64,000 nt of DNA from Janibacter sp. HTCC2649 (lineage in GTDB: Bacteria > Actinomycetota > Actinomycetes > Actinomycetales > Dermatophilaceae). Below the pieces are notes generated by a model. The model saw only the letters and a list, made by a program, of their open reading frames with translations. It searched no databases and had not been told where the DNA came from. Positions within the stretch are counted from its first letter, which is position 1; each line of letters starts with the position of its first letter. Both the position numbers and the translations under genes were made by a program. The DNA lies in contig NZ_CH672413.1 of assembly GCF_000152705.1 (NCBI RefSeq), forward strand, positions 4,128,804-4,192,803. Direction: 5' to 3'. This document shows, in pieces, positions 1 through 64,000 of the stretch.

Positions 1-72
1 GGTGGGTCGTGTCCGTGCGGGGCACGAAGACGGGGTGGGTGGTGTCCGTGTGGGGCACGAAGACGGGGGTAG
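1..72. repeat. Tandem copies of a REP-like half element
   Basis: Two direct copies of a roughly 33-base unit begin GTGTCCGTG at 9 and 42 and continue through GGGGCACGAAG. The unit matches one arm of the long hairpins at 10,812-10,886 and 48,564-48,619. It lies just past the cobIJ stop codon. The partner arm, if any, would be outside the window. Confidence 0.7.
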
Positions 73-1632
73 TCAGTTGACCCAGCGCGGGGTCCACACC
101 CGTCCGGTCGACGTGACCCTGGTGCTGGATGCACCGATGACGACGAGGCAGCTCATGTCGACCGACTCCGGGTCGAGCTCGCCGAGAGTCGTCACCGTGA
201 GTGCCTCACCGTCGCGACCGACGTTGCGGGCGACGACGACCACGCGCTCGGGCGGCGCCACCTGACGCACCGCGTCGAGGGCCTCGCCGAGCTGGTGCGG
301 GCGGCTGCGTGACCGCGGGTTGTAGAGCGCGACCGCAAGGTCCGACCGCACGGCCGAGGTGAGTCGGTCGAGCAGGACGTCCCACGGCTTGAGGCGGTCC
401 GACAGGGAGATGAGGGCGTGGTCGGCGCCGAGCAGGGCGCCGGCGAGGGCACTGGCAGCGTGGGCGGCCGTGATGCCGGGCACGACGTGGATCGCGACTG
501 ATGCATAGCGCTCGTCATCAGCGACAGCAGTCTCACTCGCCTCGAACACAGCGGCAGCCATGCCGAAGACTCCAGCGTCGCCGCCCGACACGACGGCGAC
601 GTCGTCGCCCTTGAGCGCGAGATCGAGGGCATGGCGACCACGATCCACCTCGACGGTGTTGCCGGTGGCATGTCGGGTGAGGCCGGGCCGCTGGGGCACC
701 CGGGCGACGTAGGGCGCGTAGCCGATGACGTGCTGAACCTGGGCAAGGACTTCGCTCGCCTCGGGGCTGAGCCACGCGTCGGGACCGGGTCCAAGGCCCA
801 CGACGTGGACGGTGCCCACGTGGAGTTCCGCTGTGGCAGACGCCTTTTCGAGTATGCCGTGTGCTTCAGCCCGTCCGGCCGCGTCGGCTCGCAGGTCCTC
901 ACCTGGGACGATGACGATCGACATGTAGGGCACGGTCTGGGGGTCGACGTCGCGCACTGGGACGACCCGCTGGCCCGAGCGACTCGCGTGCTCGACGTAG
1001 ACGGCGCGGTCGAGCAGCCCGGCCTGGTGCAGGGCTTCGCGGACACCTTCGAAGGTGCGGCCGAGCTTCATGATCACGGCCGAGTCGGTGTCGGCGAGGC
1101 GACGGGCGAGTTCCGGCACGGGCAGGGTGCCGGGCAGGACGGTGACCGTGTCCTCGTGGCGGGAGAGGCCCGAGCCGACGGCTGCGGTGGCGGCGGCCAT
1201 CGCGGTGATGCCGGGGACGACCTCGGTCGGGTAGTCGTCACGCAGGAGGTCGTGGACATACATGAACGACCCGTAGAAGAGGGGGTCGCCCTCGGCCAGG
1301 CAGACGATGCTGCGACCTGCCGCGAGGTGCGCGCGGAAGCGCTCGGCGCACTCGTCGTAGAAGTCGGCGAGGGCGCCGTAGTAGCCGCCCGGGTGGTCGG
1401 TGGTCCCCGTGGTCACGGGGTAGACGAGGGGTTCCTCGATGACGCCGTCGCGGAGGTGCTCGGCCGCGATCGAGCGCGCGGTCGACTCACGGTGGGCGGC
1501 CCGGTGATAGGCAATGACGTCAGCCGAGGCAATGAGCGAGGCGGCACGCAGGGTGATGAGGCCGGGGTCTCCGGGGCCGACACCGACCCCATAGAGGTGG
1601 CCCGGTTGTGCGCTGGCGATGTGGGCAGTCAT
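73..1632 (-). CDS. cobIJ: CobI-CobJ fusion: precorrin-2 C20- and precorrin-3B C17-methyltransferase
   Basis: This bifunctional SAM-dependent enzyme of the corrin ring pathway makes precorrin-3A from precorrin-2 (CobI half) and contracts and methylates precorrin-3B to precorrin-4 (CobJ half). The 519-residue protein has two tetrapyrrole methylase domains. The first has GVGVGPGDPG at 15-24 and AEGDP at 113-117. The second begins near 272, with VVGLGPGP at 277-284 and SGGDAGVFGM at 349-358. I chose ATG 1632 because it overlaps the cobH stop as ATGA; an in-frame extension to 1716 would run into cobH. It is the third gene of the leftward cobG-cobH-cobIJ operon. The fusion is known in actinobacteria, and both halves look intact. 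Confidence 0.93.
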   Translation of the reverse strand: MTAHIASAQPGHLYGVGVGPGDPGLITLRAASLIASADVIAYHRAAHRESTARSIAAEHLRDGVIEEPLVYPVTTGTTDHPGGYYGALADFYDECAERFRAHLAAGRSIVCLAEGDPLFYGSFMYVHDLLRDDYPTEVVPGITAMAAATAAVGSGLSRHEDTVTVLPGTLPVPELARRLADTDSAVIMKLGRTFEGVREALHQAGLLDRAVYVEHASRSGQRVVPVRDVDPQTVPYMSIVIVPGEDLRADAAGRAEAHGILEKASATAELHVGTVHVVGLGPGPDAWLSPEASEVLAQVQHVIGYAPYVARVPQRPGLTRHATGNTVEVDRGRHALDLALKGDDVAVVSGGDAGVFGMAAAVFEASETAVADDERYASVAIHVVPGITAAHAASALAGALLGADHALISLSDRLKPWDVLLDRLTSAVRSDLAVALYNPRSRSRPHQLGEALDAVRQVAPPERVVVVARNVGRDGEALTVTTLGELDPESVDMSCLVVIGASSTRVTSTGRVWTPRWVN

Positions 1633-2300
1633 GCGAGCTCGTCCTCGGTGGCGAGGGCGTTGAGGGCAGCGGCGGCCATGGCGGAGCCGCCGCGTCGACC
1701 GTGGACGACGAGCCACGGCACCTGACTGCCGTCCTCAAGCACGTGCTCGGCCAGAGCGGCCTTGGACTCGGCAGACCCGACGAAACCAACGGGCAGGCCA
1801 ACGATCGCCGCGGGGCGAGGTCCGCCATCGAGGATGACCTCGAGCAGGTGGAAGAGCGCGGTGGGTGCGTTGCCGATGGCCACGACGGCGCCTTCGAGGC
1901 GATCGCCCCAGAGGGAGACGGCCGCTGCAGCCCGGGTCGTGTCCCAGGTGGCAGCGAGGTCGGGCACGCGCTCATCGCGCAGGGTGCAGATGACCTCGTT
2001 GTCGGCGGGAAGGCGTCGACGGGTCACTCCCGACGCGAGCATCTGCGAGTCGGTGATGATCGGCGCGCCACTCGTCAGGGCCGATCTCGCTGCACGGACG
2101 ATGTCGTCGTGGGCGGCGATCTGGCTCGTGATGTCGACGTCGCCCGAAGCATGGATGATCCGGGTCGCCACGGTGTGGAGGTCGCTCGGCAGTGACGACA
2201 GGTCGCTCTCGGCGCGGATCATCGCGAACGACCGGCGATAGATCTCCTGGCCGTCGGTGACGTAGTCGTAGCGACGGGTGGGCGCTGCGTGCTCGCTCAC
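1629..2300 (-). CDS. cobH: Precorrin-8X methylmutase
   Basis: CobH moves the C11 methyl group to C12, turning precorrin-8X into hydrogenobyrinate. The protein is 223 residues, the usual family size. The motif ATRIIHASGDVD carries the conserved histidine (residue 50 here) that family knowledge gives as catalytic. GTG 2300 is chosen because it forms a GTGA overlap with the cobG stop and has a purine-rich GAGGAGAG just upstream. The longer ORF to 2639 is an extension inside cobG. Translation is probably coupled on both sides, with 4-base overlaps at each end. Confidence 0.93.
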   Translation of the reverse strand: MSEHAAPTRRYDYVTDGQEIYRRSFAMIRAESDLSSLPSDLHTVATRIIHASGDVDITSQIAAHDDIVRAARSALTSGAPIITDSQMLASGVTRRRLPADNEVICTLRDERVPDLAATWDTTRAAAAVSLWGDRLEGAVVAIGNAPTALFHLLEVILDGGPRPAAIVGLPVGFVGSAESKAALAEHVLEDGSQVPWLVVHGRRGGSAMAAAALNALATEDELA

Positions 2301-3442
2301 TGCTCTCCTCGAGTGGCTGCGGGGGCTGGCGTGGTCAGAGCCGAGACCACGTCGTCGACGGTTGGCGGTGCAACAAGAACCCGGTCGGATACCCCTGTGC
2401 CACACCGCCGTTCGCACCCGACGACGTGGACGTCCTGTGTGGCCGTCAGTCGTCGGGACGCCACCGTCTCGGCTGCGGATCGCGCGAGGTCGAGGGTGGG
2501 GACCGTCGTGCGTCGGCACGACGGGGCGCCGACACAGGCAGAGAGTCTGGCCCACGGCCCTTCGGACTCCGTCACCAGCCCCGCCCGACGCAGCACCTCC
2601 ACCTGTGCTGCACCACCTCGGACCACGACCGAACGCCACGGCGTGACGACCACGGTCTCGGCCACTTCGGCCAGTGCCTCGACATGCTCAGGCGTCAGCA
2701 TCCCCAGTGGAACGCCAGCGACCACATCGTCCCCCACCGTGCCCGGCACCAAGGGTGGCGCAACCACAGGCCGACTTGTTGCGCCATCCGTCGTCACTCG
2801 CTCCGCTCGCTCCGACGGATGGCGCAACAAGTCGGAGGGGGTGGGGAGGTCGCGAACGTTCCACGCCCCGGCCGGCGCCGTCTCGACGAAGCGCAGGGCG
2901 ACGTCGATCATGGCAGCCACAGCGTCAGCCGGAGCGACCGCGCGACCGAACTGGCCGGCATACAGGACTCCGGAAGTCGGCGATGTCCGCTGGTAGGCCA
3001 CGTCCCAGCGCTCCGAGAGCACCGAACCGGTGGCGTCGGAGAAGGCGAAGAGGAATCGACCCGGCAGCGAGGCCAACCGCGGCTCGGCCATCAGGGCGGC
3101 GTCGAACGCCCCGACGAGCTCGTCGAGTCCACGTGACTGAGGGGCCGCGATGATGTTGCGCACCCGCTCGTGCGACGCCGAGGGCAGCAGCCCCGTCGCC
3201 TCGACCGCCACGATCAAGGACTCGGGCAACGGATCGGGCAGGGCCCGCAGCTGGAGGTTGCCGCGCGAGGTCAGCTGGAGCACCGGAGCGCCGTATTGGG
3301 CAGCGATCGCCGAGACCTGCGCCAGCACGGACACCGCAACCCGGCCACCCGGCATACGCAATCTCACGAGCGCACCATCGTCCGCGATGAAGGGGCGCAG
3401 CAGTCCGGGACACCGGTCCGGGGGCCTCAGCGCGTCAGTCAT
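2297..3442 (-). CDS. cobG: Precorrin-3B synthase (CobG)
   Basis: CobG is an oxygen-dependent monooxygenase that converts precorrin-3A to precorrin-3B and marks the aerobic B12 route. The 381-residue protein has the nitrite/sulfite reductase-like layout. Cysteines C303, C309, C343 and C347 (CVGAPSC and CERRC) form the expected 4Fe-4S ligand set. It is the first gene of the leftward operon. A TACAGT -10-like box ends 8 bases before the ATG, so the transcript may be leaderless. Oddly, a 23-bp perfect inverted repeat (2771-2835) lies inside the gene and encodes residues about 203-224, between the two halves of the protein, without breaking the frame. Confidence 0.9.
   Translation of the reverse strand: MTDALRPPDRCPGLLRPFIADDGALVRLRMPGGRVAVSVLAQVSAIAAQYGAPVLQLTSRGNLQLRALPDPLPESLIVAVEATGLLPSASHERVRNIIAAPQSRGLDELVGAFDAALMAEPRLASLPGRFLFAFSDATGSVLSERWDVAYQRTSPTSGVLYAGQFGRAVAPADAVAAMIDVALRFVETAPAGAWNVRDLPTPSDLLRHPSERAERVTTDGATSRPVVAPPLVPGTVGDDVVAGVPLGMLTPEHVEALAEVAETVVVTPWRSVVVRGGAAQVEVLRRAGLVTESEGPWARLSACVGAPSCRRTTVPTLDLARSAAETVASRRLTATQDVHVVGCERRCGTGVSDRVLVAPPTVDDVVSALTTPAPAATRGEQ
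2771..2835. repeat. 23-bp perfect inverted repeat inside cobG
   Basis: Arms 2771-2793 and 2813-2835 are exact reverse complements around a 19-base loop rich in CTCGCT. Read on the minus strand the loop contains GAGCGGAGCGAGTG, which agrees at 12 of 14 bases with GAGCGCAGCGAGCG in the loop of the intergenic element at 48,564-48,619. It is read through in frame as part of cobG. Confidence 0.85.
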
Positions 3443-3450
3443 GGGGGTGA

Positions 3451-3456
3451 ACTGTA
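3451..3456 (-). promoter_or_regulatory. Candidate -10 box of the cobG operon
   Basis: The minus strand reads TACAGT, then eight bases, then the cobG ATG at 3442. This is the actinobacterial leaderless layout. No convincing -35 was assigned. Confidence 0.4.
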
Positions 3457-3566
3457 TCGATGTCAGAGGGCCGTCTCTGCCCGCGCACTGTTGGCCAACG
3501 GAGGACTAGTGTGCGAGTCGTGCGGCCGCGGGGTAGCCGTGATCATCGCTCTCTGGAGGGTTTCTC

Positions 3567-5234
3567 GTGCGTGTGCTGAACATGGTTGCCGTCGTTTCTG
3601 CTCTGTCGCTCGCGGCGGTCGGGCCAGGGGTGGCGGCTCACGCTGCCCCCGCTGCCGCATCACAGGCGGTGGCCGTGCAGGGTGAGGTGCCGCCGTACTT
3701 CGGCTCCGACCATGACAACCCGCGCACGGCGGACGCGCCAGTGGTTCGCCCCGACACCGCCAGCTGCTCCGTGCGGATCGTCGACCATGCGTTTGACGAC
3801 TACGCGGTCCACACCAGTGACTACACGCCCCCCACGAACTGTCGTGGTGACTGGAGCAAGATCGTGCTGACCATGCACGGATCGGTGGCGGGTCGCCAGT
3901 ACGACCGACTGGGCTGGCTCAAGATCGGCGGAGTCCCCGTCTTCAAGACCAGCACCCCCGAACCGTCTGCCGACGGCATCGAGTGGACGGTCGAGAAGGA
4001 CGTCACGGGAGTCGCCGCACTGCTCCGCGATCCGCAGCAGGTGCAGATGTACCTCGGCAACACCGTCGACAGCACGTACACCGGGATCTTCGACATCGAC
4101 GTCGACCTGACCTTCTACGCCACCTCCACGACGTGGCCCGCCGCGAAGGGTCCCGAGACCGTGCAGCCCCTGGCGTCGGCGACGACCGCGAACGGAGCCA
4201 CCAGCGGCACCCTCACCCTTCCGACCAACACGGAGAGGCTGCTCGCCCAGGTGTATGCCACCGGCTCCGGCGGTGGGTGCGAGGAGTTCTGGTACAGCGC
4301 CGCGCCCACCACGTCGCCCGACGACTACTGGTGCAAGACCGGCAAGGGCCCGTGGCGTGAGCTCGAGGTGCTCGTCGACGGCAGGCTCGCTGGTATCGCC
4401 ACGCCCTACCCCCACATCTACACGGGCGGCTGGTCGAACCCGTTCCTCTGGTACGTCCTCCCCGCACCGCGCACCTTCGACCTCCTGCCGCTGACGGTCG
4501 ACCTCACTCCGTTCGTGGGCACCCTCACGGACGGGCGGGCGCACGACGTGTCCGTGCGTGTGGTGGGCGCTGAGGGCTCCGGCTGGGACGTGCCCACCGC
4601 CTTCTCCTCCTGGCAGGACGAAGGATCGGCGAAGGTGACCGGCGCTGTGCGCTCGATCGACGAGACGGCACCCGTCGTGACGAACACGGTCGGCACCGAG
4701 GGCGCGAACTTCACGGCCGACCTCCACGGCAGCCACGCCCTCACCACCCAGGGCTATGTCGACACCTCACACGGGCGGGTCAGCACGAGCGTGTCCCGCA
4801 CGGTCGGCGCCCAGACCCACCACGTGTGGTCAGACGGGGAGACCAGCGACGGACAGGTCACGACCCTCACTGACACCGGCTACGTCCGGACCGAGGCCGG
4901 TCACGGGGTTCCGGCCTTTGATCGGTGGAACTACACCTTCTCCCTGGACGGGCAGATCGAGATCACCGACGCGGGCGACCTGACCACCACCATCACGGTG
5001 GGCGACACCGGGTCCGAGACCCGCAAGCAGGGTGCCGTTCGGGGCCCGTGGCGGTCCTGGGACCACGGGTACACCGGCGAGGCGACGTGGAACTACACGG
5101 TGCCTCGTGACGAGCGACGGGCCACCGGCTGGTCGAAGCAGGACTTCACCGACCGATCCTCGGTGGCACCGTGCTGGCACCGAGTGATCCACACGGTCAA
5201 CGGCGTGGTCACCGCTGACGCCACGGGCTGCTGA
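3567..5234 (+). CDS. Secreted peptide-N4-asparagine amidase A-like protein (PNGase A family)
   Basis: The 555-residue protein starts with a signal peptide (hydrophobic stretch to about residue 25, then AHAAPAAA). The body matches the PNGase A fold family: EEFWYS near 225, WRELEVLVDGRLAG near 260, HIYTGGWSNPFLWY near 280 and VDLTPFVGTLTDG near 312. Family members cleave N-linked glycans from asparagine in glycopeptides; whether this one does is inferred from similarity. GTG 3567 has a good ribosome site, GGAGGG. The gene stands alone between the cobG operon and the cobN riboswitch, and nothing links it to cobalamin. The C-terminal 150 residues are repetitive, Thr/Gly-rich beta-type sequence ending in two cysteines. 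Confidence 0.75.
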   Translation: MRVLNMVAVVSALSLAAVGPGVAAHAAPAAASQAVAVQGEVPPYFGSDHDNPRTADAPVVRPDTASCSVRIVDHAFDDYAVHTSDYTPPTNCRGDWSKIVLTMHGSVAGRQYDRLGWLKIGGVPVFKTSTPEPSADGIEWTVEKDVTGVAALLRDPQQVQMYLGNTVDSTYTGIFDIDVDLTFYATSTTWPAAKGPETVQPLASATTANGATSGTLTLPTNTERLLAQVYATGSGGGCEEFWYSAAPTTSPDDYWCKTGKGPWRELEVLVDGRLAGIATPYPHIYTGGWSNPFLWYVLPAPRTFDLLPLTVDLTPFVGTLTDGRAHDVSVRVVGAEGSGWDVPTAFSSWQDEGSAKVTGAVRSIDETAPVVTNTVGTEGANFTADLHGSHALTTQGYVDTSHGRVSTSVSRTVGAQTHHVWSDGETSDGQVTTLTDTGYVRTEAGHGVPAFDRWNYTFSLDGQIEITDAGDLTTTITVGDTGSETRKQGAVRGPWRSWDHGYTGEATWNYTVPRDERRATGWSKQDFTDRSSVAPCWHRVIHTVNGVVTADATGC

Positions 5235-5240
5235 GCCGGT

Positions 5241-5246
5241 TAGGCT
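5241..5246 (+). promoter_or_regulatory. Candidate -10 box of the cobN transcript
   Basis: TAGGCT lies about 9 bases before the first riboswitch stem, so transcription would start at the base of the aptamer. Confidence 0.45.
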
Positions 5247-5254
5247 GCCTACGG

Positions 5255-5347
5255 CTGCGAGTCGACGGAACCCGGTGCAACTCCGGGACGGTCCCGCCAC
5301 TGTGAACCCCGCCGAGAGGTGTGGGTGAGTCAGGAACGTCGTCGCAG
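5255..5347 (+). promoter_or_regulatory. Cobalamin riboswitch upstream of cobN
   Basis: The leader holds the hallmark B12 aptamer boxes: GGTGCAACTCCGG, then GGTCCCGCCACTGTGA (5290-5305), and GAGTCAGGAAC downstream. The outer stem pairs CTGCGA at 5255 with TCGCAG ending at 5347. Between aptamer and start codon, GGGG and CCCC around 5380-5398 can form a further hairpin next to the AAGGAG ribosome site, a plausible expression platform. Adenosylcobalamin binding should shut off cobN and the downstream bluB-cobT. Confidence 0.93.
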
Positions 5348-5416
5348 CTGACTCGACGGAACCGTCGGGTCCAGCCGTCACGGGGCGAGGAAACCCCGGA
5401 AGGAGCCTCACGGCCC

Positions 5417-8400
5417 ATGCCCCGCATCGCCCTCCTGTCGACATCCGACACCGACCTCCTCTGCGCCCGTGCGAGTGGAGCCGACTACGTCTGGGCCAAC
5501 CCTTCGCGGCCGGGTCACACCGACATGGCCGGCGCGATCGAGGGCGCCGACATCGTCGTGGCCCGCATCCTCGGCTCGCCGCAGGACCTCTGCTCGGGGT
5601 TCGCGCGCATCCGCGAAACGGGAGTCCCGCTCGTGGTCCTCGGTGGTGAGCAGGCGCCGAACGCCGCGCTCATGGCCGAGTCGACGGTCCCCTCCGGTGT
5701 CGTGCACGAGGCCCACCGCTACCTCGCGCAGGGCGGCTCCGACAACCTCCGGGAGCTCCACGCGTTCCTCTCGGACACGCTGCTCCTCAGTGGTGACCCG
5801 TTCGAGCCGCCGATCGAACTGCCGCGCTGGGGCACGCTCGAGCGCGAGACCACCACGACCGACCGCCCCCGCGTCGCCGTGCTCTTCTACCGAGCCCAGC
5901 AGGCTGCCGGGAACACCGACTTCGCGCACGCCCTCGCGGACGCCATCGACAACGCCGGGGGAGTGGGCGTGCCCGTCTACGCCACCTCGCTGCGCGACGC
6001 ACCCGAAGACCTCCTCGAACACCTCGGCACCTACGACGCGATCGTCACGACGGTCCTCGCCGCCGGTGGCACCCGCCCCGCGACCGCCTCCGCCGGCGAG
6101 GACGACGACTCCTGGAACGTCGCCGCCCTTGCCGCTCTCGACGTCCCCATCCTGCAGGGCCTCTGCCTCACGTGGAGCCGCGAGGAGTGGGCCCAGTCCG
6201 ACGACGGCATGTCGCCGCTCGACGTCGCGACCCAGGTTGCGGTGCCCGAGTTCGACGGCCGCATCATCACGGTTGCGTTCTCCTTCAAGGAGATTGACAC
6301 CGACGGACTGCCGCACTACGTCGCCGATCCCGAGCGTTGCGCCCGGGTCGCCGGCATCGCCGTCGGTCACGCCCGCCTGCGCCACACACCCGCGGCCGAG
6401 CGCAAGATCGCGATCCTGCTCTCCGCCTACCCGACGAAGCACTCCCGCATCGGCAATGCCGTCGGCCTCGACACACCCGTCTCGACCATTCGACTGCTGC
6501 GCGCGATGCGCGAGGCGGGCTACGACCTGGGCGAGCGGGGCGGCATACCCGGTCTCGACGACGTGGAGCCGCGCGACGGAGAAGCCCTCGACACCACGGC
6601 AGGCAACGCCCTCGTCCACGCCCTCATCGCCGCCGGCGGTCAGGACCCCGAGTGGCTGACCGACGGTCAGCTCACCGAGCACCACGTGCGCATTCCGAGC
6701 AGCCGGTATGCCGGGTGGTTCGCTGCGCTTCCGGCGGACCTTCGCGACGGGATGACGCAGGCGTGGGGCGAGGCTCCGGGGGAGTTGTTCGTCGACTCCT
6801 CGGCGGTGGCTCAGGGTGGCGAGCCCGAAATCGTTTCTGCCGCACTGCAATCGGGCAACATCGTGCTGCTCGTGCAGCCGCCGCGCGGGTTCGGCGAGAA
6901 CCCCATCGCGATCTATCACGACCCCGACCTCGCGCCTACGCACCACTACATCGCGACCTATCGGTGGATCGAGGAGGAGTTCGGCGCCCACGCCGTCGTC
7001 CACATGGGCAAGCACGGCAACCTCGAGTGGCTCCCGGGCAAGAACCTCGCCCTGTCCGACGGGTGCGGGAGCGATGCCGCGCTGGGTTCGGTGCCGCTCA
7101 TCTACCCGTTCCTCGTCAACGACCCGGGCGAGGGCACGCAGGCCAAGCGCCGCGCGCACGCGACGATCGTCGACCACCTCGTGCCGCCCATGGCGCGCGC
7201 CGAGTCCTACGGCGACATCGCCCGGCTCGAGCAGCTGCTCGACGAGTACGGCAACGTCTCGGCCATGGACCCGGCCAAGGCGCCAGCGCTGCAGGGTGAG
7301 ATCTGGACCCTGCTCCAGGCGGCGAAGCTCGACCAGGACCTTGGGCTGACCGAGCGGCCGGACGAGGGTGGGTTCGACGCACTCGTGGGCGAGATCGACT
7401 ATCACCTGTGCGCCATCAAGGATGTCCAGATCCGGGATGGGCTCCACGTCCTCGGCGAGGCGCCCAGCGGTGAGGGCCTCGACAACCTCGTCCTCGCGAT
7501 CCTGCGTGCCGGACAGGTCTTCGGAGGCCAGCAGGACGGCATACCCGGTCTGCGAACGGCCCTGGGACTCAGCGACACGGGAGCGTCCACGAGTGAAACC
7601 GACGCGGCCGAGGAGACGGCCGGACGCCTTGTCCGGGCGCTGTCGGCCCGCGACTGGGACGGCTCGGCCGTTCCCGAGATCGTCCTCGCCGAGCTCGGTG
7701 CGGGACACGCTGGCGTCGAGGCCTCGCTGCGGTTCGCCTGCGAAGAGGTCGTCCCGCGACTGGCCGGAACCACGGGCGAGATCCCGATGGTGCTGCACGC
7801 GCTCGACGGTGGCTACGTCCCGGCTGGGCCCTCGGGATCGCCGCTGCGTGGGCTCGTCAACGTGCTGCCCACGGGACGCAACTTCTACTCGGTCGACCCC
7901 AAGGCGATCCCGTCACGGCTCGCCTACGAGACCGGCTCGGCGATGGCGGACTCGCTGCTGCAGCGCTACCTCGACGACGAGGGCGAGCTGCCCCGCTCGG
8001 TCGGTCTCTCGGCGTGGGGCACGTCGGCGATGCGCACCTCCGGTGACGACATCGGCGAGATCCTCGCGTTCCTCGGCGTGATCCCGTTGTGGGACGAGCA
8101 GTCCCGCCGGGTGATCGGGCTCGACGTGATCCCGCTCGAGGAACTCGGGCGACCGCGCATCGACGTGACCGTGCGCATCTCGGGCTTCTTCCGTGATGCC
8201 TTCCCGCACGTCATCAACCTCATCGACGACGCGGTGGCTCTCGTCGTCGGGCTCGACGAGCCACTCGACCAGAACTACCCCAAGGCCCACGCCATGGCTG
8301 ACGTCCACGAGCATGGGGACGAGCGTCGCTCTCGCACAAGGGTGTTCGGCTCCAAGCCCGGCTCCTACGGCGCCGGAATCCTCCAGGTCGTCGAGTCGGG

Positions 8401-9052
8401 CACCTGGCGTGACGACAAGGACCTCGCCGAGGTCTACACGGCTTGGGGCGGGTTCGCCTACGGCCGTGACCTCGACGGTGCGCCGGCTCGTGACGACATG
8501 GAGCGCAACTACACGCGCATCCAGGTCGCGGCCAAGAACATCGACAACACCGAGTCCGACATCCTCGACTCTGACGACTACTTCCAGTACCACGGCGGCA
8601 TGGTCGCGACGGTGCGTGCGCTGACCGGCGCCGACCCCAAGGCCTACGTCGGCGACTCCACCACCCCGTCGAGTGTGCGCACTCGCACCCTCCAGGAGGA
8701 GACGAACCGCATCTTCCGCGCCAGGGTCGTCAACCCGCGCTGGATGGCGGCGATGCAGCGCCACGGCTACAAGGGCGCCTTTGAGCTCGCCGCGACCGTC
8801 GACTACCTCTTCGGGTTCGACGCGACCGCAGGCGTTGTCCCGGACTGGATGTACGACCGGATCGCGCACGACTACGTCCTCGACAAGACCAACCAGGACT
8901 TCATGCGCCACGCCAACCCGTGGGCCCTGCGAGGCATCGTCGAGAAGCTGTCCGAGGCCGCCGATCGTGGCCTCTGGGAGCAGCCGGACCCCGAGGTCAT
9001 GGACCAGATGCGTCAGGTCTACCTCGACGTCGAGGGCGACCTCGAGGAGTGA
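5417..9052 (+). CDS. cobN: Aerobic cobaltochelatase large subunit
   Basis: CobN inserts cobalt into hydrogenobyrinate a,c-diamide with ATP, working with the AAA+ partners CobS and CobT or a ChlI/ChlD-like pair; no such partner is in this window. The 1211-residue length and motifs such as HMGKHGNLEWLPGK, EGTQAKRRAHATIVDH and QYHGGMVATVRAL are typical of the CobN/BchH family. The start is the ATG after AAGGAG; an in-frame ORF extends back to 5321 into the riboswitch and is rejected. Expression is controlled by the cobalamin riboswitch. Two isoleucines in GIPG motifs (6542 and 7538) use the rare ATA codon inside GGCATACC. Confidence 0.95.
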   Translation: MPRIALLSTSDTDLLCARASGADYVWANPSRPGHTDMAGAIEGADIVVARILGSPQDLCSGFARIRETGVPLVVLGGEQAPNAALMAESTVPSGVVHEAHRYLAQGGSDNLRELHAFLSDTLLLSGDPFEPPIELPRWGTLERETTTTDRPRVAVLFYRAQQAAGNTDFAHALADAIDNAGGVGVPVYATSLRDAPEDLLEHLGTYDAIVTTVLAAGGTRPATASAGEDDDSWNVAALAALDVPILQGLCLTWSREEWAQSDDGMSPLDVATQVAVPEFDGRIITVAFSFKEIDTDGLPHYVADPERCARVAGIAVGHARLRHTPAAERKIAILLSAYPTKHSRIGNAVGLDTPVSTIRLLRAMREAGYDLGERGGIPGLDDVEPRDGEALDTTAGNALVHALIAAGGQDPEWLTDGQLTEHHVRIPSSRYAGWFAALPADLRDGMTQAWGEAPGELFVDSSAVAQGGEPEIVSAALQSGNIVLLVQPPRGFGENPIAIYHDPDLAPTHHYIATYRWIEEEFGAHAVVHMGKHGNLEWLPGKNLALSDGCGSDAALGSVPLIYPFLVNDPGEGTQAKRRAHATIVDHLVPPMARAESYGDIARLEQLLDEYGNVSAMDPAKAPALQGEIWTLLQAAKLDQDLGLTERPDEGGFDALVGEIDYHLCAIKDVQIRDGLHVLGEAPSGEGLDNLVLAILRAGQVFGGQQDGIPGLRTALGLSDTGASTSETDAAEETAGRLVRALSARDWDGSAVPEIVLAELGAGHAGVEASLRFACEEVVPRLAGTTGEIPMVLHALDGGYVPAGPSGSPLRGLVNVLPTGRNFYSVDPKAIPSRLAYETGSAMADSLLQRYLDDEGELPRSVGLSAWGTSAMRTSGDDIGEILAFLGVIPLWDEQSRRVIGLDVIPLEELGRPRIDVTVRISGFFRDAFPHVINLIDDAVALVVGLDEPLDQNYPKAHAMADVHEHGDERRSRTRVFGSKPGSYGAGILQVVESGTWRDDKDLAEVYTAWGGFAYGRDLDGAPARDDMERNYTRIQVAAKNIDNTESDILDSDDYFQYHGGMVATVRALTGADPKAYVGDSTTPSSVRTRTLQEETNRIFRARVVNPRWMAAMQRHGYKGAFELAATVDYLFGFDATAGVVPDWMYDRIAHDYVLDKTNQDFMRHANPWALRGIVEKLSEAADRGLWEQPDPEVMDQMRQVYLDVEGDLEE

Positions 9053-10803
9053 GCGCCCACAGCAGCTGGCCGCGGCCCACGCCCCTCGTCGGTGACGCGT
9101 CCAGCGCCCGGGAGCGCAGTGCCGACCCGTCGGGCTGGGCCTTCGAGCCAGAGGTCATTGCCGGCCTCGACGAGGTCATCGGGGGCCGCCGCGACATCCG
9201 CCGGTTCCGCCCCGACGCGGTCCCGCAGCCTCTTCTCACCGAGGTCCTGACTGCTGGCCACCAGGCGCCGTCGGTCGGCCACTCCCAGCCGTGGCGGTTC
9301 ATCGTCGTGCGCGACCCGGCGATCCGTGACCGAGCCGCTCACCTCGCCGACCGAGCCCGTCTCGACCAGGCCGCACTCCTCACCGACGACCGCGCCGCCC
9401 GGATGCTCGACCTCAAGCTCGAGGGCCTGCGCGAGGCACCCGTCGGCGTCGTCGTGGTCTGTGACCGACGCACCCCCGCGAGTGGAGTGCTCGGTCGTGC
9501 GACCTTCCCCGACGCCGACCTCTGGTCGTGTGCCTGCGCCATCGAGAACATGTGGCTCGCAGCCCGCGCACGCGGCCTGGGCATGGGCTGGGTGACGCTC
9601 TTCGACCCCGCCGAGCTGGCCGACCTGCTCGAACTCCCCGATGACGTCGTCCCCATGGGTTGGATGTGCCTCGGCTGGCCCGACGAGCGCCCGCCCGCGC
9701 CCGGCCTGGAGCGCGCCGCCTGGTCGAAGCGGATGCCCCTCGATGACGTCGTCATGCATGACCGGTGGGCCCATGAGGATGCAGCGCCGCCGGCCTCCCA
9801 CCTCGACCGCCTGCCCCAGCAGTCCCTCGTCTCGGCCACCGACGATGCCGATGGCCTCCTCGCACCACCCGAGTCCCTGGGCGTGCTCGACCGCGTCGTG
9901 AGCCGCGTCGAAGCACTGGGACGAGGGCGTATGCCGCTCGGCGGCACCTTGGTCCTCGCTGGCGCCAGCCACCCGGTCGCCGCTCTCGGTGTGAGCGCCT
10001 ATCCCGAGAGGGTCACCCGCGACGTTCTCGAGGCCGCTGTCTCGGGCATGGCTGCGGGTGCGGTCAGTGCCCGATCAGCAGGGCTCGACATCGTCGTGGT
10101 CGACGCCGGTGCCACCGCTGGCAGTCCTGTCGCGGGCGCCGTTGACGCCCACCCGCACCACCCCGTCGGTGACCTCGTCGACGCGGATGCGTTGTCTCGC
10201 AGCGATGTTGACCGCCTCGTCCTCCTGGGCGTGGAGATCGGTGAGAAGGCCGCTGCGACCGGTCTCATCGCACTCGGCGAGGTCGGCATCGGCAACACGA
10301 CCGTCGCTGCAGCACTTGCCTGCGTCGTGACCGGGTTGTCGCCACGCGACGCGGTCGGTGTCGGAGCAGGGGCCGACACCGACATCGTCGAGCGCAAGCG
10401 TGCCGCCGTGGAGCAGTGCCTGGCCAGGGTCGGTTCCCGGGCGCACGCCTGGCGCGAGGACCCGGCCGACCTCCTTGCCGCGCTCGGTGGTGCGGAGATC
10501 GCGGTCCTCACCGGTGTGGTGCTCGGTGCTGCGGGCGCTGGTGCCCCGGTGGTTCTCGACGGCCTCGCCGGTTCGTTGCCGGGTGTTCTCGCTGTGGCCC
10601 TCGACCCGGGCGTGCAGGCGCACCTCATCGCCGGTCAGCAGAGCCGCGAACGCGCCCACGGTGAGGTCCTCAGGCTGCTCGGCCTCGAGCCGCTTCTCGC
10701 CCTGCGCCTGCGCTCCGGCGAAGGTGTCGGCGCGACCCTCGCGGCCTCCCTCATCCTGCAAGGGCTGCGCATCCGCCGCGAAGTCGCCCGCACGAGCCTC
10801 TGA
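9049..10803 (+). CDS. BluB-CobT fusion: DMB synthase and DMB phosphoribosyltransferase
   Basis: This fusion both makes and activates the lower ligand of B12. The N-terminal part (about 25-235) is a BluB-type nitroreductase fold (GGRRDIRRFRPD, APSVGHSQPWRF, ENMWLAARARGLGMGWV), which converts reduced FMN and oxygen to 5,6-dimethylbenzimidazole. The C-terminal part (about 255-584) is CobT, which makes alpha-ribazole phosphate from nicotinate mononucleotide; GEVGIGNTTVAAAL near 408-420 carries the catalytic glutamate of the family. GTG 9049 forms a GTGA overlap with the cobN stop, so the two are co-translated under the same riboswitch. A longer ORF back to 8920 is inside cobN. Confidence 0.93.
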   Translation: MSAHSSWPRPTPLVGDASSARERSADPSGWAFEPEVIAGLDEVIGGRRDIRRFRPDAVPQPLLTEVLTAGHQAPSVGHSQPWRFIVVRDPAIRDRAAHLADRARLDQAALLTDDRAARMLDLKLEGLREAPVGVVVVCDRRTPASGVLGRATFPDADLWSCACAIENMWLAARARGLGMGWVTLFDPAELADLLELPDDVVPMGWMCLGWPDERPPAPGLERAAWSKRMPLDDVVMHDRWAHEDAAPPASHLDRLPQQSLVSATDDADGLLAPPESLGVLDRVVSRVEALGRGRMPLGGTLVLAGASHPVAALGVSAYPERVTRDVLEAAVSGMAAGAVSARSAGLDIVVVDAGATAGSPVAGAVDAHPHHPVGDLVDADALSRSDVDRLVLLGVEIGEKAAATGLIALGEVGIGNTTVAAALACVVTGLSPRDAVGVGAGADTDIVERKRAAVEQCLARVGSRAHAWREDPADLLAALGGAEIAVLTGVVLGAAGAGAPVVLDGLAGSLPGVLAVALDPGVQAHLIAGQQSRERAHGEVLRLLGLEPLLALRLRSGEGVGATLAASLILQGLRIRREVARTSL

Positions 10804-10811
10804 CCAGCCTG

Positions 10812-10886
10812 CGACTTCGTGCCGCGCACGGACACGTGACGGAGGCCTTCGGCCGAGGGAACGTGTCCGTGCGGGGCACGAAGTCG
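10812..10886. repeat. REP-like hairpin, likely terminator after bluB-cobT
   Basis: Arms of 26 bases (10812-10837 and 10861-10886) pair with one mismatch. The stem core is ACTTCGTGCCSCGCACGG, and the loop contains a second small hairpin, GGCCTTCGGCC. The same stem sequence recurs at 1-72 and 48,564-48,619. There is no T-tract, as is common for actinobacterial terminators. Confidence 0.8.
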
Positions 10887-10908
10887 GTTACTGGCAGTGA
10901 ATCGTCGC

Positions 10909-10914
10909 TAGGGT
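10909..10914 (+). promoter_or_regulatory. Leaderless -10 box
   Basis: TAGGGT ends 7 bases before ATG 10922 of the pterin dehydratase-like gene. No ribosome site lies between them, so the message is probably leaderless. Confidence 0.5.
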
Positions 10915-10921
10915 CCTCGAC

Positions 10922-11608
10922 ATGGACATGCTCAGGGGCGAGCAGATCGCCGAGGCAACACTGACCGACTGGCGCAAGCTGGCGCAGGGACTTCATGCGC
11001 GCTACCTCGTCGACGACTTCGGCACCGCCGCACGGTTCGTCGCCGCGGTGGGGGAGGCGGGCGACGCTGTCGGACACCATCCGCGCGTCTCGATCGGCGA
11101 GGGCTACGTCGACCTCAGGTTGGTCACCCACGACGCCATCTATCGCGATGACGACGGAACCGAATACGTCGTCGAATGGCCGACCCAACAGGACGTCGAC
11201 CTGGCCCGACGGATCACCGAGGTCGCCGCCGAACACACGCTCACCGCCGACCCTGCCGCGGTCAGCGTCATCGAGCTCGGCCTCGACACAGCCGAATCCG
11301 CGACCATCGCCCCGGTGTGGGCCGCCCTGCTGACCGGGGACGCCGAGGCCCAAGGACGCGGGACCCCGGGCGACGAGATTCGGGACGCCACTGGACGCAC
11401 GCCCAACCTCTGGTTCGGGGACTCGGTCGAGCAGGATTCCCCGCAACGGTTCCACGTCGAGGTCTACGTGGCGGCCGAGGTCGCCGAGCAACGCATCGCT
11501 GCCGCTGTCGCTGCGGGCGGCACCATCGTCGATGACAGCCAGTCGCCGTCACTCACGGTCATCGCCGACCAGGACGGCAACAGAGGGGTTCTCTGCGTCG
11601 CCGGGTGA
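10922..11608 (+). CDS. Pterin-4a-carbinolamine dehydratase-like domain fused to a glyoxalase-like domain
   Basis: The 228-residue protein has two parts. Residues 1-105 resemble 4a-hydroxytetrahydrobiopterin dehydratases: LTDWRKL at 14-20, GHHPRVSI at 51-58 and the LVTHDA segment at 67-72, which carry the histidines and aspartate expected for the active site. Residues 110-228 look like one half of a VOC (glyoxalase) domain (APVWAALLTG, FHVEVYV, DQDGN). Family knowledge suggests pterin dehydratase activity; the role of the VOC part is unknown. The last 60 bases overlap the 3' end of cobF on the opposite strand. Confidence 0.72.
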   Translation: MDMLRGEQIAEATLTDWRKLAQGLHARYLVDDFGTAARFVAAVGEAGDAVGHHPRVSIGEGYVDLRLVTHDAIYRDDDGTEYVVEWPTQQDVDLARRITEVAAEHTLTADPAAVSVIELGLDTAESATIAPVWAALLTGDAEAQGRGTPGDEIRDATGRTPNLWFGDSVEQDSPQRFHVEVYVAAEVAEQRIAAAVAAGGTIVDDSQSPSLTVIADQDGNRGVLCVAG

Positions 11609-12379
11609 TGGGGCCGTGAGCGCGTAGGTGTCCATCACCCAGCCGTGTTGCTCGCGCAACTGAGCGCGCACGGCAACGATGTCCTCGATGACGTCGGCCA
11701 GCCGCCCGGCGCGCAGAACCTGTTGTGGCAGGCCGAGATACGCGCCCCAGTGGATCGTCAGATCCGGTGCCCGCTCGACCAGCTCGCGGCATTTCAACGC
11801 CCCATCCAGCATCACCACGACGGTCCCGAGGCGGGGTGACCACTCGTCGAGCAGCCGCCGTCCGGTCGTGATGTGCACGGGCTGGCCGATGCCGTTCAAC
11901 ACGATGCCGTGCTCGGCCGCGAGGACCTGGATCGCGGACAGCCCGGCGACCACCTGCGTCCGCAGGGGCAGCCGCCGAGCCACCGCGTCGACGATGCGAA
12001 TGGTGCTGTCGTAGAACGCCGGATCGCCCCACACGAGGAACCCCACGGTCTCGCCAGGCGAGAGACTTTCGATGATCTCGGCGTAGCGGTCCGCGCGCGC
12101 TGCGTGCCACGCATCCACACCCGTTCGGTATGCCGCCTTGTCCCGTTCCGCGTCCGGCCCACGTTCCGGGTCGGTCACCGTGACGATGCGATAGGTCCCC
12201 CCCTCGAGGAACTCCGCGCAGATGAGGCGACGCACCGCGACGAGCTCGTCCTTGGCCTCGCCCTTGTCGGCGACAAGGAAGACGTCGCACTCACGCAGGG
12301 CTGCGATGGCCTGCCCGGTGACGTGGGTGGGGGATCCGGTGCCGATGCCGATGACGCGCACTTCACGAGGGGTGGTCAT
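11549..12379 (-). CDS. cobF: Precorrin-6A synthase (deacetylating)
   Basis: CobF methylates C1 of precorrin-5 and releases the extruded acetyl group, giving precorrin-6A; it occurs only in the aerobic pathway. The 276-residue sequence shows the tetrapyrrole methylase signature GIGTGSPTHVTGQA at 11-24 and WGDPAFYDS near 118. Features typical of CobF rather than of other methylases are FLVADKGEAK near 34 and the C-terminal HGWVMDTYALTAP. ATG 12379 overlaps the cobQ stop as ATGA, so it is translated after cobQ. Its 3' end overlaps the convergent pterin dehydratase gene by 60 bases. Confidence 0.92.
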   Translation of the reverse strand: MTTPREVRVIGIGTGSPTHVTGQAIAALRECDVFLVADKGEAKDELVAVRRLICAEFLEGGTYRIVTVTDPERGPDAERDKAAYRTGVDAWHAARADRYAEIIESLSPGETVGFLVWGDPAFYDSTIRIVDAVARRLPLRTQVVAGLSAIQVLAAEHGIVLNGIGQPVHITTGRRLLDEWSPRLGTVVVMLDGALKCRELVERAPDLTIHWGAYLGLPQQVLRAGRLADVIEDIVAVRAQLREQHGWVMDTYALTAPSPGDAENPSVAVLVGDDRE

Positions 12380-13830
12380 CGGGTGAGCTCCAGAAGCAGT
12401 TGGTGGTCAAGGTGTTCGTCGACGGCGTCGGCCAGGGCATCGATCATCGTTTCGCGTCGTTCCGCGAATCCGAGGGCGGTCGCATCGGGTCGCCAGGATG
12501 AACCGGCCGCCGCCGCAACCTCGGTGAGCCACGCGCGGCGGAAGTCGTCGCACTCGAGGGTGCCGTGCCAGATCGTTCCCCACACCGAGTCCGAGGCAGT
12601 GCCACCGGGGAAGGCTCGGTCGTCGGAGACCACGCCGTGGTGGATCTCGTAGCCCTCGACGGCGTGGCCACGCCACTCGTCGGTCGGGCGCGCCAGCACC
12701 TTCTCGGGCAGGAACGTCACCGTGGTCGGCAGCAGGGCCAAACCGGGCACGCGCCCACCCTGCTCACTCTCCACCGGGTCGTCGATCCACTGTGCCAACA
12801 TCTCGTAGCCACCGCAGATCCCGAGCACCGGGCGTCCCTGCGACGCCCGCCAGGCAACGACGTCGGCCACACCGCTCGACCGCAGCCACTCCAGGTCGCT
12901 GACGGTCGCGCGCGAGCCGGGCAGGACGACAAGGTCAGCCTCACGGCATACGTCAAGGTCTGTCGTCACCCGCACGTCCACTCCCGGCTCGGCGGCCAGG
13001 GCGTCCACGTCGGTGGCGTTCGAGGTCCGCGGGAAGCGCACGACCGCCACGGACAGCCGGTTGCCCGACGTGTCAGACGAGGGCCGCCAGCGACCGATCG
13101 ACAGGGCGTCCTCCGAGTCGAGCCACACGTCCTCGAGCCACGGGAGGACACCGGCACACGGCATACCCGTTCGCTCGGTCACCATGTCGAGACCGGGAGT
13201 CAGCACTGACTCGTCACCGCGGAACTTGTTGATGACATAGGCGCGCAGCAGAGCCCGATCGGAGTCGTCCACCAGGCCCCACGTGCCGAACAAGGCAGCC
13301 AGAGCGCCACCTCGGTCGATGTCGGCGACGATCAGCGCAGGCAAGGAAAAGCGCTGTGCCAGACCAAGATTCACATAGTCGCCAGAGCGCAGGTTGACCT
13401 CGGCGGGCGATCCGGCCCCCTCCGCCACCACGAGGTCGACCGAGGCCGACAGCTCTTCAAAGGCAGCAAACGCAGCCTCCGCCAGGTGTCGTCGACCCGT
13501 CGCATACTCACCCGCCACGAGCTGCCCAGCCGGCCGACCGCGCACCACGACAAAGGCCCGTCGATCACTTCCCGGCTTGAGCAGCACGGGGTTGTGGACC
13601 GACGTGGGCTCGACCCGAGCGGCCTGGGCCTGGAGGTACTGCGCCCGCCCGATCTCGGAGCCGTCGCGGCAGACCATCGAGTTGTTCGACATGTTCTGGG
13701 CCTTGAACGGCGCGACCCGGATGCCCTGGCGGGACCACAGGCGGCACAGGGCCGTGACGACGAGAGACTTCCCCGCATCGGAGCTCGTCCCCGTCACCAG
13801 TAGTCCCGACACCTCGCGGAGTTTACGCAT
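12376..13830 (-). CDS. cobQ: Adenosylcobyric acid synthase
   Basis: CobQ amidates adenosylcobyrinate a,c-diamide at four side chains, using glutamine and ATP. The 484-residue protein has the P-loop-like VTGTSSDAGKS near residue 10, AQNMSNNSM near 46, and the amidotransferase motif GICGGYE with the nucleophile cysteine near residue 339; EIHHG lies farther on. ATG 13830 (MRKLREVSG) is chosen because the family begins just before this P-loop. The open frame runs on to 15093 but overlaps two genes on the other strand. The gene is divergent from the histidine phosphatase, with 15 bases between start codons. Confidence 0.94.
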   Translation of the reverse strand: MRKLREVSGLLVTGTSSDAGKSLVVTALCRLWSRQGIRVAPFKAQNMSNNSMVCRDGSEIGRAQYLQAQAARVEPTSVHNPVLLKPGSDRRAFVVVRGRPAGQLVAGEYATGRRHLAEAAFAAFEELSASVDLVVAEGAGSPAEVNLRSGDYVNLGLAQRFSLPALIVADIDRGGALAALFGTWGLVDDSDRALLRAYVINKFRGDESVLTPGLDMVTERTGMPCAGVLPWLEDVWLDSEDALSIGRWRPSSDTSGNRLSVAVVRFPRTSNATDVDALAAEPGVDVRVTTDLDVCREADLVVLPGSRATVSDLEWLRSSGVADVVAWRASQGRPVLGICGGYEMLAQWIDDPVESEQGGRVPGLALLPTTVTFLPEKVLARPTDEWRGHAVEGYEIHHGVVSDDRAFPGGTASDSVWGTIWHGTLECDDFRRAWLTEVAAAAGSSWRPDATALGFAERRETMIDALADAVDEHLDHQLLLELTR

Positions 13831-13833
13831 CCG

Positions 13834-13839
13834 TACGAT
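13834..13839 (+). promoter_or_regulatory. Leaderless -10 box of the histidine phosphatase gene
   Basis: TACGAT ends 6 bases before GTG 13846. It fits inside the 15-base gap between divergent start codons, so any -35 would lie in the cobQ coding sequence. Confidence 0.5.
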
Positions 13840-13845
13840 CAGCCG

Positions 13846-14412
13846 GTGCGCCCGTTCCAACTCCACCTCGTCCGCCACGGCCAGTCCGTCTGGAACGTTG
13901 AGGGTCGCCTCCAGGGCCAGATCGCCCATCCCGAACTCACCGACCTCGGCCGCGCCCAGGCACAAGAGGCCGCCGGCCTCCTCGCCGACCGCGTGAACGG
14001 CACTGTCGCCATCGTGTCGAGCGACCTCGTGCGAGCCCGGCAGACCGCCGACGTCATCGCGAGAACCCTTGGCGTCGAGGTCCTGAATGACCCCGACCTG
14101 CGCGAGCAGTCCGTCGGCCAGTTGGAGGGGGTGCTCACGACCGCCCTGAATGCGACGCCGACCGCCGAGGGAGACGCCCACGTCAGCGAAGTGCGGTGGG
14201 GCGGTGGCGAGAGCCTCGAGGACGTCCACCGACGGTTGGCCGCCCCGATCGCCCGCGCCCTCGCCGCGTCGCACGACCACATCGTCTGGGTCACCCACGG
14301 CATCACCACGTGCGTGGCCCTCGCCCGACTGGCCGGCCGATCGCACCGAGAGGTCGAGTGGGATCCGATCGCCAACGGTGCCGTCGTCTCCACGACGCTG
14401 CTCCGTTCCTGA
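13846..14412 (+). CDS. Histidine phosphatase family protein, possible alpha-ribazole phosphatase
   Basis: The 188-residue protein has the phosphoglycerate mutase/phosphatase motif LVRHGQS at 8-14 and the second histidine in VWVTHGITT near 160; the short EQSVGQLEG segment is also typical. Next to cobQ and cobF it could be CobC, which removes the phosphate of alpha-ribazole phosphate, but sequence alone does not separate that from other family members such as sugar phosphatases. GTG 13846 is the first start codon and matches a leaderless promoter. Confidence 0.7.
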   Translation: MRPFQLHLVRHGQSVWNVEGRLQGQIAHPELTDLGRAQAQEAAGLLADRVNGTVAIVSSDLVRARQTADVIARTLGVEVLNDPDLREQSVGQLEGVLTTALNATPTAEGDAHVSEVRWGGGESLEDVHRRLAAPIARALAASHDHIVWVTHGITTCVALARLAGRSHREVEWDPIANGAVVSTTLLRS

Positions 14413-14417
14413 ACCGT

Positions 14418-14455
14418 TCCTGAGCGGCGCCCACGCACTCACCGGCTCCTCAGGA
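14418..14455 (+). terminator. Weak hairpin after the histidine phosphatase gene
   Basis: TCCTGAG at 14418-14424 pairs with CTCAGGA at 14449-14455. The stem is short and the loop long, so a terminator role is only possible. Confidence 0.3.
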
Positions 14456-14499
14456 CCGCTCCACAGCAACCACACAGGATCGCGCCCGACAGTCATCTC

Positions 14500-15924
14500 A
14501 TGACGATGACCGCACCGCGCGTCCTCCACGCCGCGCAGAACGACCCGGCCCCGGCGCCCCGCCGGATTCCCGCTCCCGTGTCCCGCTGGTGGCGAGACGC
14601 GTCGGGCGTCGCCCTGTGGGCCCTGCTCGTCGGCGTGACCGCGCTCTGGGTCGCCCACGGCGGCATCCAGGACCTTGGTTCGCTCGGCGACGGACTCACC
14701 TCGCTCGGCCGCCTGACCGGCCTCATCGCCTCGGCTCTGCTCCTCGTCCAGGTGCTGCTGATGGCGCGCATCCCGTGGTTCGAACAGGCCTGGGGTCAGG
14801 ACGAACTCGCGCGCACCCACCGACTCATCGGCTTCACGTCGTTCAACCTCATGGTCGGGCACATCGTCCTCATCGTTCTCGGCTACGCAGCGTCGTCGAG
14901 CCTCGGCCTGTGGGGCACGATCTGGGACCTCGTCGTCAACTACCCGGGGATGCTCCTCTCCGTGGCCGGGACCGCCGCCCTCGTCATGGTCGTCGTCACC
15001 TCGGTCAAGAAGGCCCGCGCCCGTCTGCGCTACGAGTCCTGGCACCTCATCCACCTGTACGGCTATCTCGGGGCCGGCCTCGCCCTGCCGCACCAGCTCT
15101 GGACGGGTCGCGATTTCACGGCGTCAACGGTCGCGACGTGGTTCTGGTGGACCCTGTATGCCGTTGCCACGGTTTCCGTTCTCGTCTTCCGGTTCGGCCT
15201 TCCCCTCGTGCGTTCGTGGCGAGCACCGCTGCGCGTCACCGACGTCCGACACGACGCTGCCGACATCACCACCGTGACGGTGGCTGGCCCGGGAGCGGCG
15301 CGCCTCGCCGCCCACGGCGGACAGTTCTTCCAGTGGCGCTTCCTCGACGGGCCCGGATGGACCCGAGCCCACCCCTATTCGCTCTCGGCGGCACCTGACG
15401 GGACAACGCTGCGCTTCACCGCTGCCCACGTGGGCGACGGCACGAATCGCCTGGCCACCCTGCGTCCGGGCACCCGCGTTCTCGTGGAAGGTCCCTACGG
15501 CCGACTCCACCAAGGCGTGAGGACCCGACGCAAGGTCCTGCTCATGGCCTCCGGAATCGGCATCACCCCGATGCGGGCGCTGCTCGAGGACCTCCAGCAG
15601 ACCCCCGGGGACGTCACCGTCCTGCACCGCGTCCGTGACATCGAGTCGGCCGTCCTCTCCGACGAGCTGGCGGCCCTGGCCGCAGCCCGTGGAGCGCGCT
15701 ACCTCGTCATCGACGGTCCCCGCATCCCCGATCGGGAGACCTGGCTTCCGGTGTCGGCGGCCCACCTCACCGACGCCGACGCACTGCGGCACCTCGTTCC
15801 GGACGTTCACCAGCACGACGTCTACGTCTGCGGCGGACCCGGCTGGATGGACGCCGCCCACAGCGCCCTCACCACCGCCGGAGTTCCCGCCGAGAACATC
15901 CACCTCGAACGCTTCACGTACTGA
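14500..15924 (+). CDS. Membrane ferric-reductase-like flavoprotein (ferredoxin reductase family)
   Basis: The 474-residue protein has about six membrane segments between residues 35 and 240, with paired histidines in helices (RTHRLIGF, MVGHIV, WHLIHLYGYLG, LPHQLW) that suit two b-type hemes. An FAD/NAD(P)H-binding module follows: HPYSLSAAP near 290, LVEGPYG near 330, LMASGIGITPMRALL near 347 and VYVCGGPGWMD near 445. It should pass electrons from cytosolic NAD(P)H across the membrane. The next genes encode an FMN-binding exported protein and ApbE, so the likely acceptor is the covalently flavinylated partner. Physiological substrate unknown. Confidence 0.82.
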   Translation: MTMTAPRVLHAAQNDPAPAPRRIPAPVSRWWRDASGVALWALLVGVTALWVAHGGIQDLGSLGDGLTSLGRLTGLIASALLLVQVLLMARIPWFEQAWGQDELARTHRLIGFTSFNLMVGHIVLIVLGYAASSSLGLWGTIWDLVVNYPGMLLSVAGTAALVMVVVTSVKKARARLRYESWHLIHLYGYLGAGLALPHQLWTGRDFTASTVATWFWWTLYAVATVSVLVFRFGLPLVRSWRAPLRVTDVRHDAADITTVTVAGPGAARLAAHGGQFFQWRFLDGPGWTRAHPYSLSAAPDGTTLRFTAAHVGDGTNRLATLRPGTRVLVEGPYGRLHQGVRTRRKVLLMASGIGITPMRALLEDLQQTPGDVTVLHRVRDIESAVLSDELAALAAARGARYLVIDGPRIPDRETWLPVSAAHLTDADALRHLVPDVHQHDVYVCGGPGWMDAAHSALTTAGVPAENIHLERFTY

Positions 15925-15944
15925 GTCCTGAGAGGACCACCCTC

Positions 15945-16436
15945 ATGCGCCGCATCACCCTCTGGCTCGCGAGCACGGCGACCATGCTCGTCCTGCTCTT
16001 CAGCTACCACACGTCGACCTCCTCGGGCGCGACGACGAGCATCAGCTCACCCGCGAACGGCAGCGTCGCAGCCGCGGGGTCGACCTCGGGCGACTCGTCC
16101 AGCTCGAGTGGTTCCACCTCCTCCGGCTCGAGCGGCTCGAGCGGCTCCACGTCGTCGAGCTCGAAGACCTACACCGGTGACGCCGCCTCCACCCGCTATG
16201 GCGATGTGCAGGTGCAGATCACGGTGGCCAACGGCAAGGTCACGGCATCGACGGTCACCCAGGTCCCGTGGAATGATCACAAGGACCAGGAGATCAACTC
16301 CTACGCCGTCCCGATCCTCAACGAGGAGGCGGTGTCGGCCCAGAGCTCCACCATCGACATGGTGTCCGGAGCGACGTTCACGTCGCAGGGCTACACCGAG
16401 TCACTCCAGTCGGCACTCGACCAGGCGGGATTGTGA
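15945..16436 (+). CDS. Exported FMN-binding domain protein
   Basis: The 163-residue protein has an N-terminal membrane segment or signal (about 5-22), a Ser/Gly-rich linker (about 38-73) and a small FMN-binding domain. VSGATFTS at 140-147 is the flavinylation motif in which Thr144 would receive FMN by a phosphoester bond from ApbE. It sits 20 bases after the ferric-reductase-like gene with a GAGAGGA ribosome site, and its stop overlaps the apbE start. The role as extracytosolic electron carrier is inferred from this trio. Confidence 0.85.
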   Translation: MRRITLWLASTATMLVLLFSYHTSTSSGATTSISSPANGSVAAAGSTSGDSSSSSGSTSSGSSGSSGSTSSSSKTYTGDAASTRYGDVQVQITVANGKVTASTVTQVPWNDHKDQEINSYAVPILNEEAVSAQSSTIDMVSGATFTSQGYTESLQSALDQAGL

Positions 16437-17200
16437 ACACGTCCGAAATGCCCGTTCAGGCACCCAGTGAGCGACGCGTCTTCGTGCGCCAGATCATGGG
16501 TATGCCGGTGAGCATCCACGTGCGTGCCCTGGACCCGGGACGGCCCGAGATCGAGCAGGCGGCACAGCGCGTCTTCGCTCACCTCGAGCGCGTCGACCGG
16601 GTTCTCAGCACCTGGCGGGCGGACAGCGACCTGCTCCGGCTCCAGCACGGCGAGCTCGATGTGGACGCCGCTCATCCGTGGCTGGCCGAGACCGCCGAGC
16701 TGTGCCTCGAGGCCGAGGAGCGCACCGACGGCCTCTTCCGCGCGTGGCGTGCGCGCGATGGCGGCCGACCCACGTTCGACCCCACGGGCCTGGTCAAGGG
16801 TTGGGCGGTCGGCACGTCGGCAGCCCATCTCGAGACCGTGGACCACATCGCCTTCAGCATTGGCGCCGGAGGGGACATCGTCGTCGGGACCGGACGCGGC
16901 ATGCTCGGCGCAGAGCCGGTGTGGCGCATCGGCATCGAGAACCCGCAGGACCGCACCGAGGTGGCAGAGGTGGTGACCCTCACCCGCGGAGCCATCGCGA
17001 CCTCAGGCACGGCGGCCAGGGGTGCGCACATCGTCGATCCACGCACGGGACAGGGCATTTCACGACCCGGCTCCGCCACGGTGACAGGCCCCGAACTCCT
17101 CTGGGCCGACGTCTGGGCCACAGCCGCGTTTGTCGACCCGACGACAACGGAACGGCTGCTGGAAGCCCGCGACCCGGCATACCGGCTGCTCGTTCTCTGA
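16433..17200 (+). CDS. apbE: FAD:protein FMN transferase
   Basis: ApbE attaches FMN from FAD to a threonine in target proteins outside the cytoplasm. The 255-residue protein has the family motifs MGMPVSIHV near 22, DPTGLVKGWAV near 117, AFSIGAGGDIVVGTG near 141, and the C-terminal ATSGTAARGAHIVDPRTG near 190. GTG 16433 forms a GTGA overlap with the FMN-binding protein, its probable substrate. It is shorter than proteobacterial ApbE, and I see no clear lipoprotein signal; how it reaches its substrate is not evident. Confidence 0.9.
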   Translation: MNTSEMPVQAPSERRVFVRQIMGMPVSIHVRALDPGRPEIEQAAQRVFAHLERVDRVLSTWRADSDLLRLQHGELDVDAAHPWLAETAELCLEAEERTDGLFRAWRARDGGRPTFDPTGLVKGWAVGTSAAHLETVDHIAFSIGAGGDIVVGTGRGMLGAEPVWRIGIENPQDRTEVAEVVTLTRGAIATSGTAARGAHIVDPRTGQGISRPGSATVTGPELLWADVWATAAFVDPTTTERLLEARDPAYRLLVL

Positions 17201-17224
17201 CGCACGGTGTGCTGGGATGGGCGC

Positions 17225-18064
17225 ATGCTGCCCTTCCGTCAGGTCGATGTCTTCAGCTCTGAGCCGTGGCTCGGCAACCCACTCGCGGTGGTGCACGACG
17301 CCGACGGCCTGAGCGATGCGCAGATGGCGGACTTCGCCCGCTGGACCAACCTCTCCGAGACGACGTTCCTCAGCGCGCCGACGGACCCGGGCGCCGACTA
17401 CAGGGTGCGCATCTGGACCATCGGTGGCGAGCTGCCCTTCGCCGGTCACCCCACGATCGGCAGCGCCCACGCCTGGCTCGAGGCCGGGGGAGTGCCGCGC
17501 GGCGAGGCCGTCATCCAGGAGTGCGGCGCGGGGCTCGTCACGGTCCGCCGCTCACCGCGACTGGGATTCGCGGCACCGCCGATGACCCGTTCGGGTGAGG
17601 TCGACGCAGAGCTGAGGGCTCGCATCGTCCGCGCCCTGGCGATCGACGAGTCCGCCGTCGTGGACATGGCCTGGGCCGACAACGGACCCGGCTGGGTGGG
17701 TGTGGATCTCGGCTCGGCGCAGGCCGTCCTCGACGTGGTCCCCGACATCGCTGCCTTCGCCGACCTCAAGGTCACCGTCATCGGTCGCCACAATGAAGCC
17801 CGGGCGACGGAGCTCGGTGCCGACGTCGAGGTCCGCGCGTTCTATGCCGACGGCCGCGACTTCGGCGAGGACCCCGTGACCGGCAGCGCGAATGCTGCCC
17901 TCGCGCAGTGGCTCATCGGCACCGGCGCCCTGCCCGACAGCTATGTCGCGCGGCAGGGTTCGGTCATCGGGCGCGAGGGCCGCGTGCACATCGAGGCCGC
18001 CGATGGCGAGGTCTGGGTCTCGGGCGATGCCGTGACCCGCGTCGAAGGATCCGTCGACCTCTAG
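17225..18064 (+). CDS. PhzF family isomerase/epimerase-like protein
   Basis: The 279-residue protein shows PhzF signatures: [19 protein letters not shown] at the N-terminus, NLSETTFL with the catalytic-type glutamate, [13 protein letters not shown], and [15 protein letters not shown] in the second half. Members have a diaminopimelate-epimerase-like fold and varied or unknown reactions; there are no phenazine genes here, so the substrate is unknown. ATG 17225 is preferred over an upstream in-frame start at 17207. Its TAG stop and the stop of the convergent yyaL-like gene share the palindrome CTAG at 18061-18064. Confidence 0.83.
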
Positions 18065-20052
18065 GTCCGCGCCAACGTCTCGGTGAGGCCCTCGACGTCT
18101 GTGACCGGAGCGTCACAGACAAAACCACGGCACACGTATGCCGCAGGGTTGCCTTCCACGAGCGGGCGCGCCTCGAGCAGTGGCTGGCCCGGGGAGTCCG
18201 GGGCGCCGCGGGCGATGACGAGGCCGGGGGACGTGCTGGCTCGGGCGGTCGCGAACAGCGCCTCGGCAGTTGATCCGTGGCCGACGATGGCGACCTGCAG
18301 TGGGCCGGCCGCCGCGGCTTCGGCCACGGCGAGGGACCAGCCGGCGAATCGCGGATCGCGGGCAGCGAGGGCGCCGACGCTCGCCAGCGCGGCGTCCGCA
18401 GCCTCGCGGTGACGGGTGGAACCGGTCAGGGCGGCATAGGTCAGCCAGGCACCGGCGAGGGACGAAACGCCGGAAGGCTCGGCGTTGTCGGCCTGGCTGC
18501 GGGGGCGCGTGAAGAGCTGCTCGGCGTCGTCCGCGGTGTCGTGGACGACCCCTTCGGCGTCACGGAAGTGGGTGAGCGCGACGTCGAGGATCGTGCCGGC
18601 CTCCGCCAGCCAACGTGGGTCGCCCGTTGCCTGGTGCAGGGCGAGCAGACCCTCGGCGAGGTTGCCGTGGTCGTCCGCGACACCCGCTGCCGCGCCGACG
18701 ACGCCGTCGCGTGATGCTCGGCGCAGGCGCCCATCGACGACGTGGCTGCCGACGACGAACTCGGCACACCTCACGGCTGCGTCGACGAAGTCGGGTCGGT
18801 CGAGGAGGGCGCCAGCGTCCGCGAGACCCGCGATGGCCAAGCCGTTCCAGGAGGTGACGACCTTGTCGTCGCGCGCCGGTTGCGCGCGCCCGAGACGGGC
18901 GTCGAGCAACCGGGTCCGGACCCCGGACCACCACTGCTCGTCCTCCGGGTCGGACCGCAGTTGGAGCGTCGAGGCGCCGTGCTCGAAGGTGCCCTCGGTG
19001 GTCACGGAGAGGAGCTCGGCGGCGCGCACTCCGTCCTGCGAACCGAGCACCTCGACGAGCTGCGCAGGAGTCCACGCGTAGGTGGCACCCTCGACGCTCG
19101 CACCGTCGATGACCGTGTCGGCGTCGAGGGCCGAAGCGAAGCAGCCCTCGGACGTGCCGAGGTCGCGAATGATGAAATCGGCTGTCTCACAGGCGATCCG
19201 GTGGGCCAAGGGGTCGCCCGTGGATCGCCACAGATGGGTGTGGACGCGCAGGAGCTGGGTGTTGTCGTAGAGCATCTTCTCGAAGTGCGGGACCACCCAG
19301 TCCGCGTCCACGGCATACCGGGCGAAGCCGCCGGCGAGCTGGTCGTAGATGCCACCGCGAGCCATGGCGTCGCAGGTGCGTCGCGCCATCGCCAAGGCGT
19401 CGGCATCGCCCGTTCGGGCATGGTGACGGATCAGGAACTCGAGGGCCATGGACGGTGGGAACTTCGGTGCTCCGCCGAATCCGCCCCGGGCCAGGTCATA
19501 GTTCTGCCGGAGGTTCGTCACCGCGCCAGCAAGGGTCTGCGGGGTGATCGACGAAGACGATGCGGGAGCTGTCATGTCGCGCAGCTGACCCGCGATGTGG
19601 GCGCCAGAGGCCACCACGTCGGCGCGCTGCTCGGTCCACACCTTCGTCACGTTTGCGAGCAGGGCGAGGAACTGCTGGCGCGGGAAGTACGTCCCGGCGA
19701 AGAACGGGTCGCCATCAGGCGTGAGCACGCAGGTCATCGGCCAGCCACCATGGCCGGTGAGAGCCGTCGTCGCATTCATGTAGACCGCGTCGACGTCGGG
19801 TCGCTCCTCGCGATCCACTTTCACCGCAACGAAATTCGCGTTGATCGCGTCAGCGACCCCCACGTCTTCGAACGACTCGTGAGCCATGACATGGCACCAG
19901 TGACACGCGGCATACCCGACGGACAACAGGACGGGCACGTCCCGGCGACGAGCCTCCGCGAAGGCGTCGGGACCCCACTCCCACCAGTCGACAGGGTTGT
20001 CGGCGTGTTGGAGGAGGTAGGGGGAGGTGGACTGTGCGAGCCGATTGGCCAT
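18061..20052 (-). CDS. Thioredoxin-domain protein of the YyaL/DUF255 family
   Basis: The 663-residue protein begins with a thioredoxin-like domain containing CHWC in [17 protein letters not shown] near 48-64, then [10 protein letters not shown] and [13 protein letters not shown]. The rest (about 190-640) resembles an alpha/alpha toroid as in six-hairpin glycosidase-like proteins ([39 protein letters not shown]). Family members are widespread; the reaction is not firmly known. It is a single gene and converges with phzF. Confidence 0.85.
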
Positions 20053-20094
20053 TTCCCATGACTCCTGACGATCCGATCGTGTCGCCCAGCCTAG

Positions 20095-20117
20095 GAGGGG
20101 CTTCGAGGCTGCCCCTC
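20095..20117. terminator. Short GC hairpin in the 20,053-20,203 gap
   Basis: GAGGGGC (20095-20101) pairs with GCCCCTC (20111-20117). It lies downstream of the leftward hydrolase operon and upstream of the yyaL-like gene, so it may end the operon. The rest of this 151-base gap shows nothing I can assign. Confidence 0.35.
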
Positions 20118-20203
20118 AGGAGGTCCGAACCTCGCGAAGTTGGGGATACAGCGATTCGATCGGCGCAGACAAACCTGCCTTGACCTGGATCCTCGGACGC
20201 GGT

Positions 20204-21064
20204 TCAGTCAGCCAGGAACTCAGCAGCGACCGGGGCGAACGTGTGGTGGAACTGGAAGATCGCGCCGTGTCCGGAGTCGGGGTAGATGACCAGTTCGCTT
20301 CCCGTGATGCGACGGTGCAGGTCCTCAGAAAGCACTGACGGCACCATGCGGTCGTTGTCGCCGTTGGCGATCAGCGTCGGCTGGGTGAATGTCGACAGGT
20401 CCGAAGGGGCCGATCGGCCAAACCTCTGAATCGCCTTGAGTTGTGTCCGCAATGCCTTGAGGCCGATCTGCCGGTCGCGGTCGACGGTGCGTTCCCCGAG
20501 CCGCTTGATGAACGCCTTGCCGGCGGACTTGCCGGTTGCATCGCGGTTGAAGAAGAGAAACTCCTTGGGGTCCGATCGAGTCAGGGTCGCACGAAGAATG
20601 TCCCAGTAGGTGGTGCCCACGACCTTGTCCAAGTCCTTGCCGCCACGAGGGCCGGTCCCGGTGAGGACGAGTTTTCGAACGAGGTCAGGGTGCTTGACGA
20701 TCAGATCCTGGGCGATCATTCCGCCCATGGAGAACGAGAAGATGTCGATCTTCTCGAAGCCGAGTGCCCTGATGAACTCGTAGGCGTGGTCGGCAGCGGC
20801 CTCGATGGTGTCGGGGACCTTCCCGGACGAGGCGCCGACACCGCGCTGGTCGAACGTGATGACGTGCCTGTTCTGCGCAATGGGGTCGACGATGCGGGGG
20901 TCCCAGTTGTCCAGGGTCGCGGCGAGGTGCACGAAGAAGACGACGGGTATGCCGCCCTTCGGGCCGAGTTCGCGGTAGGCGTAGGTCGTGCTGCCGACGG
21001 CGATGGTTCGGCTCGGGGCCAACGCGTACGACGTGATGACCGCGTCCTTGCCGAGCGCGGTCAT
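20204..21064 (-). CDS. Alpha/beta hydrolase
   Basis: The 286-residue protein has an alpha/beta hydrolase fold: VVFFVHLAATLDNWDPR near 41, FDQRGVGASSG near 70, the nucleophile elbow FSFSMGGM near 109 (Ser in SFSMG), a late acid in NGDNDRM and the catalytic-type histidine in DSGHGAIFQ near 264. It is the last gene of a TetR-quinone reductase-hydrolase operon, overlapping the previous gene by ATGA. Substrate unknown. Control by the TetR protein encoded first in the operon is inferred from position. Confidence 0.82.
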   Translation of the reverse strand: MTALGKDAVITSYALAPSRTIAVGSTTYAYRELGPKGGIPVVFFVHLAATLDNWDPRIVDPIAQNRHVITFDQRGVGASSGKVPDTIEAAADHAYEFIRALGFEKIDIFSFSMGGMIAQDLIVKHPDLVRKLVLTGTGPRGGKDLDKVVGTTYWDILRATLTRSDPKEFLFFNRDATGKSAGKAFIKRLGERTVDRDRQIGLKALRTQLKAIQRFGRSAPSDLSTFTQPTLIANGDNDRMVPSVLSEDLHRRITGSELVIYPDSGHGAIFQFHHTFAPVAAEFLAD

Positions 21065-22065
21065 GCGACGGTCCCGCGGGTGACGACGACCTTGCTGTTG
21101 GCCTTGCCCTGTTCGACGAAGGCCATCGCTTCGATGGTGTCCGCGAACGGGAACGTGCGATCGAGCACGGGTCGGATCGTCCCGTTGTCGTAGAGCTGCG
21201 CCAAGGTCTCCAGTTGCGCACAGCTGGCCCTCATGAAGAGGAACGAGTAGCGCACGCCCAACTTCTTGGCCCGACGGCGAATCTTGCGGCTCATGAAGGC
21301 AAGGACCGGCTTGAGCAGGGGCTGGCCCAGCTGAGTCGCGAAGGCCGGGTCGGGCGGGCCGACGACACTGATCGCCAGCCCCCCTGGTCTGAGCACGGTC
21401 ATCGACTTCTCCAGGCTGGCCAGGCCAAGCGAATCGAGCACGACGTCGTAGCCGGAAAGCACGGATGCGAAGTCGGTGCTCGTGTAGTCGATGACCTCGT
21501 CGGCGCCGAGGGCGCGGACCTTGTCGGCGTCCTTGCCGTGGGCGGTCGTCGCGACGTGGGCGCCGAGGTGCTTGGCCACCTGGGTGACGGTTGAACCGAG
21601 TCCGCCAGCGCCGGCATGGACCAAGACCCTCTGACCCGCCCTGACGTCGGCAACGTCCACGAGCGCCTGCCAGGCCGCGAGTGCGACGAGCGGGACGGCG
21701 GCGGCTTCCTCGAAGGAGAGTGACGTCGGTTTGTGGGCGACATCGTCCGCGTCGATGGCGATCGTCTCGGCGAAGGCGCCTATGCGCAGGTCACGTGGCC
21801 GCGAATACACCTCGTCGCCGATCGAGAAGTTCTCGACGTCAGCCCCGACCTGGGTCACGACCCCGGCGAGGTCGTGACCCAGGACGAAGGGGGGTTTGTA
21901 CTTGAGGAGCTGCTTGAACTCACCGTTGCGGACCATCTTGTCGAGCGGGTTGATGCTTGCTGCCCGCACGTCGACCAGGACGTCATGGGGGCCGAACGCG
22001 GGCGTGGGGATGTCGGCCGCCTCCAGACCGTTTGGGCTGTACTTGGTGACGGTGAACGCCTTCAT
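21061..22065 (-). CDS. Quinone reductase-like NADP-dependent oxidoreductase (MDR family)
   Basis: The 334-residue medium-chain dehydrogenase/reductase has the N-terminal GroES-like domain (VRAASINPLDKMVRNGEF, VLGHDLAGVV) and a Rossmann domain with VHAGAGGLGSTVTQVAKHLGA (glycine motif near 148) and GADEVIDY. The zinc-binding cysteines of alcohol dehydrogenases are absent, as in quinone reductases. It is the middle gene of the TetR operon and overlaps both neighbours by four bases. The likely role is reduction of an electrophile or quinone that the TetR protein senses; that is inference. Confidence 0.83.
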   Translation of the reverse strand: MKAFTVTKYSPNGLEAADIPTPAFGPHDVLVDVRAASINPLDKMVRNGEFKQLLKYKPPFVLGHDLAGVVTQVGADVENFSIGDEVYSRPRDLRIGAFAETIAIDADDVAHKPTSLSFEEAAAVPLVALAAWQALVDVADVRAGQRVLVHAGAGGLGSTVTQVAKHLGAHVATTAHGKDADKVRALGADEVIDYTSTDFASVLSGYDVVLDSLGLASLEKSMTVLRPGGLAISVVGPPDPAFATQLGQPLLKPVLAFMSRKIRRRAKKLGVRYSFLFMRASCAQLETLAQLYDNGTIRPVLDRTFPFADTIEAMAFVEQGKANSKVVVTRGTVA

Positions 22066-22676
22066 TTCGAGTCCTGATCCTGGGAGCTTGAGGGAGGGAA
22101 TGGGGCGGTGGCCAGGGTCATGGCGTTGGCATGGGAGGCCACCAGAATGCGGTCGGACAAGTCGCTGTCGGTCACGGCGCGCGCTGCTTGCAACGAAGCG
22201 ACGAGTAGGGCGAACAGGCCGACCGCGCGCGCGTTCGCGTCTTGCTCGTCACCGAAATCCAGGAGGCGAGCCACTGCGGCGATGAGAGTGCGGGCGCCGT
22301 CCGTGTAGGCCTGGCGGGCTGCCTCGTCACAGCGGGTGATCTCGTCCAGAAGCGCGGCTGACGGACAGCCCCCGGCGACGTCGTCGCGATGCGCAGGAGA
22401 GAGGTACGCGCCCACGAACGCCTCGACGGACGCGAGTCCTGCGGGCAGTGCAGCGATGCGCGCTGTCTGCGCTGCGAGTTGCTCAGCCACGACGTTCGCG
22501 ATCAAGTCATCTTTGGAGGCGAAGTGGCCGTAGAAAGCGCCGTTGGTCAATCCGGCATCGGCGACCAGGGTGGAGATGCCGGATCCATCGAAGCCGTCGC
22601 TCTTGAACCGGCGGCCGGCGGTCGCGATCAACCTGCGCCGGGTCGCCTCCTTGTGGTCTGTGCCGTACCTCGCCAT
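22062..22676 (-). CDS. TetR family repressor
   Basis: The 204-residue protein starts with a TetR helix-turn-helix: RRRLIATAGRRFKSDGFDG then ISTLVADAGLTNGAFYGHFASKDDL. The C-terminal ligand domain is of the TetR_C_16/AcrR type (GGCPSAALLDEI). ATG 22676 is chosen because AAGGAG lies 9 bases upstream; ATG 22685 would touch it. It heads its operon, so it probably represses itself and the two enzymes through the palindromes just upstream. Confidence 0.88.
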   Translation of the reverse strand: MARYGTDHKEATRRRLIATAGRRFKSDGFDGSGISTLVADAGLTNGAFYGHFASKDDLIANVVAEQLAAQTARIAALPAGLASVEAFVGAYLSPAHRDDVAGGCPSAALLDEITRCDEAARQAYTDGARTLIAAVARLLDFGDEQDANARAVGLFALLVASLQAARAVTDSDLSDRILVASHANAMTLATAPFPPSSSQDQDSK

Positions 22677-22703
22677 GTCACACATCTCCTTCTCTGACGC
22701 TTG

Positions 22704-22728
22704 ATGACGTCATAATAGTACGATCGTA
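22704..22728. promoter_or_regulatory. Two palindromes, candidate TetR operator and promoter
   Basis: ATGACGTCAT (22704-22713) and TACGATCGTA (22719-22728) are perfect 10-bp palindromes in an AT-rich patch upstream of the TetR gene. The minus strand between them reads TACTATTATG, a good -10. The overlap of -10 and palindromes suits a self-repressing TetR. Confidence 0.6.
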
Positions 22729-22819
22729 ATTCATTCTTCCGACGCAGACCCCCGGAGAGTGACAAGGGCCGTCGACCAGTCGGTGTCCGCGCGAGCGTAT
22801 GGAGCGTGGAGCCAGCCGG

Positions 22820-23629
22820 TCAGGGACTCTTCGCTGGTCCCTCGCGCACCATGGCTCGCACCGTGTCGAGCCGCAGAGTCGCCGGGTCGAGATCGGTGAG
22901 GACCCACGTGGCGCCGGCGGCCACCCACGGCGCGGGATCGACGCCGGGGGCAAGGTCGATGGCGACCTCGAACGGCCGCGTCGGGTCCGCGCGCAGTCCC
23001 TGGACCCGGTCCACCGCCTCGGCCAGCTGGTCGGAGGACGTGAGGTTCACCGGGAAGAAGCCGTCGAAACGCGCCGCCCGACGCAGTGGACGCAGGTTCC
23101 CCGGGAAGGCCGCGACCCAGACGGGGATCGTGCCGCGCACCGGCCTCGGCTCGAACGTCAGGTCGTCGACGAGGTGGTGGGTTCCGTGGTGGTGGACGGG
23201 CTCTCCGGTCCACGCGGCCTGCAGGATCTCCAGCGTCTCGTCGAGCCGTTCGGCGCGGGTCCGGTCCTCGACGGGTTCGCCGGTGCGCGAGTACTCTTGG
23301 GCGAAGCGGTCGCTGCCGAGCCCGACGCCGAGGACGAGCCGCCCGTTGCTGAGCCGATCGAGCGACACGGTCTCTCGAGCCACCTTGGTCGGGCGACGTC
23401 GAGCGAGTGGGCTGACCATTGGCCCGAGGGCGATCCGTGACGTGACCGTGGCCGCTGCCACGAGACTCACCCACGGGTCGCCAACGGCCACAACCGGTGC
23501 GCGCCAGGCGATCTGGTCCCAGACGAAAAACCCGTCCCACCCGGCATCCTCGGCGTCGACCGCGAGGTCGGCGATGACGCGCGGCTCGGCCAGCTCGTCA
23601 AAGAGCGGCAACCAGACGCCGGCCTTCAT
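22820..23629 (-). CDS. LLM-class flavin-dependent (F420-type) oxidoreductase
   Basis: The 269-residue protein has the luciferase-like fold: MKAGVWLPLFDE, DAEDAGWDGFFVWDQ near 30, RIALGPMVSPLARRRP near 68, RLSNGRLVLGVGLGSD near 95 and FEPRPVRGTIPVWVAAF. Such proteins often use F420 or FMN; which cofactor cannot be told from sequence alone. ATG 23629 overlaps the upstream hydrolase stop as ATGA. It is the second gene of a hydrolase-LLM operon divergent from a LysR regulator. Confidence 0.85.
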   Translation of the reverse strand: MKAGVWLPLFDELAEPRVIADLAVDAEDAGWDGFFVWDQIAWRAPVVAVGDPWVSLVAAATVTSRIALGPMVSPLARRRPTKVARETVSLDRLSNGRLVLGVGLGSDRFAQEYSRTGEPVEDRTRAERLDETLEILQAAWTGEPVHHHGTHHLVDDLTFEPRPVRGTIPVWVAAFPGNLRPLRRAARFDGFFPVNLTSSDQLAEAVDRVQGLRADPTRPFEVAIDLAPGVDPAPWVAAGATWVLTDLDPATLRLDTVRAMVREGPAKSP

Positions 23630-24483
23630 CGCGCGCTCCGAGCGGTGTGGGAGACCAGTGCAGCGACGAACTCGTCCCACCGCTCCGACGGCAACTCGTG
23701 CCCGGTCTGCTCGAGGACGAGGAGCTCGGCCGACGGGAGTGAGTCGCGCAGCGCCAGCGCGTGGGGGAGGGGGAACACGGGATCGATGTCTCCGTGGACG
23801 ACCAGAGCAGGTGCCACGACATCGTCGTACCCACCGCCGCGCGGCCCGGGGGTCTCGATGGCGAAGTGGTTGTTCGTGCTGGCCAGGTCGCGGGTGCGGG
23901 TCGCGTCGAGGGTGGCGAGGGCGCGCACCTGCTTCTCGTCGAAGAACGGAGAGTCACCCCAGAAGGTCCGAATCACCCGGACCGTGTAGTCGATCCAGGC
24001 GTCGCGGTCATCCGGGCCCGGCGCCTCCTCCTCGAATGCCGCCATGAACTCCGGAGTGGGTGGAGGCAGGTCAGGATCGCCCGGCGTCGTCGCCATGAAG
24101 GTCACCGTTTCGACGCGGTCGGGGTGGTCCACCGCCAGGATGAGCGCTGTTCCGCCCGACATGGACCGCCCCACGATGTGTGCCCTCTCGACGCCGAGCG
24201 CGTCGAGGATGCCGATGGCGTCCTCCGCCAGGTTGTTCATGTCGTATGCCGGGTGGCCGGCCGGGTCGTTCGTCGAACGTCCTGTGTCGCGCTGGTCGTA
24301 GCGGATGACGAACCTTCCGCGGGTGGCCAGCCGTTCGCACAGCTCGTCCTCCCACCAGATCATCGAGGCGGCGGCGCCGTGGATGAGGAGGATCGCCGGG
24401 TCGCGGGTGTGGCCGAAGGTCTGCATGCAGAGCTCGACGTCGCCGACGGGAATCATCGTTTCGGGGTTCATCAGCTGGTTCAT
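23626..24483 (-). CDS. Alpha/beta hydrolase
   Basis: The 285-residue protein has ILLIHGAAASMIWWEDE near 31, RYDQRDTGRST near 62, the elbow GRSMSGG near 100 (Ser in SMSGG is displaced relative to GxSxG, GRSMSG), VVHGDIDPVFP near 229 and the terminal histidine in TGHELPSE. It is similar to the esterase/halidase-like branch; substrate unknown. Its promoter lies in the 82-base gap shared with the divergent LysR gene. Confidence 0.82.
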   Translation of the reverse strand: MNQLMNPETMIPVGDVELCMQTFGHTRDPAILLIHGAAASMIWWEDELCERLATRGRFVIRYDQRDTGRSTNDPAGHPAYDMNNLAEDAIGILDALGVERAHIVGRSMSGGTALILAVDHPDRVETVTFMATTPGDPDLPPPTPEFMAAFEEEAPGPDDRDAWIDYTVRVIRTFWGDSPFFDEKQVRALATLDATRTRDLASTNNHFAIETPGPRGGGYDDVVAPALVVHGDIDPVFPLPHALALRDSLPSAELLVLEQTGHELPSERWDEFVAALVSHTARSAR

Positions 24484-24565
24484 GAGGTTGACGCTAGAGC
24501 GATCTCAAGGTCGTGAAAAGCGATGGTTCTTGATGGTGATGATCGTCTAGGGCGATACTGCTGCG
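24484..24565. promoter_or_regulatory. Divergent promoter region of hydrolase and LysR genes
   Basis: The 82-base gap holds CTCAAG and CTTGAT about 16 bases apart, a weak inverted repeat that could be a LysR box, and TAGGGC near 24550 as a poor -10 for the LysR gene. No strong site is visible. Confidence 0.35.
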
Positions 24566-25477
24566 ATGTTGGATCTTCGACTCCTGGCCGCCCTCGATGC
24601 TGTCGCCCGCCTCGGGACCTTCGGCCGCGCTGCCGCAGAGCTCGGCTACACGCAGTCCTCGTTGAGCCAGCAGATCGCCACGCTGGAGCGTCGAGTCGGC
24701 GGCGCCGTCTTCGACCGACCCGGTGGAGCCCGGAGGCCGCTCATCACCCCGCTCGGCCGTTTGGTCCTGTCGCAGGCGGAACCGTTGCTTGCGGGGGAGC
24801 AGGCGGCCCGCGATGTCATCGATCGCTTCCACGCCGGCGGTGGGCGCGTCGACGTCGGGACGTTCCAGACGGTCACCAACGTGATCCTGCCCGACGTCGT
24901 GGAGCGGCTGCGAGCAGAGCACCCGGATGCGGACATCCGCCTGTTCGAGGACGAGACCGAGCAGCCACCGCTCGACGCTCTTGACCTCGTCTTCCTCGAC
25001 AGCGGGGGGCCCGATGACGCAGACCGGGTCGAGGTCTTCAGGGACGAGCACGTCGTGCTGGCACCGCGCGGCCTCCTGGGCCAGGGTCCGGTGGCGCTCG
25101 CGGACCTCGACGGTCGGGCGATGGTCGCCCTGCCGGCGATCTGTGACCAGGCCGTGGTGGAAGGCGCCCTCGACGCCGCCGGGGTGGTCCCCGACATCGT
25201 GTTCCGTACGGCCGACAACCAGGGCATCACGTCAATGGTCCGCGCGGGACTCGGCGTCGCCGTCATGCCGGTGCTCGCGGTGTGGGGTCAGCGCAACGAC
25301 CCAGCCCTGACCTTCCACCCGCTGGAGCACGCTGTGCCCGACCGCGTCGTGAACCTGCTCTCTCGCGGGACGCTCTCGCCCGTGGCCCTCCGATTCCGCG
25401 AGCTCGCCGTCGACGCGGGGGCGCAACTCGTCGCCGAGCTCACCCTCTCCCGGAGCGCTTCTCCGCCTCTGCCTTGA
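24566..25477 (+). CDS. LysR family transcriptional regulator
   Basis: The 303-residue protein begins with a winged helix-turn-helix: LRLLAALDAVARLGTFGRAA then LGYTQSSLSQQIATLERRVG. The effector domain follows (VDVGTFQTVTNVILPDVVER near 95, VRAGLGVAVMPVLAV near 232). It is divergent from the hydrolase-LLM operon, its probable target. The last 38 bases overlap the 3' end of the convergent ArsR gene. Confidence 0.9.
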   Translation: MLDLRLLAALDAVARLGTFGRAAAELGYTQSSLSQQIATLERRVGGAVFDRPGGARRPLITPLGRLVLSQAEPLLAGEQAARDVIDRFHAGGGRVDVGTFQTVTNVILPDVVERLRAEHPDADIRLFEDETEQPPLDALDLVFLDSGGPDDADRVEVFRDEHVVLAPRGLLGQGPVALADLDGRAMVALPAICDQAVVEGALDAAGVVPDIVFRTADNQGITSMVRAGLGVAVMPVLAVWGQRNDPALTFHPLEHAVPDRVVNLLSRGTLSPVALRFRELAVDAGAQLVAELTLSRSASPPLP

Positions 25478-25787
25478 GGGCGAAGAGGCGGTCGTCCCAG
25501 GAGTCCGCGCGATCCGCCAACCACGATGCCGTGTGCCGCAAGGGTTCGGGTCGCACTCGAAAGCGCACCTCCCGTCCGGTCCGGGAGGACTCCACCAGGC
25601 CCGCGTCCGCCAGCACGGTGAGGTGCTTGAGGACGGCCTGCCGCGAGATCGTCAGCCCCCCTGCCACGGCGGTTGCCGTCGCGAACCCGCGTCCCGACAC
25701 GGACTCGAGCACGGTGCGTCGAGTCGGGTCGGCGAGGGCCGCGAACACCCGGGTCGCGGTGTCCTCGAGCTGTGGCGCAGGAGTCAT
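25440..25787 (-). CDS. ArsR family winged-helix regulator
   Basis: The 115-residue protein has the ArsR layout: FAALADPTRRTVLESVSG near 15, the recognition helix region GGLTISRQAVLKHLTVLADAGLV near 42 split by the wing SRTGREVRFRV. The C-terminal WLADRADSWDDRLFALKAEAE is typical of ArsR partners of SRPBCC proteins. No metal-binding cysteine pair is seen. It is translated after the SRPBCC gene (ATGA overlap). Two GTTGCA palindromes upstream of the pair are its likely operators. Confidence 0.87.
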   Translation of the reverse strand: MTPAPQLEDTATRVFAALADPTRRTVLESVSGRGFATATAVAGGLTISRQAVLKHLTVLADAGLVESSRTGREVRFRVRPEPLRHTASWLADRADSWDDRLFALKAEAEKRSGRG

Positions 25788-26233
25788 CGCCCCTCGAGGT
25801 GCGTCTTGAGGGCGCCGAGCTCGGTCTCCCAACCGGACTCGTTGTCGCGGTAGTTCTCGGCGACCTTCTCTGGTGCGAGGTCGATCGAGGCGAAGCCGCT
25901 CTCGAGGACGCGCACGGTGACGGGCCCGTCGTCGGGTCCCTCGAGGAAGAACTCGACGAGCGTGTTGCCGGTCTCCACTGCGCGCTCGTCCCACGGTGCC
26001 CAGCGGAACGCGACGTAACTCTGCTCGCGTGTGTCGTCGACGAGGAGGGGGAATCGGCCGTGCGTGGCGTTGGTGACGTGCCAGACGCCGTCCTTCTCCT
26101 CGACGGTGTTGTCGGTGATCGCCCCGTCGTTGATCCACCAGCCCGGCTGGGAGACGAGCTCCCACACGATGGCGCGGGGTGCGTCGATCTGGATCTCGCG
26201 GGAGATGGTGTCCTGGATCTGGTCGGTGTTCAT
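25784..26233 (-). CDS. SRPBCC domain protein (AHSA1-like)
   Basis: The 149-residue protein looks like an AHSA1/polyketide-cyclase-type SRPBCC protein: REIQIDAPRAIVWELVSQPGWW near 13, YVAFRWAPW near 73, TLVEFFLEG near 90 and SGFASIDL near 112. Members bind hydrophobic ligands; function here is unknown. It is paired with ArsR, a very common arrangement. The ATG at 26233 follows GGAGG; an in-frame upstream ATG at 26296 lies in the operator region and is rejected. Confidence 0.85.
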   Translation of the reverse strand: MNTDQIQDTISREIQIDAPRAIVWELVSQPGWWINDGAITDNTVEEKDGVWHVTNATHGRFPLLVDDTREQSYVAFRWAPWDERAVETGNTLVEFFLEGPDDGPVTVRVLESGFASIDLAPEKVAENYRDNESGWETELGALKTHLEGR

Positions 26234-26257
26234 GAGGTCCTCCGGTCGGTGACTGAT

Positions 26258-26309
26258 GTGCAACTTCAGAGTTGCACAGAGACGTTCAAGGTGCAACCGT
26301 GCAGTTGCA
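26258..26309. promoter_or_regulatory. Two GTTGCA palindromes, likely ArsR operators
   Basis: GTGCAACT and AGTTGCAC (26258-26277) form a perfect inverted repeat with a 4-base spacer. TGCAAC and GTTGCA (26292-26309) form a second with a 6-base spacer. Both lie just upstream of the SRPBCC-ArsR pair and are the right size for dimeric ArsR binding. Confidence 0.7.
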
Positions 26310-26451
26310 TCAGGGTGTGATCGAACAGTCCTCGGGATGCCGACGCGACGAAGTCGACCTAGGGTTACTGACGGTTACCTAGTTGATCGCTTGATCTCTT
26401 GGTGACCCCGCTGCGACAACGCCGTCGCCGTGCACCCGTCAGGAGCAGTAC
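26310..26451. other. Upstream region of the molybdenum hydroxylase operon
   Basis: This stretch contains two GGTTAC direct repeats (26363-26378) flanked by CTAGG and CCTAG, which may be a regulator site, and AGGAG 6 bases before ATG 26452. I could not fix a promoter. Confidence 0.35.
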
Positions 26452-28797
26452 ATGGCCGATCGCCCCGAGTTCGCCGAAAACCCTGCCACGACCGACCCCG
26501 AGGACACCCCGAGACGAGGGTTGAGCCGCCGTCATTTCGGCTACGTCATCGCCGGATCGACCCTCATGGTCGCGGTCGAGCTGTCCCGCGCAGAGACGAG
26601 TGAGGCCGCGGTTCCGTCGCCGCCGCAGATCGCCTCGCTGTTCGACCTGCTCGACGCGCAGAACCTCGCGGCCGTGCCGACATCGGGCCTCATCGCCATC
26701 GTCGTGAACGAGGACGGCACCGCGACCTTCGCCATCCCGCGCACCGAGGTCGGGCAAGGCATCACGACCTCGACGGCGATGATCATCGCCGAGGAGCTCG
26801 ACCTCCCGGTGGAACGGGTCAACGTCACCCTGGCGCCGGCTCGCCAGGAGCTGGTCTTCAACCAGCTCACGGGTGGCTCGAGCACGACGTTCACGACCTT
26901 CACCCCCATTCGCGTCGCAGCAGCGACGGCACGCACGCGGCTCGTCAACACGGCCGCGGCCCATTGGGGTGTCAGCCCGTCGACGCTGACGACCAAGGCC
27001 GGTGTCATCAGCGCGGCAGACGGCCGCACGGTGACCTATGGCGCGATCGCCAAGGCCGCCGCCAGCGCCGTCACCCTCACCATCCCGGTGACCCTCAAGG
27101 CGCGCAGCTCCTTCGGTGTCATCGGCACGAGCAGAGGTCGCACGGACGCGCGCGACATCGTCACCGGCAAGAAGGACTTCGCCCTCGACCTCCACGTCCC
27201 TGACGCGCTGCCGACCATGGTCGCGCGCCCCCCGACGCACAAGGGAGTGCCGATCTCGGTCGCCAACCTGGCCGCCCTGCGAGCGATGCCCGGAGTGACG
27301 GACGTCGTCATCGTGTCCTCCGGGGTCGCGATCCGGGCCAAGACCTTCGGTCAGTGCATCGACGCCGTTCGCGCGGTGGACGCGCAGTGGTCGGGCGGGG
27401 CAGTCGCGGGAGCCAGCGACGCAACGGTGCTGGCCGGCATACGCAAGGCCGAGATTCCCATGGTCGTGCCCACGGTGCCGATCCTGACGAAAACCGTCGA
27501 CGCCAATTTCACGTTCATGTTCCGCAGCAGCGCTGCCCTCGAACCCAATGCCGCCATCGCGGACGTTCGGGCCGACTCGGCCACGGTCTGGGCCGGCGTC
27601 AAGGCCCCGATCGTCGCGCAGGCGGAGATCGCCCAAGCCGTCGGCCTGCCGATCTCGGCGGTCAAGGTCAACGTCATCACCGGCGGTGGGTCGTTCGGCC
27701 ACAAGCTGTTCGCCGACGCCGCGGTCGAGTCCGCGCGGATCTCCAAGGCCATGGGCAAGCCGGTCAAGCTGCTCTGGCACCGCGCCGACGAGCCGCGACA
27801 GGGTCGCCTCCACCCCATGTGCACCTCGCGAGTGCGGGCCACGGTCCTCGCCGGCCAGGTGCTGTCCTTCGAGCAGCGCCACACGAGCGTCAAGACCGAC
27901 TTCGGCCACGGCTTCGGTGACCTCTTCTCGTCCATCGCGGCCAAGCTGCCCACCGGTCTGGGCAACCTCTCGGTGGCCGAGACGGTCTTCCAGCTGACCC
28001 AGGAGATCCCCTACAACTTCGGCGTCGTCACCCAGCTGCTCAACGAGACTGACCAGCGCTTCTCGACGGGGGCGATGCGCAACATCTACTCACCCGACGT
28101 GCGCACCGCCAACGAGCTCGTCATCGACCGACTGGCCGCGATGTCGGGCCAGGACCCGCTGGCGTTCCGCCTCGCCCACCTCAAGGACGAGGAGGTCAAG
28201 GCGGTGCTGCGCAAGGTCGCCGCAGAGGGGCAGTGGGGTCGCAAGATGCCGGCCGGCATGGCCCAGGGCATCGCCATCCACAAGGAGTACAAGGGCGCCA
28301 CCGCGGTGCTCGTCGAGATCGACTGCAGACCGGAGACGGTGAACCGACGCATCCGCGACGGTGTCGGTGGACCGCGCTTGACCAAGGCGGTCGTGGGCAT
28401 CGACGCAGGACTCGTCGTCAACCCGACCGGTGTCGAGGCCCAGATGATCGGCGGCTTCAACGACGGTCTCGCCATGGCGCTCACCGCGAGCTGCCACCTC
28501 AAGGACGGTCACTTCCTCGAGGCGAGCTGGGACAACTACTTCTACACACGCCAGTGGAACACCCCACCAGACCTGCGCGTCGTGATCATGGACTCCACCT
28601 CGGACACCCCCGGTGGCGTGGGCGAGGCCGGCGTCGCGGCGTCCTTCGCAGCGGTGGCCTGTGCCTACGCGCGAGCGACCGGCACGATGCCCACGACGTT
28701 CCCGATCAACCACAACGACCCGATCGCCTTCGAGGTCAAGACCTTCATCCCCTCCGTCCCCGAGTCGCCGACCGACGGCCTCTCCTACACCTACTGA
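26452..28797 (+). CDS. Tat-exported molybdopterin subunit of a xanthine dehydrogenase-family hydroxylase (IorB-like)
   Basis: The 781-residue protein is the molybdenum-cofactor subunit of an aldehyde/isoquinoline oxidoreductase-type enzyme. The N-terminus has a twin-arginine signal, SRRHFGYV near 25-32 followed by a hydrophobic run. Later features include RTEVGQGITTSTAMIIAEEL near 96, VITGGGSFGHKLFADAA near 406, RAMP-like TGAMRNIYSPDVRTANEL near 540 and GGVGEAGVAASFAAV near 722, where the glutamate of GEAG is the catalytic base in this family. It is followed after 8 bases by its 2Fe-2S subunit. There is no FAD subunit, as in IorAB, so a cytochrome or quinone would accept electrons. Substrate unknown. 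Confidence 0.85.
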   Translation: MADRPEFAENPATTDPEDTPRRGLSRRHFGYVIAGSTLMVAVELSRAETSEAAVPSPPQIASLFDLLDAQNLAAVPTSGLIAIVVNEDGTATFAIPRTEVGQGITTSTAMIIAEELDLPVERVNVTLAPARQELVFNQLTGGSSTTFTTFTPIRVAAATARTRLVNTAAAHWGVSPSTLTTKAGVISAADGRTVTYGAIAKAAASAVTLTIPVTLKARSSFGVIGTSRGRTDARDIVTGKKDFALDLHVPDALPTMVARPPTHKGVPISVANLAALRAMPGVTDVVIVSSGVAIRAKTFGQCIDAVRAVDAQWSGGAVAGASDATVLAGIRKAEIPMVVPTVPILTKTVDANFTFMFRSSAALEPNAAIADVRADSATVWAGVKAPIVAQAEIAQAVGLPISAVKVNVITGGGSFGHKLFADAAVESARISKAMGKPVKLLWHRADEPRQGRLHPMCTSRVRATVLAGQVLSFEQRHTSVKTDFGHGFGDLFSSIAAKLPTGLGNLSVAETVFQLTQEIPYNFGVVTQLLNETDQRFSTGAMRNIYSPDVRTANELVIDRLAAMSGQDPLAFRLAHLKDEEVKAVLRKVAAEGQWGRKMPAGMAQGIAIHKEYKGATAVLVEIDCRPETVNRRIRDGVGGPRLTKAVVGIDAGLVVNPTGVEAQMIGGFNDGLAMALTASCHLKDGHFLEASWDNYFYTRQWNTPPDLRVVIMDSTSDTPGGVGEAGVAASFAAVACAYARATGTMPTTFPINHNDPIAFEVKTFIPSVPESPTDGLSYTY

Positions 28798-28805
28798 GGA
28801 TCGAC

Positions 28806-29285
28806 ATGCCTGAGCAAACCTTCATCCTCAACGGAGAACGCGTCACCGTTGACATCGAGGACAACGTCCGACTTCTCTGGGTCCTTCGCGACGTCCTCGG
28901 CGTCACCGGCCCCAAGTACGGCTGTGGCATCAACGTCTGCAAGGCGTGCACGAGCCACATCAACGGCAAGGCCTTCAACCCGTGCTCGGTCAAGGTGTCC
29001 GACATCAAGGACACCGACGAGGTGACGACGATCGAGGGCCTGGCCGACACGACGCCCGGCGACGACCTGCACCCCATGCAGGAAGCCTGGCTCGACCGTG
29101 ACGTCGCGCAGTGCGGCTACTGCCAGCCCGGCCAGATCATGGCAGCCGTCGCGCTCGTGAAAAAGGTTGCGGCAGAAGGTCGTTCGATCAACGACAACGA
29201 CCTGGACGGCATACGTAACATCTGCCGTTGTGGCACCTACTCCCGCATCCGTGAAGCCATCAAGGACGGCGCCTCACGCATGTAG
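28806..29285 (+). CDS. 2Fe-2S subunit of the molybdenum hydroxylase (IorA-like)
   Basis: The 159-residue protein has an N-terminal plant-type 2Fe-2S domain (YGCGINVCKAC with a later NPC) and a C-terminal helical 2Fe-2S domain (CGYCQPGQI and CRCGTYSRIREAI). It passes electrons from the molybdenum site. ATG 28806 follows GAGG in the spacer after the large subunit; the much longer open frame from 28233 is a shadow of that gene. It probably folds with the large subunit and rides through Tat on that signal. The order large-small is the reverse of many homologues. Confidence 0.9.
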   Translation: MPEQTFILNGERVTVDIEDNVRLLWVLRDVLGVTGPKYGCGINVCKACTSHINGKAFNPCSVKVSDIKDTDEVTTIEGLADTTPGDDLHPMQEAWLDRDVAQCGYCQPGQIMAAVALVKKVAAEGRSINDNDLDGIRNICRCGTYSRIREAIKDGASRM

Positions 29286-29305
29286 CCGGACGCCCACAGA
29301 CAGCG

Positions 29306-29349
29306 AACTGCCCGCCGCCTCGTCCCCAGGGACGAAGCGGCGGGCAGTT
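29306..29349. terminator. Bidirectional terminator hairpin
   Basis: A 21-bp stem with one mismatch (arms AACTGCCCGCCGC... and ...GCGGCGGGCAGTT) has a very small loop at 29,326-29,329. It lies between the ends of the convergent iorA-like and dctA-like genes. Confidence 0.85.
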
Positions 29350-29355
29350 GTCTGC

Positions 29356-30714
29356 TCAGTGACCGACGGTCTGCGAGTCCGGGTCGCCGACGAGGTCTTG
29401 TTCCTCGCGGTCGTCGACCATGGTGGCCTCGTCGAACGGATCCTGTCCGGAGAGCACCCGGTCGAGCTTGGGCCGGTCGAGCTCGCCGACCCAGTGGCCG
29501 ATGAGGACGGTGGCGATCGAGTTCCCGGCGAAGTTCGTCAGGGCTCGCGCCTCGCTCATCATCCGGTCGATGCCGACGATGAAGCCGACGCCGTCGACGA
29601 GGTCCGGGCGGTGCGACTGCAGGCCACCCGCCAAGGTCGCCAGACCGGCGCCAGTGACCCCGGCCGCACCCTTGGACGCGATGATCATGAAGACGAGCAG
29701 CGAGATCTGCTGGCCGAGGCCGAACGGCTTGTCGAGAGCCTCGGCGATGAACAGCGAGGCCATCGTGAGATAGATCGCCGTGCCGTCGAGGTTGAACGAG
29801 TAGCCCGTCGGGACAGTGATGCCCACGACCGGACGTGAGACACCGAGGTGCTCCATCTTGGCGATGAGGCGGGGGAGTGCGGACTCCGAGGAGGACGTCG
29901 ACAGGATGAGGAGGAACTCACGGCTGAGGTAGCGCAGCAGCGAGAAGACGTTGATGCCGGTGACGACCTTGAGGATCGTGCCGAGGATGAAGAACACGAA
30001 GATCGCGCAGGTGATGTAGAAGGCGATCATGATGAGCGCCAGCGACTTCAGGGCTTCCCATCCGGTGGCTCCTACAACGGCCGCCATCGCTCCGAACGCG
30101 CCGATGGGGGCTGCATACATGATCATCGACATGAGGCGGAAGACGAGACGCTCCATGTGCTTGATCCCGTTGAGGATCGGCTCACCGGCGCGACCCATCT
30201 TCTGCAGAGCGAAGCCCGCGAGCAGGGCGACGAGCAGGGCCTGGAGCACGGACCCGGAGGTCAGCGCGGAGACGAGCGTGTCGGGGATGAGCCCGAGGAT
30301 GAAGTCGACGGTGGAGGTGTGCTCCTCGCCCACGGCCTTCTGGCCGCTCGACGCGAGCTCGTCGGTGAGGTGCAGACCGGCGCCGGGCTTGACGATGTTG
30401 CCGACGACGAGGCCGATCGCGAGGGCCACTGTCGACATGGTGAGGAAGTAGCCGAGGGCGAGGCCGCCGACCTTGCCGACCTGGGCGGCCTTTCGCACCG
30501 ATCCGATGCCGAGCACGATGGTGCAGAAGATGATCGGGCTGATCATCATCTTGATGAGGTTGACGAACGCCGTCCCCATCCACTTGAGCTTGACCCCGAA
30601 CTCGGGGGCGATGATCCCGACGGCGATGCCGGCGACCATGGCGATGATGACGGCGATGTAGAGCCAATGGGTTCGGTCCCGGCGTGCGGGCCGTACGACG
30701 ACGTTGTCGGTCAC
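29356..30714 (-). CDS. dctA: C4-dicarboxylate:cation symporter (DctA family)
   Basis: The 452-residue membrane protein imports succinate, fumarate or malate with protons or sodium. It shows DAACS signatures: FVNLIKMMISPIIFCTIVLGI near 50, STSSSESALPRL (the serine-rich stretch) near 272, TGYSFNLDGTAIYLTMASLF near 305 and MIIASKGAAGVTGAGLATLA near 345. About eight membrane helices plus two re-entrant loops are expected. GTG 30714 has AGGAG seven bases upstream; the open frame continues to 31110 but overlaps the divergent kinase. The two-component pair opposite is its probable regulator. Confidence 0.9.
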   Translation of the reverse strand: MTDNVVVRPARRDRTHWLYIAVIIAMVAGIAVGIIAPEFGVKLKWMGTAFVNLIKMMISPIIFCTIVLGIGSVRKAAQVGKVGGLALGYFLTMSTVALAIGLVVGNIVKPGAGLHLTDELASSGQKAVGEEHTSTVDFILGLIPDTLVSALTSGSVLQALLVALLAGFALQKMGRAGEPILNGIKHMERLVFRLMSMIMYAAPIGAFGAMAAVVGATGWEALKSLALIMIAFYITCAIFVFFILGTILKVVTGINVFSLLRYLSREFLLILSTSSSESALPRLIAKMEHLGVSRPVVGITVPTGYSFNLDGTAIYLTMASLFIAEALDKPFGLGQQISLLVFMIIASKGAAGVTGAGLATLAGGLQSHRPDLVDGVGFIVGIDRMMSEARALTNFAGNSIATVLIGHWVGELDRPKLDRVLSGQDPFDEATMVDDREEQDLVGDPDSQTVGH

Positions 30715-30780
30715 GGGTGTCTCCTGGGTCGGGACCCGGTGGTTCCGGATCGGTGAGCGACCCTGAGTCTGCTGGCGGGA

Positions 30781-30794
30781 GTGACTAGGGTCAC
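30781..30794. promoter_or_regulatory. GTGAC palindrome in the dctA/kinase gap
   Basis: GTGAC-TAGG-GTCAC is a small inverted repeat in the gap between the divergent genes. TAGGGT within it could also be a -10 for the kinase gene. A response-regulator site is possible but unproven. Confidence 0.4.
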
Positions 30795-30857
30795 CGTTGT
30801 GTTCATTGAGTGCCGGGATTCCCTCACGCAGGTGACCCGCCGACCGCATGCGTGGGT

Positions 30858-32537
30858 ATGCCGGTGAGATCGCCTCGCGCGGGCGCCTCACCTTCGCGGT
30901 GGAGCGTCGCCACGCAGACGTTCGTGCTGCAGGTGGGTGTGGCGCTGCTCGTGGTCGCCGTCGGGTTGGTCGCGGCCTATGTGCAGGCGCGTCGGGCACA
31001 GACGCAGGAGGCGACCTCGCGGGCGATGTCGGTGGCGCGCACGGTCGCGTCGACCCCGGAGGTGGTCGACGCGTTGACTGCGGCTCCGGTTGCTCCGTCG
31101 TCGACGTCACCCGTGCAGGAGTTCGCCGAAGAGGTGCGCAAGGCGACGCAGACCGACTTCGTCGTCGTCATGACGCCGAGCGCCGTCCGCCTCTCCCATC
31201 CCGACCCGCGCCAGGTGGGCCAACGCTTCCTGGGCCACATCGATGACGCCCTGCACGGGGGTGAGGTCGTCGAGGACTACACCGGCACCCTCGGCCCCTC
31301 CCGTCGGGTCGTCGTGCCGGTCGACTCCGATGCCGGACAGGTCGTCGGCCTCGTCTCCGTCGGGATCAAGCGCACCGAGCTGTCCAAGGCGGTGCAGGCG
31401 CAGCTCCCGGCCCTCCTCGTCGCCGGGGGCGCGGCGGCCCTGCTCTCCGGGATCGGCACCGGACTCGTCTCCCGGCGCACCCGGCGTCAGACGTTGGGGC
31501 TGGGGGAGGCGCAGCTGCGCGAGATGTACGAGTACTACGACGCCGTCCTCCACGCCGTCACCGAGGGCCTGCTCCTCGTCGACGACAAGGGTCGCCTCCA
31601 GCTCGCCAACGACGAAGCGGTCCGACTGCTCGGCCTTCCGGAGGGTGCGACCGGACGCCCGCTCGCCGAGCTCGGGCTGGCACCCGCCCTCACCGCAGCA
31701 CTGTCGGACGGTGAGCGTCGCGAGGACGAGCTCCACGTCACGGAGGCGCGCGTCCTCGTCCTCGGGACGGCGCCGGCAATGTGGGAGGGGCGTCGACTGG
31801 GAACCGTGGCCACCCTGCGTGACCGCACCGACCTCGAACACCTCACTGGCGAGCTCGACTCGGCGCGGGGCATCACGGAGGCATTGCGGTCGCAGGCCCA
31901 CGAGTCGGCCAACCGGATCCACACGATCGTCTCGCTCATCGAGCTCGGGCACACCGACCGCGCCCTCGAGTTCGCGACCGACGAGCTCGCGGTCACCCAG
32001 CAGCTCGCCGACGACGTCGTCGCGGCTGTCACGGAGCCTGCGCTCGCGGCGCTGCTCGTCGGCAAGAGCGCGCAAGCGAGCGAGCGTGGCATCGACCTGC
32101 GGATCGCGCCGGGTGCCGAGTGGCCCTCCGGTGCCGTGCCGGTCCGGGACGTCGTCACCATCGTCGGCAACCTCATCGACAACGCTTTCGACGCGGTGAC
32201 GACCGGCGTCTCCGGCGCCGAGCGACGGGTCGACGTGGATGCCCGGGTCGAGCGGAGCTCCGACCCGGGCTCCGACTCACTCATCCTCGAGGTCGCGGAC
32301 TCGGGTCCGGGACTGCCCGAGGACACGGTCGACCTGGTCTTCCGTCGCGGCTTCAGCACCAAGGGCGAGGGCAGCGCCGGCCGCCGGGGGATCGGGCTCG
32401 CGCTCGTCGCCCAGACGATCGACCGGTTGGGTGGCTCCCTCGAGGTGACGGGACCTCCCGGTGCGCGGTTCGCCGTCCGCCTCCCGCTCACCGCGGCCCG
32501 CCCCGACAGCCCCGATCTGGGGAGGGTCGATGCCTGA
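30858..32537 (+). CDS. Sensor histidine kinase of the DcuS/CitA type
   Basis: The 559-residue protein has a membrane helix (about 20-42), an extracytoplasmic PDC/CACHE sensor domain with SHPDPRQVGQRFLGHIDDAL, a second helix near 185-205, a PAS domain (EYYDAVLHAVTEGLLLVDDKG) and a kinase core. The H-box is LRSQAHESANRIHTIVSLIELG-like (His in QAHE), followed by GNLIDNAFDAV (N-box), DSGPGLPE and GRRGIGLALV. This is the C4-dicarboxylate/citrate sensor architecture, matching the divergent dctA. The start is uncertain: GTG 30810 is also in frame. Confidence 0.87.
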   Translation: MPVRSPRAGASPSRWSVATQTFVLQVGVALLVVAVGLVAAYVQARRAQTQEATSRAMSVARTVASTPEVVDALTAAPVAPSSTSPVQEFAEEVRKATQTDFVVVMTPSAVRLSHPDPRQVGQRFLGHIDDALHGGEVVEDYTGTLGPSRRVVVPVDSDAGQVVGLVSVGIKRTELSKAVQAQLPALLVAGGAAALLSGIGTGLVSRRTRRQTLGLGEAQLREMYEYYDAVLHAVTEGLLLVDDKGRLQLANDEAVRLLGLPEGATGRPLAELGLAPALTAALSDGERREDELHVTEARVLVLGTAPAMWEGRRLGTVATLRDRTDLEHLTGELDSARGITEALRSQAHESANRIHTIVSLIELGHTDRALEFATDELAVTQQLADDVVAAVTEPALAALLVGKSAQASERGIDLRIAPGAEWPSGAVPVRDVVTIVGNLIDNAFDAVTTGVSGAERRVDVDARVERSSDPGSDSLILEVADSGPGLPEDTVDLVFRRGFSTKGEGSAGRRGIGLALVAQTIDRLGGSLEVTGPPGARFAVRLPLTAARPDSPDLGRVDA

Positions 32538-33213
32538 GCCCCTGCGTGTCCTCGTCGTGGAGGACGAACCCGTGGCCGCCGAAGCCCACGCAACCTGCGT
32601 CGCGCGGGTGCCGGGATTCGTCGTCGTCGCCATCGCCGCGACCGGCCAGGAAGCCATGAGAGCGTTGCAGGAGAACAAGATCGACGTCGTCCTGCTCGAC
32701 ATGAACCTGCCCGACCGTCACGGCCTCGAGGTCGTGCGAGCCATGCGCGCGGCAGGTCACCACGCCGACGTCATCGCGGTCAGCTCGGCACGCGACCTCG
32801 ACATCATGCGTTCGGCCGTCTCGCTCGGCGTGGTGCAGTACGTCCTCAAGCCGTTCGCCTTCGCCACCCTGCGCGACCGGCTCCAGGCCTACCTCGACTA
32901 CCGCGCGACCCACGTGGCGTCGTCCGAGGTCGGCAGTCAGGCGGAGGTCGACGAGGTCTTTGCCGCCGTGCGCCCGGCTCGCGCCGCGACCCTGCCCAAG
33001 GGCATGTCCGAGGAGCTGCTCGGCCGGGTGGTGTCTGCCCTGCGTGACTCGGCGCAGCCACAGTCGGCCAGTGAGCTCGCGGCCACGCTCGGCGTGAGTC
33101 GGGTGACGGCACGCCGCTATCTCGAGCACCTCCATGACACCGGGGTCGCCACTCGTCGTTCGCGCTACGCCGGCGCGGGTCGTCCCGAGGTCGAGTACGC
33201 CTGGCGCACCTGA
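32530..33213 (+). CDS. Response regulator of the DcuR/CitB type
   Basis: The 227-residue protein has a receiver domain (VLVVEDEP near 7, phosphoacceptor Asp in VVLLDMNLPD near 56, KPF near 107) and a C-terminal DNA-binding domain with SASELAATLGVSRVTARRYLEHL. It overlaps the kinase gene by 8 bases, so the two are co-translated. The predicted target is dctA. Confidence 0.9.
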   Translation: MPEPLRVLVVEDEPVAAEAHATCVARVPGFVVVAIAATGQEAMRALQENKIDVVLLDMNLPDRHGLEVVRAMRAAGHHADVIAVSSARDLDIMRSAVSLGVVQYVLKPFAFATLRDRLQAYLDYRATHVASSEVGSQAEVDEVFAAVRPARAATLPKGMSEELLGRVVSALRDSAQPQSASELAATLGVSRVTARRYLEHLHDTGVATRRSRYAGAGRPEVEYAWRT

Positions 33214-33252
33214 CTCGCCCTGACTCGCACCTGACTTGCACCAGGCAGCACG

Positions 33253-34176
33253 TCAGTCGTCGAGAGCCTTGAGCAGGGTGAGGTTCTTGGACAGCTCGGC
33301 CTCGTCACCGTCGACCGCGGCCCAGAGGACCTCGACGCCGCAGCGCACGATGCACCACAGTCGCCCGACCTCCTCGTCGAGACCCGCGGCGTCACAGGTC
33401 ACCTCGAGCCGGTGACGCACTGACCAGCGCATCGACGCGCCGGTGCCGAGCTCGTCAAACCTGTTGCGCAACAGCGGATGCAGCTCATAGCCGGCCGCAC
33501 CTGCGAGCGGCTTGGGGTCGATGGCCAGCCACGGCGCCCGGCGGGCGGCCAGCACGTTCTGGAAGTGCAGGTCCGTGTGGAGCAGCACCCTCGGACCGGG
33601 TTCGGCGAGCAGCTCCCTGGCCAGACCCGTGACCCGGGTGACGACGCGTCGGGGGATGTCCGTGCGCTGGCGCAGCCGGGTGAGATACGGATCGAGGTAG
33701 GCCGCGAGCGTGCGGATCGTCGGGGGCGCGGCCACGTGCAGCTCGCGATACAGACCACCGATGGCCGTGCACGCCTCATCGATGTCGACGGTCTCCAGGT
33801 CCCGGCTCGAGTCGAGTCTCTCGAGCAGCAGCGCACCTCGCGACGGATCTGCGGCCGCGAGCCGGACCGAGCCCCGCCCGTCCCAGGCGCGCAGGGCGAG
33901 GTGCTCCTGCGCGGACTCGACGTGCGGCCACCCGACCTTGAGGACGAGCGGCTCGCTGTCGGGGTTGTCACGGCGCACCACGGGATGGACGACGGCGGTC
34001 CACCCGGTCATCGGTTCCCCGGCGAGGGCGAGATCCCACTCCTCGAGGCACTCGGCGGTGAGTCGGTCAACGCTCCGCACCCAGTCCGCGCCCGTCGGTC
34101 CACCCTCCGCTGGGAGGCGGCTCATCCAGGTGAGCCACTCCGGCGGCGCGTGGGGGCTGGACCGGCTTTCGCTCAC
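33253..34176 (-). CDS. Aminoglycoside/hydroxyurea phosphotransferase-like kinase
   Basis: The 307-residue protein has an APH-type kinase fold. LLHTDLHFQNVLAA near 199 is the catalytic loop (Asp in HTDLHFQN) and WLAIDPKPLAG near 216 carries the metal-binding aspartate; this pattern is closest to the APH(6)/hydroxyurea kinase branch. It might confer streptomycin-type resistance, but many chromosomal members have no resistance role. GTG 34176 overlaps the upstream lipoprotein gene by 4 bases. Confidence 0.75.
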   Translation of the reverse strand: MSESRSSPHAPPEWLTWMSRLPAEGGPTGADWVRSVDRLTAECLEEWDLALAGEPMTGWTAVVHPVVRRDNPDSEPLVLKVGWPHVESAQEHLALRAWDGRGSVRLAAADPSRGALLLERLDSSRDLETVDIDEACTAIGGLYRELHVAAPPTIRTLAAYLDPYLTRLRQRTDIPRRVVTRVTGLARELLAEPGPRVLLHTDLHFQNVLAARRAPWLAIDPKPLAGAAGYELHPLLRNRFDELGTGASMRWSVRHRLEVTCDAAGLDEEVGRLWCIVRCGVEVLWAAVDGDEAELSKNLTLLKALDD

Positions 34177-35189
34177 GCGAGTCCGGGAAAGGCAGAGAGG
34201 GGTATGCCGTGTCGCTGGGCCAGCGCTGCCACGGTGCCGAGCCAGCTGGGAACCGTCGCAAACACGGTGGCCGCGTCGGCATCGGCGGCGCTGAGCATCG
34301 GGAGCGCGGCGCCGAACGCGCCGAGCAGGGTGGCCATCGCTTCGGTGGCCAGAGTCGCGGATGCTGCGGGTGTCGTCACGGGATGTGGGAGTGGCAGACC
34401 GAGCTCGGGCGCCGGGGCTGCGTCACCAGCTGCCTCGACCAGCTCGGCGGTGAGGGAGTGGAGCTCGGCCAGGTGCGCGGTCCAGACCTTGCGGACGGCC
34501 ACGTCTGAGCGGGCGGCCGCGATCTCGAGGAAGTAGCTCGCCGTGCGCACCGCGGTGATGACGGGCGCGAGAACCGCTGGAGTCGACCAGGCCGCCGCGG
34601 CAGAAGGTGAAGCCGAAGGGGCCACCGTTGACGCGGTGCCGGTGGGTGTCGCAAGGCCGAGGGCGGCGTGGGCCTGCGCCAACACGGCGAGGAGAGTCGG
34701 ACGCAGCTCAGCCTCGGCGGCCTCACACCCCTTGCCCGCGGCGACGATCGTGCCCTCGACCGTGGCCAGGGGTGCGGGGGCGACCGGGACGGAGGGCGAG
34801 GGGGACACCGCGGCCGACGGGGACGGCGACCCGCTCGCCGACGACGTCGGTGACGGCGTGGCAGCAGGGAGCTCGCCCTCGGGGACGCCCCTCTGGCGCA
34901 AGGCGTCGTGCAACACGGTGGCCTGCCGCCCGTGCAGGGGTGCGAGCAGGGCCGAGATCGTCACCTTCGGATCCACCGGTGCCAAGGCCGCCGACTGCAG
35001 TGCGGCCAGGAGCCGAAGCAGCGCGTCCTCGCCGTCGATGGGCGAACGGGTGGGCACGAGCGGAACGTGTGGGGCATCGTCCTCAAGTCGGATGCCGCAC
35101 CCCGAGAGAGCGGCGACGACTGCTCCGAGGGCCCCCGCCGTCACGAGGCGCCGGGACGGGGCCGGGCCCGTCGAGGTGACGTCACGCAT
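34173..35189 (-). CDS. Lipoprotein with ferritin-like (DUF4439-type) character
   Basis: The protein has about 338 residues and a lipobox LSGCG preceded by a hydrophobic stretch (LVTAGALGAVVAA), so it is probably a lipoprotein. A Pro/Ser-rich linker in the middle separates two helical parts, the second with APVITAVRTASYFLEIAAA and KVWTAHLAELHSLTAELVEAAG. In actinobacteria a ferritin-like DUF4439 protein often lies next to rimP, which fits the position; the assignment is tentative. The start is uncertain between 35189 and 35219. Function unknown. Confidence 0.6.
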   Translation of the reverse strand: MRDVTSTGPAPSRRLVTAGALGAVVAALSGCGIRLEDDAPHVPLVPTRSPIDGEDALLRLLAALQSAALAPVDPKVTISALLAPLHGRQATVLHDALRQRGVPEGELPAATPSPTSSASGSPSPSAAVSPSPSVPVAPAPLATVEGTIVAAGKGCEAAEAELRPTLLAVLAQAHAALGLATPTGTASTVAPSASPSAAAAWSTPAVLAPVITAVRTASYFLEIAAARSDVAVRKVWTAHLAELHSLTAELVEAAGDAAPAPELGLPLPHPVTTPAASATLATEAMATLLGAFGAALPMLSAADADAATVFATVPSWLGTVAALAQRHGIPLSAFPGLA

Positions 35190-35232
35190 GGCGGCATCCT
35201 CGCACGCGTGGAAGCGCATGGCCGTCCCCGGC

Positions 35233-35238
35233 TAGAGT
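35233..35238 (+). promoter_or_regulatory. Candidate -10 of the rimP-nusA operon
   Basis: TAGAGT lies about 64 bases before the rimP ATG, giving a leader of roughly 55-60 bases. Confidence 0.45.
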
Positions 35239-35302
35239 GGGCGTCGCTGCGGCGGCCACGCCAACGGTCACCGCGGCTCGAGAACTACAGAGAGGGAGAC
35301 CG

Positions 35303-35866
35303 ATGAGCCGGGACACCGGAGTGCAAGAGCTGATCGACGGTGCACTGCACGGTTCGGGAGTTGTCCTCGAAGAGGTGGTCGTGACTCCCGCTGGACGCCG
35401 TCGCGTCGTCAGGGTCGTCGTGGACCGTGCCCTCGAGGTCACCGGTGACGTCACCGAGACACTTCCCTCCCTCTCGCTCGACGAGATCGCCAGTGCCACG
35501 CACACCGTGAGCGATGCCCTCGACGAATCCGACGTGCTCGGGGAGCAGCCCTACACGCTCGAGGTCACCTCGCCCGGCGTCTCGCGTCCGCTGACCGCGG
35601 CCTCGCACTTCCGTCGCAATGTTGGCCGCCTCGTCGTCCTCACCCCGCAGGACGGTGAGCCCGTCACCGGCCGCATCGTCCGCGCCGGCGACGACGACCT
35701 CACCCTGCTGGTCCCGGCCGTCAAGAAGGCGCCCGAACGTGACGAGATCTTTGCGTATGCCGCGATCGACCGTGCCGATGTGCAGGTCGAGTTCTCGCGC
35801 AAGGACGACACAGACACCACCACCCCCGAGGATGACCTGAACGCGTCGTCCGACAAGGAGAACTGA
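35303..35866 (+). CDS. rimP: Ribosome maturation factor RimP
   Basis: RimP helps assemble the 30S subunit. The 187-residue protein shows the family core: [25 protein letters not shown] near 36, [33 protein letters not shown] near 85 and an SH3-like C-terminal part. ATG 35303 follows GAGGGAG; the open frame begins at 35237 upstream. It leads the conserved rimP-nusA-ylxR-infB-rbfA-truB cluster and is 2 bases from nusA. Confidence 0.93.
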
Positions 35867-35868
35867 CC

Positions 35869-37026
35869 ATGGACATCGATCTCGCCGTCCTCCGGGGAGT
35901 CGAGCGCGAGCGCGACATCTCGCTCGACGTGCTCATCCCCGCGATCGAGCAGGCCCTCCTCCTCGCGTACCAGCGCACCGACGGGGCCTACCGCAACTCG
36001 CGCGCCGAGCTCGACCGCAAGACGGGGCACGTGACGATCTGGGCCCGGGAGGAGTTCGAGGTTCCCGTCGAGGAGGAGCCCGAAGCCCCCGCCGAAACCC
36101 CCACCCCCGACACTGCGTCTGCGGATGTGGCTGCTCCAGCGACCGAATCCGCAGGCGCAACGGAGGAGCGGGTGGAGCGTCCGGCTCCGCGCATGCGCCG
36201 CGAGTACGGCCCCGAGTTCGACGACACCCCGACCGACTTCGGTCGCGTTGCCGCCGCGACCGCCCGCCAGGTCATCGTCCAGCGTCTGCGCGACATCGAG
36301 GACGACGCGATCATGGGCGACTTCAAGGGTCGTGAGGGTGACATCGTCGCCGGCGTCATCCAGCAGAGCCCGGACCCGCGCCACGTCACGGTCGACTTCG
36401 GCACGGTCGAGGGCATCCTGCCGGTCGCCGAGCAGGTCCCCGGCGAGAAGTACGTCCACGGCCAGCGCCTGCGCGTCTACGTCGTGAGCGTCAAGCGTGG
36501 ACTGCGCGGACCCCAGATCGGCCTGTCACGCACGCACCCCAACCTCGTGCGCAAGCTCTTCGCCCTCGAGGTCCCCGAGATCGCCGACGGCAGCGTCGAG
36601 ATCGCCGCCCTGGCCCGCGAGTCCGGCCACCGCACCAAGATCGCGGTGCACACCAAGGTCGCGGGACTCAACGCCAAGGGCGCCTGCATCGGCCCGATGG
36701 GTGCGCGCGTGCGCGCCGTCATGGCCGAGCTGCATGGCGAGAAGATCGACATCGTCGACTTCAGCGAGGACCCGGCGTCCTTCATCGCCTCCGCGCTCAG
36801 CCCGTCACGGGTGCAGTCGGTCGAGATCGTCGACTGGCAGCTGCGTGCGGCCCGGGTCATCGTGCCCGACTACCAGCTCTCCCTCGCCATCGGTCGCGAG
36901 GGGCAGAACGCCCGCCTGGCTGCCAAGCTCACCGGCTGGCGCATCGACATCCGCTCCGACAACCCCACTGCAGGGGCCGGTCAGGGTGGCGCCGAGCCGT
37001 CCGGTGACGCGCCGGACGCTCGCTAG
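35869..37026 (+). CDS. nusA: Transcription termination/antitermination factor NusA
   Basis: NusA binds RNA polymerase and nascent RNA. The 385-residue protein has the N-terminal domain ([18 protein letters not shown]), the S1 domain ([31 protein letters not shown]) and two KH domains ([18 protein letters not shown] and [20 protein letters not shown]). An insert of about 50 residues rich in Glu, Pro and Ala (near 65-115) splits the N-terminal domain; such inserts occur in actinobacterial NusA. It lacks the acidic repeats of proteobacterial NusA. Confidence 0.95.
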
Positions 37027-37030
37027 GCGC

Positions 37031-37036
37031 TAGAGT
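37031..37036 (+). promoter_or_regulatory. Candidate -10 before ylxR
   Basis: TAGAGT lies 4 bases after the nusA stop codon and about 75 bases before ylxR. Confidence 0.4.
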
Positions 37037-37112
37037 GGACGGGACCGACCGGACTGGACCCCGAGCTCGGGCGTCGCACGCTGAGGCGAGCACACGGCAT
37101 ACATCGTCAAAG

Positions 37113-37403
37113 ATGGAGCCAGTGCGCACCTGCGTGGGATGTCGAGTCTCGGATAGCCGGTCGGCACTCCTGCGAGTGGTCGTCGGAGGTCCAGGGGCTC
37201 TCGTTCCTGATCTTCGACGGTGTCTTCCGGGGCGCGGCGCATGGCTGCATCCCACCGGAGACTGTTTCGACCTCGCCGTCCGACGACGGGCGTTCGGGCG
37301 TGCGCTGCGTGTCAGCGTGCCTCTGGACACCGCAGCCGTGGCGGAGTGGATCGCCACCCACGAGCAGACAACCAACCAACCCTCCCCAGGGAACCGACCG
37401 TAG
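37113..37403 (+). CDS. ylxR: YlxR (DUF448) RNA-binding protein
   Basis: The 96-residue protein has the YlxR hallmark RTCVGCR at 5-11, then LLRVVV and GRGAWLHPTGDCFDLAVRRRAF. It is a small nucleic-acid binding protein usually found between nusA and infB, as here. ATG 37113 has a weak AAAGATGG context; an upstream in-frame start at 37035 is less likely. Confidence 0.9.
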   Translation: MEPVRTCVGCRVSDSRSALLRVVVGGPGALVPDLRRCLPGRGAWLHPTGDCFDLAVRRRAFGRALRVSVPLDTAAVAEWIATHEQTTNQPSPGNRP

Positions 37404-37530
37404 CTCTGAACAAGAGAGTGGTTTGACGCTGATGAGCATCCGATGAGAACTCAGTAATGAGCTCCCCCCCAAGTTAGCGGTCCGCGATTTCTGCTTCGTC
37501 AGGTCGCAGGGACCAGAAGAAGGAGAAAAC
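37404..37530. other. ylxR-infB gap
   Basis: The 127 bases hold TTGACG at 37423-37428 as a possible -35, a GATGAG direct repeat, and AGAAGGAG just before infB. No hairpin or clear -10 is visible. Confidence 0.4.
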
Positions 37531-40470
37531 GTGGCAAAGGTTCGAGTCAGTGCACTCGCCAAAGAACAAGGAGTGACCAGCAAGGTCCTCCTCGAGCGCC
37601 TCAATGAGATGGGCGAATACGTCAAGTCGGCCTCTTCGACCGTCGAGGCGCCCGTCGTGCGTCGCTACACGGAGAAGTTCCCGTCTGCCGCGCCCGCAGC
37701 AGCCCCCGACGCGGCCAAGCCGGCCGCCGCGAAGGCACCCGCCCCGGCCGCACCGGCCCCGGCAGCGCCTGCGTCTGCTGCATCCCCCGAGTCCGGCTCC
37801 GCGCCGGCCTCCCCGGGCCCGAAGGCTCCGTCGGCGGCTCCCGCTCCCGCAGCCAGCCGGCCCGCCCCCGGCCCGGCGGCACCCGCCCCGGCCGCTCCTG
37901 CTGCCGCGGCTCCGGCTCCGGCTGCGCCCGCGCCGGCAGCACCGGTGCCTGCAGCACCTGCCCCGGCAGCGCCTGCTCCCGCAGCACCTGCCCCCTCGGC
38001 CCCCGCCGCGAGGGCTCCCGAGTCCGGTGCACGTCCGGCTCCTCGCCCGGGTGCGGGTTCCCCTCGCCCCGGCAACAACCCGTTCGCGCCCAGCCAGGGC
38101 ATGCGTCAGGGCCGCGATGGCGGTCGTGACGCCAGCCGCGAGGCTCCCCGTGAGGGCGCCCGCGAGGGTGGTCGTGACGGTGGCCGCGAAGGTGGTCGCG
38201 AAGGTGGCGGCTCAGCCCGCCCCGGCAACAACCCGTTCGCACCGAGCCAGGGCATGCCGCGTCCGCGCAGCGCTCCCCGTCCCGGTGGCGCCGCAGGTGC
38301 TGGAGCCGGCGCAGCCGGCCCGCGCCCCGGTGGTGCACGTCCCAGCCCCGGCATGATGCCGTCCTCCAGTGCGGTCGCCCGTCCGGGCGAGCGTCCCGGC
38401 GGCGCTGCACGCGGTGGCCGACCTGGCGCCGGTGGCGCTGGTCGTCCCGGCGGCGGTGGCCCCGGCGCAGGTGGCGGCGGCTTCGCCGGTCGTCCCGGTG
38501 GCGGTGGCTTCCGTGGTGGAGCCGGTCGCGGTTCCACTGCTGGTGCCTTCGGTCGTGGAGGTGGCCGTCCCGGTCGCGCCCGCAAGTCCAAGCGTGCGAA
38601 GCGCGCTGAGTTCGAGGAGATGCAGGGTCCGTCCATCGGTGGCGTGAGCGTGCCCCGTGGTGATGGCAAGACCGTCATCCAGGTGCGCCAGGGTGCATCC
38701 CTGACTGACTTCGCCGACCGGATCAACGCCAGCCCGGGCTCGCTCGTCACGGTCATGTTCCACCTCGGTGAGATGGCGACCGCGACCCAGAGCCTCGACG
38801 AGGACACGTTCCGTCTGCTCGGTGCCGAGCTCGGCTACGACATCCGCATGGTCTCCCCGGAGGAGGAGGAGAAGGAGTTGTTCGACTCCTTCGACATCAA
38901 CCTCGAGATCGGTGTCGACTCCGAGGACGAGGACGACCTCGCGGCCCGCCCGCCGGTCGTCACCGTCATGGGTCACGTCGACCACGGAAAGACGCGCCTG
39001 CTCGACGCGATCCGCAACGAGAACGTCGCTGGTGGCGAGTCCGGTGGCATCACCCAGCACATCGGTGCCTACCAGATCCACAAGGAGCACGAGGGCGTCG
39101 ACCGTCCGATCACCTTCATCGACACCCCGGGTCACGAGGCGTTCACCGCCATGCGTGCTCGTGGTGCGAAGGTCACGGACATCGCGATCCTCGTCGTCGC
39201 AGCCGATGACGGCGTCATGCCGCAGACCATTGAGGCGCTCAACCACGCCCAGGCTGCGGATGTCCCGATCGTCGTCGCGGTCAACAAGATCGATGTCGAG
39301 GGCGCCAACCCGTCCAAGATCCGTCAGCAGCTCACCGAGTACAACCTCGTTGCCGAGGAGTACGGCGGCGAGACGATGTTCGTCGACGTCTCGGCCAAGC
39401 AGGGCGAGAACATCGACGCACTGCTCGAGGCTGTCCTGCTCACCGCGGACGCCGCTCTCGACCTGCGGGCCAACCCCGAGCGCGACGCCCGTGGTGTCGC
39501 GATCGAGGCCAACCTCGACAAGGGTCGCGGTGCGACGGCAACGGTCCTCATCCAGTCCGGAACCCTCCACGTCGGTGACGCCATCGTCACGGGCAGCTCC
39601 TACGGCCGCGTTCGCGCCATGCTCGATGAGCACGGCAACAACCTCACCGAGGCGGGCCCGTCCCGTCCGGTCCAGGTTCTCGGTCTGTCCTCGGTCCCGC
39701 GTGCAGGCGACACGTTCGTCGTCGCTCCCGATGACCGCACCGCCCGCCAGATCGCGGAGCGTCGCGAGTCGGCCGACCGTCAGGCCAGCCTGGCCAAGGC
39801 CCGCAAGCGCATCTCGCTCGAGGACCTCAACGAGGCGATCGCGCAGGGCAAGGTCGACACCCTCAACCTCATCCTCAAGGGTGACGTGTCGGGTTCTGTC
39901 GAAGCCCTCGAGGACGCGCTCCTCCAGATCGATGTGGGTGAGGACGTCGACCTGCGGATCATTGACCGCGGCGTCGGTGCCATCACGATGAACAACATCA
40001 ACCTGGCCGTGGCCTCCAACGCCATCATCATCGGCTTCAACGTTCGGGCCGAGGGCCTCAACGCTGACTACGCCGACCGTGAGGGCGTCGAGATCCGCTA
40101 CTACTCGGTGATCTACCAGGCCATCGAGGAGATCGAGCAGTCCCTCAAGGGCATGCTCAAGCCCGAGTACGAAGAGGTCGAGCTCGGCACCGCCGAGATC
40201 CGCGAGATCTTCCGCTCGAGCAAGTTCGGCAACATCGCCGGCTCGATCGTCCGCAGTGGCGAGATCAAGCGCGGCACCAGGTCCCGCATCACGCGTGCCG
40301 GTGTCGTCGTGTCCGAGAACGTCGAGATCGCTGGCCTGCGCCGGTTCAAGGATGACGTCACCGAGGTCCGCGACGGCTTCGAGTGCGGCATCAACCTGGG
40401 GTCCTACAACGACCTCCAGATCGGCGACCTCATCGCCACGTACGAAATGCGTGAAAAGCCCCGGGCCTGA
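37531..40470 (+). CDS. infB: Translation initiation factor IF-2
   Basis: IF-2 is the GTPase that brings initiator tRNA to the 30S subunit. The 979-residue protein has the IF2_N helix ([17 protein letters not shown]), a long Ala/Pro-rich then Gly/Arg-rich disordered part (about 50-360), a second IF2_N, and the G domain with GHVDHGKT at 481-488, DTPGHEAF and NKID, followed by domains II-IV. GTG 37531 has AAGGAG upstream. The disordered part includes repeated APAAPAP tracts and two copies of [13 protein letters not shown], which make the reverse strand look coding. Confidence 0.96.
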
Positions 40471-40491
40471 TCGCCCGAGGCTCCACGCCTG

Positions 40492-40536
40492 ACGTGACCG
40501 GCCGGCATACCGATTCGGTATGCCGGCCGGTCACGT
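40492..40536. terminator. 45-base perfect hairpin between infB and rbfA
   Basis: Arms of 22 bases (40492-40513 and 40515-40536) are exact complements with a single central base. Each arm contains the recurrent GGCATACC/GGTATGCC motif. It lies 21 bases after the infB stop. With no T-tract it may be a terminator or an mRNA-stabilising hairpin. Confidence 0.8.
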
Positions 40537-40601
40537 TCCACACTTTTCCCGCGCCTAAGGTGTCGGGAGAGATCACCAGCAGGACTGAAGAAGGAGTTGT
40601 C

Positions 40602-41111
40602 GTGGCTGACGCCGCTCGCGCCCGCAAGGTCGCCGACCGCATCAAGACGCTGATCGCCGCAGGACTGGGCTCGATCATCAAGGACCCGGACCTTGGGTTC
40701 GTGACGATCACGGACGTCCGCGTGACCAACGACCTCCAGCACGCGTCGGTGTTCTACACCGTCTTCGGTGACGACGCCCAGCGTGCCAAGACCACGTACC
40801 TCCTCGAGGAGAACCGCGGCAAGCTCCGCAGCCACGTCGGCAAGAACCTCGGCATCCGCCTCACGCCGTCGCTCGAGTTCATCGCCGACGCCATCCCGGA
40901 GACGGCCGCCCACCTCGAGGACCTCCTGCGTGAGGCTCGTGAGCGCGACGCCGCCGTGGCGGCTGCTGCAGCTGGAGCCACGCACGCCGGCGACGCCGAC
41001 CCCTACCGTCACGACGACGAGCCGACGGACGACGACGATGACGATGACGACGTCGACGACGACGACGCCGAGACCAAGGACACCCACGCCAGCGGCACCG
41101 ACCGCGCGTGA
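40602..41111 (+). CDS. rbfA: Ribosome-binding factor A
   Basis: RbfA is a 30S maturation factor. The 169-residue protein has RKVADRIKTLIAAGL near 7, KDPDLGFVTITDVRVTNDL near 24, SVFYTVFGDD and RLTPSLEFIAD. The C-terminus is an extreme acidic tail (DDDDDDDDVDDDDAE). GTG 40602 follows AAGGAG; the longer ORF from 40494 starts inside the hairpin and is rejected. The stop overlaps the truB start. Confidence 0.94.
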   Translation: MADAARARKVADRIKTLIAAGLGSIIKDPDLGFVTITDVRVTNDLQHASVFYTVFGDDAQRAKTTYLLEENRGKLRSHVGKNLGIRLTPSLEFIADAIPETAAHLEDLLREARERDAAVAAAAAGATHAGDADPYRHDDEPTDDDDDDDDVDDDDAETKDTHASGTDRA

Positions 41112-42046
41112 GCGTGGGCCCTCCTCACACAGACGGGCTCCTCGTCGTCGACAAGCCGAGCGAGTGGACGAGTCATGACGTCGTCGCGCGCGCCCGGCGG
41201 TTGTGCAACACCCGCAAGGTGGGGCACGCCGGCACGCTCGACCCCATGGCGACGGGCGTGCTCGTCCTCGGTGTCGGTCGAGCCACCAAGCTGCTGACCT
41301 TCCTCGTCGGCGTCGACAAGGACTACACCGCGACGATCCGTCTCGGGCAGGCCACGCTCACCGATGACGCCGAGGGTGAGGTGACCAGCGCCCCCGGTGC
41401 CGCCGAGGTCGACGACGACGCCATCGCGGCGGCTGTCGCCACTCTCACCGGTGCCATCGAGCAGGTCCCGAGCTCGGTCAGCGCGATCAAGATCAAGGGC
41501 CAGCGGTCCTACCACCGCGCCCGAGCGGGGGAGTCCGTCGACCTGCCTGCGCGGCCAGTGACGGTGTCCCGCTTCGAGATCGGTGAGACCCGCCGCTCGA
41601 CGACGCAGGGCGAGGACGGCAGCGACCTGGCGATCGTCGACGTGGACGTCGAGGTCACTGTGTCCTCCGGAACCTACGTCCGAGCCCTCGCCCGCGACCT
41701 CGGCACGGCCCTCGGCTCGGCCGGTCACCTCACTGCCCTGCGACGGACGAGAGTCGGAGGATTCGGTCTCGACACGGCATACCCGCTCTCTGATCTGGAG
41801 GCGCGCCAGGGCGAGCCGATGCCGGTCATCCCACTCGCCGACGCGGCCCGCGCCGGGTTCACGGCACGCGAGCTCAGCGACGACGAGGCCCGGACCATCG
41901 GTTATGGGCAGAAGCTCCCGTCCGCCGAGCCCGGGCGTCTCGAGGTCGTTGCAGCCTTCGCTCCCGACGGCTCTCTTGTCGCGATGCTCGACGAGTCGAA
42001 GGCCACAGCGCGGAGCCACGTCGTGTTCGCTCCGGCGAGTTCGTAG
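41108..42046 (+). CDS. truB: tRNA pseudouridine-55 synthase
   Basis: TruB makes the universal pseudouridine of the tRNA T-loop. The 312-residue protein has LLVVDKPSEWTSHDVV near 11, the catalytic Asp45 in HAGTLDPMATG, KDYTATIRLG and the PUA-type C-terminus. GTG 41108 forms GTGA with the rbfA stop. Its TAG stop is part of TAGAGT, a -10 for ribF. Confidence 0.95.
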   Translation: MSVGPPHTDGLLVVDKPSEWTSHDVVARARRLCNTRKVGHAGTLDPMATGVLVLGVGRATKLLTFLVGVDKDYTATIRLGQATLTDDAEGEVTSAPGAAEVDDDAIAAAVATLTGAIEQVPSSVSAIKIKGQRSYHRARAGESVDLPARPVTVSRFEIGETRRSTTQGEDGSDLAIVDVDVEVTVSSGTYVRALARDLGTALGSAGHLTALRRTRVGGFGLDTAYPLSDLEARQGEPMPVIPLADAARAGFTARELSDDEARTIGYGQKLPSAEPGRLEVVAAFAPDGSLVAMLDESKATARSHVVFAPASS

Positions 42047-42049
42047 AGT
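42044..42049 (+). promoter_or_regulatory. -10 box of ribF overlapping the truB stop codon
   Basis: TAGAGT begins with the TAG stop of truB and ends 7 bases before GTG 42057. Leaderless initiation of ribF is likely. Confidence 0.5.
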
Positions 42050-42056
42050 GTCCACC

Positions 42057-43019
42057 GTGCACCGCTTCACCGACCCCGCCGAGACGCCCGACGAGCTGGC
42101 GCCCTGTGTCGTCACGCTCGGCAACTTCGACGGCGTCCACCGCGGGCACAAGGCGGTGCTGTCGCGCCTCGTCGAGATCGGGCGCGAGCGTGGGCTGCCC
42201 TCCGTCGCCGTGACGTTCGACCCGCACCCTCTCGCCGTGCTGCACCCCGACCGCGCTCCCGAGATCATCACGCCGAGCTCCGTGCGCGACGACCTGCTCG
42301 AGGCGACCGGCCTCGACGGTCTCCTCGTCCTGGGGTTCACCAAGGAGTTCGCGCAGCAGTCGCCGGAGGAGTTCGTCAAGGGCACCTTCGTCGACGGCCT
42401 CCAGGCCAAGGTCGTCGTCGTCGGCGTGGACACCCGGTTCGGCTACAAGAACTCCGGCGACGTCGCGACCCTGCGTGAGCTCGGCGAGACCTACGGCTTC
42501 GAGGTCATCGCGCTCGAGGACGTGGGTGACGGCGAGCGCTGGTCCTCGACCTCCGTGCGCAACGCCCTCACCGAGGGCGATGTCGCGGCCGCCGCACGGG
42601 TGCTCGGCCGACCCCACCGCGTCGTCGGCACGGTCGTGCACGGTCACCACCGCGGTCGCGAGCTCGGCTTCCCCACGGCCAACCTCTCACCCGACTCCGC
42701 TGGCCTCGTCCCGGCCGAGGGCGTCTATGCCGGCTGGTTGACCCGCCTCGACCTCGACGCAGGCGAACCCGACCGCACCATGCCGGCCGCGATCTCCATC
42801 GGGACGAACCCGACCTTCGACACCAAGGACCGCCGCACGGTCGAGGCCTATGTCCTCGACCGCGACGACCTCGACCTCTATGACGAGCGCGTCGTCGTCG
42901 AGTTCGTCGAGCACATCCGCCCGACCCTGCGGTTCGACAGCATCGACGACCTCCTCGTCGCCATGGCCAAGGACGTCGAGCAGTGCCGCGCGGTGCTCAC
43001 CCAGATCGTCCACTCCTGA
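42057..43019 (+). CDS. ribF: Bifunctional riboflavin kinase/FAD synthetase
   Basis: RibF makes FMN and then FAD from riboflavin. The 320-residue protein has the adenylyltransferase part (VTLGNFDGVHRGHKAVL, AVTFDPHPLAV, STSVRNALTEGDV) and the riboflavin kinase part (GHHRGRELGFPTANL near 200, GTNPTFDTKDRRTVEAYVLD). GTG 42057 fits the leaderless promoter; GTG 42048 is also in frame. The product supplies FMN/FAD for the many flavoproteins in the window, though no direct link is implied. Confidence 0.94.
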   Translation: MHRFTDPAETPDELAPCVVTLGNFDGVHRGHKAVLSRLVEIGRERGLPSVAVTFDPHPLAVLHPDRAPEIITPSSVRDDLLEATGLDGLLVLGFTKEFAQQSPEEFVKGTFVDGLQAKVVVVGVDTRFGYKNSGDVATLRELGETYGFEVIALEDVGDGERWSSTSVRNALTEGDVAAAARVLGRPHRVVGTVVHGHHRGRELGFPTANLSPDSAGLVPAEGVYAGWLTRLDLDAGEPDRTMPAAISIGTNPTFDTKDRRTVEAYVLDRDDLDLYDERVVVEFVEHIRPTLRFDSIDDLLVAMAKDVEQCRAVLTQIVHS

Positions 43020-44128
43020 GCCTTCGGGGCAGCTGGCTCCGCCAGGACCTCGGCCTCCTCGTCGGGGCCGCCGGCACGTCGCTCGTGGGTGCCCTGCTCG
43101 TGTGGTCCGCGACCCACGAGACTGCCGGCACGGCATACCTGTTCCGTCATCTGCTCAACACCGCCATCGGCATCGGGTTGGCCGTCGGCGTGACCCGGCT
43201 CGGGCACCAGGGGCTGCGGGTCGTGGCCCCGTGGCTCTACGGCATCTCCCTGCTGGGGCTCATCGCGGTCCTCACCCCGCTGGGGGCGACGATCAACGGG
43301 TCGCGCTCCTGGATCCCGGTCGTCGCCGGGTTCACGGTGCAGCCGTCGGAGTTCGCCAAGGTCGGGTTGGCCCTCATGCTGGCGTTCGTCTTCGCCGACC
43401 GGTGGGAGCGGCGGGTCGCGCCGAGCAACCGGGACGTCGCCCTCGGCTGGGTGCTCGCCGTCGTGCCGGTGGCGCTCATCATGCTGCAGCCGGACCTCGG
43501 CTCGGCCGTGGTCCTCGGAGCGCTGGCCTTCGTCGTCATCGCCATCGCCGGTGCGCCACGCCGATGGATCGTGGGGGTGGGGCTCGCCGCGGTCGGCCTC
43601 GTCGCAGCGGCCCTGACGACCCCGCTGCTCAGCGACTACCAGCGGGACCGGCTGCTGTCCTTCGCGAACCCGAGCGCTGACCCGCAGGGCATCGGCTACC
43701 AGACCCGTCAGGTGCGGCTCGCGATCGGCTCCGGCGGCTGGAACGGCCAGGGCTTCATGGAGGGCCGTCAGACCCAGGGCGGCTTCATCCCCTACCAGCT
43801 CAACGACTTCATCTTCTCGGTCGCGGGGGAGGAGCTCGGCTTCATCGGCGCCGCGGGGTTGCTGTTCCTGCTGTCGTTCATCGTCATCCGAATCTTCGTC
43901 GTCGCCGGGCGTTCGGGGGACGCGTTCGGGCGCTTCGTCGGGGTCGGCGTGGGCACGTGGCTGGCGTTCCAGGTCTTCCAGAATGTCGGGATGAACCTCG
44001 GTGTCATGCCCGTGACCGGGCTGCCGCTGCCGTTCGTGTCCTACGGCGGGTCGTCGATGTTTGCGTCCTGGCTCGCCATTGGTGTCGTCAACGCGGCGTA
44101 TGCCGCGGGCCACCGGGACCGCGTCTAG
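42983..44128 (+). CDS. SEDS-family glycan polymerase (RodA/FtsW type)
   Basis: The 381-residue membrane protein has about ten helices and SEDS signatures: TINGSRSWIPVVAGFTVQPS near 97, MLQPDLGSAVVLGAL near 172, NDFIFSVAGEELGFIGA near 275 and PVTGLPLPFVSYGGSSM near 340. It polymerises lipid II with a class B PBP. RodA is more likely than FtsW because the end lacks a long tail. GTG 42983 overlaps ribF by 37 bases; no start codon suits later. The TAG stop is inside the IS481 target duplication. No partner PBP is adjacent. Confidence 0.85.
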   Translation: MPRGAHPDRPLLSLRGSWLRQDLGLLVGAAGTSLVGALLVWSATHETAGTAYLFRHLLNTAIGIGLAVGVTRLGHQGLRVVAPWLYGISLLGLIAVLTPLGATINGSRSWIPVVAGFTVQPSEFAKVGLALMLAFVFADRWERRVAPSNRDVALGWVLAVVPVALIMLQPDLGSAVVLGALAFVVIAIAGAPRRWIVGVGLAAVGLVAAALTTPLLSDYQRDRLLSFANPSADPQGIGYQTRQVRLAIGSGGWNGQGFMEGRQTQGGFIPYQLNDFIFSVAGEELGFIGAAGLLFLLSFIVIRIFVVAGRSGDAFGRFVGVGVGTWLAFQVFQNVGMNLGVMPVTGLPLPFVSYGGSSMFASWLAIGVVNAAYAAGHRDRV

Positions 44129-44129
44129 C
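44124..44129. repeat. Left target duplication TCTAGC
   Basis: TCTAGC precedes the left inverted repeat and contains the rodA TAG stop. The identical hexamer follows the right inverted repeat. Confidence 0.9.
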
Positions 44130-45233
44130 TGTACTGACCCGACAGGTTGGTTGAGTGATTGCGATCCGCTGATCTGATCAGTGGCGCGGGAAGGGCCTCC
44201 CGCGGTGGAGTGGAACTGCCAAGTCACCACTGCCACACACAGGAGGCCCTCATGTCCCACGCTAACGCCGCTCTGACGGTTCGTCACCGGCTCAAGGTCG
44301 CTCAGCTCGTCGTCGATCAGCGAGTCCCGATCAGCGAGGTCGCGGCACGATTCCAATGTTCCTGGCCGACGGTGAAGCGATGGGCCGATCGGTACGCCGC
44401 TGGTGAACCGATGAGCGACCGCTCGAGCCGTCCACACGCGATGCCCGCCAAGACGTCTCCCTCGACGACGAAGCGGATCGTGTCGTTGCGGCTGCGCAAA
44501 CGGTTGGGCCCGGTCCAGCTCGCCGCACACGTGGGGGTTGCACCCTCCACAGTGCACCGGGTGCTCACCAGGTGCCACCTCAACCGGTTGGCGCACGTCG
44601 ACCGTGCCACCGGGGAGCCGGTGCGCCGTTACGAGCACGAGCGCCCCGGGGACATGCTGCACGTGGACGTCAAGAAGTTCGGAAACATCCCCGACGGTGG
44701 CGGGTGGCGCTTCGTGGGCCGAGCCCAAGGCGGGAAGAACCGGGCAGGCACCCCGGGCAAACCGAGGAACAAGCATTACCAGCCGAAGATGGGCCACGCG
44801 TTCGTGCACACCGTCATCGATGACCACTCTCGTGTGGCCTACGCCGAGGTCCACGACAACGAAACCGCCGTGACCGCCACTGGTGTCCTACGCCGCGCCG
44901 TCGCCTGGTTCGCTGTCCGTGGCATCACCACACGCAGAGTCCTGTCCGACAACGGATCCGCCTACATCTCGCACCTGTGGCGCGACGTGTGCGCCGAGCT
45001 CGGGATCAAGCACTCCCGCACCCGACCCCGCCGTCCGCAGACCAACGGCAAGATCGAACGCTTCCACCGCACCATGGCCGACGGGTGGGGATACGCCCGC
45101 TGCTACACCTCAGAAACCGAACGACGCCAAGCTCTGCCAGCATGGCTCCACGAGTACAACCACCACCGACCCCACACCGCCTGCGGGAACAAGCCACCCA
45201 TCACCCGCTTAACCAACCTGTCGGGTCAGTACA
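44130..45233 (+). mobile_element. IS481-family insertion sequence, intact
   Basis: The 1104-bp element is bounded by perfect 23-bp inverted repeats beginning TGTACTGACCCGACAGG (44130-44152) and their complement (45211-45233). Flanking TCTAGC duplications match the NCTAGN target known for IS481. The right repeat is within the transposase gene. The copy looks complete and recent. Confidence 0.93.
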
Positions 45234-45238
45234 TCTAG
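44252..45238 (+). CDS. IS481 family transposase
   Basis: The 328-residue protein has an N-terminal helix-turn-helix (ISEVAARFQCSWPTVKRWADRY) and an rve-type DDE core: DMLHVDVKKF, HTVIDDHSRVAYAEV, VLSDNGSAYIS and the glutamate in NGKIERFHRTM. ATG 44252 has AGGAGG upstream. The coding region runs through the right inverted repeat: the last codon, ATC, starts with the final base of the element and the TAG stop comes from the TCTAGC target duplication. Confidence 0.94.
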   Translation: MSHANAALTVRHRLKVAQLVVDQRVPISEVAARFQCSWPTVKRWADRYAAGEPMSDRSSRPHAMPAKTSPSTTKRIVSLRLRKRLGPVQLAAHVGVAPSTVHRVLTRCHLNRLAHVDRATGEPVRRYEHERPGDMLHVDVKKFGNIPDGGGWRFVGRAQGGKNRAGTPGKPRNKHYQPKMGHAFVHTVIDDHSRVAYAEVHDNETAVTATGVLRRAVAWFAVRGITTRRVLSDNGSAYISHLWRDVCAELGIKHSRTRPRRPQTNGKIERFHRTMADGWGYARCYTSETERRQALPAWLHEYNHHRPHTACGNKPPITRLTNLSGQYI

Positions 45239-45239
45239 C
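45234..45239. repeat. Right target duplication TCTAGC
   Basis: Matches 44124-44129 and supplies the transposase stop codon (TAG 45236-45238). Confidence 0.9.
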
Positions 45240-45321
45240 TCGCCTTTGCGCTGTCGTGGGCGAGCGATCGGGTTCCGGTGCATCCGGCCGGGTCGAGGAT
45301 TCACATCCGGCTCCGTCGAGA

Positions 45322-45368
45322 TAGTACGAAATGCCGAGCGCCGAGCCTCAGCTCGGCGATTCGTACTA
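45322..45368. terminator. Hairpin at the 3' end of the TetR gene
   Basis: TAGTACGAA pairs with TTCGTACTA, and inside it CGCCGAG pairs with CTCGGCG. It overlaps the TetR stop and is the likely terminator for that gene and for readthrough from rodA. The rest of 45,240-45,321 shows nothing assignable. Confidence 0.7.
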
Positions 45369-45947
45369 CCTCGAGTGGGCGAGGAGGGCGTCCACGACAG
45401 CAAGGAAGGACGCCTCGGCGCGTTCGGGGGACCCGAGCAGGCCGGCGAGCTCGAGGCTGACGAAGCCGTGGCCCACCGCCCACAGGCGGCGCGCGTGCTC
45501 CCACTGGTGGCTCTCCTCCGGCAGCAGACCAGCCGCCACCGCGCGCTTCGTGGCCTCGAGGAGCTTGGTGAGGGAGTTCTCGCCGACCCGGCGGTCCTCG
45601 GGAGTGAGAGGAGAAGTGTCGTCCGCGATCCCACCGAACATCACGGCATACAACTGCGGGTTCTCGAGTCCGTTCGCGCGGTAGGCGCGGGCGACGGCCA
45701 CGAGGTCGGCACGTGGGTCGTTCGTGATGGGGAGGTCCTCGAGGTGCAGGTCGAGCTGGTGGAAGCCCTCGGCGACGACCGCCCGCACGAGGTCGGTCAT
45801 GCTGCCGAAGTGGGTGTAGACCGTCATCGTCGACGTGCCGAGCTCGGTCGCAACTCGACGTGCGCTGAGGGCGGAGGGTCCCTGCGTCGCGAGCAGGGTG
45901 GCGGCAGCGCGCACGACCTCGTCGGCGGTGGTGCGTGGCGTGCGCAT
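45366..45947 (-). CDS. TetR family regulator
   Basis: The 193-residue protein has a TetR helix-turn-helix: AAATLLATQGPSALSARRVATE then LGTSTMTVYTHFGSMTDLVRAV. The C-terminal domain is of the TetR_C_33/WHG type (RANGLENPQLYAVMFGG). It is divergent from the DUF4442 gene, and the palindrome between them is a likely operator for both. Confidence 0.88.
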   Translation of the reverse strand: MRTPRTTADEVVRAAATLLATQGPSALSARRVATELGTSTMTVYTHFGSMTDLVRAVVAEGFHQLDLHLEDLPITNDPRADLVAVARAYRANGLENPQLYAVMFGGIADDTSPLTPEDRRVGENSLTKLLEATKRAVAAGLLPEESHQWEHARRLWAVGHGFVSLELAGLLGSPERAEASFLAVVDALLAHSR

Positions 45948-45969
45948 CGGCTTCCTCTTCCTCCATCAC

Positions 45970-45993
45970 GGTGTTATGCTCGGCGTTCTATAA
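45970..45993. promoter_or_regulatory. TGTTAT/ATAACA operator palindrome
   Basis: TGTTAT (45970-45975) and ATAACA (45988-45993) are inverted with a 12-base spacer, in an AT-rich patch between the divergent TetR and DUF4442 genes. TATAAC inside the right half may be the -10 of the DUF4442 gene. Confidence 0.65.
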
Positions 45994-46027
45994 CAGTGTG
46001 ATGTTAACTCAGGTGGAAGGTCTTGTC

Positions 46028-46534
46028 ATGGTTGCGCTCCCGAGCTGGCAGTCGATCGGAGGCAACTCTTCCCTGTTGCGCCACGGCCTCAACGTCTGGC
46101 CACCTTTCGCGTTCGCCGGGATCCGGGTGGCGCAGCTGAGCACGGACTTCCGCCGGGCCCGCGTCGAGCTGGCGAGCAACCCGCTCACGCGCAACTACGT
46201 CGGGACCCAGTTCGGCGGCTCGATCTTCGCGATGACTGACCCGTTCTGGATGTTCCTCACGATGCGCTCGCTGGGGGAGGACTACATCGTCTGGGACCAG
46301 GCCGCCGAGGTGCGCTTCGTCAAGCCGGGGCGAGGGCGGCTGCACGCAGAGTTCGAGGTCACCGACGAGCTCATCAACGAGCTGCGCGAGGCAGCCAGCG
46401 GCGGCGGCAAGGTGTTGCGCTGGTGCGAGACCGACGTCCGCGACGACTCCGGCGAGATCGTCGCCCAGGTGCGCAAGCAGCTCTATGTCCGCCTCAAGCG
46501 CAGGGCCACCAGCGAGCTGGAGAGGTCCAGTTGA
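46028..46534 (+). CDS. DUF4442 hotdog-fold thioesterase-like protein
   Basis: The 168-residue protein resembles DUF4442/PaaI-like hotdog proteins: NVWPPFAFAGIRVAQLSTDF near 24, NPLTRNYVGTQFGGSIFAMTDPF near 54 and VRFVKPGRGRLHAEFEVTD. Such folds often hydrolyse acyl-CoA thioesters; substrate unknown. It is divergent from a TetR gene and upstream of an acyl-CoA synthetase, so a link to fatty acyl metabolism is plausible. A start at 45935 is in frame but upstream of the operator. Confidence 0.8.
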   Translation: MVALPSWQSIGGNSSLLRHGLNVWPPFAFAGIRVAQLSTDFRRARVELASNPLTRNYVGTQFGGSIFAMTDPFWMFLTMRSLGEDYIVWDQAAEVRFVKPGRGRLHAEFEVTDELINELREAASGGGKVLRWCETDVRDDSGEIVAQVRKQLYVRLKRRATSELERSS

Positions 46535-46663
46535 CGGGCGGGTGAGGTCTACCTAACGCGCGGGGCATTACCCACGGGTCACGTTTGTCCTGAGTGAGCC
46601 CGGGGGGCCGGGAACTTGTGGGAGTATCCGGCCACGACTTCCCCAATGACGAGGATGCCTGTG

Positions 46664-48553
46664 ATGCCCACTGCCACGCCCCAGATCCACACTGCCGCCG
46701 ACGAGGCGATCGATGAGCACATCTTCAATGACCGCTCGCTGAGCGTTGCCCATCTCTTCCGTGAACGTGTCGCCCTCAGCCCCGACAAGGCCGCCTTCAT
46801 GTACGCGAAGGTCGGCGCGGGAGCAGACGGAGCGGACGAGTGGGTCAACGTCCCCTGGACCGAGCTGCAGACCAGGGTCAACGCCATCGGAGCCGGTCTC
46901 GTCGCCCTCGGCGTCGGACCCGAGGAGCGCGTCGGCATCGCGTCCGGCACCTGCTACGAGTGGGCCATCGCCGACCTCGGCATCATGGTGTGCGGTGGCG
47001 TCACGACGACGATCTACCCCACGACGATCGACGATGACGTCGCCTTCATCATCAGTGACTCCCTGAGCAAGGTCATCTTCGCCGAGAACGCCGACCAGGT
47101 CGCCAAGCTCCGCCGGATCCAGAACCTGATCCCCGGCGTGAGCAAGGTCGTGACCTTTGACCCCGAAGCCGCCACCGGCGAGGACGACTGGGTCATCTCG
47201 CTCGACAGCCTCGAGGGTCTCGGTCGCACCGGCCTCCAGCGCGACCCCGGCCTCATCGACGAGCGCATCGACGCGATCACCCCCGACCGTCTCGCCACGA
47301 TCATCTACACCTCGGGAACGACGGGCCGTCCCAAGGGGGTCCGGCTCAAGCACAAGAGCTTCGTCTACGAGGCTGCGGCGATGCACGCGGCGGGCCTGCT
47401 GAGGGAGGACGACCTCCAGTACCTCTGGCTGCCCCTGGCGCACATCTTCGGCAAGGTCCTGCTCACGGTTCCCCTCCAGACAGGTCTGACGACGGCCATC
47501 GACGGCCGGATCGACAAGATCGTCGACAACCTCGCCGTCGTGCACCCGACCCTGATGGGTGCGGCCCCGCGCATCTTCGAGAAGGCCTACGGCCGGATCA
47601 GCCTGATGATGGAGCAGGAGGGCGGCGCCAAGCTCAAGCTCTTCACCTGGGCCGGTGGCGTCGGCCGCGAGGTCAGCGAGCTGCGCGAGCAGGGCAAGGA
47701 GCCGAGTGGCCTGCTCGCCATCAAGCATGGCCTCGCCGACAAGATCATCATGAGCAAGATCCGCGAGCGCTTCGGCGGCAAGATCCGCTACTTCATCTCC
47801 GGCTCGGCGGCGCTGAACCAGGACATCGCTCGCTGGTTCGACTCCATGGGCCTGCCCATCCTCGAGGGCTACGGCCTGACCGAGTCGACTGCTGGCGCAT
47901 TCATCGTCCGGCCGGGAGCCCTGAGGTACGGCTCGGTCGGCTGGCCCTTCCCGGGTTCGGAGGCCAAGATCGCCGAGGACGGCGAGGTGCTGCTCAAGGG
48001 CGACCACATCATGGACGGCTACCACAACAACCCCGAGGCCACGGCCGAGGTGCTCGAGGCCGACGGCTGGTTCCACACGGGCGACATCGGTGAGATCGAC
48101 GAACGCGGCTTCCTCAAGATCACCGACCGCAAGAAGGACCTCTTCAAGACCTCCGGTGGCAAGTACGTCGCGCCGTCGGTCATCGAGTCGACCTTCAAGG
48201 GACTCTGCCCCTACGTGAGCCAGTTCCTCGTCTATGGCGCGGATCGCAACTTCGTCTCCGCGCTCGTCACCCTCGACCCGGACGCCATCCAGGGCTGGGC
48301 CGCGGCCAACGGGCTGGGCGACCGGACCTACGCCGAGATCGTGACCTCCGACAAGGCGCACGAGATGGTCCAGGGCTACGTCGACGAGCTCAACTCCGGG
48401 CTCAACCGCTGGGAGACGATCAAGAAGTTCTCGATCCTCGACTCCGACCTCACCGTCGACAGCGGCGAGCTCACCCCGAGCCTGAAGCTCAAGCGCAAGG
48501 TCGTCACCGAGCGCTACCAGGACACCTTGGACGCCCACTACGCCGGCAGCTGA
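46664..48553 (+). CDS. Long-chain fatty acyl-CoA synthetase (FadD15-like)
   Basis: The 629-residue AMP-binding enzyme activates fatty acids with ATP and CoA. Motifs: IIYTSGTTGRPKGVRL near 213-228, LEGYGLTEST near 402, GWFHTGDIGEID near 468 and KTSGGKYVAPSVIES near 500. The start is uncertain (ATG 46646, 46655 or 46664; GTG 46616); I favour 46664, with GAGGA 8 bases upstream. Confidence 0.88.
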   Translation: MPTATPQIHTAADEAIDEHIFNDRSLSVAHLFRERVALSPDKAAFMYAKVGAGADGADEWVNVPWTELQTRVNAIGAGLVALGVGPEERVGIASGTCYEWAIADLGIMVCGGVTTTIYPTTIDDDVAFIISDSLSKVIFAENADQVAKLRRIQNLIPGVSKVVTFDPEAATGEDDWVISLDSLEGLGRTGLQRDPGLIDERIDAITPDRLATIIYTSGTTGRPKGVRLKHKSFVYEAAAMHAAGLLREDDLQYLWLPLAHIFGKVLLTVPLQTGLTTAIDGRIDKIVDNLAVVHPTLMGAAPRIFEKAYGRISLMMEQEGGAKLKLFTWAGGVGREVSELREQGKEPSGLLAIKHGLADKIIMSKIRERFGGKIRYFISGSAALNQDIARWFDSMGLPILEGYGLTESTAGAFIVRPGALRYGSVGWPFPGSEAKIAEDGEVLLKGDHIMDGYHNNPEATAEVLEADGWFHTGDIGEIDERGFLKITDRKKDLFKTSGGKYVAPSVIESTFKGLCPYVSQFLVYGADRNFVSALVTLDPDAIQGWAAANGLGDRTYAEIVTSDKAHEMVQGYVDELNSGLNRWETIKKFSILDSDLTVDSGELTPSLKLKRKVVTERYQDTLDAHYAGS

Positions 48554-48563
48554 CCCCTTCCAC

Positions 48564-48619
48564 TTCGTGCCCCAAACGGACGCTGCGAGCGCAGCGAGCG
48601 TGTCCGTTTGGGGCACGAA
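48564..48619. repeat. REP-like hairpin between convergent genes
   Basis: Arms TTCGTGCCCCAAACGGAC (48564-48581) and their complement (48602-48619) match perfectly; the loop GCTGCGAGCGCAGC forms its own hairpin. The stem shares the TTCGTGCC...ACGGAC core with 10,812-10,886. It probably terminates both the acyl-CoA synthetase and the methyltransferase genes. Confidence 0.82.
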
Positions 48620-48624
48620 CTGGA

Positions 48625-49245
48625 TCAGTCCTCGATGAGGGGGACGAAACGGTAGGCCCCGTGGATCTCGACCCGAGCGTCATCCAGCCGTCCTGCTGGG
48701 TATGCCGCCCGCTCACCTTCGCTGCCCGCGTCCCGGTCGCGCGTCACCTTGTGCATCCACCTGAGCACCGGAATCACCATGACGCCACCGGGCACGAGCT
48801 GGTCGACGAGAACCCGGGGGAGGGTCCGCGCCTGCGCCGACACGAGGATCCGGTCGAAGGGGCCGTCGCTGGGTGAGCCCAGGACTCCCGGAGCGGCCAG
48901 CGTGAGGTGAGCCCACGGCATACCCGCTCGGTCGAGGTTGACCGCGCCGGTCTTGCGGAGCTCGGGCACCCGTTCGACGCCGATCACTGAGCCCGACGGG
49001 CCGGTGAGGTGGGCAAGCAACGCGGTCGTCCAACCGGAGCCGGCGCCGACGTCGAGGACGCGATCGCCGGGTCGCACGCCGAGCAACTCGAGCATGGCGG
49101 ACACCGTGCGGGGCTGGGAGTTCGTCTGGCCGTGCCCGATCGGCAAGGGCCCGTCACGTCCCGCGTGCCGGCGCTCGCGCAGCGGTAGGTAGTCCCGACG
49201 CGGCCGCGCGACCATCGCTTCCGCGACCTTCTCCCGTGCGTCCAT
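48625..49245 (-). CDS. pcm: Protein-L-isoaspartate O-methyltransferase
   Basis: The 206-residue SAM enzyme repairs isoaspartate in aged proteins. It has RRDYLPLRER near 16, IGHGQTNSQPRTVSAMLELL near 35, SAM motif VLDVGAGSGWTTALLAHL near 62 and LVPGGVMVIPV near 148. ATG 49245 is chosen; the frame is open far upstream but overlaps the divergent radical SAM gene. Confidence 0.9.
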   Translation of the reverse strand: MDAREKVAEAMVARPRRDYLPLRERRHAGRDGPLPIGHGQTNSQPRTVSAMLELLGVRPGDRVLDVGAGSGWTTALLAHLTGPSGSVIGVERVPELRKTGAVNLDRAGMPWAHLTLAAPGVLGSPSDGPFDRILVSAQARTLPRVLVDQLVPGGVMVIPVLRWMHKVTRDRDAGSEGERAAYPAGRLDDARVEIHGAYRFVPLIED

Positions 49246-49290
49246 GACCCCAGTGTGCCCGTGACTTTGGGGCCTGCCCCGCAGCGAACG

Positions 49291-49296
49291 TACCCT
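49291..49296 (+). promoter_or_regulatory. Leaderless -10 of the radical SAM gene
   Basis: TACCCT ends 6 bases before ATG 49303. Confidence 0.5.
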
Positions 49297-49302
49297 TGGC
49301 CC

Positions 49303-51291
49303 ATGGACACCCGTACTCCTGGCGACTCCCTGTTCCCCGCGCTCGAGCCCCTGCTCGAGCAGGTGAGCAAGCCGATCCAGTACGTCGGCGGTGAGCTCAA
49401 CTCGACCGTCAAGGACTGGGACTGCGGCGGGGCCAACACCGTGCGCTGGGCGCTCATGTACCCCGACGCCTACGAGGTCGGTGTCCCCAACCAGGGCTCG
49501 ATGATCCTGTACGAAGTCCTCAACGAGCGCGACGGCGTCCTCTGCGAGCGCACGTATGCCGTGTGGCCCGACATGGAGGCCCTCATGCGTGCCGAGGGGG
49601 TTCCGCAGTTCACTGTCGACGCACACCGCGCGATCGGTGACTTCGACGTCCTCGGCGTCTCGTTCTCGACCGAGCTCGGCTACACCAACCTCCTCACCGC
49701 GCTCGACCTCGGCGGCATCCCGCTGCACGCGCGTGACCGCGTCGACGGCGACCCGATCGTCATTGCTGGCGGGCACGCGGCGTTCAACCCCGAGACGCTC
49801 GCCGACTTCATCGACGCCGCCATCATCGGCGACGGTGAGGAAGCCGTCCTCATGGTCACCGGCCTCATCAATGCGTGGAAACGCGAGGGTATGCCGGGGG
49901 GCCGGCGTGAGCTGCTGCTGCGCCTTGCGAAGACCGGCGGGGTCTACGTGCCCGGGTTCTATGACGTGACCTACCTGGCCGATGGCCGCATCCAGCGCAT
50001 CGCGCCGACCGAGCCCGGTGTCCCGTGGCGCGTGTCGAAGCACACCGTCATGGACCTCGATGCGTGGCCGTACCCGAAGCAGCCGCTCGTGCCGCTCGCT
50101 GAGTCGGTGCACGAGCGCATGTCGGTCGAGATCTTCCGCGGTTGCACCCGTGGCTGCCGCTTCTGCCAGGCCGGCATGATCACCCGCCCGGTGCGTGAGC
50201 GCTCCATCACCGGCATCGGCGAGATGGTCGAAAAGGGGCTCGCCGCAACGGGATTCGAAGAGGTGGGCCTGCTGTCGCTGTCGAGCGCCGACCACTCCGA
50301 GATCGCCGAGCTGACCAAGGGGCTCGCCGATCGCTACGAAGGCACCCAGACCGGACTGTCGCTTCCGTCAACTCGCGTCGACGCCTTCAACATCGACCTC
50401 GCCAACGAGCTGACCCGCAACGGGCGCCGCTCCGGGCTGACGTTCGCCCCCGAGGGTGGCAGCGAGCGGATCCGCAAGGTGATCAACAAGATGGTCACCG
50501 AGGAGGACCTCATCAAGACCGTCTCGGCGGCCTACGGAGCAGGCTGGCGCAACGTCAAGCTCTACTTCATGTGCGGCCTCCCGACCGAGACCGACGAGGA
50601 CGTCCTCCAGATCGCCGAGCTCGCCAAGAAGGTCATCGAGACCGGGCGTCAGGTCAGTGGCCGCAAGGACATCCGCTGCACCGTGTCGATCGGTGGCTTC
50701 GTGCCCAAGCCGCACACCCCGTTCCAGTGGGTCGCGCAGCTCTCGGCCGATGAGACCGACGCCCGACTCACGAAGTTGCGCGACGCCATCCGCGCCGACA
50801 AGCGGTTCGGGTCATCGATCGGCTTCCGCTACCACGACGGCAAGCCCGGCATCGTCGAGGGACTCCTGTCCCGCGGTGACCGCCGCGTGGGCGCCGTCAT
50901 CGAGCAGGTGTGGCGCGACGGCGGACGCTTCGACGGGTGGAGCGAGCACTTCTCCTACGAGAAGTGGATGACCGCTGCCGACAAGGCGTTCGCCGCGAGC
51001 GAGTGGCCGATCGACGTCGACTGGTACACGACGCGCGAGCGTGAGGAGTCCGAGGTCCTGCCCTGGGACGTCGTCGACTCCGGCCTCGACAAGGAATGGC
51101 TCTGGCAGGACTGGCTCGACTCTCTCGACGAGACCGAGGTCGACGACTGCCGCTGGACTCCCTGCTTCGACTGTGGCGTCTGCCCGCAGATGGGCACCGA
51201 GATCGAGATCGGCCCGACTGGCAAGGTGCTCCTACCCCTCACGATCCTCGGTGCAGGCAAGGCCGGCATGGCCGAACACACCCACGCCTGA
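49303..51291 (+). CDS. B12-binding-type radical SAM protein (TIGR03960 family)
   Basis: The 662-residue protein has an N-terminal cobalamin-binding-like fold (VPNQGSMILYEVLN, DVLGVSFSTELGYTNLLTAL) and a radical SAM core with CTRGCRFC (C281, C285, C288), GGSERIRKVINK and VGGFVPKPHTPFQW-like motifs (SIGGFVPKPHTPFQWV). Its end CDCGVCPQ-like segment (CFDCGVC) could bind another cluster. The usual partner, the DUF2344 protein, is at 57,448. The reaction is not known. The start fits a leaderless promoter. Confidence 0.9.
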   Translation: MDTRTPGDSLFPALEPLLEQVSKPIQYVGGELNSTVKDWDCGGANTVRWALMYPDAYEVGVPNQGSMILYEVLNERDGVLCERTYAVWPDMEALMRAEGVPQFTVDAHRAIGDFDVLGVSFSTELGYTNLLTALDLGGIPLHARDRVDGDPIVIAGGHAAFNPETLADFIDAAIIGDGEEAVLMVTGLINAWKREGMPGGRRELLLRLAKTGGVYVPGFYDVTYLADGRIQRIAPTEPGVPWRVSKHTVMDLDAWPYPKQPLVPLAESVHERMSVEIFRGCTRGCRFCQAGMITRPVRERSITGIGEMVEKGLAATGFEEVGLLSLSSADHSEIAELTKGLADRYEGTQTGLSLPSTRVDAFNIDLANELTRNGRRSGLTFAPEGGSERIRKVINKMVTEEDLIKTVSAAYGAGWRNVKLYFMCGLPTETDEDVLQIAELAKKVIETGRQVSGRKDIRCTVSIGGFVPKPHTPFQWVAQLSADETDARLTKLRDAIRADKRFGSSIGFRYHDGKPGIVEGLLSRGDRRVGAVIEQVWRDGGRFDGWSEHFSYEKWMTAADKAFAASEWPIDVDWYTTREREESEVLPWDVVDSGLDKEWLWQDWLDSLDETEVDDCRWTPCFDCGVCPQMGTEIEIGPTGKVLLPLTILGAGKAGMAEHTHA

Positions 51292-51294
51292 CCG

Positions 51295-51825
51295 ATGTCA
51301 GGGCGACCGGTCGGGACCTCTGTGACGAGTCGGGGGTCCCTGAGGCCCCGACTCGTCACAGATTGGGCGACTCGTGGCGGCACCATCCGCCCGGTCGGCA
51401 ACAGCAGCGACCTGGACGACCTCATCGCGCTGCGACTTGCATGGAAGCCTGCGTCCGATGACACCCAGGCCGATGCCCTGGCCGACGACATGCGTTCCTG
51501 GTGGGAACGCAACGGCGCTGGAAGGCGAGCGTGGATCGCGAGGGGAGCAGGCGGCATACCCGTCGGCATGGCCAACGCGGCCATCTTCGAACGCATGCCG
51601 GTCCCGGGAACGGGGTCAGCGCGGTGGATCTACGTCGCCAATGTCTTCGTCCTGCCGGAGCACCGCAGGCAGGGCATTGCCGCCGACCTCATGAACGCGC
51701 TTGTCGAATGGGCTCGCGCCGAGGGCATGGTGCGCATCGTCCTCGCACCGAGCGAGATGTCGATCCCGTTCTATGCCTCACTCGGGTTCCGGCCTGCTGA
51801 CGACCTCATGCGCCTGGACCTGTGA
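51295..51825 (+). CDS. GNAT family N-acetyltransferase
   Basis: The 176-residue protein has GNAT features: TIRPVGNSSDLDDLIALRLAW near 29, then WIYVANVFVLPEHRRQGIAADLMNAL-type motif A (RRQGIA) near 120 and FYASLGFRPADDLMRLDL at the end. The start is uncertain: ATG 51295 or GTG 51322. Both place the 17-bp hairpin 51319-51362 in the first codons. Substrate unknown. Confidence 0.8.
   Translation: MSGRPVGTSVTSRGSLRPRLVTDWATRGGTIRPVGNSSDLDDLIALRLAWKPASDDTQADALADDMRSWWERNGAGRRAWIARGAGGIPVGMANAAIFERMPVPGTGSARWIYVANVFVLPEHRRQGIAADLMNALVEWARAEGMVRIVLAPSEMSIPFYASLGFRPADDLMRLDL
51319..51362. repeat. 17-bp perfect hairpin at the GNAT 5' end
   Basis: TCTGTGACGAGTCGGGG (51319-51335) and its complement (51346-51362) flank a 10-base loop. 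It may end the radical SAM transcript or mask GNAT translation. Confidence 0.8.
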
Positions 51826-51850
51826 CGTGCGTCTGAAGCTCCTATGTCTG

Positions 51851-53063
51851 TCAAGCGGTGTTGAGCCACTCGCGGTAGCGGTTAACGACTTCTGGAGTGA
51901 TGTGCAGCCCTCGCTCGGTTCGGCTGATGGTTATCGTTGCTAGGCCAAGTGCGTGGGCTGCTGCTGCGAGGGTGATGTTCTTGGCCTGCCTGGTGGGGCG
52001 CAGGTCGTGGACGCCGAGGTCCTCGTGTGGCCGCGTGAGTTGCTTAAACATTTCCCGGGCGATGGCGCGTTTGAGGAGCCGCAGGATCTCTGGCGTGGAC
52101 CGGCCGCGGTCACGCTGTCGCTGTACGAAGGCCTTGGTGGGCGGGTGGTTCCTGAGCCGTGCCATCGCGATGGTGTGCAATGCGTTGTTTGCGCGTCGGT
52201 CACCCCCGCGTGACAACCGGTGGCGTGTGGTCTTGCCTGACGAGGCCGGGACGGGCGCGGTGCCACAGAGCGCGGCGAACGAAGCCTCACTGCGCAGCCT
52301 GTCGGGGTTGCCGCCGGCGGTGATGAGCAGTTGTGCCGCGGTGGTGTTCCCAACGCCGTGGAGGTGCAGTAGATGGGGCGCGGCCTTTTCGATCATTGTG
52401 GTCCAGTTCGGTGTCGAGTTCGCTGATCTCTCGGGTCAGGCTCTGGTGGCGGCGCGCGAGGGACTTCAATGCGGTCAGGACCAGACGTTCTTCGAGATCT
52501 GGGTGCACGCTGGGGCGGCAGGCTGCGAGCGTCTGGATCAGGCGTGCCGCGGTGAGGTTGCGATATTTTTCCCGCAGGTCGGCCGGGGACGTCACCAGTT
52601 GGTGGCGAATCTGGACCTGTGCTGCTGCTCTGGCTTTGACAGCTGAGCGCCGAGCATTGTGTAGAGCGCGAAGCGCGGTGATGTCCGCTGACTTCGCTGC
52701 CGCGGTTGCCCTACCGCTCAACATGGCCTGGGCCGCCTGGTAGGCATCCAACGGATCCGACTTGCCCTCGCGCCGGCGTACCGCCCGCTCAGGCCGCACC
52801 ACCTCGAAGACCGCGATGCCCGCCTCACCGGCCGCTCGAGTGATACCCACTCCATACGAACTGGTGCCCTCAATCCCGATCCCCACCACCTCACCTCGAC
52901 CGGTCAGGAACGCCAGGGCCTGCCGATACCCCGAAGGTGTCGTGGGGAACTCCTGGTCACCCAACTGCCTCCCCCACGAGTCAACAGCCGCGACGTGGAT
53001 GGTGTCGGCGTGGGTGTCAACGCCTCCCACAAGCGTTCCGGGCTCGAGATTTGTCACTGTCAT
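51851..53063 (-). pseudogene. IS110 family transposase, frameshifted
   Basis: Two frames make one DEDD transposase. The first (from 53063) has VGGVDTHADTIHVAAVD, GIGIEGTSSYG and KSDPLDAYQAAQAM with the DEDD residues. The second (to 51851) has HLHGVGNTTAAQLLITAGG and CGTAPVPASSGKTTRHRLSRGG, the Tnp20 domain with its serine. Removing one base at 52396-52397 joins them as ELDHMIEKAAPHLL and gives a normal 403-residue protein. The copy is therefore probably inactive by a one-base insertion, unless the base is a sequencing error. Confidence 0.85.
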
Positions 53064-53123
53064 GATGGAAAGTGCCTTCCGTGTCGATTCGGTTGGTCGA
53101 CGCCGGTCGGGCGAGCAGACAGG

Positions 53124-53278
53124 ACACTGATGAGGCTTCGCCAGGCTCTTATGAGGTCATGTCCGCCCGGCCGGCGCGCGGGACCCCGAGAGTCAGGCGG
53201 TCCAGTTGATGGTCAAGCCAGCAGGCCGACAGTCAGTGCCAGAGTCATGACCCTCGGGGCAACAAACATCATCAGTGT
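53124..53278 (-). ncRNA. Candidate IS110 bridge RNA region
   Basis: This lies in the non-coding left end of the IS110 element. ACACTGATGA (53124-53133) pairs with TCATCAGTGT (53269-53278), and 53184-53195 pairs with 53248-53259 with one mismatch, giving a nested structure. IS110 elements of this layout encode a bridge RNA here. The assignment is inferred from position and pairing only; part of the region could be host DNA upstream of the VOC gene. Confidence 0.4.
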
Positions 53279-53303
53279 CGGTGCCCGGTGTCACTGTGAA
53301 GGC

Positions 53304-53765
53304 ATGAGCCGCACCATCCAGGTCACCTTTGATGCCCACGACCCAGCCGCACTGTCGCGGTTCTGGGCCGAAGCGCTCGGCTACCTCATCCCTGGCCCAC
53401 CCGGCGTGGAGCTGCCCGAGGGCGCCGATCCGTTCGAGGCATGGGCAGAGTTCCTCACGAACCTCGGCGTACCCGAGTCCCAGCACAACTCCCGGTCCGC
53501 CATCGAGGACCCCGAGGGGGGCGGGCCTCGGGTCTTCTTCCAGCAGGTGCCGGAGGACAAGACCGCCAAGAACCGCGTGCACCTCGACGTCCGGGCAGCG
53601 CCAGGACTCCAGGGCGACGAACGCATGGCGGCGCTCGAGGCCGAGTGCGAGCGCCTCGTTGCCCTTGGCGCCCAGCGGACCCGCCGGATCGAACCCCAAC
53701 CGCCCATGGAGGCGGGCTTCATCGTCATGCAGGACCCCGAGGACAACGAGTTCTGCCTCGACTGA
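53304..53765 (+). CDS. VOC (glyoxalase-like) family protein
   Basis: The 153-residue protein has a glyoxalase-like domain: TIQVTFDAHDPAALSRFWAEAL at the start, RVFFQQVPEDKTAKNRVHLDVRA near 78, and FIVMQDPEDNEFCLD at the end. The histidine and the glutamate in NEFC could bind metal. Function unknown. ATG 53304 follows GAAGG. Confidence 0.8.
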   Translation: MSRTIQVTFDAHDPAALSRFWAEALGYLIPGPPGVELPEGADPFEAWAEFLTNLGVPESQHNSRSAIEDPEGGGPRVFFQQVPEDKTAKNRVHLDVRAAPGLQGDERMAALEAECERLVALGAQRTRRIEPQPPMEAGFIVMQDPEDNEFCLD

Positions 53766-53849
53766 GGGGGGGCGACTGAGGGTTCGGTCAGGGCTCACTC
53801 GGGGACGCTCCTGATTCCCGTGACGCGCCCCGGTCGCGAGGCTGGCTCC

Positions 53850-54179
53850 ATGCCCTGGTTCGCCCTCCTGCTCACCGTCTGGCTCGTCTGCGCCGGCCGG
53901 GCGCGTCGCCCTCGCGGTGATCGCTGGCGGATTCGTCTGTATGCCGTGACGCTGGTCCCCGTGTCAGTCCTGGTCCTTGTGGGGGTCCTGCTCGCCATCC
54001 AGTCGGTCGTCGGGGGGCCGTCCGAAGGCGCTCTTCCTGCGACGCTGCCCTATGCGCAATGGCTCGGACTGGTGACCAACCTCGTCGTGGCCGACATCGT
54101 CCTCCAGCGTCGCGCGCCCGCCCACAGGTTCACGAGGCATTCACTTTCGGATCGGCCTCCGGCCCTCGTCCGTGACTAG
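53850..54179 (+). CDS. Small membrane protein, unknown
   Basis: The 109-residue protein has three predicted membrane stretches: FALLLTVWLVCAG near 4-16, LYAVTLVPVSVLVLVGVLLA near 32-52 and AQWLGLVTNLVVADIVL near 70-86. The start could also be GTG 53820. I recognise no family. Its TAG stop begins the TAGGTT -10 box of the next gene. Confidence 0.5.
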   Translation: MPWFALLLTVWLVCAGRARRPRGDRWRIRLYAVTLVPVSVLVLVGVLLAIQSVVGGPSEGALPATLPYAQWLGLVTNLVVADIVLQRRAPAHRFTRHSLSDRPPALVRD

Positions 54180-54182
54180 GTT
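54177..54182 (+). promoter_or_regulatory. -10 box overlapping a stop codon
   Basis: TAGGTT starts with the TAG stop of the small membrane protein and lies 35 bases before ATG 54217. Confidence 0.45.
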
Positions 54183-54216
54183 GAGGGCACCCTGGATCCC
54201 TGACGAAGGAACACCC

Positions 54217-55422
54217 ATGTCTTTCGCTCGAGCCGTCATCATCGGCGCCGCAGCCCTGCTCGCCATCGCTCCGCTGGCCGCTGCCAGCTCCGCCTCCGGC
54301 GCGCCCGCCCAGCCCGGCAACGGTCAGGACCTGCGCGTCGCGACCTACAACCTCTCGCTCAACCGCAACACCGCGGGGCAGATCGTCACCGACCTGTCCA
54401 CCCCCGACAACGCCCAGGCCAAGGCCGTCGCCGAAGTCATCCAGCGCGCCAACCCCGACGTCGTCCTGCTCAACGAGTTCGACTACGTCGAGGGCGGCAC
54501 CGCAGTCGACCTCTTCCGCGACAACTACCTCGGCGTTGCCCACAACGGCGCAGCCGCCGTCGACTACCCCTACGCCTACACCGCCCCGGTCAACACCGGT
54601 GTCCCGAGCGGCTTCGACCTCAACAACGACGGCACGGTCGGCGGCGGCGACGACGCCTACGGCTTCGGACTCTTCCCGGGTCAGTACGGCATGGTCGTCC
54701 TGTCCAAGTACCCCATCCAGACCGACGGCATCCGCACCTTCCAGCACTTCCGCTGGAAGGACATGCCCGGCAACGTCCTCCCGACCGACTGGTACTCGCC
54801 GGAGGAGCAGGACATCTTCCGCCTCTCGAGCAAGTCGCACTGGGACATCCCGGTCACGGTGGGCAAGCGCACGGTCCACGTCCTCGCCGCACACCCGACA
54901 CCGCCGAGCTTCGATGGTCCCGAGGACCGCAACGGTCGCCGCAACCACGACGAGATCCGGTTCTGGGCGGACTACATCACGCCCGGCAAGGGTGGCTACA
55001 TCTACGACGACCAGGGCGCTCGCGGTGGGCTCAACCCGAGTTCGAGCTTCGTCGTCCTCGGCGACTACAACGCGGACCCGCTCGACGGTGACTCCTACGG
55101 CGCCGCGATCAACCAGCTCCTGACGAGCAAACGGATCACCGACCCGCAGGCCACGTCCGAGGGCGCCGTCGAGGCGTCGCAGCTCCAGGGCGGCGCGAAC
55201 CTCACCCACAAGGGAGACCCGAAGTTCGACACGGCCGACTTCTCGGACAGCGCCCCCGGCAACCTCCGTGTCGACTACACGCTGCTGTCGAAGTCGTTCG
55301 CGGTGCGTGACGCCGGTGTCTTCTGGCCGGTCCAGGCCGACCCGCTGTCCCGCCTCACCGGCGTCTTCCCGTTCCCGACGAGCGATCACCGTCTCGTCTG
55401 GGCGGATGTCACCTTGCGCTGA
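54217..55422 (+). CDS. Secreted endonuclease/exonuclease/phosphatase-fold protein
   Basis: The 401-residue protein has a signal peptide (about 1-28, ending ASSASGA) and an EEP fold: LRVATYNLSLN near 40, DVVLLNEFDYV near 82 (metal glutamate), HPTPPSFDGPEDR near 227, VVLGDYNADPLDGDS near 282 and SDHRLVWADV at the end (catalytic Asp-His). DLNNDGTVGGGDD near 133 looks like a calcium loop, as in secreted relatives. The substrate, nucleic acid or phosphoester, is unknown. ATG 54217 follows GAAGGA. Confidence 0.83.
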   Translation: MSFARAVIIGAAALLAIAPLAAASSASGAPAQPGNGQDLRVATYNLSLNRNTAGQIVTDLSTPDNAQAKAVAEVIQRANPDVVLLNEFDYVEGGTAVDLFRDNYLGVAHNGAAAVDYPYAYTAPVNTGVPSGFDLNNDGTVGGGDDAYGFGLFPGQYGMVVLSKYPIQTDGIRTFQHFRWKDMPGNVLPTDWYSPEEQDIFRLSSKSHWDIPVTVGKRTVHVLAAHPTPPSFDGPEDRNGRRNHDEIRFWADYITPGKGGYIYDDQGARGGLNPSSSFVVLGDYNADPLDGDSYGAAINQLLTSKRITDPQATSEGAVEASQLQGGANLTHKGDPKFDTADFSDSAPGNLRVDYTLLSKSFAVRDAGVFWPVQADPLSRLTGVFPFPTSDHRLVWADVTLR

Positions 55423-55444
55423 ACCGTCCCGCAGGACAGGCGTT

Positions 55445-55485
55445 CAGGTATGCCGTGGCACCCGACGGGTGCCACGGAATACCTG
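55445..55485 (+). terminator. Hairpin after the EEP-fold gene
   Basis: A 19-bp stem with one mismatch surrounds the loop GAC (CCC-GAC-GGG). It contains the GGTATGCC motif in its left arm. Confidence 0.82.
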
Positions 55486-55541
55486 TGTTCGTGGCCCTGC
55501 CACGGGGAGTGCTCCCCATGGTGAGGCGGGCCGCCACGCCC

Positions 55542-55547
55542 TAATCT
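55542..55547 (+). promoter_or_regulatory. Candidate -10 of the WXG-type pair
   Basis: TAATCT lies about 54 bases before the first gene of the pair. The 55,486-55,601 gap shows no other signal. Confidence 0.4.
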
Positions 55548-55601
55548 CAGGGCAGAGGTTCGGCGGGGGACGCCGAACCCATGCGAGAGGACGACGCTGT
55601 C

Positions 55602-56573
55602 ATGGGGAACGAGACCTTCCATGTGGTTCCGGCTGACATGGATGCCGATGCCGCCAAGTGGGGTTCGGCTGCGGACTCCCTGGGCAAGGCCCACCGCGCC
55701 GTTCCCGCTCTCGGCGTGAGCTTCGGCGGGTTCCAGACGGTCGTCGGGACGAAGTACTCGGAAGCGGACCTCGCCGTCCAGAACATGATCGAGCTCGGAG
55801 AGGGCCGGCTGCGGGCGACGTCGACCAACGTCACCCACAACATCGGCCGCACCAAGAAGAACGACGATGACGCGGGCAAGAGCGTGAGCCACGCCGGCGC
55901 GGGTGGTGGGGGCGGTGACCGGGGGCCGGGTACGGGTACGGGTACGGGTCCGGGCTCCGGCGAGAACGGTGGCGAGCCGTCCGGCGGCAAGGGCAAGGAC
56001 CACTACGCGCAGCTGCTCAACGACAACCCGATGCCGACCGACCCCAAGGACCCGGAGATCACCTTCGACCGCCACGTCGACGAGAAGACGGGCGAGGTGT
56101 CCTGGACGCCTCGCGAGATGAAGCCCGGCGAGGGCTCGGCCACGGATGGCCGCGACGTGGAGCGCATCCCCGAGCGGGCCGATCGGATCGTCGTCACGAT
56201 GGTCGACGGCGAGCCCCGGATCACCTACGTCGACACGGACGCCGACGATGGTGGCGGGCCCCGGCCCAGTGCCCAACCGGCTGGCGCCCACTGGCAGGCT
56301 GCCGACGGCTCGGCCACCGGGCGCGTCGTCGCCGGCAGCGGGGCCCAGGAGCCGGGCGCCGCCACCCTCCAGCCGAACTCGCAGACCCAGGCCCAGCCGC
56401 AGACCGAGTGGAGCCGGCCGCTGCCCGACGGAGCCGACGTGGCCGTGGTCGAGGTCCGTGACGGCGAGCCGCACCTCGTCTTCCTCGACGTGAACGGGGG
56501 CGAGGTCACCCAGGTGTCCGACACCGCCCTGACCGACCATGAGTTCCTGCCCGTGAAGGAGAGCCAGCGATGA
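55602..56573 (+). CDS. EspC-like type VII secretion-associated protein with repeated C-terminal domain
   Basis: The 323-residue protein has an N-terminal 95 residues of helical-hairpin character (FHVVPADMDADAAKWGSAAD, FGGFQTVVGTKYSEADLAVQ) resembling EspC/DUF2580 substrates. A Gly-rich linker (about 100-125) follows, then a C-terminal part with two related segments, DRIVVTMVDGEPRITYVD near 193 and DVAVVEVRDGEPHLVFLD near 284. There is no signal peptide. Export by an ESX system is inferred; no ESX genes are in the window. ATG 55581 is an alternative start. The stop overlaps the next gene. Confidence 0.55.
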   Translation: MGNETFHVVPADMDADAAKWGSAADSLGKAHRAVPALGVSFGGFQTVVGTKYSEADLAVQNMIELGEGRLRATSTNVTHNIGRTKKNDDDAGKSVSHAGAGGGGGDRGPGTGTGTGPGSGENGGEPSGGKGKDHYAQLLNDNPMPTDPKDPEITFDRHVDEKTGEVSWTPREMKPGEGSATDGRDVERIPERADRIVVTMVDGEPRITYVDTDADDGGGPRPSAQPAGAHWQAADGSATGRVVAGSGAQEPGAATLQPNSQTQAQPQTEWSRPLPDGADVAVVEVRDGEPHLVFLDVNGGEVTQVSDTALTDHEFLPVKESQR

Positions 56574-57379
56574 GCACCGTGAGCCAGTCCGTCAGCTCGC
56601 TGAAGACCGCCCTGTCCACCCTGAGCACCTACGTCACGAGCATCGGCGGCGAGTACCAGGCCTATGTCAACAGCCACAACATGCACACCTGCGCGAAGGA
56701 CCAGGTGCACTACATCGACGGCTTCCGTCCGGGTTCGGGTCACTCGTGGGGCGAGTACCGCGACAAGGTCTCCGAGGTCGTCACCTGGGCCGAGAAGTAT
56801 GTCGACGACTCCGCCTGGGTTGACGCCCTGAGCACGCGGTCCACTAAGTGGGCGACGGCCTACGGCCACACGTCGGACGCCTACGACGACGTGAGCTCCA
56901 AGAACCTGCCGGCGCTGGACAGCTGGAGGGGACCTGCGGGCAAGGCCTACCGCGAGGTCGTGCCCCAGATGCAGAGTGGTGCCGCCTACGCCAACCACGG
57001 AGCCATGCTCCTCAAGGGTGCCTCGGCCTCGATCTCGGAAGCCGGCGAGACCTTCTTCAGCGATGTTGCGGCTGCGGTGTCGACCCTGGCCGGCAGCCTG
57101 ACGCACTACGCGCAGGTCGGCCCGCCGCCCTCGGCCGGCGACCCGCCCTCTGTGGGGCCGACGGGCGCCTACAGCTGCGGCCTGTTCCACGACACCGACG
57201 ATGCCGGGAGCCATCCATGGACCGCGCTCACGACGTGCGAAGGTGCCCTGACGGCGCTGGAGTCGGAGGTCACCCAGGCACTGCAGGTCGCCGGTCCCGG
57301 CGGTCCCGCCCAGGGTGGCTACGTCTCGGTCCCTGACTACTTCACCGACGCCTGGCCAGCGGCACCCGGCGGGCACTGA
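56570..57379 (+). CDS. WXG-motif helical protein, candidate type VII secretion substrate
   Basis: The 269-residue protein is helical and has a WRG motif in SWRGPAGKAYREV at 118-130, flanked by long helices as in WXG100 proteins. Three cysteines (41, 203, 223) and a Pro-rich break (about 184-197) follow. No toxin motif is recognised. It overlaps the EspC-like gene by ATGA, so the two should be co-translated and may form a secreted heterodimer. The function is unknown. Confidence 0.55.
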   Translation: MSTVSQSVSSLKTALSTLSTYVTSIGGEYQAYVNSHNMHTCAKDQVHYIDGFRPGSGHSWGEYRDKVSEVVTWAEKYVDDSAWVDALSTRSTKWATAYGHTSDAYDDVSSKNLPALDSWRGPAGKAYREVVPQMQSGAAYANHGAMLLKGASASISEAGETFFSDVAAAVSTLAGSLTHYAQVGPPPSAGDPPSVGPTGAYSCGLFHDTDDAGSHPWTALTTCEGALTALESEVTQALQVAGPGGPAQGGYVSVPDYFTDAWPAAPGGH

Positions 57380-57381
57380 CC

Positions 57382-57421
57382 GACAGGACCACACGGCATA
57401 CGCACGTGGATCTGGTCTGTC
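57382..57421 (+). terminator. Imperfect hairpin before the DUF2344 gene
   Basis: GACAGGACCA pairs with TGGTCTGTC with one bulged base. It follows the WXG-type gene by two bases. Confidence 0.5.
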
Positions 57422-57432
57422 CAGCCGTGAAA

Positions 57433-57438
57433 TAGGCT
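57433..57438 (+). promoter_or_regulatory. Leaderless -10 of the DUF2344 gene
   Basis: TAGGCT ends 9 bases before ATG 57448. Confidence 0.5.
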
Positions 57439-57447
57439 GGGCGGACC

Positions 57448-58197
57448 ATGGCTCGTCGCATCCCTGAAGGTCCTCCGCCGCCGCTTGCGGTCCAGAAGCT
57501 CCGCATCCGCTACGCCAAGCGTGGCCGGCTGCGCTTTTCCTCGACGCGTGACTTCGCGAGGGCCCTCGAACGCGCCCTGCGTCGCTCGGGCGTGCCCATG
57601 GCCTTCTCGGCCGGCTTCCACCCGCACCCCAAGATCAGCTACGCCAACGCGGCCCCGACGGGCACGGCCAGCGAGGCGGAGTACTTCGAGATCTCGGTGA
57701 CCGAACGCGTCGACCCCGAAGCCGTGCGACTCGCCCTCGACGAGGCGCTGCCCCCCGATCTCGACATCATCGAGGTCGTCGAAGCCGGCCCCGGAGGCCT
57801 CGCCGAGCGCCTCGAGGCGAGCGTCTGGCGGCTCGAGATGCGTGGCGTCACCGTCGAGACCCTCGGGTATGCCGTGGAGCAGTTTCTCGCTGTCGAGGTG
57901 GCCGAGGTGACCCGCATGTTCAAGACCGGCGCCAAGACCTTCGACGTCCGGTCCGCCGTCGTGTCCATGGTCGCCACCGAGAGCGAAGACGGCTCGTGTG
58001 CGATACTGCAGATGGTCGTTCGGCACACCACACCGTCCGTTCGCCCCGATGACATCCTGACCGCACTGCGCGCAGTGACAGAGCTCAGGCCACCGGTCCC
58101 ACCTCTGGTGACCCGACTGGCCCAGGGCCCACTGCTCACCGAAGCTGCCGGGGTGGCCGATCCACTGGCCGCCGACAAGGACGCCGTCGGTTCCTGA
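57448..58197 (+). CDS. Radical SAM-linked DUF2344 protein (TIGR03936 family)
   Basis: The 249-residue protein has LRIRYAKRGRLRFSSTRDFARALERALRRSG near 18, AFSAGFHPHPKISYANAAPTG near 52 and EYFEISVTE near 76, the TIGR03936 signature. It is normally next to or fused with the TIGR03960 radical SAM protein, which lies 6 kb upstream here. The C-terminus holds the rather variable VSMVATESEDGSC. Function not established; RNA modification is often supposed. Confidence 0.88.
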   Translation: MARRIPEGPPPPLAVQKLRIRYAKRGRLRFSSTRDFARALERALRRSGVPMAFSAGFHPHPKISYANAAPTGTASEAEYFEISVTERVDPEAVRLALDEALPPDLDIIEVVEAGPGGLAERLEASVWRLEMRGVTVETLGYAVEQFLAVEVAEVTRMFKTGAKTFDVRSAVVSMVATESEDGSCAILQMVVRHTTPSVRPDDILTALRAVTELRPPVPPLVTRLAQGPLLTEAAGVADPLAADKDAVGS

Positions 58198-58373
58198 TCG
58201 GTTGCCGCAGCGGAGATCCAGCCGCGCGAAACCCTTGGGAACAGCACACGACTTCCGTGTCGGGAAATCTCACCCGGCACGATCGCGATACGAGCCCCAC
58301 GGGGTCGGCAGGTCCGGGTTCTCGCCCAGACGGTGTGGCTGACGGCCACGTGGCGCCGAGAGGGTCACAGCCC

Positions 58374-61300
58374 ATGGCTACCCAGGACGAACCCACCACC
58401 CAGAACGACGCCAGCACGACCGACGGCGCAGAGTCGGCGCCGGCGAAGGCACCCCGTCGTCGCCGCGCGACCAAGAAGGCGGCGGCTCCGGTGATCGCCG
58501 AGACCGCGACCGACGCTGGCAGCGAGCCGGCGGCAGAGCCGGCCGCGGACGAGGCCACTGAGGCCGCGCCGAAGAAGAAGGCGGCCAAGAAGACAGCCAA
58601 GAAGGCGGCTCCGAGGAAGCGCGCGACCAAGAAGGCCGTCGCTCAGCAGGAGGCCCTCCTCGAGGAGCCCACCACCGTCGACGAGCCCCTGGTCGAGGAG
58701 GACGAGGCGCTCGTCGAGGAGCCCGTCGTCGAGCCCGAGCCCGAGAAGGTCGAGGCCCCCAAGGTCGTTCCGTCGTTCGGCATCCTCTTCCAGGCTCCGG
58801 ACGTCACCGCCGCGCCGCGTCGTCGTCGTGCGACCGCTCCCGCGCAGGCACCGAGCGAGGGCACCATCGACTCCGCTCCCGAGGCCGAAGCACCAGCCCC
58901 GACGCGGGACAAGTCCGCCAAGGCCGAGATCGACGCGCCCGCCGAGAAGCCCACGAGGTCTCGCCGCGGCCGCGCCGCCAAGACCGTCGAAGCGGCCGAG
59001 CCGACCGAGGACGACCAGGCCGTCGAGGACCAGTCCGGTGACGACGACAGCCGTGAGGACTCCGGCGACGAGCCCCAGGAGGGCGCTCGCCGTCGCCGTC
59101 GTGGCGGCCGAGGCCGTCGTGGCCGTGGTGGCAATGAGCGTTCCGACGACAACGCGTCCGACGACGCGACCTCGTCCGACAGCGCCGAATCCTCTGATGA
59201 CAGCGACGAGTCGGACGACCAGGATGCCCGCGCCGATGACGGCGCCGACAACGAGAACGGTGACGGTGGCACGAGCCGTCGTCGCCGTCGTCGTCGCCGC
59301 TCCGGCTCGTCCGCCGACGGCGATGACCCGCCCGGCACGGTGACCAAGGTCCGCGAGCCCCGCAAGGAGCGCGAGCGCGAGCGCAGCGACGAACCGACTG
59401 CGGTCAAGGGTTCGACGCGTCTCGAGGCCAAGAAGCAGCGTCGCCGTGAGGGCCGTGAAGCCGGTCGACGCCGCACGATCATCACCGAGGCCGAGTTCCT
59501 GGCCCGCCGTGAGTCGGTCGAGCGGATCATGACCGTGCGCGGCAAGGGTGACAAGACCCAGATCGGTGTCCTCGAGGACGGCGTCCTCGTCGAGCACTAC
59601 GTCTCGCGTGAGACGAACGCGTCGATGGCCGGCAACGTCTACCTCGGCCGCGTCCAGAACGTCCTGCCCTCCATGGAGGCCGCGTTCGTCGACATCGGCA
59701 AGGGCCGCAACGCCGTCCTCTACGCCGGTGAGGTCAACTGGGACGCTGCTGGCCTCGAGCAGAACCGCGCGAAGCGCATCGAGAACGCCATGGGCTCCGG
59801 TGACACGGTCCTCGTCCAGGTGACGAAGGACCCGATCGGTCACAAGGGTGCGCGCCTCACGAGCCAGATCTCGCTCCCGGGCCGCTACCTCGTCTACGTC
59901 CCCGAGGGATCGATGACGGGCATCTCCCGCAAGCTCCCCGACACCGAGCGCGCCCGCCTCAAGGCCATCCTCAAGGAGGTCGTCCCCGAGCACGCTGGTG
60001 TCATCGTCCGCACGGCCGCCGAAGGTGCCTCCGAGGAGGAGCTGCGCGCCGACGTCGAGCGCCTGACCAAGGCCTGGGAGAAGATCCAGCAGAAGGTCGC
60101 CGCAGCGTCCTCCAAGAAGGCCGGCAGTGGCGGTGCCCCCGTCCTGCTCCACGGTGAGGCCGACCTCACGGTCCGCGTCATCCGCGACGTCTTCACCGAG
60201 GACTTCAGCGAGCTCATCGTCTCTGGTGACCAGGCCTGGGCCGAGGTCAGCGGCTACGTCGAGGACGTTGCTCCGGACCTCGCCAAGCGCCTCACCCACT
60301 GGACCTCCGAGGAGGACCTGTTCAGCCACCATCGTGTGGATGAGCAGATCTCCAAGGCGATGGACCGCAAGGTCTGGCTGCCCTCCGGCGGCTCGCTCGT
60401 CATCGACCGCACCGAGGCCATGACGGTTGTCGACGTCAACACTGGCAAGTTCGTCGGCTCCGGCGGAAACCTCGAAGAGACGGTCACCAAGAACAACATC
60501 GAGGCTGCTGAGGAGATCGTCCGCCAGCTCCGGCTGCGTGACATCGGCGGCATCATCGTCATCGACTTCATCGACATGGTCCTCGAGTCCAACCGCGACC
60601 TCGTGGTCCGTCGACTCCTCGAGTGCCTCGGGCGTGACCGAACCAAGCACCAGGTCGCCGAGGTCACCTCGCTCGGTCTCGTCCAGATGACGCGCAAGCG
60701 GGTCGGTTCTGGCCTCATCGAGGTCTTCTCCGAGCAGTGCGAGCACTGCGCGGGTCGCGGGATCATCGTGCAGAGCGAGCCCGTCGACCGCACCGGCACC
60801 TCGAACGAGCACGGTCACTCCAACGGTGCTGTCGGTGGCCAGGGCGGCGACAAGAGCGGCAGCGCCTCCAGCCGCGGCCGCAACCGTCGCGGCAAGGCCG
60901 ACTCCGGTCAGGCGTCCGCGCCCAAGGACGCCACTGTCGAGGACGCTCCGCCGGTCCGCAGTGGCCCCACGGCTGCTCAGATCGCCGCAGCAGCCCACGC
61001 TGCAGCGATCAAGTCGCTGTCCGGTGAGTCCACGGATGACGACGTCGCGGACCTCGCCGGTCCTGCGGACGACGAGTCGACGCAGCCCACGCACACCCCG
61101 GTGGTCGAGTCCTCCGAGGTCAGCGAGCCCAGCGAGCCCAGCCACACCGAGCCCGCCGAGCCCGCCGAGCCCGCCGAGCCCACCCAGGTTGCGCCCGCCA
61201 CCGTCATCGCCGAGGTCGGTCGACCCGACTCCGCCGACGACACCGAAGCGGTCCGCCCGATCGTGGCCGAACCCGCCCCGATCGACCAGCCCGTCGTCCG

Positions 61301-61385
61301 TCCGCGCCGCAAGCGTGGTCGGGTCGTCGCCCCCGCAGGTCCGCCGAAGACGGCGGATTTGGAGCAGGGCGAGAACGACCGCTAA
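58374..61385 (+). CDS. rne: Ribonuclease E/G
   Basis: This endoribonuclease processes rRNA and mRNA. The 1003-residue protein has a disordered, Arg- and acid-rich N-terminal part of about 370 residues, the S1 domain (GNVYLGRVQNVLPSMEAAFVDIG), the catalytic core with DVNTGKFVG near 686 (metal aspartate) and a CEHC zinc link near 788. A disordered Ala/Pro/Glu C-terminal tail follows. The start is uncertain: GTG 58257 is also in frame. The stop TAA starts the TAATCT -10 of rplU. The 176-base gap upstream shows no strong promoter. Confidence 0.93.
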   Translation: MATQDEPTTQNDASTTDGAESAPAKAPRRRRATKKAAAPVIAETATDAGSEPAAEPAADEATEAAPKKKAAKKTAKKAAPRKRATKKAVAQQEALLEEPTTVDEPLVEEDEALVEEPVVEPEPEKVEAPKVVPSFGILFQAPDVTAAPRRRRATAPAQAPSEGTIDSAPEAEAPAPTRDKSAKAEIDAPAEKPTRSRRGRAAKTVEAAEPTEDDQAVEDQSGDDDSREDSGDEPQEGARRRRRGGRGRRGRGGNERSDDNASDDATSSDSAESSDDSDESDDQDARADDGADNENGDGGTSRRRRRRRRSGSSADGDDPPGTVTKVREPRKERERERSDEPTAVKGSTRLEAKKQRRREGREAGRRRTIITEAEFLARRESVERIMTVRGKGDKTQIGVLEDGVLVEHYVSRETNASMAGNVYLGRVQNVLPSMEAAFVDIGKGRNAVLYAGEVNWDAAGLEQNRAKRIENAMGSGDTVLVQVTKDPIGHKGARLTSQISLPGRYLVYVPEGSMTGISRKLPDTERARLKAILKEVVPEHAGVIVRTAAEGASEEELRADVERLTKAWEKIQQKVAAASSKKAGSGGAPVLLHGEADLTVRVIRDVFTEDFSELIVSGDQAWAEVSGYVEDVAPDLAKRLTHWTSEEDLFSHHRVDEQISKAMDRKVWLPSGGSLVIDRTEAMTVVDVNTGKFVGSGGNLEETVTKNNIEAAEEIVRQLRLRDIGGIIVIDFIDMVLESNRDLVVRRLLECLGRDRTKHQVAEVTSLGLVQMTRKRVGSGLIEVFSEQCEHCAGRGIIVQSEPVDRTGTSNEHGHSNGAVGGQGGDKSGSASSRGRNRRGKADSGQASAPKDATVEDAPPVRSGPTAAQIAAAAHAAAIKSLSGESTDDDVADLAGPADDESTQPTHTPVVESSEVSEPSEPSHTEPAEPAEPAEPTQVAPATVIAEVGRPDSADDTEAVRPIVAEPAPIDQPVVRPRRKRGRVVAPAGPPKTADLEQGENDR

Positions 61386-61388
61386 TCT
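61383..61388 (+). promoter_or_regulatory. -10 box overlapping the rne stop codon
   Basis: TAATCT starts with the rne TAA stop. The 130 bases down to rplU would be its leader. Confidence 0.45.
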
Positions 61389-61517
61389 TGTCCGTCGGTG
61401 CGCCCACCGAGCCGATGTCCTGCGTCATGAGTGTTCTCACGAAGACTCACCGTCACGGGGTAGCTATCAGCCGGTCATCCAGAGCGAGTGCATCCTGATT
61501 CGAAAGTGAGCTCCACT

Positions 61518-61823
61518 GTGTACGCGATTGTTCGCGCAGGTGGTCGGCAGGAAAAGGTCTCCGTCGGAGACGTCCTGCTGATCGACAAGGTCGGCCGTGC
61601 CGGCGACAGCATCGACCTGACCCCGCTTCTCGTCGTGGACGGCTCGACCGTCACCTCCGACGCCTCGAAGCTGGCCAAGGTTTCCGTGAAGGCCGAGGTC
61701 GTCAAGGCGGCCAAGGGTCCCAAGATCGTGATCATGAAGTACAAGAACAAGACCGGCTACCGCAAGCGTCAGGGTCACCGTCAGCACCTGACCCAGATCA
61801 AGATCACCTCGATCGACGCCTGA
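61518..61823 (+). CDS. rplU: 50S ribosomal protein L21
   Basis: L21 binds 23S rRNA. The 101-residue protein has [17 protein letters not shown] at the start and [16 protein letters not shown] at the end. GTG 61518 gives the usual L21 start; GTG 61506 and 61488 are also in frame. It is followed by rpmA after 36 bases. Confidence 0.93.
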
Positions 61824-61859
61824 GCGTCCGTCCACACAGACTCACGAAGGTAGAGAAAC

Positions 61860-62132
61860 ATGGCACACAAGAAGGGTGCAGCCTCGACCCGTAACGGTCG
61901 CGACTCCAACTCCCAGCGACTCGGCGTCAAGCGCTTTGGCGGCCAGCTCGTCAACGCGGGCGAGATCATCGTCCGTCAGCGCGGCACGCACTTCCACCCC
62001 GGTGAGGGCGTTGGCCGTGGCGGCGACGACACGCTGTTCGCGCTCGTCGCGGGCAACGTGGAGTTCGGCACGAAGCGCCGTCGCAAGGTCATCAACATCG
62101 TTCCCACCCCGGAGACCGTCGCCGCGGAGTGA
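61860..62132 (+). CDS. rpmA: 50S ribosomal protein L27
   Basis: L27 lies at the peptidyl transferase centre. The 90-residue protein begins [20 protein letters not shown] and contains [24 protein letters not shown]-like signature segments (GTHFHPG). There is no N-terminal extension needing cleavage. ATG 61860 follows GAAGG. Confidence 0.96.
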
Positions 62133-62144
62133 TTCCACAGCAAC

Positions 62145-62189
62145 AGGCGCCTGTATGCCGTGCACTGAGCACGCTGCCTACGGGCGCCT
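62145..62189 (+). terminator. Terminator after rpmA
   Basis: A 14-bp stem (AGGCGCCTGTATGC with GCCTACGGGCGCCT, one mismatch and one wobble pair) encloses a second stem CGTGC/GCACG. TTTGCTT follows, the best T-rich tail seen in the window. Confidence 0.85.
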
Positions 62190-62212
62190 TTGCTTGTCGG
62201 GCTGGTGTCGTT

Positions 62213-62638
62213 TCAGGAGACGGAGGTCGGCGTCTCGACCTGCGCAGGCGGAAAGACCGCCACCACGGCAGCCAGCCCCGCGACGGCGGCAGCGACGAGG
62301 GCTCGCGACTTCAGGTCGACGAGGTAGGTCGTGAGGTAGTCGACCTTCCAGACGTAGATGGCGAACGCCAGCATCACCAGGGAGGCCACGAGAACCGCGA
62401 TCCGCCCGCGCCCCGAAGCCAGGGCGACCAGGACGACGACCGCGCACGCCAGGCTCAACAGCACGAACGGGGCGAAGACGGTGAACGTGGCCGCGAACCC
62501 GCCGCCGCCCTCCAGGTCGTCCACCGGGTCGGGCGAGATGGCCGACCCGAACAGACCCCAGACGAGCGCAGCGCAGGCGGCCGCGAGGAGCACGGCGCCA
62601 AGACGGGTTCGAACTGGGGCCCGAGGGGTCGTCACCAT
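62213..62638 (-). CDS. Small membrane protein, unknown
   Basis: The 141-residue protein has four predicted helices (LGAVLLAAACAALVWGLFG, FVLLSLACAVVVLVALA, IAVLVASLVMLAFAIYV and ALVAAAVAGLAAVVAVF). ATG 62638 is chosen; the open frame runs on to 62764 into the obgE leader. I recognise no family. It is divergent from obgE. Confidence 0.65.
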   Translation of the reverse strand: MVTTPRAPVRTRLGAVLLAAACAALVWGLFGSAISPDPVDDLEGGGGFAATFTVFAPFVLLSLACAVVVLVALASGRGRIAVLVASLVMLAFAIYVWKVDYLTTYLVDLKSRALVAAAVAGLAAVVAVFPPAQVETPTSVS

Positions 62639-62666
62639 GGATGACAGTGTGCGCCGCGACCGCCCG

Positions 62667-62672
62667 TAGACT
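62667..62672 (+). promoter_or_regulatory. Candidate -10 of obgE
   Basis: TAGACT lies 95 bases before ATG 62767. Confidence 0.4.
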
Positions 62673-62766
62673 GGGGCACTCACCCAAGACTTTGCAAGGT
62701 CGACACATTCTCGGCGCCCCCTGATCGCAGCGTTCAACCCTTTTCTCTCGGAAGCAGGATTCACCC

Positions 62767-64000
62767 ATGGCCGTCAACTTCGTGGACCGCGTCGTCCTGA
62801 ACGTCGCGGCCGGTGACGGTGGGCACGGCGTGGCCTCGGTCAAGCGCGAGAAGTTCAAGCCCCTCGGCGGACCCGACGGTGGCAACGGCGGCAAGGGTGG
62901 CTCGGTCGTCCTGCGGGTCGACCCGCAGTCGACGACCCTGCTCGACTACCACCACACCCCGCACCGTCGCGCCCCCAACGGCAAGCCCGGTGGCGGCGAC
63001 GAGCGCAACGGTGGCGACGGAGGCGACCTCGTCCTGCCCGTGCCGGAGGGCACGGTCGTCAAGAACGCAGCCGGCGACATCCTCGCCGACCTCGTGGGGC
63101 ACGACGCCGAGTTCGTCGTTGCTGCGGGTGGTCGTGGGGGACTGGGCAACAAGCAGCTCGCGTCCGCACGCCGCGTGGCTCCGGGCTTCGCCCTTCTCGG
63201 TGAGCCCGGCGAAACCCTCGAGATCGTCCTCGAGCTCAAGTCCCTCGCCGACGTCGCCCTCATCGGCTTCCCGAGCGCCGGCAAGTCCTCGCTCGTGTCG
63301 GTCGTGAGTGCGGCCAAGCCCAAGATCGCCGACTACCCGTTCACGACGCTCATCCCCAACCTCGGTGTCGTCACCGCGGGCAGCATGCGCTACACGATCG
63401 CCGACGTCCCCGGTCTCATCCCCGGCGCGAGCGAGGGCAAGGGTCTCGGCCTGGAGTTCCTCCGCCACGTCGAGCGCTGCTCGGTCCTCGTGCACGTCGT
63501 CGACTGCGCGACCCTGGAGTCCAACCGCGACCCGATGAGCGACCTCGACGTCATCGAGGCCGAGCTCGCGGCCTATGTCCCCGACGACAGCCTCGGCGGT
63601 CGTCCGTTGTCCGAGCGCACCCGCATCGTCGTCCTCAACAAGGCCGATGTCCCCGATGCCCGCGACCTGGCCGAGATGGTCAAGCCCGACCTCGAGGCCC
63701 GCGGGCTCGAGGTGCACATCGTCAGCGCCGTCGCCCACACCGGGCTCAAGGAGCTGACCTTCTCGCTCGCGAACCACGTCACCGAGGCCCGCAAGGAGAT
63801 GGAGGCGCTGGTGGTCGAGCGGCCCCGCGCCATCGTGCGCCCCAAGGCCGTCGACGACACCGGCTTCACGGTCCGCAAGGAGAACACGCCTGACGGTGAG
63901 GTCTTCCGGGTCCAGGGCGATCGCCCGACCCGCTGGATCCACCAGACCGACTTCTCCAACGACGAGGCCGTGGGCTACCTCGCCGACCGGCTCAGCCGTC
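62767..64000 (+). CDS. obgE: Obg family GTPase, 3' end outside the window
   Basis: ObgE is an essential GTPase in ribosome assembly. The 411 residues present have the glycine-rich Obg domain ([16 protein letters not shown] near 36), the G domain (GFPSAGKSS near 167, [20 protein letters not shown] near 214, NKAD near 292) and the start of the actinobacterial C-terminal OCT domain. It follows rplU-rpmA as expected. The gene continues past base 64,000 without a stop. Confidence 0.95.

Follow-up and report, generated by a model that had tools for sequence, protein, structure and literature searches.

An asymmetric octamer repeated throughout Dermatophilaceae genomes, a putative clade-specific self-DNA tag

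Why should one short word recur on both strands of an actinobacterial chromosome, at times at the cost of rare codons? The question was raised by the heptamer GGCATAC in the window, by which we mean the whole 64-kb stretch of DNA analysed. A word scan recovered 41 copies there (19 on the plus and 22 on the minus strand), including all 20 whose coordinates were named in the first-pass annotation, and the order-0 expectation of 6.8 agreed with the six or seven copies estimated in it. C precedes 40 of these 41 copies, so the core of the word is the octamer CGGCATAC, which is non-palindromic, differs from its own reverse complement and is over-represented on both strands. The maximal-order Markov expectation for GGCATAC in the window was as high as 38 because almost all GCATA belong to the motif. 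Markov ratios alone were not relied upon; in our own interpretation, in-frame runs such as TAC TAC (for example CTACTAC) also surpass them.

On the plus strand, the scan placed the core at 2956..2963, 3350..3357, 6541..6548, 7537..7544, 12944..12951, 13159..13166, 17175..17182, 19311..19318, 19908..19915, 27435..27442, 29207..29214, 37095..37102, 40503..40510, 41775..41782, 43131..43138, 45644..45651, 48916..48923, 51552..51559, and 57394..57401. Minus-strand cores lie at 852..859, 6706..6713, 9929..9936, 12128..12135, 15156..15163, 16500..16507, 18136..18143, 20947..20954, 24244..24251, 30856..30863, 34202..34209, 35755..35762, 40518..40525, 44098..44105, 48700..48707, 49554..49561, 49889..49896, 53939..53946, 55448..55455, 57867..57874, and 62153..62160, and the sole heptamer lacking the leading C, with T in its place, is at 4253..4259 on the same strand. 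The cores at 40503 (plus) and 40518 (minus) are the left and right halves of an inverted pair, contained in a perfect inverted repeat that we read from the sequence directly after the IF-2 ORF (40492..40536, 21-nt arms, 3-nt loop). Terminators were rejected as a general role of the word, just 16 of 540 gaps being shorter than 45 bp (17.4 expected). The earlier claim that the insertion sequences and the WXG gene pair are free of the word was borne out for the gene pair at 61488-62132, presumably the WXG pair that was meant, and for one repeated element, which extends from 44125 to at least 45000.

The excess was not restricted to the window. In its own genome (G000) we counted 2,982 copies of CGGCATAC (1,496 plus and 1,486 minus), far above expectation, as the selection proposed in the first-pass annotation would have it, and 59 copies of the reversed word used as a control (24 plus and 35 minus). 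Motif-rich genomes inflate this control, since the reversed word is contained in CGGCATAC plus a following GGC, which makes the control conservative. In an 864-kb sample of the same genome, an order-3 model with the motif masked predicted 6.8 copies against 581 found; one-mismatch forms of the word showed a small excess (527 versus 428 expected).

We recovered CGGCATAC in all reading frames and in intergenic DNA; genes were called with a simple ORF/codon model (79% coding), which makes the coding and intergenic counts approximate. The main frames of the 433 coding sites were TAT GCC (182) and GCA TAC (137). The Gly-Ile frame (GGC ATA), said to be used often, does exist but is a minority (46 of the 433): we confirmed it for the heptamers at 6542 and 7538, in a cobN-like gene, and at 27436, in a gene with a molybdopterin-cofactor-binding domain, but not at 29208 and 51553, where our crude finder calls no gene. 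ATA codons were nonetheless concentrated in the word as proposed, 46 of the 94 found among 231,223 sampled codons lying within the motif, and so did 188 of the 779 TAT codons in the sampled genes. A weak flanking pattern was similar around the 433 coding and 144 intergenic sites, and a codon artefact was therefore rejected. This pattern is clear only in the genus of the window, other genera having weaker or different flanks.

Comparison of orthologous positions, at 84% identity, showed that 76 of 89 CGGCATAC sites (85%) were intact, against 40,637 of 118,245 (34%) for other octamers and 3,436 of 8,911 for words with a permuted core. GCA codons were conserved in 16 of 18 cases inside the motif versus 108 of 350 outside, and TAT codons in 23 of 23 versus 52 of 82. 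It is thus well supported that a DNA word is favoured by selection (or drive) over codon choice, as the first-pass annotation had suggested. Identity was not raised within 60 bp of the sites in this comparison, and between G000 and the related genome G003 we found no evidence that lost sites are compensated (of 13 own-specific sites, 1 had a G003-specific site of like orientation no more than 1 kb away). The word was scarce in foreign DNA, as judged from one island and one phage: a metal-resistance stretch (L090) that looks acquired, probably recently, carried 2 sites in 20 kb and the Tetrasphaera phage TJE1 2 sites in 49 kb.

With family membership assigned by names, 51 of 89 Dermatophilaceae genomes had at least 400 copies of CGGCATAC, a number reached by no genome outside the family (58 of the same order and 292 of the phylum, 5 being common to both sets). 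Terrabacter and Intrasporangium are among the motif-rich members, and the contrast can lie within a genus, as between the motif-rich G032 and the motif-poor G075. The words used follow genera like dialects. One genus (g20) uses CCGCATAC in 2 of 2 genomes, and Janibacter (g37 and g38) uses the unrelated word CCCCTTCG in 4 of 4. Many copies of CCGCATAC were also present in G025 (459, control 312) and G019 (433, control 461); its reversed-word control is inflated just as that of CGGCATAC is. In motif-poor genera, we detected no other octamer as strong as the Janibacter word in the short samples searched (three Phycicoccus loci, one Mobilicoccus locus and seven further 13.5-kb loci).

The arrangement of the sites turned out to depend on orientation. 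Copies in the same orientation avoid one another within about 1 kb and opposite copies do not, so that neighbours alternate: 364 opposite versus 176 same-orientation neighbours in G000, 190 versus 106 in another genus, and 79 versus 34 for the Janibacter word (68 of 94 opposite in J. melonis alone, given separately because the loci L020 and L022 share genes with L015). Such alternation was reached in 0 of 2,000 label permutations in each of four sets. G000 and G003 are related, share most sites and are not independent, G074 and Janibacter being independent. It also exceeded that of all 366 other octamers, a null set that was repeated without motif-related words. In the CCGCATAC genus, alternation fell short of significance (62 to 46), and opposite pairs 200-700 bp apart were scarce too (3 versus 7.3 expected); in Janibacter, same-orientation pairs closer than 100 bp were not depleted (6 versus 4.1). 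Opposite pairs closer than 50 bp were in mild excess in G000 (16 versus 10.5) and G003 (10 versus 5.0), and those closer than 100 bp numbered 11 versus 10.9 in G074, 6 versus 1.4 in G027 and 12 versus 4.5 in Janibacter. Overall spacing was slightly even (CV 0.93 versus 1.01 in simulation, fraction 0.024; 0.87 versus 1.00 in the first 464 kb, fraction 0.009), and this evenness stems from same-orientation pairs only. We did not find any description of an orientation-specific spacing rule of this kind in the literature cited here. An orientation-blind drive should not yield it, and the rule thus points to polar reading or to import of a single strand.

Of the functions put forward in the first-pass annotation, the best match is a self-DNA signal, whether of the uptake type or another. 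By analogy with known systems, we propose that CGGCATAC is a self-DNA tag specific to its clade and akin to DNA uptake sequences, with a putative receptor and putative uptake, and we put the probability of this reading at about 0.5. A DNA receptor, the putative reader of the word, would prefer DNA bearing CGGCATAC. As imported DNA recombines homologously, the word would be restored again and again in the resident genome, whether by molecular drive, by selection for conspecific DNA or by the two together. Recognition or import would be polar, so that a tract of about 1 kb would probably need a single copy in each orientation, any second one being redundant. In favour of this reading we count the strong enrichment on both strands, the sharp 8-bp core, the conservation in orthologs at the expense of codon preference, the similar flanks of coding and intergenic sites, the lack of replication polarity, the low counts in one apparently acquired island and one phage, the dialects, the same-orientation exclusion and the traits in common with the uptake sequences of Neisseriaceae. 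In the cited excerpt of PMC1939737, uptake by Haemophilus is independent of the orientation of its uptake signal sequence (USS); such independence alone does not predict an exclusion limited to same-orientation copies, which we count against the uptake reading. The small excess of one-mismatch forms, the weaker or different flanks of other genera and the pair statistics of the CCGCATAC genus also speak against it. The known machinery does not predict the motif either: 139 and 145 of 147 genomes had matches to ComEC and T2SSF (Tad/T4P), respectively, whether or not they carry the motif, and comEC and Tad-type genes are equally common in motif-poor genera. We thus rejected the idea that having com or Tad-type genes is what switches the motif on, motif-free relatives having both. 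All three family genomes in which ComEC had no match are motif-rich (G036, G040 and G041, fragmented assemblies 58, 81 and 95% complete). Type IV pilins were likewise rejected as the receptor pilus, the pilin motif PF07963 being present in 2 of 89 family genomes.

Other readings of a polar word have to be weighed against this tag, and the main one is Chi-like. A Chi-like recombination signal, read on one strand from a DNA end by a helicase-nuclease other than RecBCD, of which AdnAB is an example, seems rather unlikely to us, although it explains a good deal. The two orientations would act independently of each other, and another copy less than about 1 kb away would be redundant, so that polar reading predicts the same-orientation exclusion with independent opposite copies; the octamer length, the conservation in orthologs, the clade-specific words and the low counts in a phage and an island also fit. 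However, the leading and lagging strands carried 283 and 298 copies of CGGCATAC in the 864-kb sample (p 0.56), a signal of this type would not be expected to have extended flanks, and successive sites alternate, while polarised words, as Chi sites are described in the cited excerpt of PMC8022716, should repeat on one strand. RecBCD Chi itself was rejected: RecC was matched in none of 9 genomes from the genus of the window, leading-strand polarisation is lacking in G000, and RecC was found irrespective of the motif (in 11 of 51 genomes with at least 400 copies, and in 17 of the 31 that have fewer than 150). The orientation-specific exclusion and the dialects would be equally compatible with sites at which a gene-transfer-agent terminase, or a conjugative nicking or translocating enzyme, starts in one direction, each site serving one side; thousands of such sites per genome would be unusual, and we find this origin improbable.

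Chromosome organisation had also been suggested for the word. Its replication-polar form was not supported, and a replication-polar signal was rejected on the strand counts given above; site density does not rise toward the terminus either (the last fifth has 0.53 per kb, the other parts 0.68-0.72). Binding of a nucleoid or chromosome-organising protein, with selection on the spacing of its sites, could account for the slightly even distribution and the long flanking pattern, but we give it little credence, since only same-orientation pairs produce the evenness, replication polarity and a terminus rise are lacking, and a clade of the same family has an unrelated word. Very improbable, finally, is an effect of modification, mutation bias or codon context devoid of any signal function: the same word occurs whatever the reading frame and between genes too, it is conserved in orthologs (85% versus 34%), and a repair bias would not keep same-orientation copies apart.

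Returning to self-DNA recognition, we tentatively suggest, at less than even odds, a further reading: Actinobacteria would have a polar code for self-DNA that spans the genome, in which each clade of one family would have its own octamer, laid out as two interleaved and independent arrays, one per strand, with copies at least about 1 kb apart. Its directional reader would be neither a classical, orientation-blind uptake receptor nor RecBCD, and the word would be wholly replaceable, CGGCATAC giving way to CCGCATAC or to the unrelated CCCCTTCG. In the literature cited here, genomes tagged by uptake-type sequences are those of Neisseriaceae and Pasteurellaceae. An actinobacterial family with at least three words would allow a third test of tag evolution, in bacteria mostly without type IV pilins and with Tad-type genes, and the orientation-specific spacing rule discriminates between models. 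CGGCATAC is also a simple marker for gene flow and foreign DNA in a family that includes Tetrasphaera, presented in the cited excerpt of PMC9123174 as abundant phosphate-accumulating bacteria of wastewater.

Several known systems resemble this word in part. AIMS and KOPS are also octamers distributed over the chromosome, but the cited excerpt of PMC5993296 defines them by strand bias and an abundance rising to the terminus, both absent here. The HIP1 of cyanobacteria is similarly iterated to an extreme and present in only some relatives; it is a palindrome linked to methyltransferases in the cited part of PMC4390886, whereas our word is asymmetric and obeys a spacing rule. Chi and Chi-like sites share with it an asymmetric, clade-specific, conserved and apparently polar octamer, and differ from it in that our sites show no leading-strand bias, have alternating neighbours and are not linked to the presence of RecBCD. 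The USS of Pasteurellaceae form hairpin pairs in excess; here, opposite pairs closer than 50 bp are in mild excess in G000 and G003, and gaps below 45 bp taken together are not (16 versus 17.4). The layout and sequence of the flanks differ, and USS uptake is reported as orientation-blind in the portion of the literature cited, in contrast to the orientation-dependent spacing observed here. The DNA uptake sequences (DUS) of Neisseriaceae are also short asymmetric words in thousands of copies. As described in the cited excerpts of PMC2397512 and PMC3630211, they are enriched in the core genome, conserved and absent from recently acquired genes, with a spacing near conversion-tract length (about 1-1.5 kb, as here) and dialects between species and genera. 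The present word differs from them by its actinobacterial hosts, nearly all without the type IV pilin motif (2 of 89 family genomes have it), by its same-orientation exclusion, by the unrelated word of a clade of the same family and by an uptake that is putative here.

The first-pass annotation reported about 41 copies of GGCATAC/GTATGCC in the window, with six or seven expected from base composition. We found 41 (19 on the plus and 22 on the minus strand) versus an order-0 expectation of 6.8, and all 20 positions that it named were correct. The base 5' of GGCATAC was C in 40 of the 41 copies, and the core is therefore the octamer CGGCATAC. The proposed whole-genome count confirmed the excess, with 1,496 plus-strand and 1,486 minus-strand copies in the source genome G000 (4.235 Mb, the window spanning C1:4128804-4192803), versus 24 and 35 for the reversed word. 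In our own 864-kb sample of this genome (the window and 40 stretches of 20 kb each), 581 copies were present versus 6.8 expected under an order-3 model of motif-masked sequence. The core is sharp, since all one-mismatch forms pooled amounted to just 527 versus 428 expected in this sample.

The suggested link with rare codons was also recovered in the 864-kb sample: 46 of the 94 ATA codons, as well as 188 of the 779 TAT codons, sit inside the motif. The GGC ATA frame, described earlier as frequent, does occur but is a minority (Gly-Ile, 46 of the 433 coding sites); the commonest frames were TAT GCC (Tyr-Ala, 182) and GCA TAC (Ala-Tyr, 137), and Met-Pro accounted for 42. Intergenic sites numbered 144 of 581, corresponding to 0.81 sites per kb versus 0.63 in coding DNA. 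Relative to expectation, the dipeptides AY and YA reached 1.18x and 1.21x, and AW and WA 0.90x and 0.81x.

In 119.8 kb aligned between G000 and its congener G003 (84.3% identity), 76 of 89 motif sites were intact, the figure being the same in either direction; 40,637 of 118,245 other octamers (34%) and 3,436 of 8,911 permuted-core words (39%) were intact. GCA codons were conserved in 16/18 cases within the motif versus 108/350 outside, and TAT codons in 23/23 versus 52/82, while identity in the site flanks was at background level. It is the DNA word that is kept, rather than the encoded protein. A weak flank pattern, corrected for codon position, was common to 433 coding and 144 intergenic sites of G000, with A at -1, -6, -11/-12, -17/-18 and -29/-30, G at -7, -9 and -26/-27, C at +9 and T across most of +12 to +19. 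The pattern of G003 agreed with it. G074, from another genus, had a strong C at -2 instead, the pattern was weaker in other genera pooled, and CA precedes the variant word CCGCATAC in genus g20. The flanks differ among genera and the core varies less.

Among 89 genomes of the family Dermatophilaceae/Intrasporangiaceae, 51 carried at least 400 copies of CGGCATAC (motif-rich), seven carried 150-399 (two of them from the CCGCATAC genus) and 31 fewer than 150 (motif-poor; four from a Janibacter clade, genera g37 and g38). None of 58 genomes from other families of the order had as many as 200 copies, and the maximum among the 292 genomes outside the family in a phylum sample of 296 was 386 (a 7.5-Mb genome, control 176); five genomes were common to this sample and the order/family sample. 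We also counted 19 named whole genomes, several of which, judged by counts, overlap the family/order set. Copies numbered 3,226 in Tetrasphaera australiensis, 2,358 in Terrabacter tumescens, 1,572 in Intrasporangium chromatireducens, 1,407 in Segeticoccus rhizosphaerae, 1,225 in Intrasporangium calvum (control 463), 836 in Pedococcus sp., 404 in Ornithinimicrobium laminariae, 1,178 and 872 in two MAGs, 34, 23 and 25 in three Phycicoccus, 7, 25 and 32 in three Janibacter, 43 in Mobilicoccus, 48 in Piscicoccus, 68 in Antribacter and 66 in Arthrobacter.

In the two g20 genomes, CGGCATAC was scarce (196 and 153 copies, controls 125 and 58) and CCGCATAC reached 1,204 and 878 (controls 107 and 97). 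The Janibacter clade is without both words and has CCCCTTCG, with 49 copies in 58 kb of its loci versus 6.0 expected and whole-genome counts of 3,180 and 2,589 (the two g37 genomes) and 2,201 and 1,813 (the two of g38), with controls of 110-142; the remaining 143 of 147 genomes had 396 at most (control 194). This octamer, CCCCTTCG/CGAAGGGG, seen at loci L015, L020, L022, L206 and L253-L257, is genome-wide (some 3,000 occurrences in J. melonis), alternates in orientation and is unrelated to CGGCATAC. In a stretch of the motif-poor genome G075 (L208), ACGAGCAG occurred 15 times in 13.5 kb versus 1.3 expected, possibly a further octamer dialect or a codon-run effect.

With dnaA (C1:2743564) taken as the origin and the terminus placed opposite it, 415 of the genes called in G000 were leading and 217 lagging, and the sampled sites were 283 leading and 298 lagging. 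Locally, however, orientation was far from random. Neighbouring sites were in opposite versus same orientation 364/176 times in G000, 195/89 in G003, 78/49 in G015, 190/106 in G074 and 79/34 for the Janibacter word (68/26 in J. melonis alone); for the g20 dialect, alternation was without significance (62/46). The pair correlation explains this alternation: same-orientation pairs are deficient (below 1 kb, 82 versus about 184 expected in G000 and 70 versus 110 in G074) and opposite pairs, convergent or divergent, are near or above expectation. When labels were shuffled on fixed positions (gaps below 100 bp removed, four sets), none of 2,000 permutations matched the observed alternation in any set, and same-orientation pairs at 100-1,000 bp were equally few in 0, 0, 0 and 37. 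Compared with 366 other octamers of 200-800 copies, the opposite fraction was 0.667 versus a maximum of 0.587 and the same-orientation fraction 0.264 versus a minimum of 0.322. The two orientations behave as arrays independent of each other, and redundancy within each extends over about 1 kb. This independence is seen outside the g20 dialect, in which opposite pairs at 200-700 bp were scarce too (3 versus 7.3 expected). Opposite pairs below 50 bp were in mild excess in G000 (16 versus 10.5) and G003 (10 versus 5.0); below 100 bp, the figures were 6 versus 1.4 in G027, 11 versus 10.9 in G074 and 12 versus 4.5 in Janibacter. In the G027 stretch L230-L249, same-orientation copies of CGGCATAC cluster within 700 bp, probably as a tandem repeat.

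The lowest count of the 41 sampled stretches, 2 sites in 20 kb, was that of G000:C1:210001-230000. This region carries heavy-metal resistance functions (a multicopper oxidase, cation efflux and a pair of metal P-type ATPases) together with a fragment of an IS21-type ATPase, and appears to be recently acquired. Tetrasphaera phage TJE1 (host T. jenkinsii; the phage alone was counted), with a G+C content of 57.7%, had 2 sites in 49 kb. A repeated element runs from window position 44125 to at least 45000. Identical 876-bp matches occur at three more places in the genome (C1:606669, 2632332 and 2706233), and G003 has five matches at 89%. The motif site at 44098 is immediately outside the edge of the element. 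Positions 36114-36163, inside the ORF called nusA, have numerous matches on either strand in several genomes of the window's genus.

None of the candidate readers predicts the motif. ComEC and T2SSF were matched in 139 and 145 of 147 genomes, with or without the motif alike; the three family genomes in which ComEC was not matched (G036, G040 and G041) were all motif-rich and all incomplete or fragmented assemblies. ComEC of G075 aligns as two overlapping pieces in different frames, and its gene may be frameshifted. A type IV pilin motif was found in 2 of the 89 family genomes. RecC was found in none of nine genomes of the window's genus and is patchy in the family, inversely to the motif (11 of 51 motif-rich versus 17 of 31 motif-poor genomes, Fisher p 0.004). 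In Actinobacteria, natural transformation has been studied in Micrococcus luteus, where it is reported to require Flp/Tad pili (PMC4322843). Among the matches listed (titles and abstract openings; for example 20 of 189, 10 of 1,493, 15 of 56 and 12 of 16 matches), none described a highly iterated word, or one of the uptake type, for Dermatophilaceae or Actinobacteria. Because these matches are a fraction of the total and subscription papers fall mostly outside them, this is weak evidence of absence.

Among known systems, Chi is described as polarised on the leading strand (PMC8022716), and AIMS as strand-biased and commoner towards the terminus (PMC5993296). The neisserial DNA uptake sequence (DUS) is reported to be core-enriched, missing from recently acquired genes and conserved, with spacing matching conversion tracts of about 1.1-1.7 kb and with eight dialects (PMC2397512, PMC3630211); copies of the Pasteurellaceae uptake signal sequence (USS) are described as lying about 1 kb apart, with AT-rich flanks. 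On the genomic tests run, CGGCATAC fits these uptake words, and it adds the exclusion of same-orientation copies, which is unexplained by orientation-blind uptake and would follow from polar recognition or single-strand import. We do not class the word as a DUS, a class defined by assay. Considering both the genomic fit to DUS and USS and an exclusion going beyond orientation-blind uptake, we give a probability of about 0.5 that it works like an uptake-type self tag.
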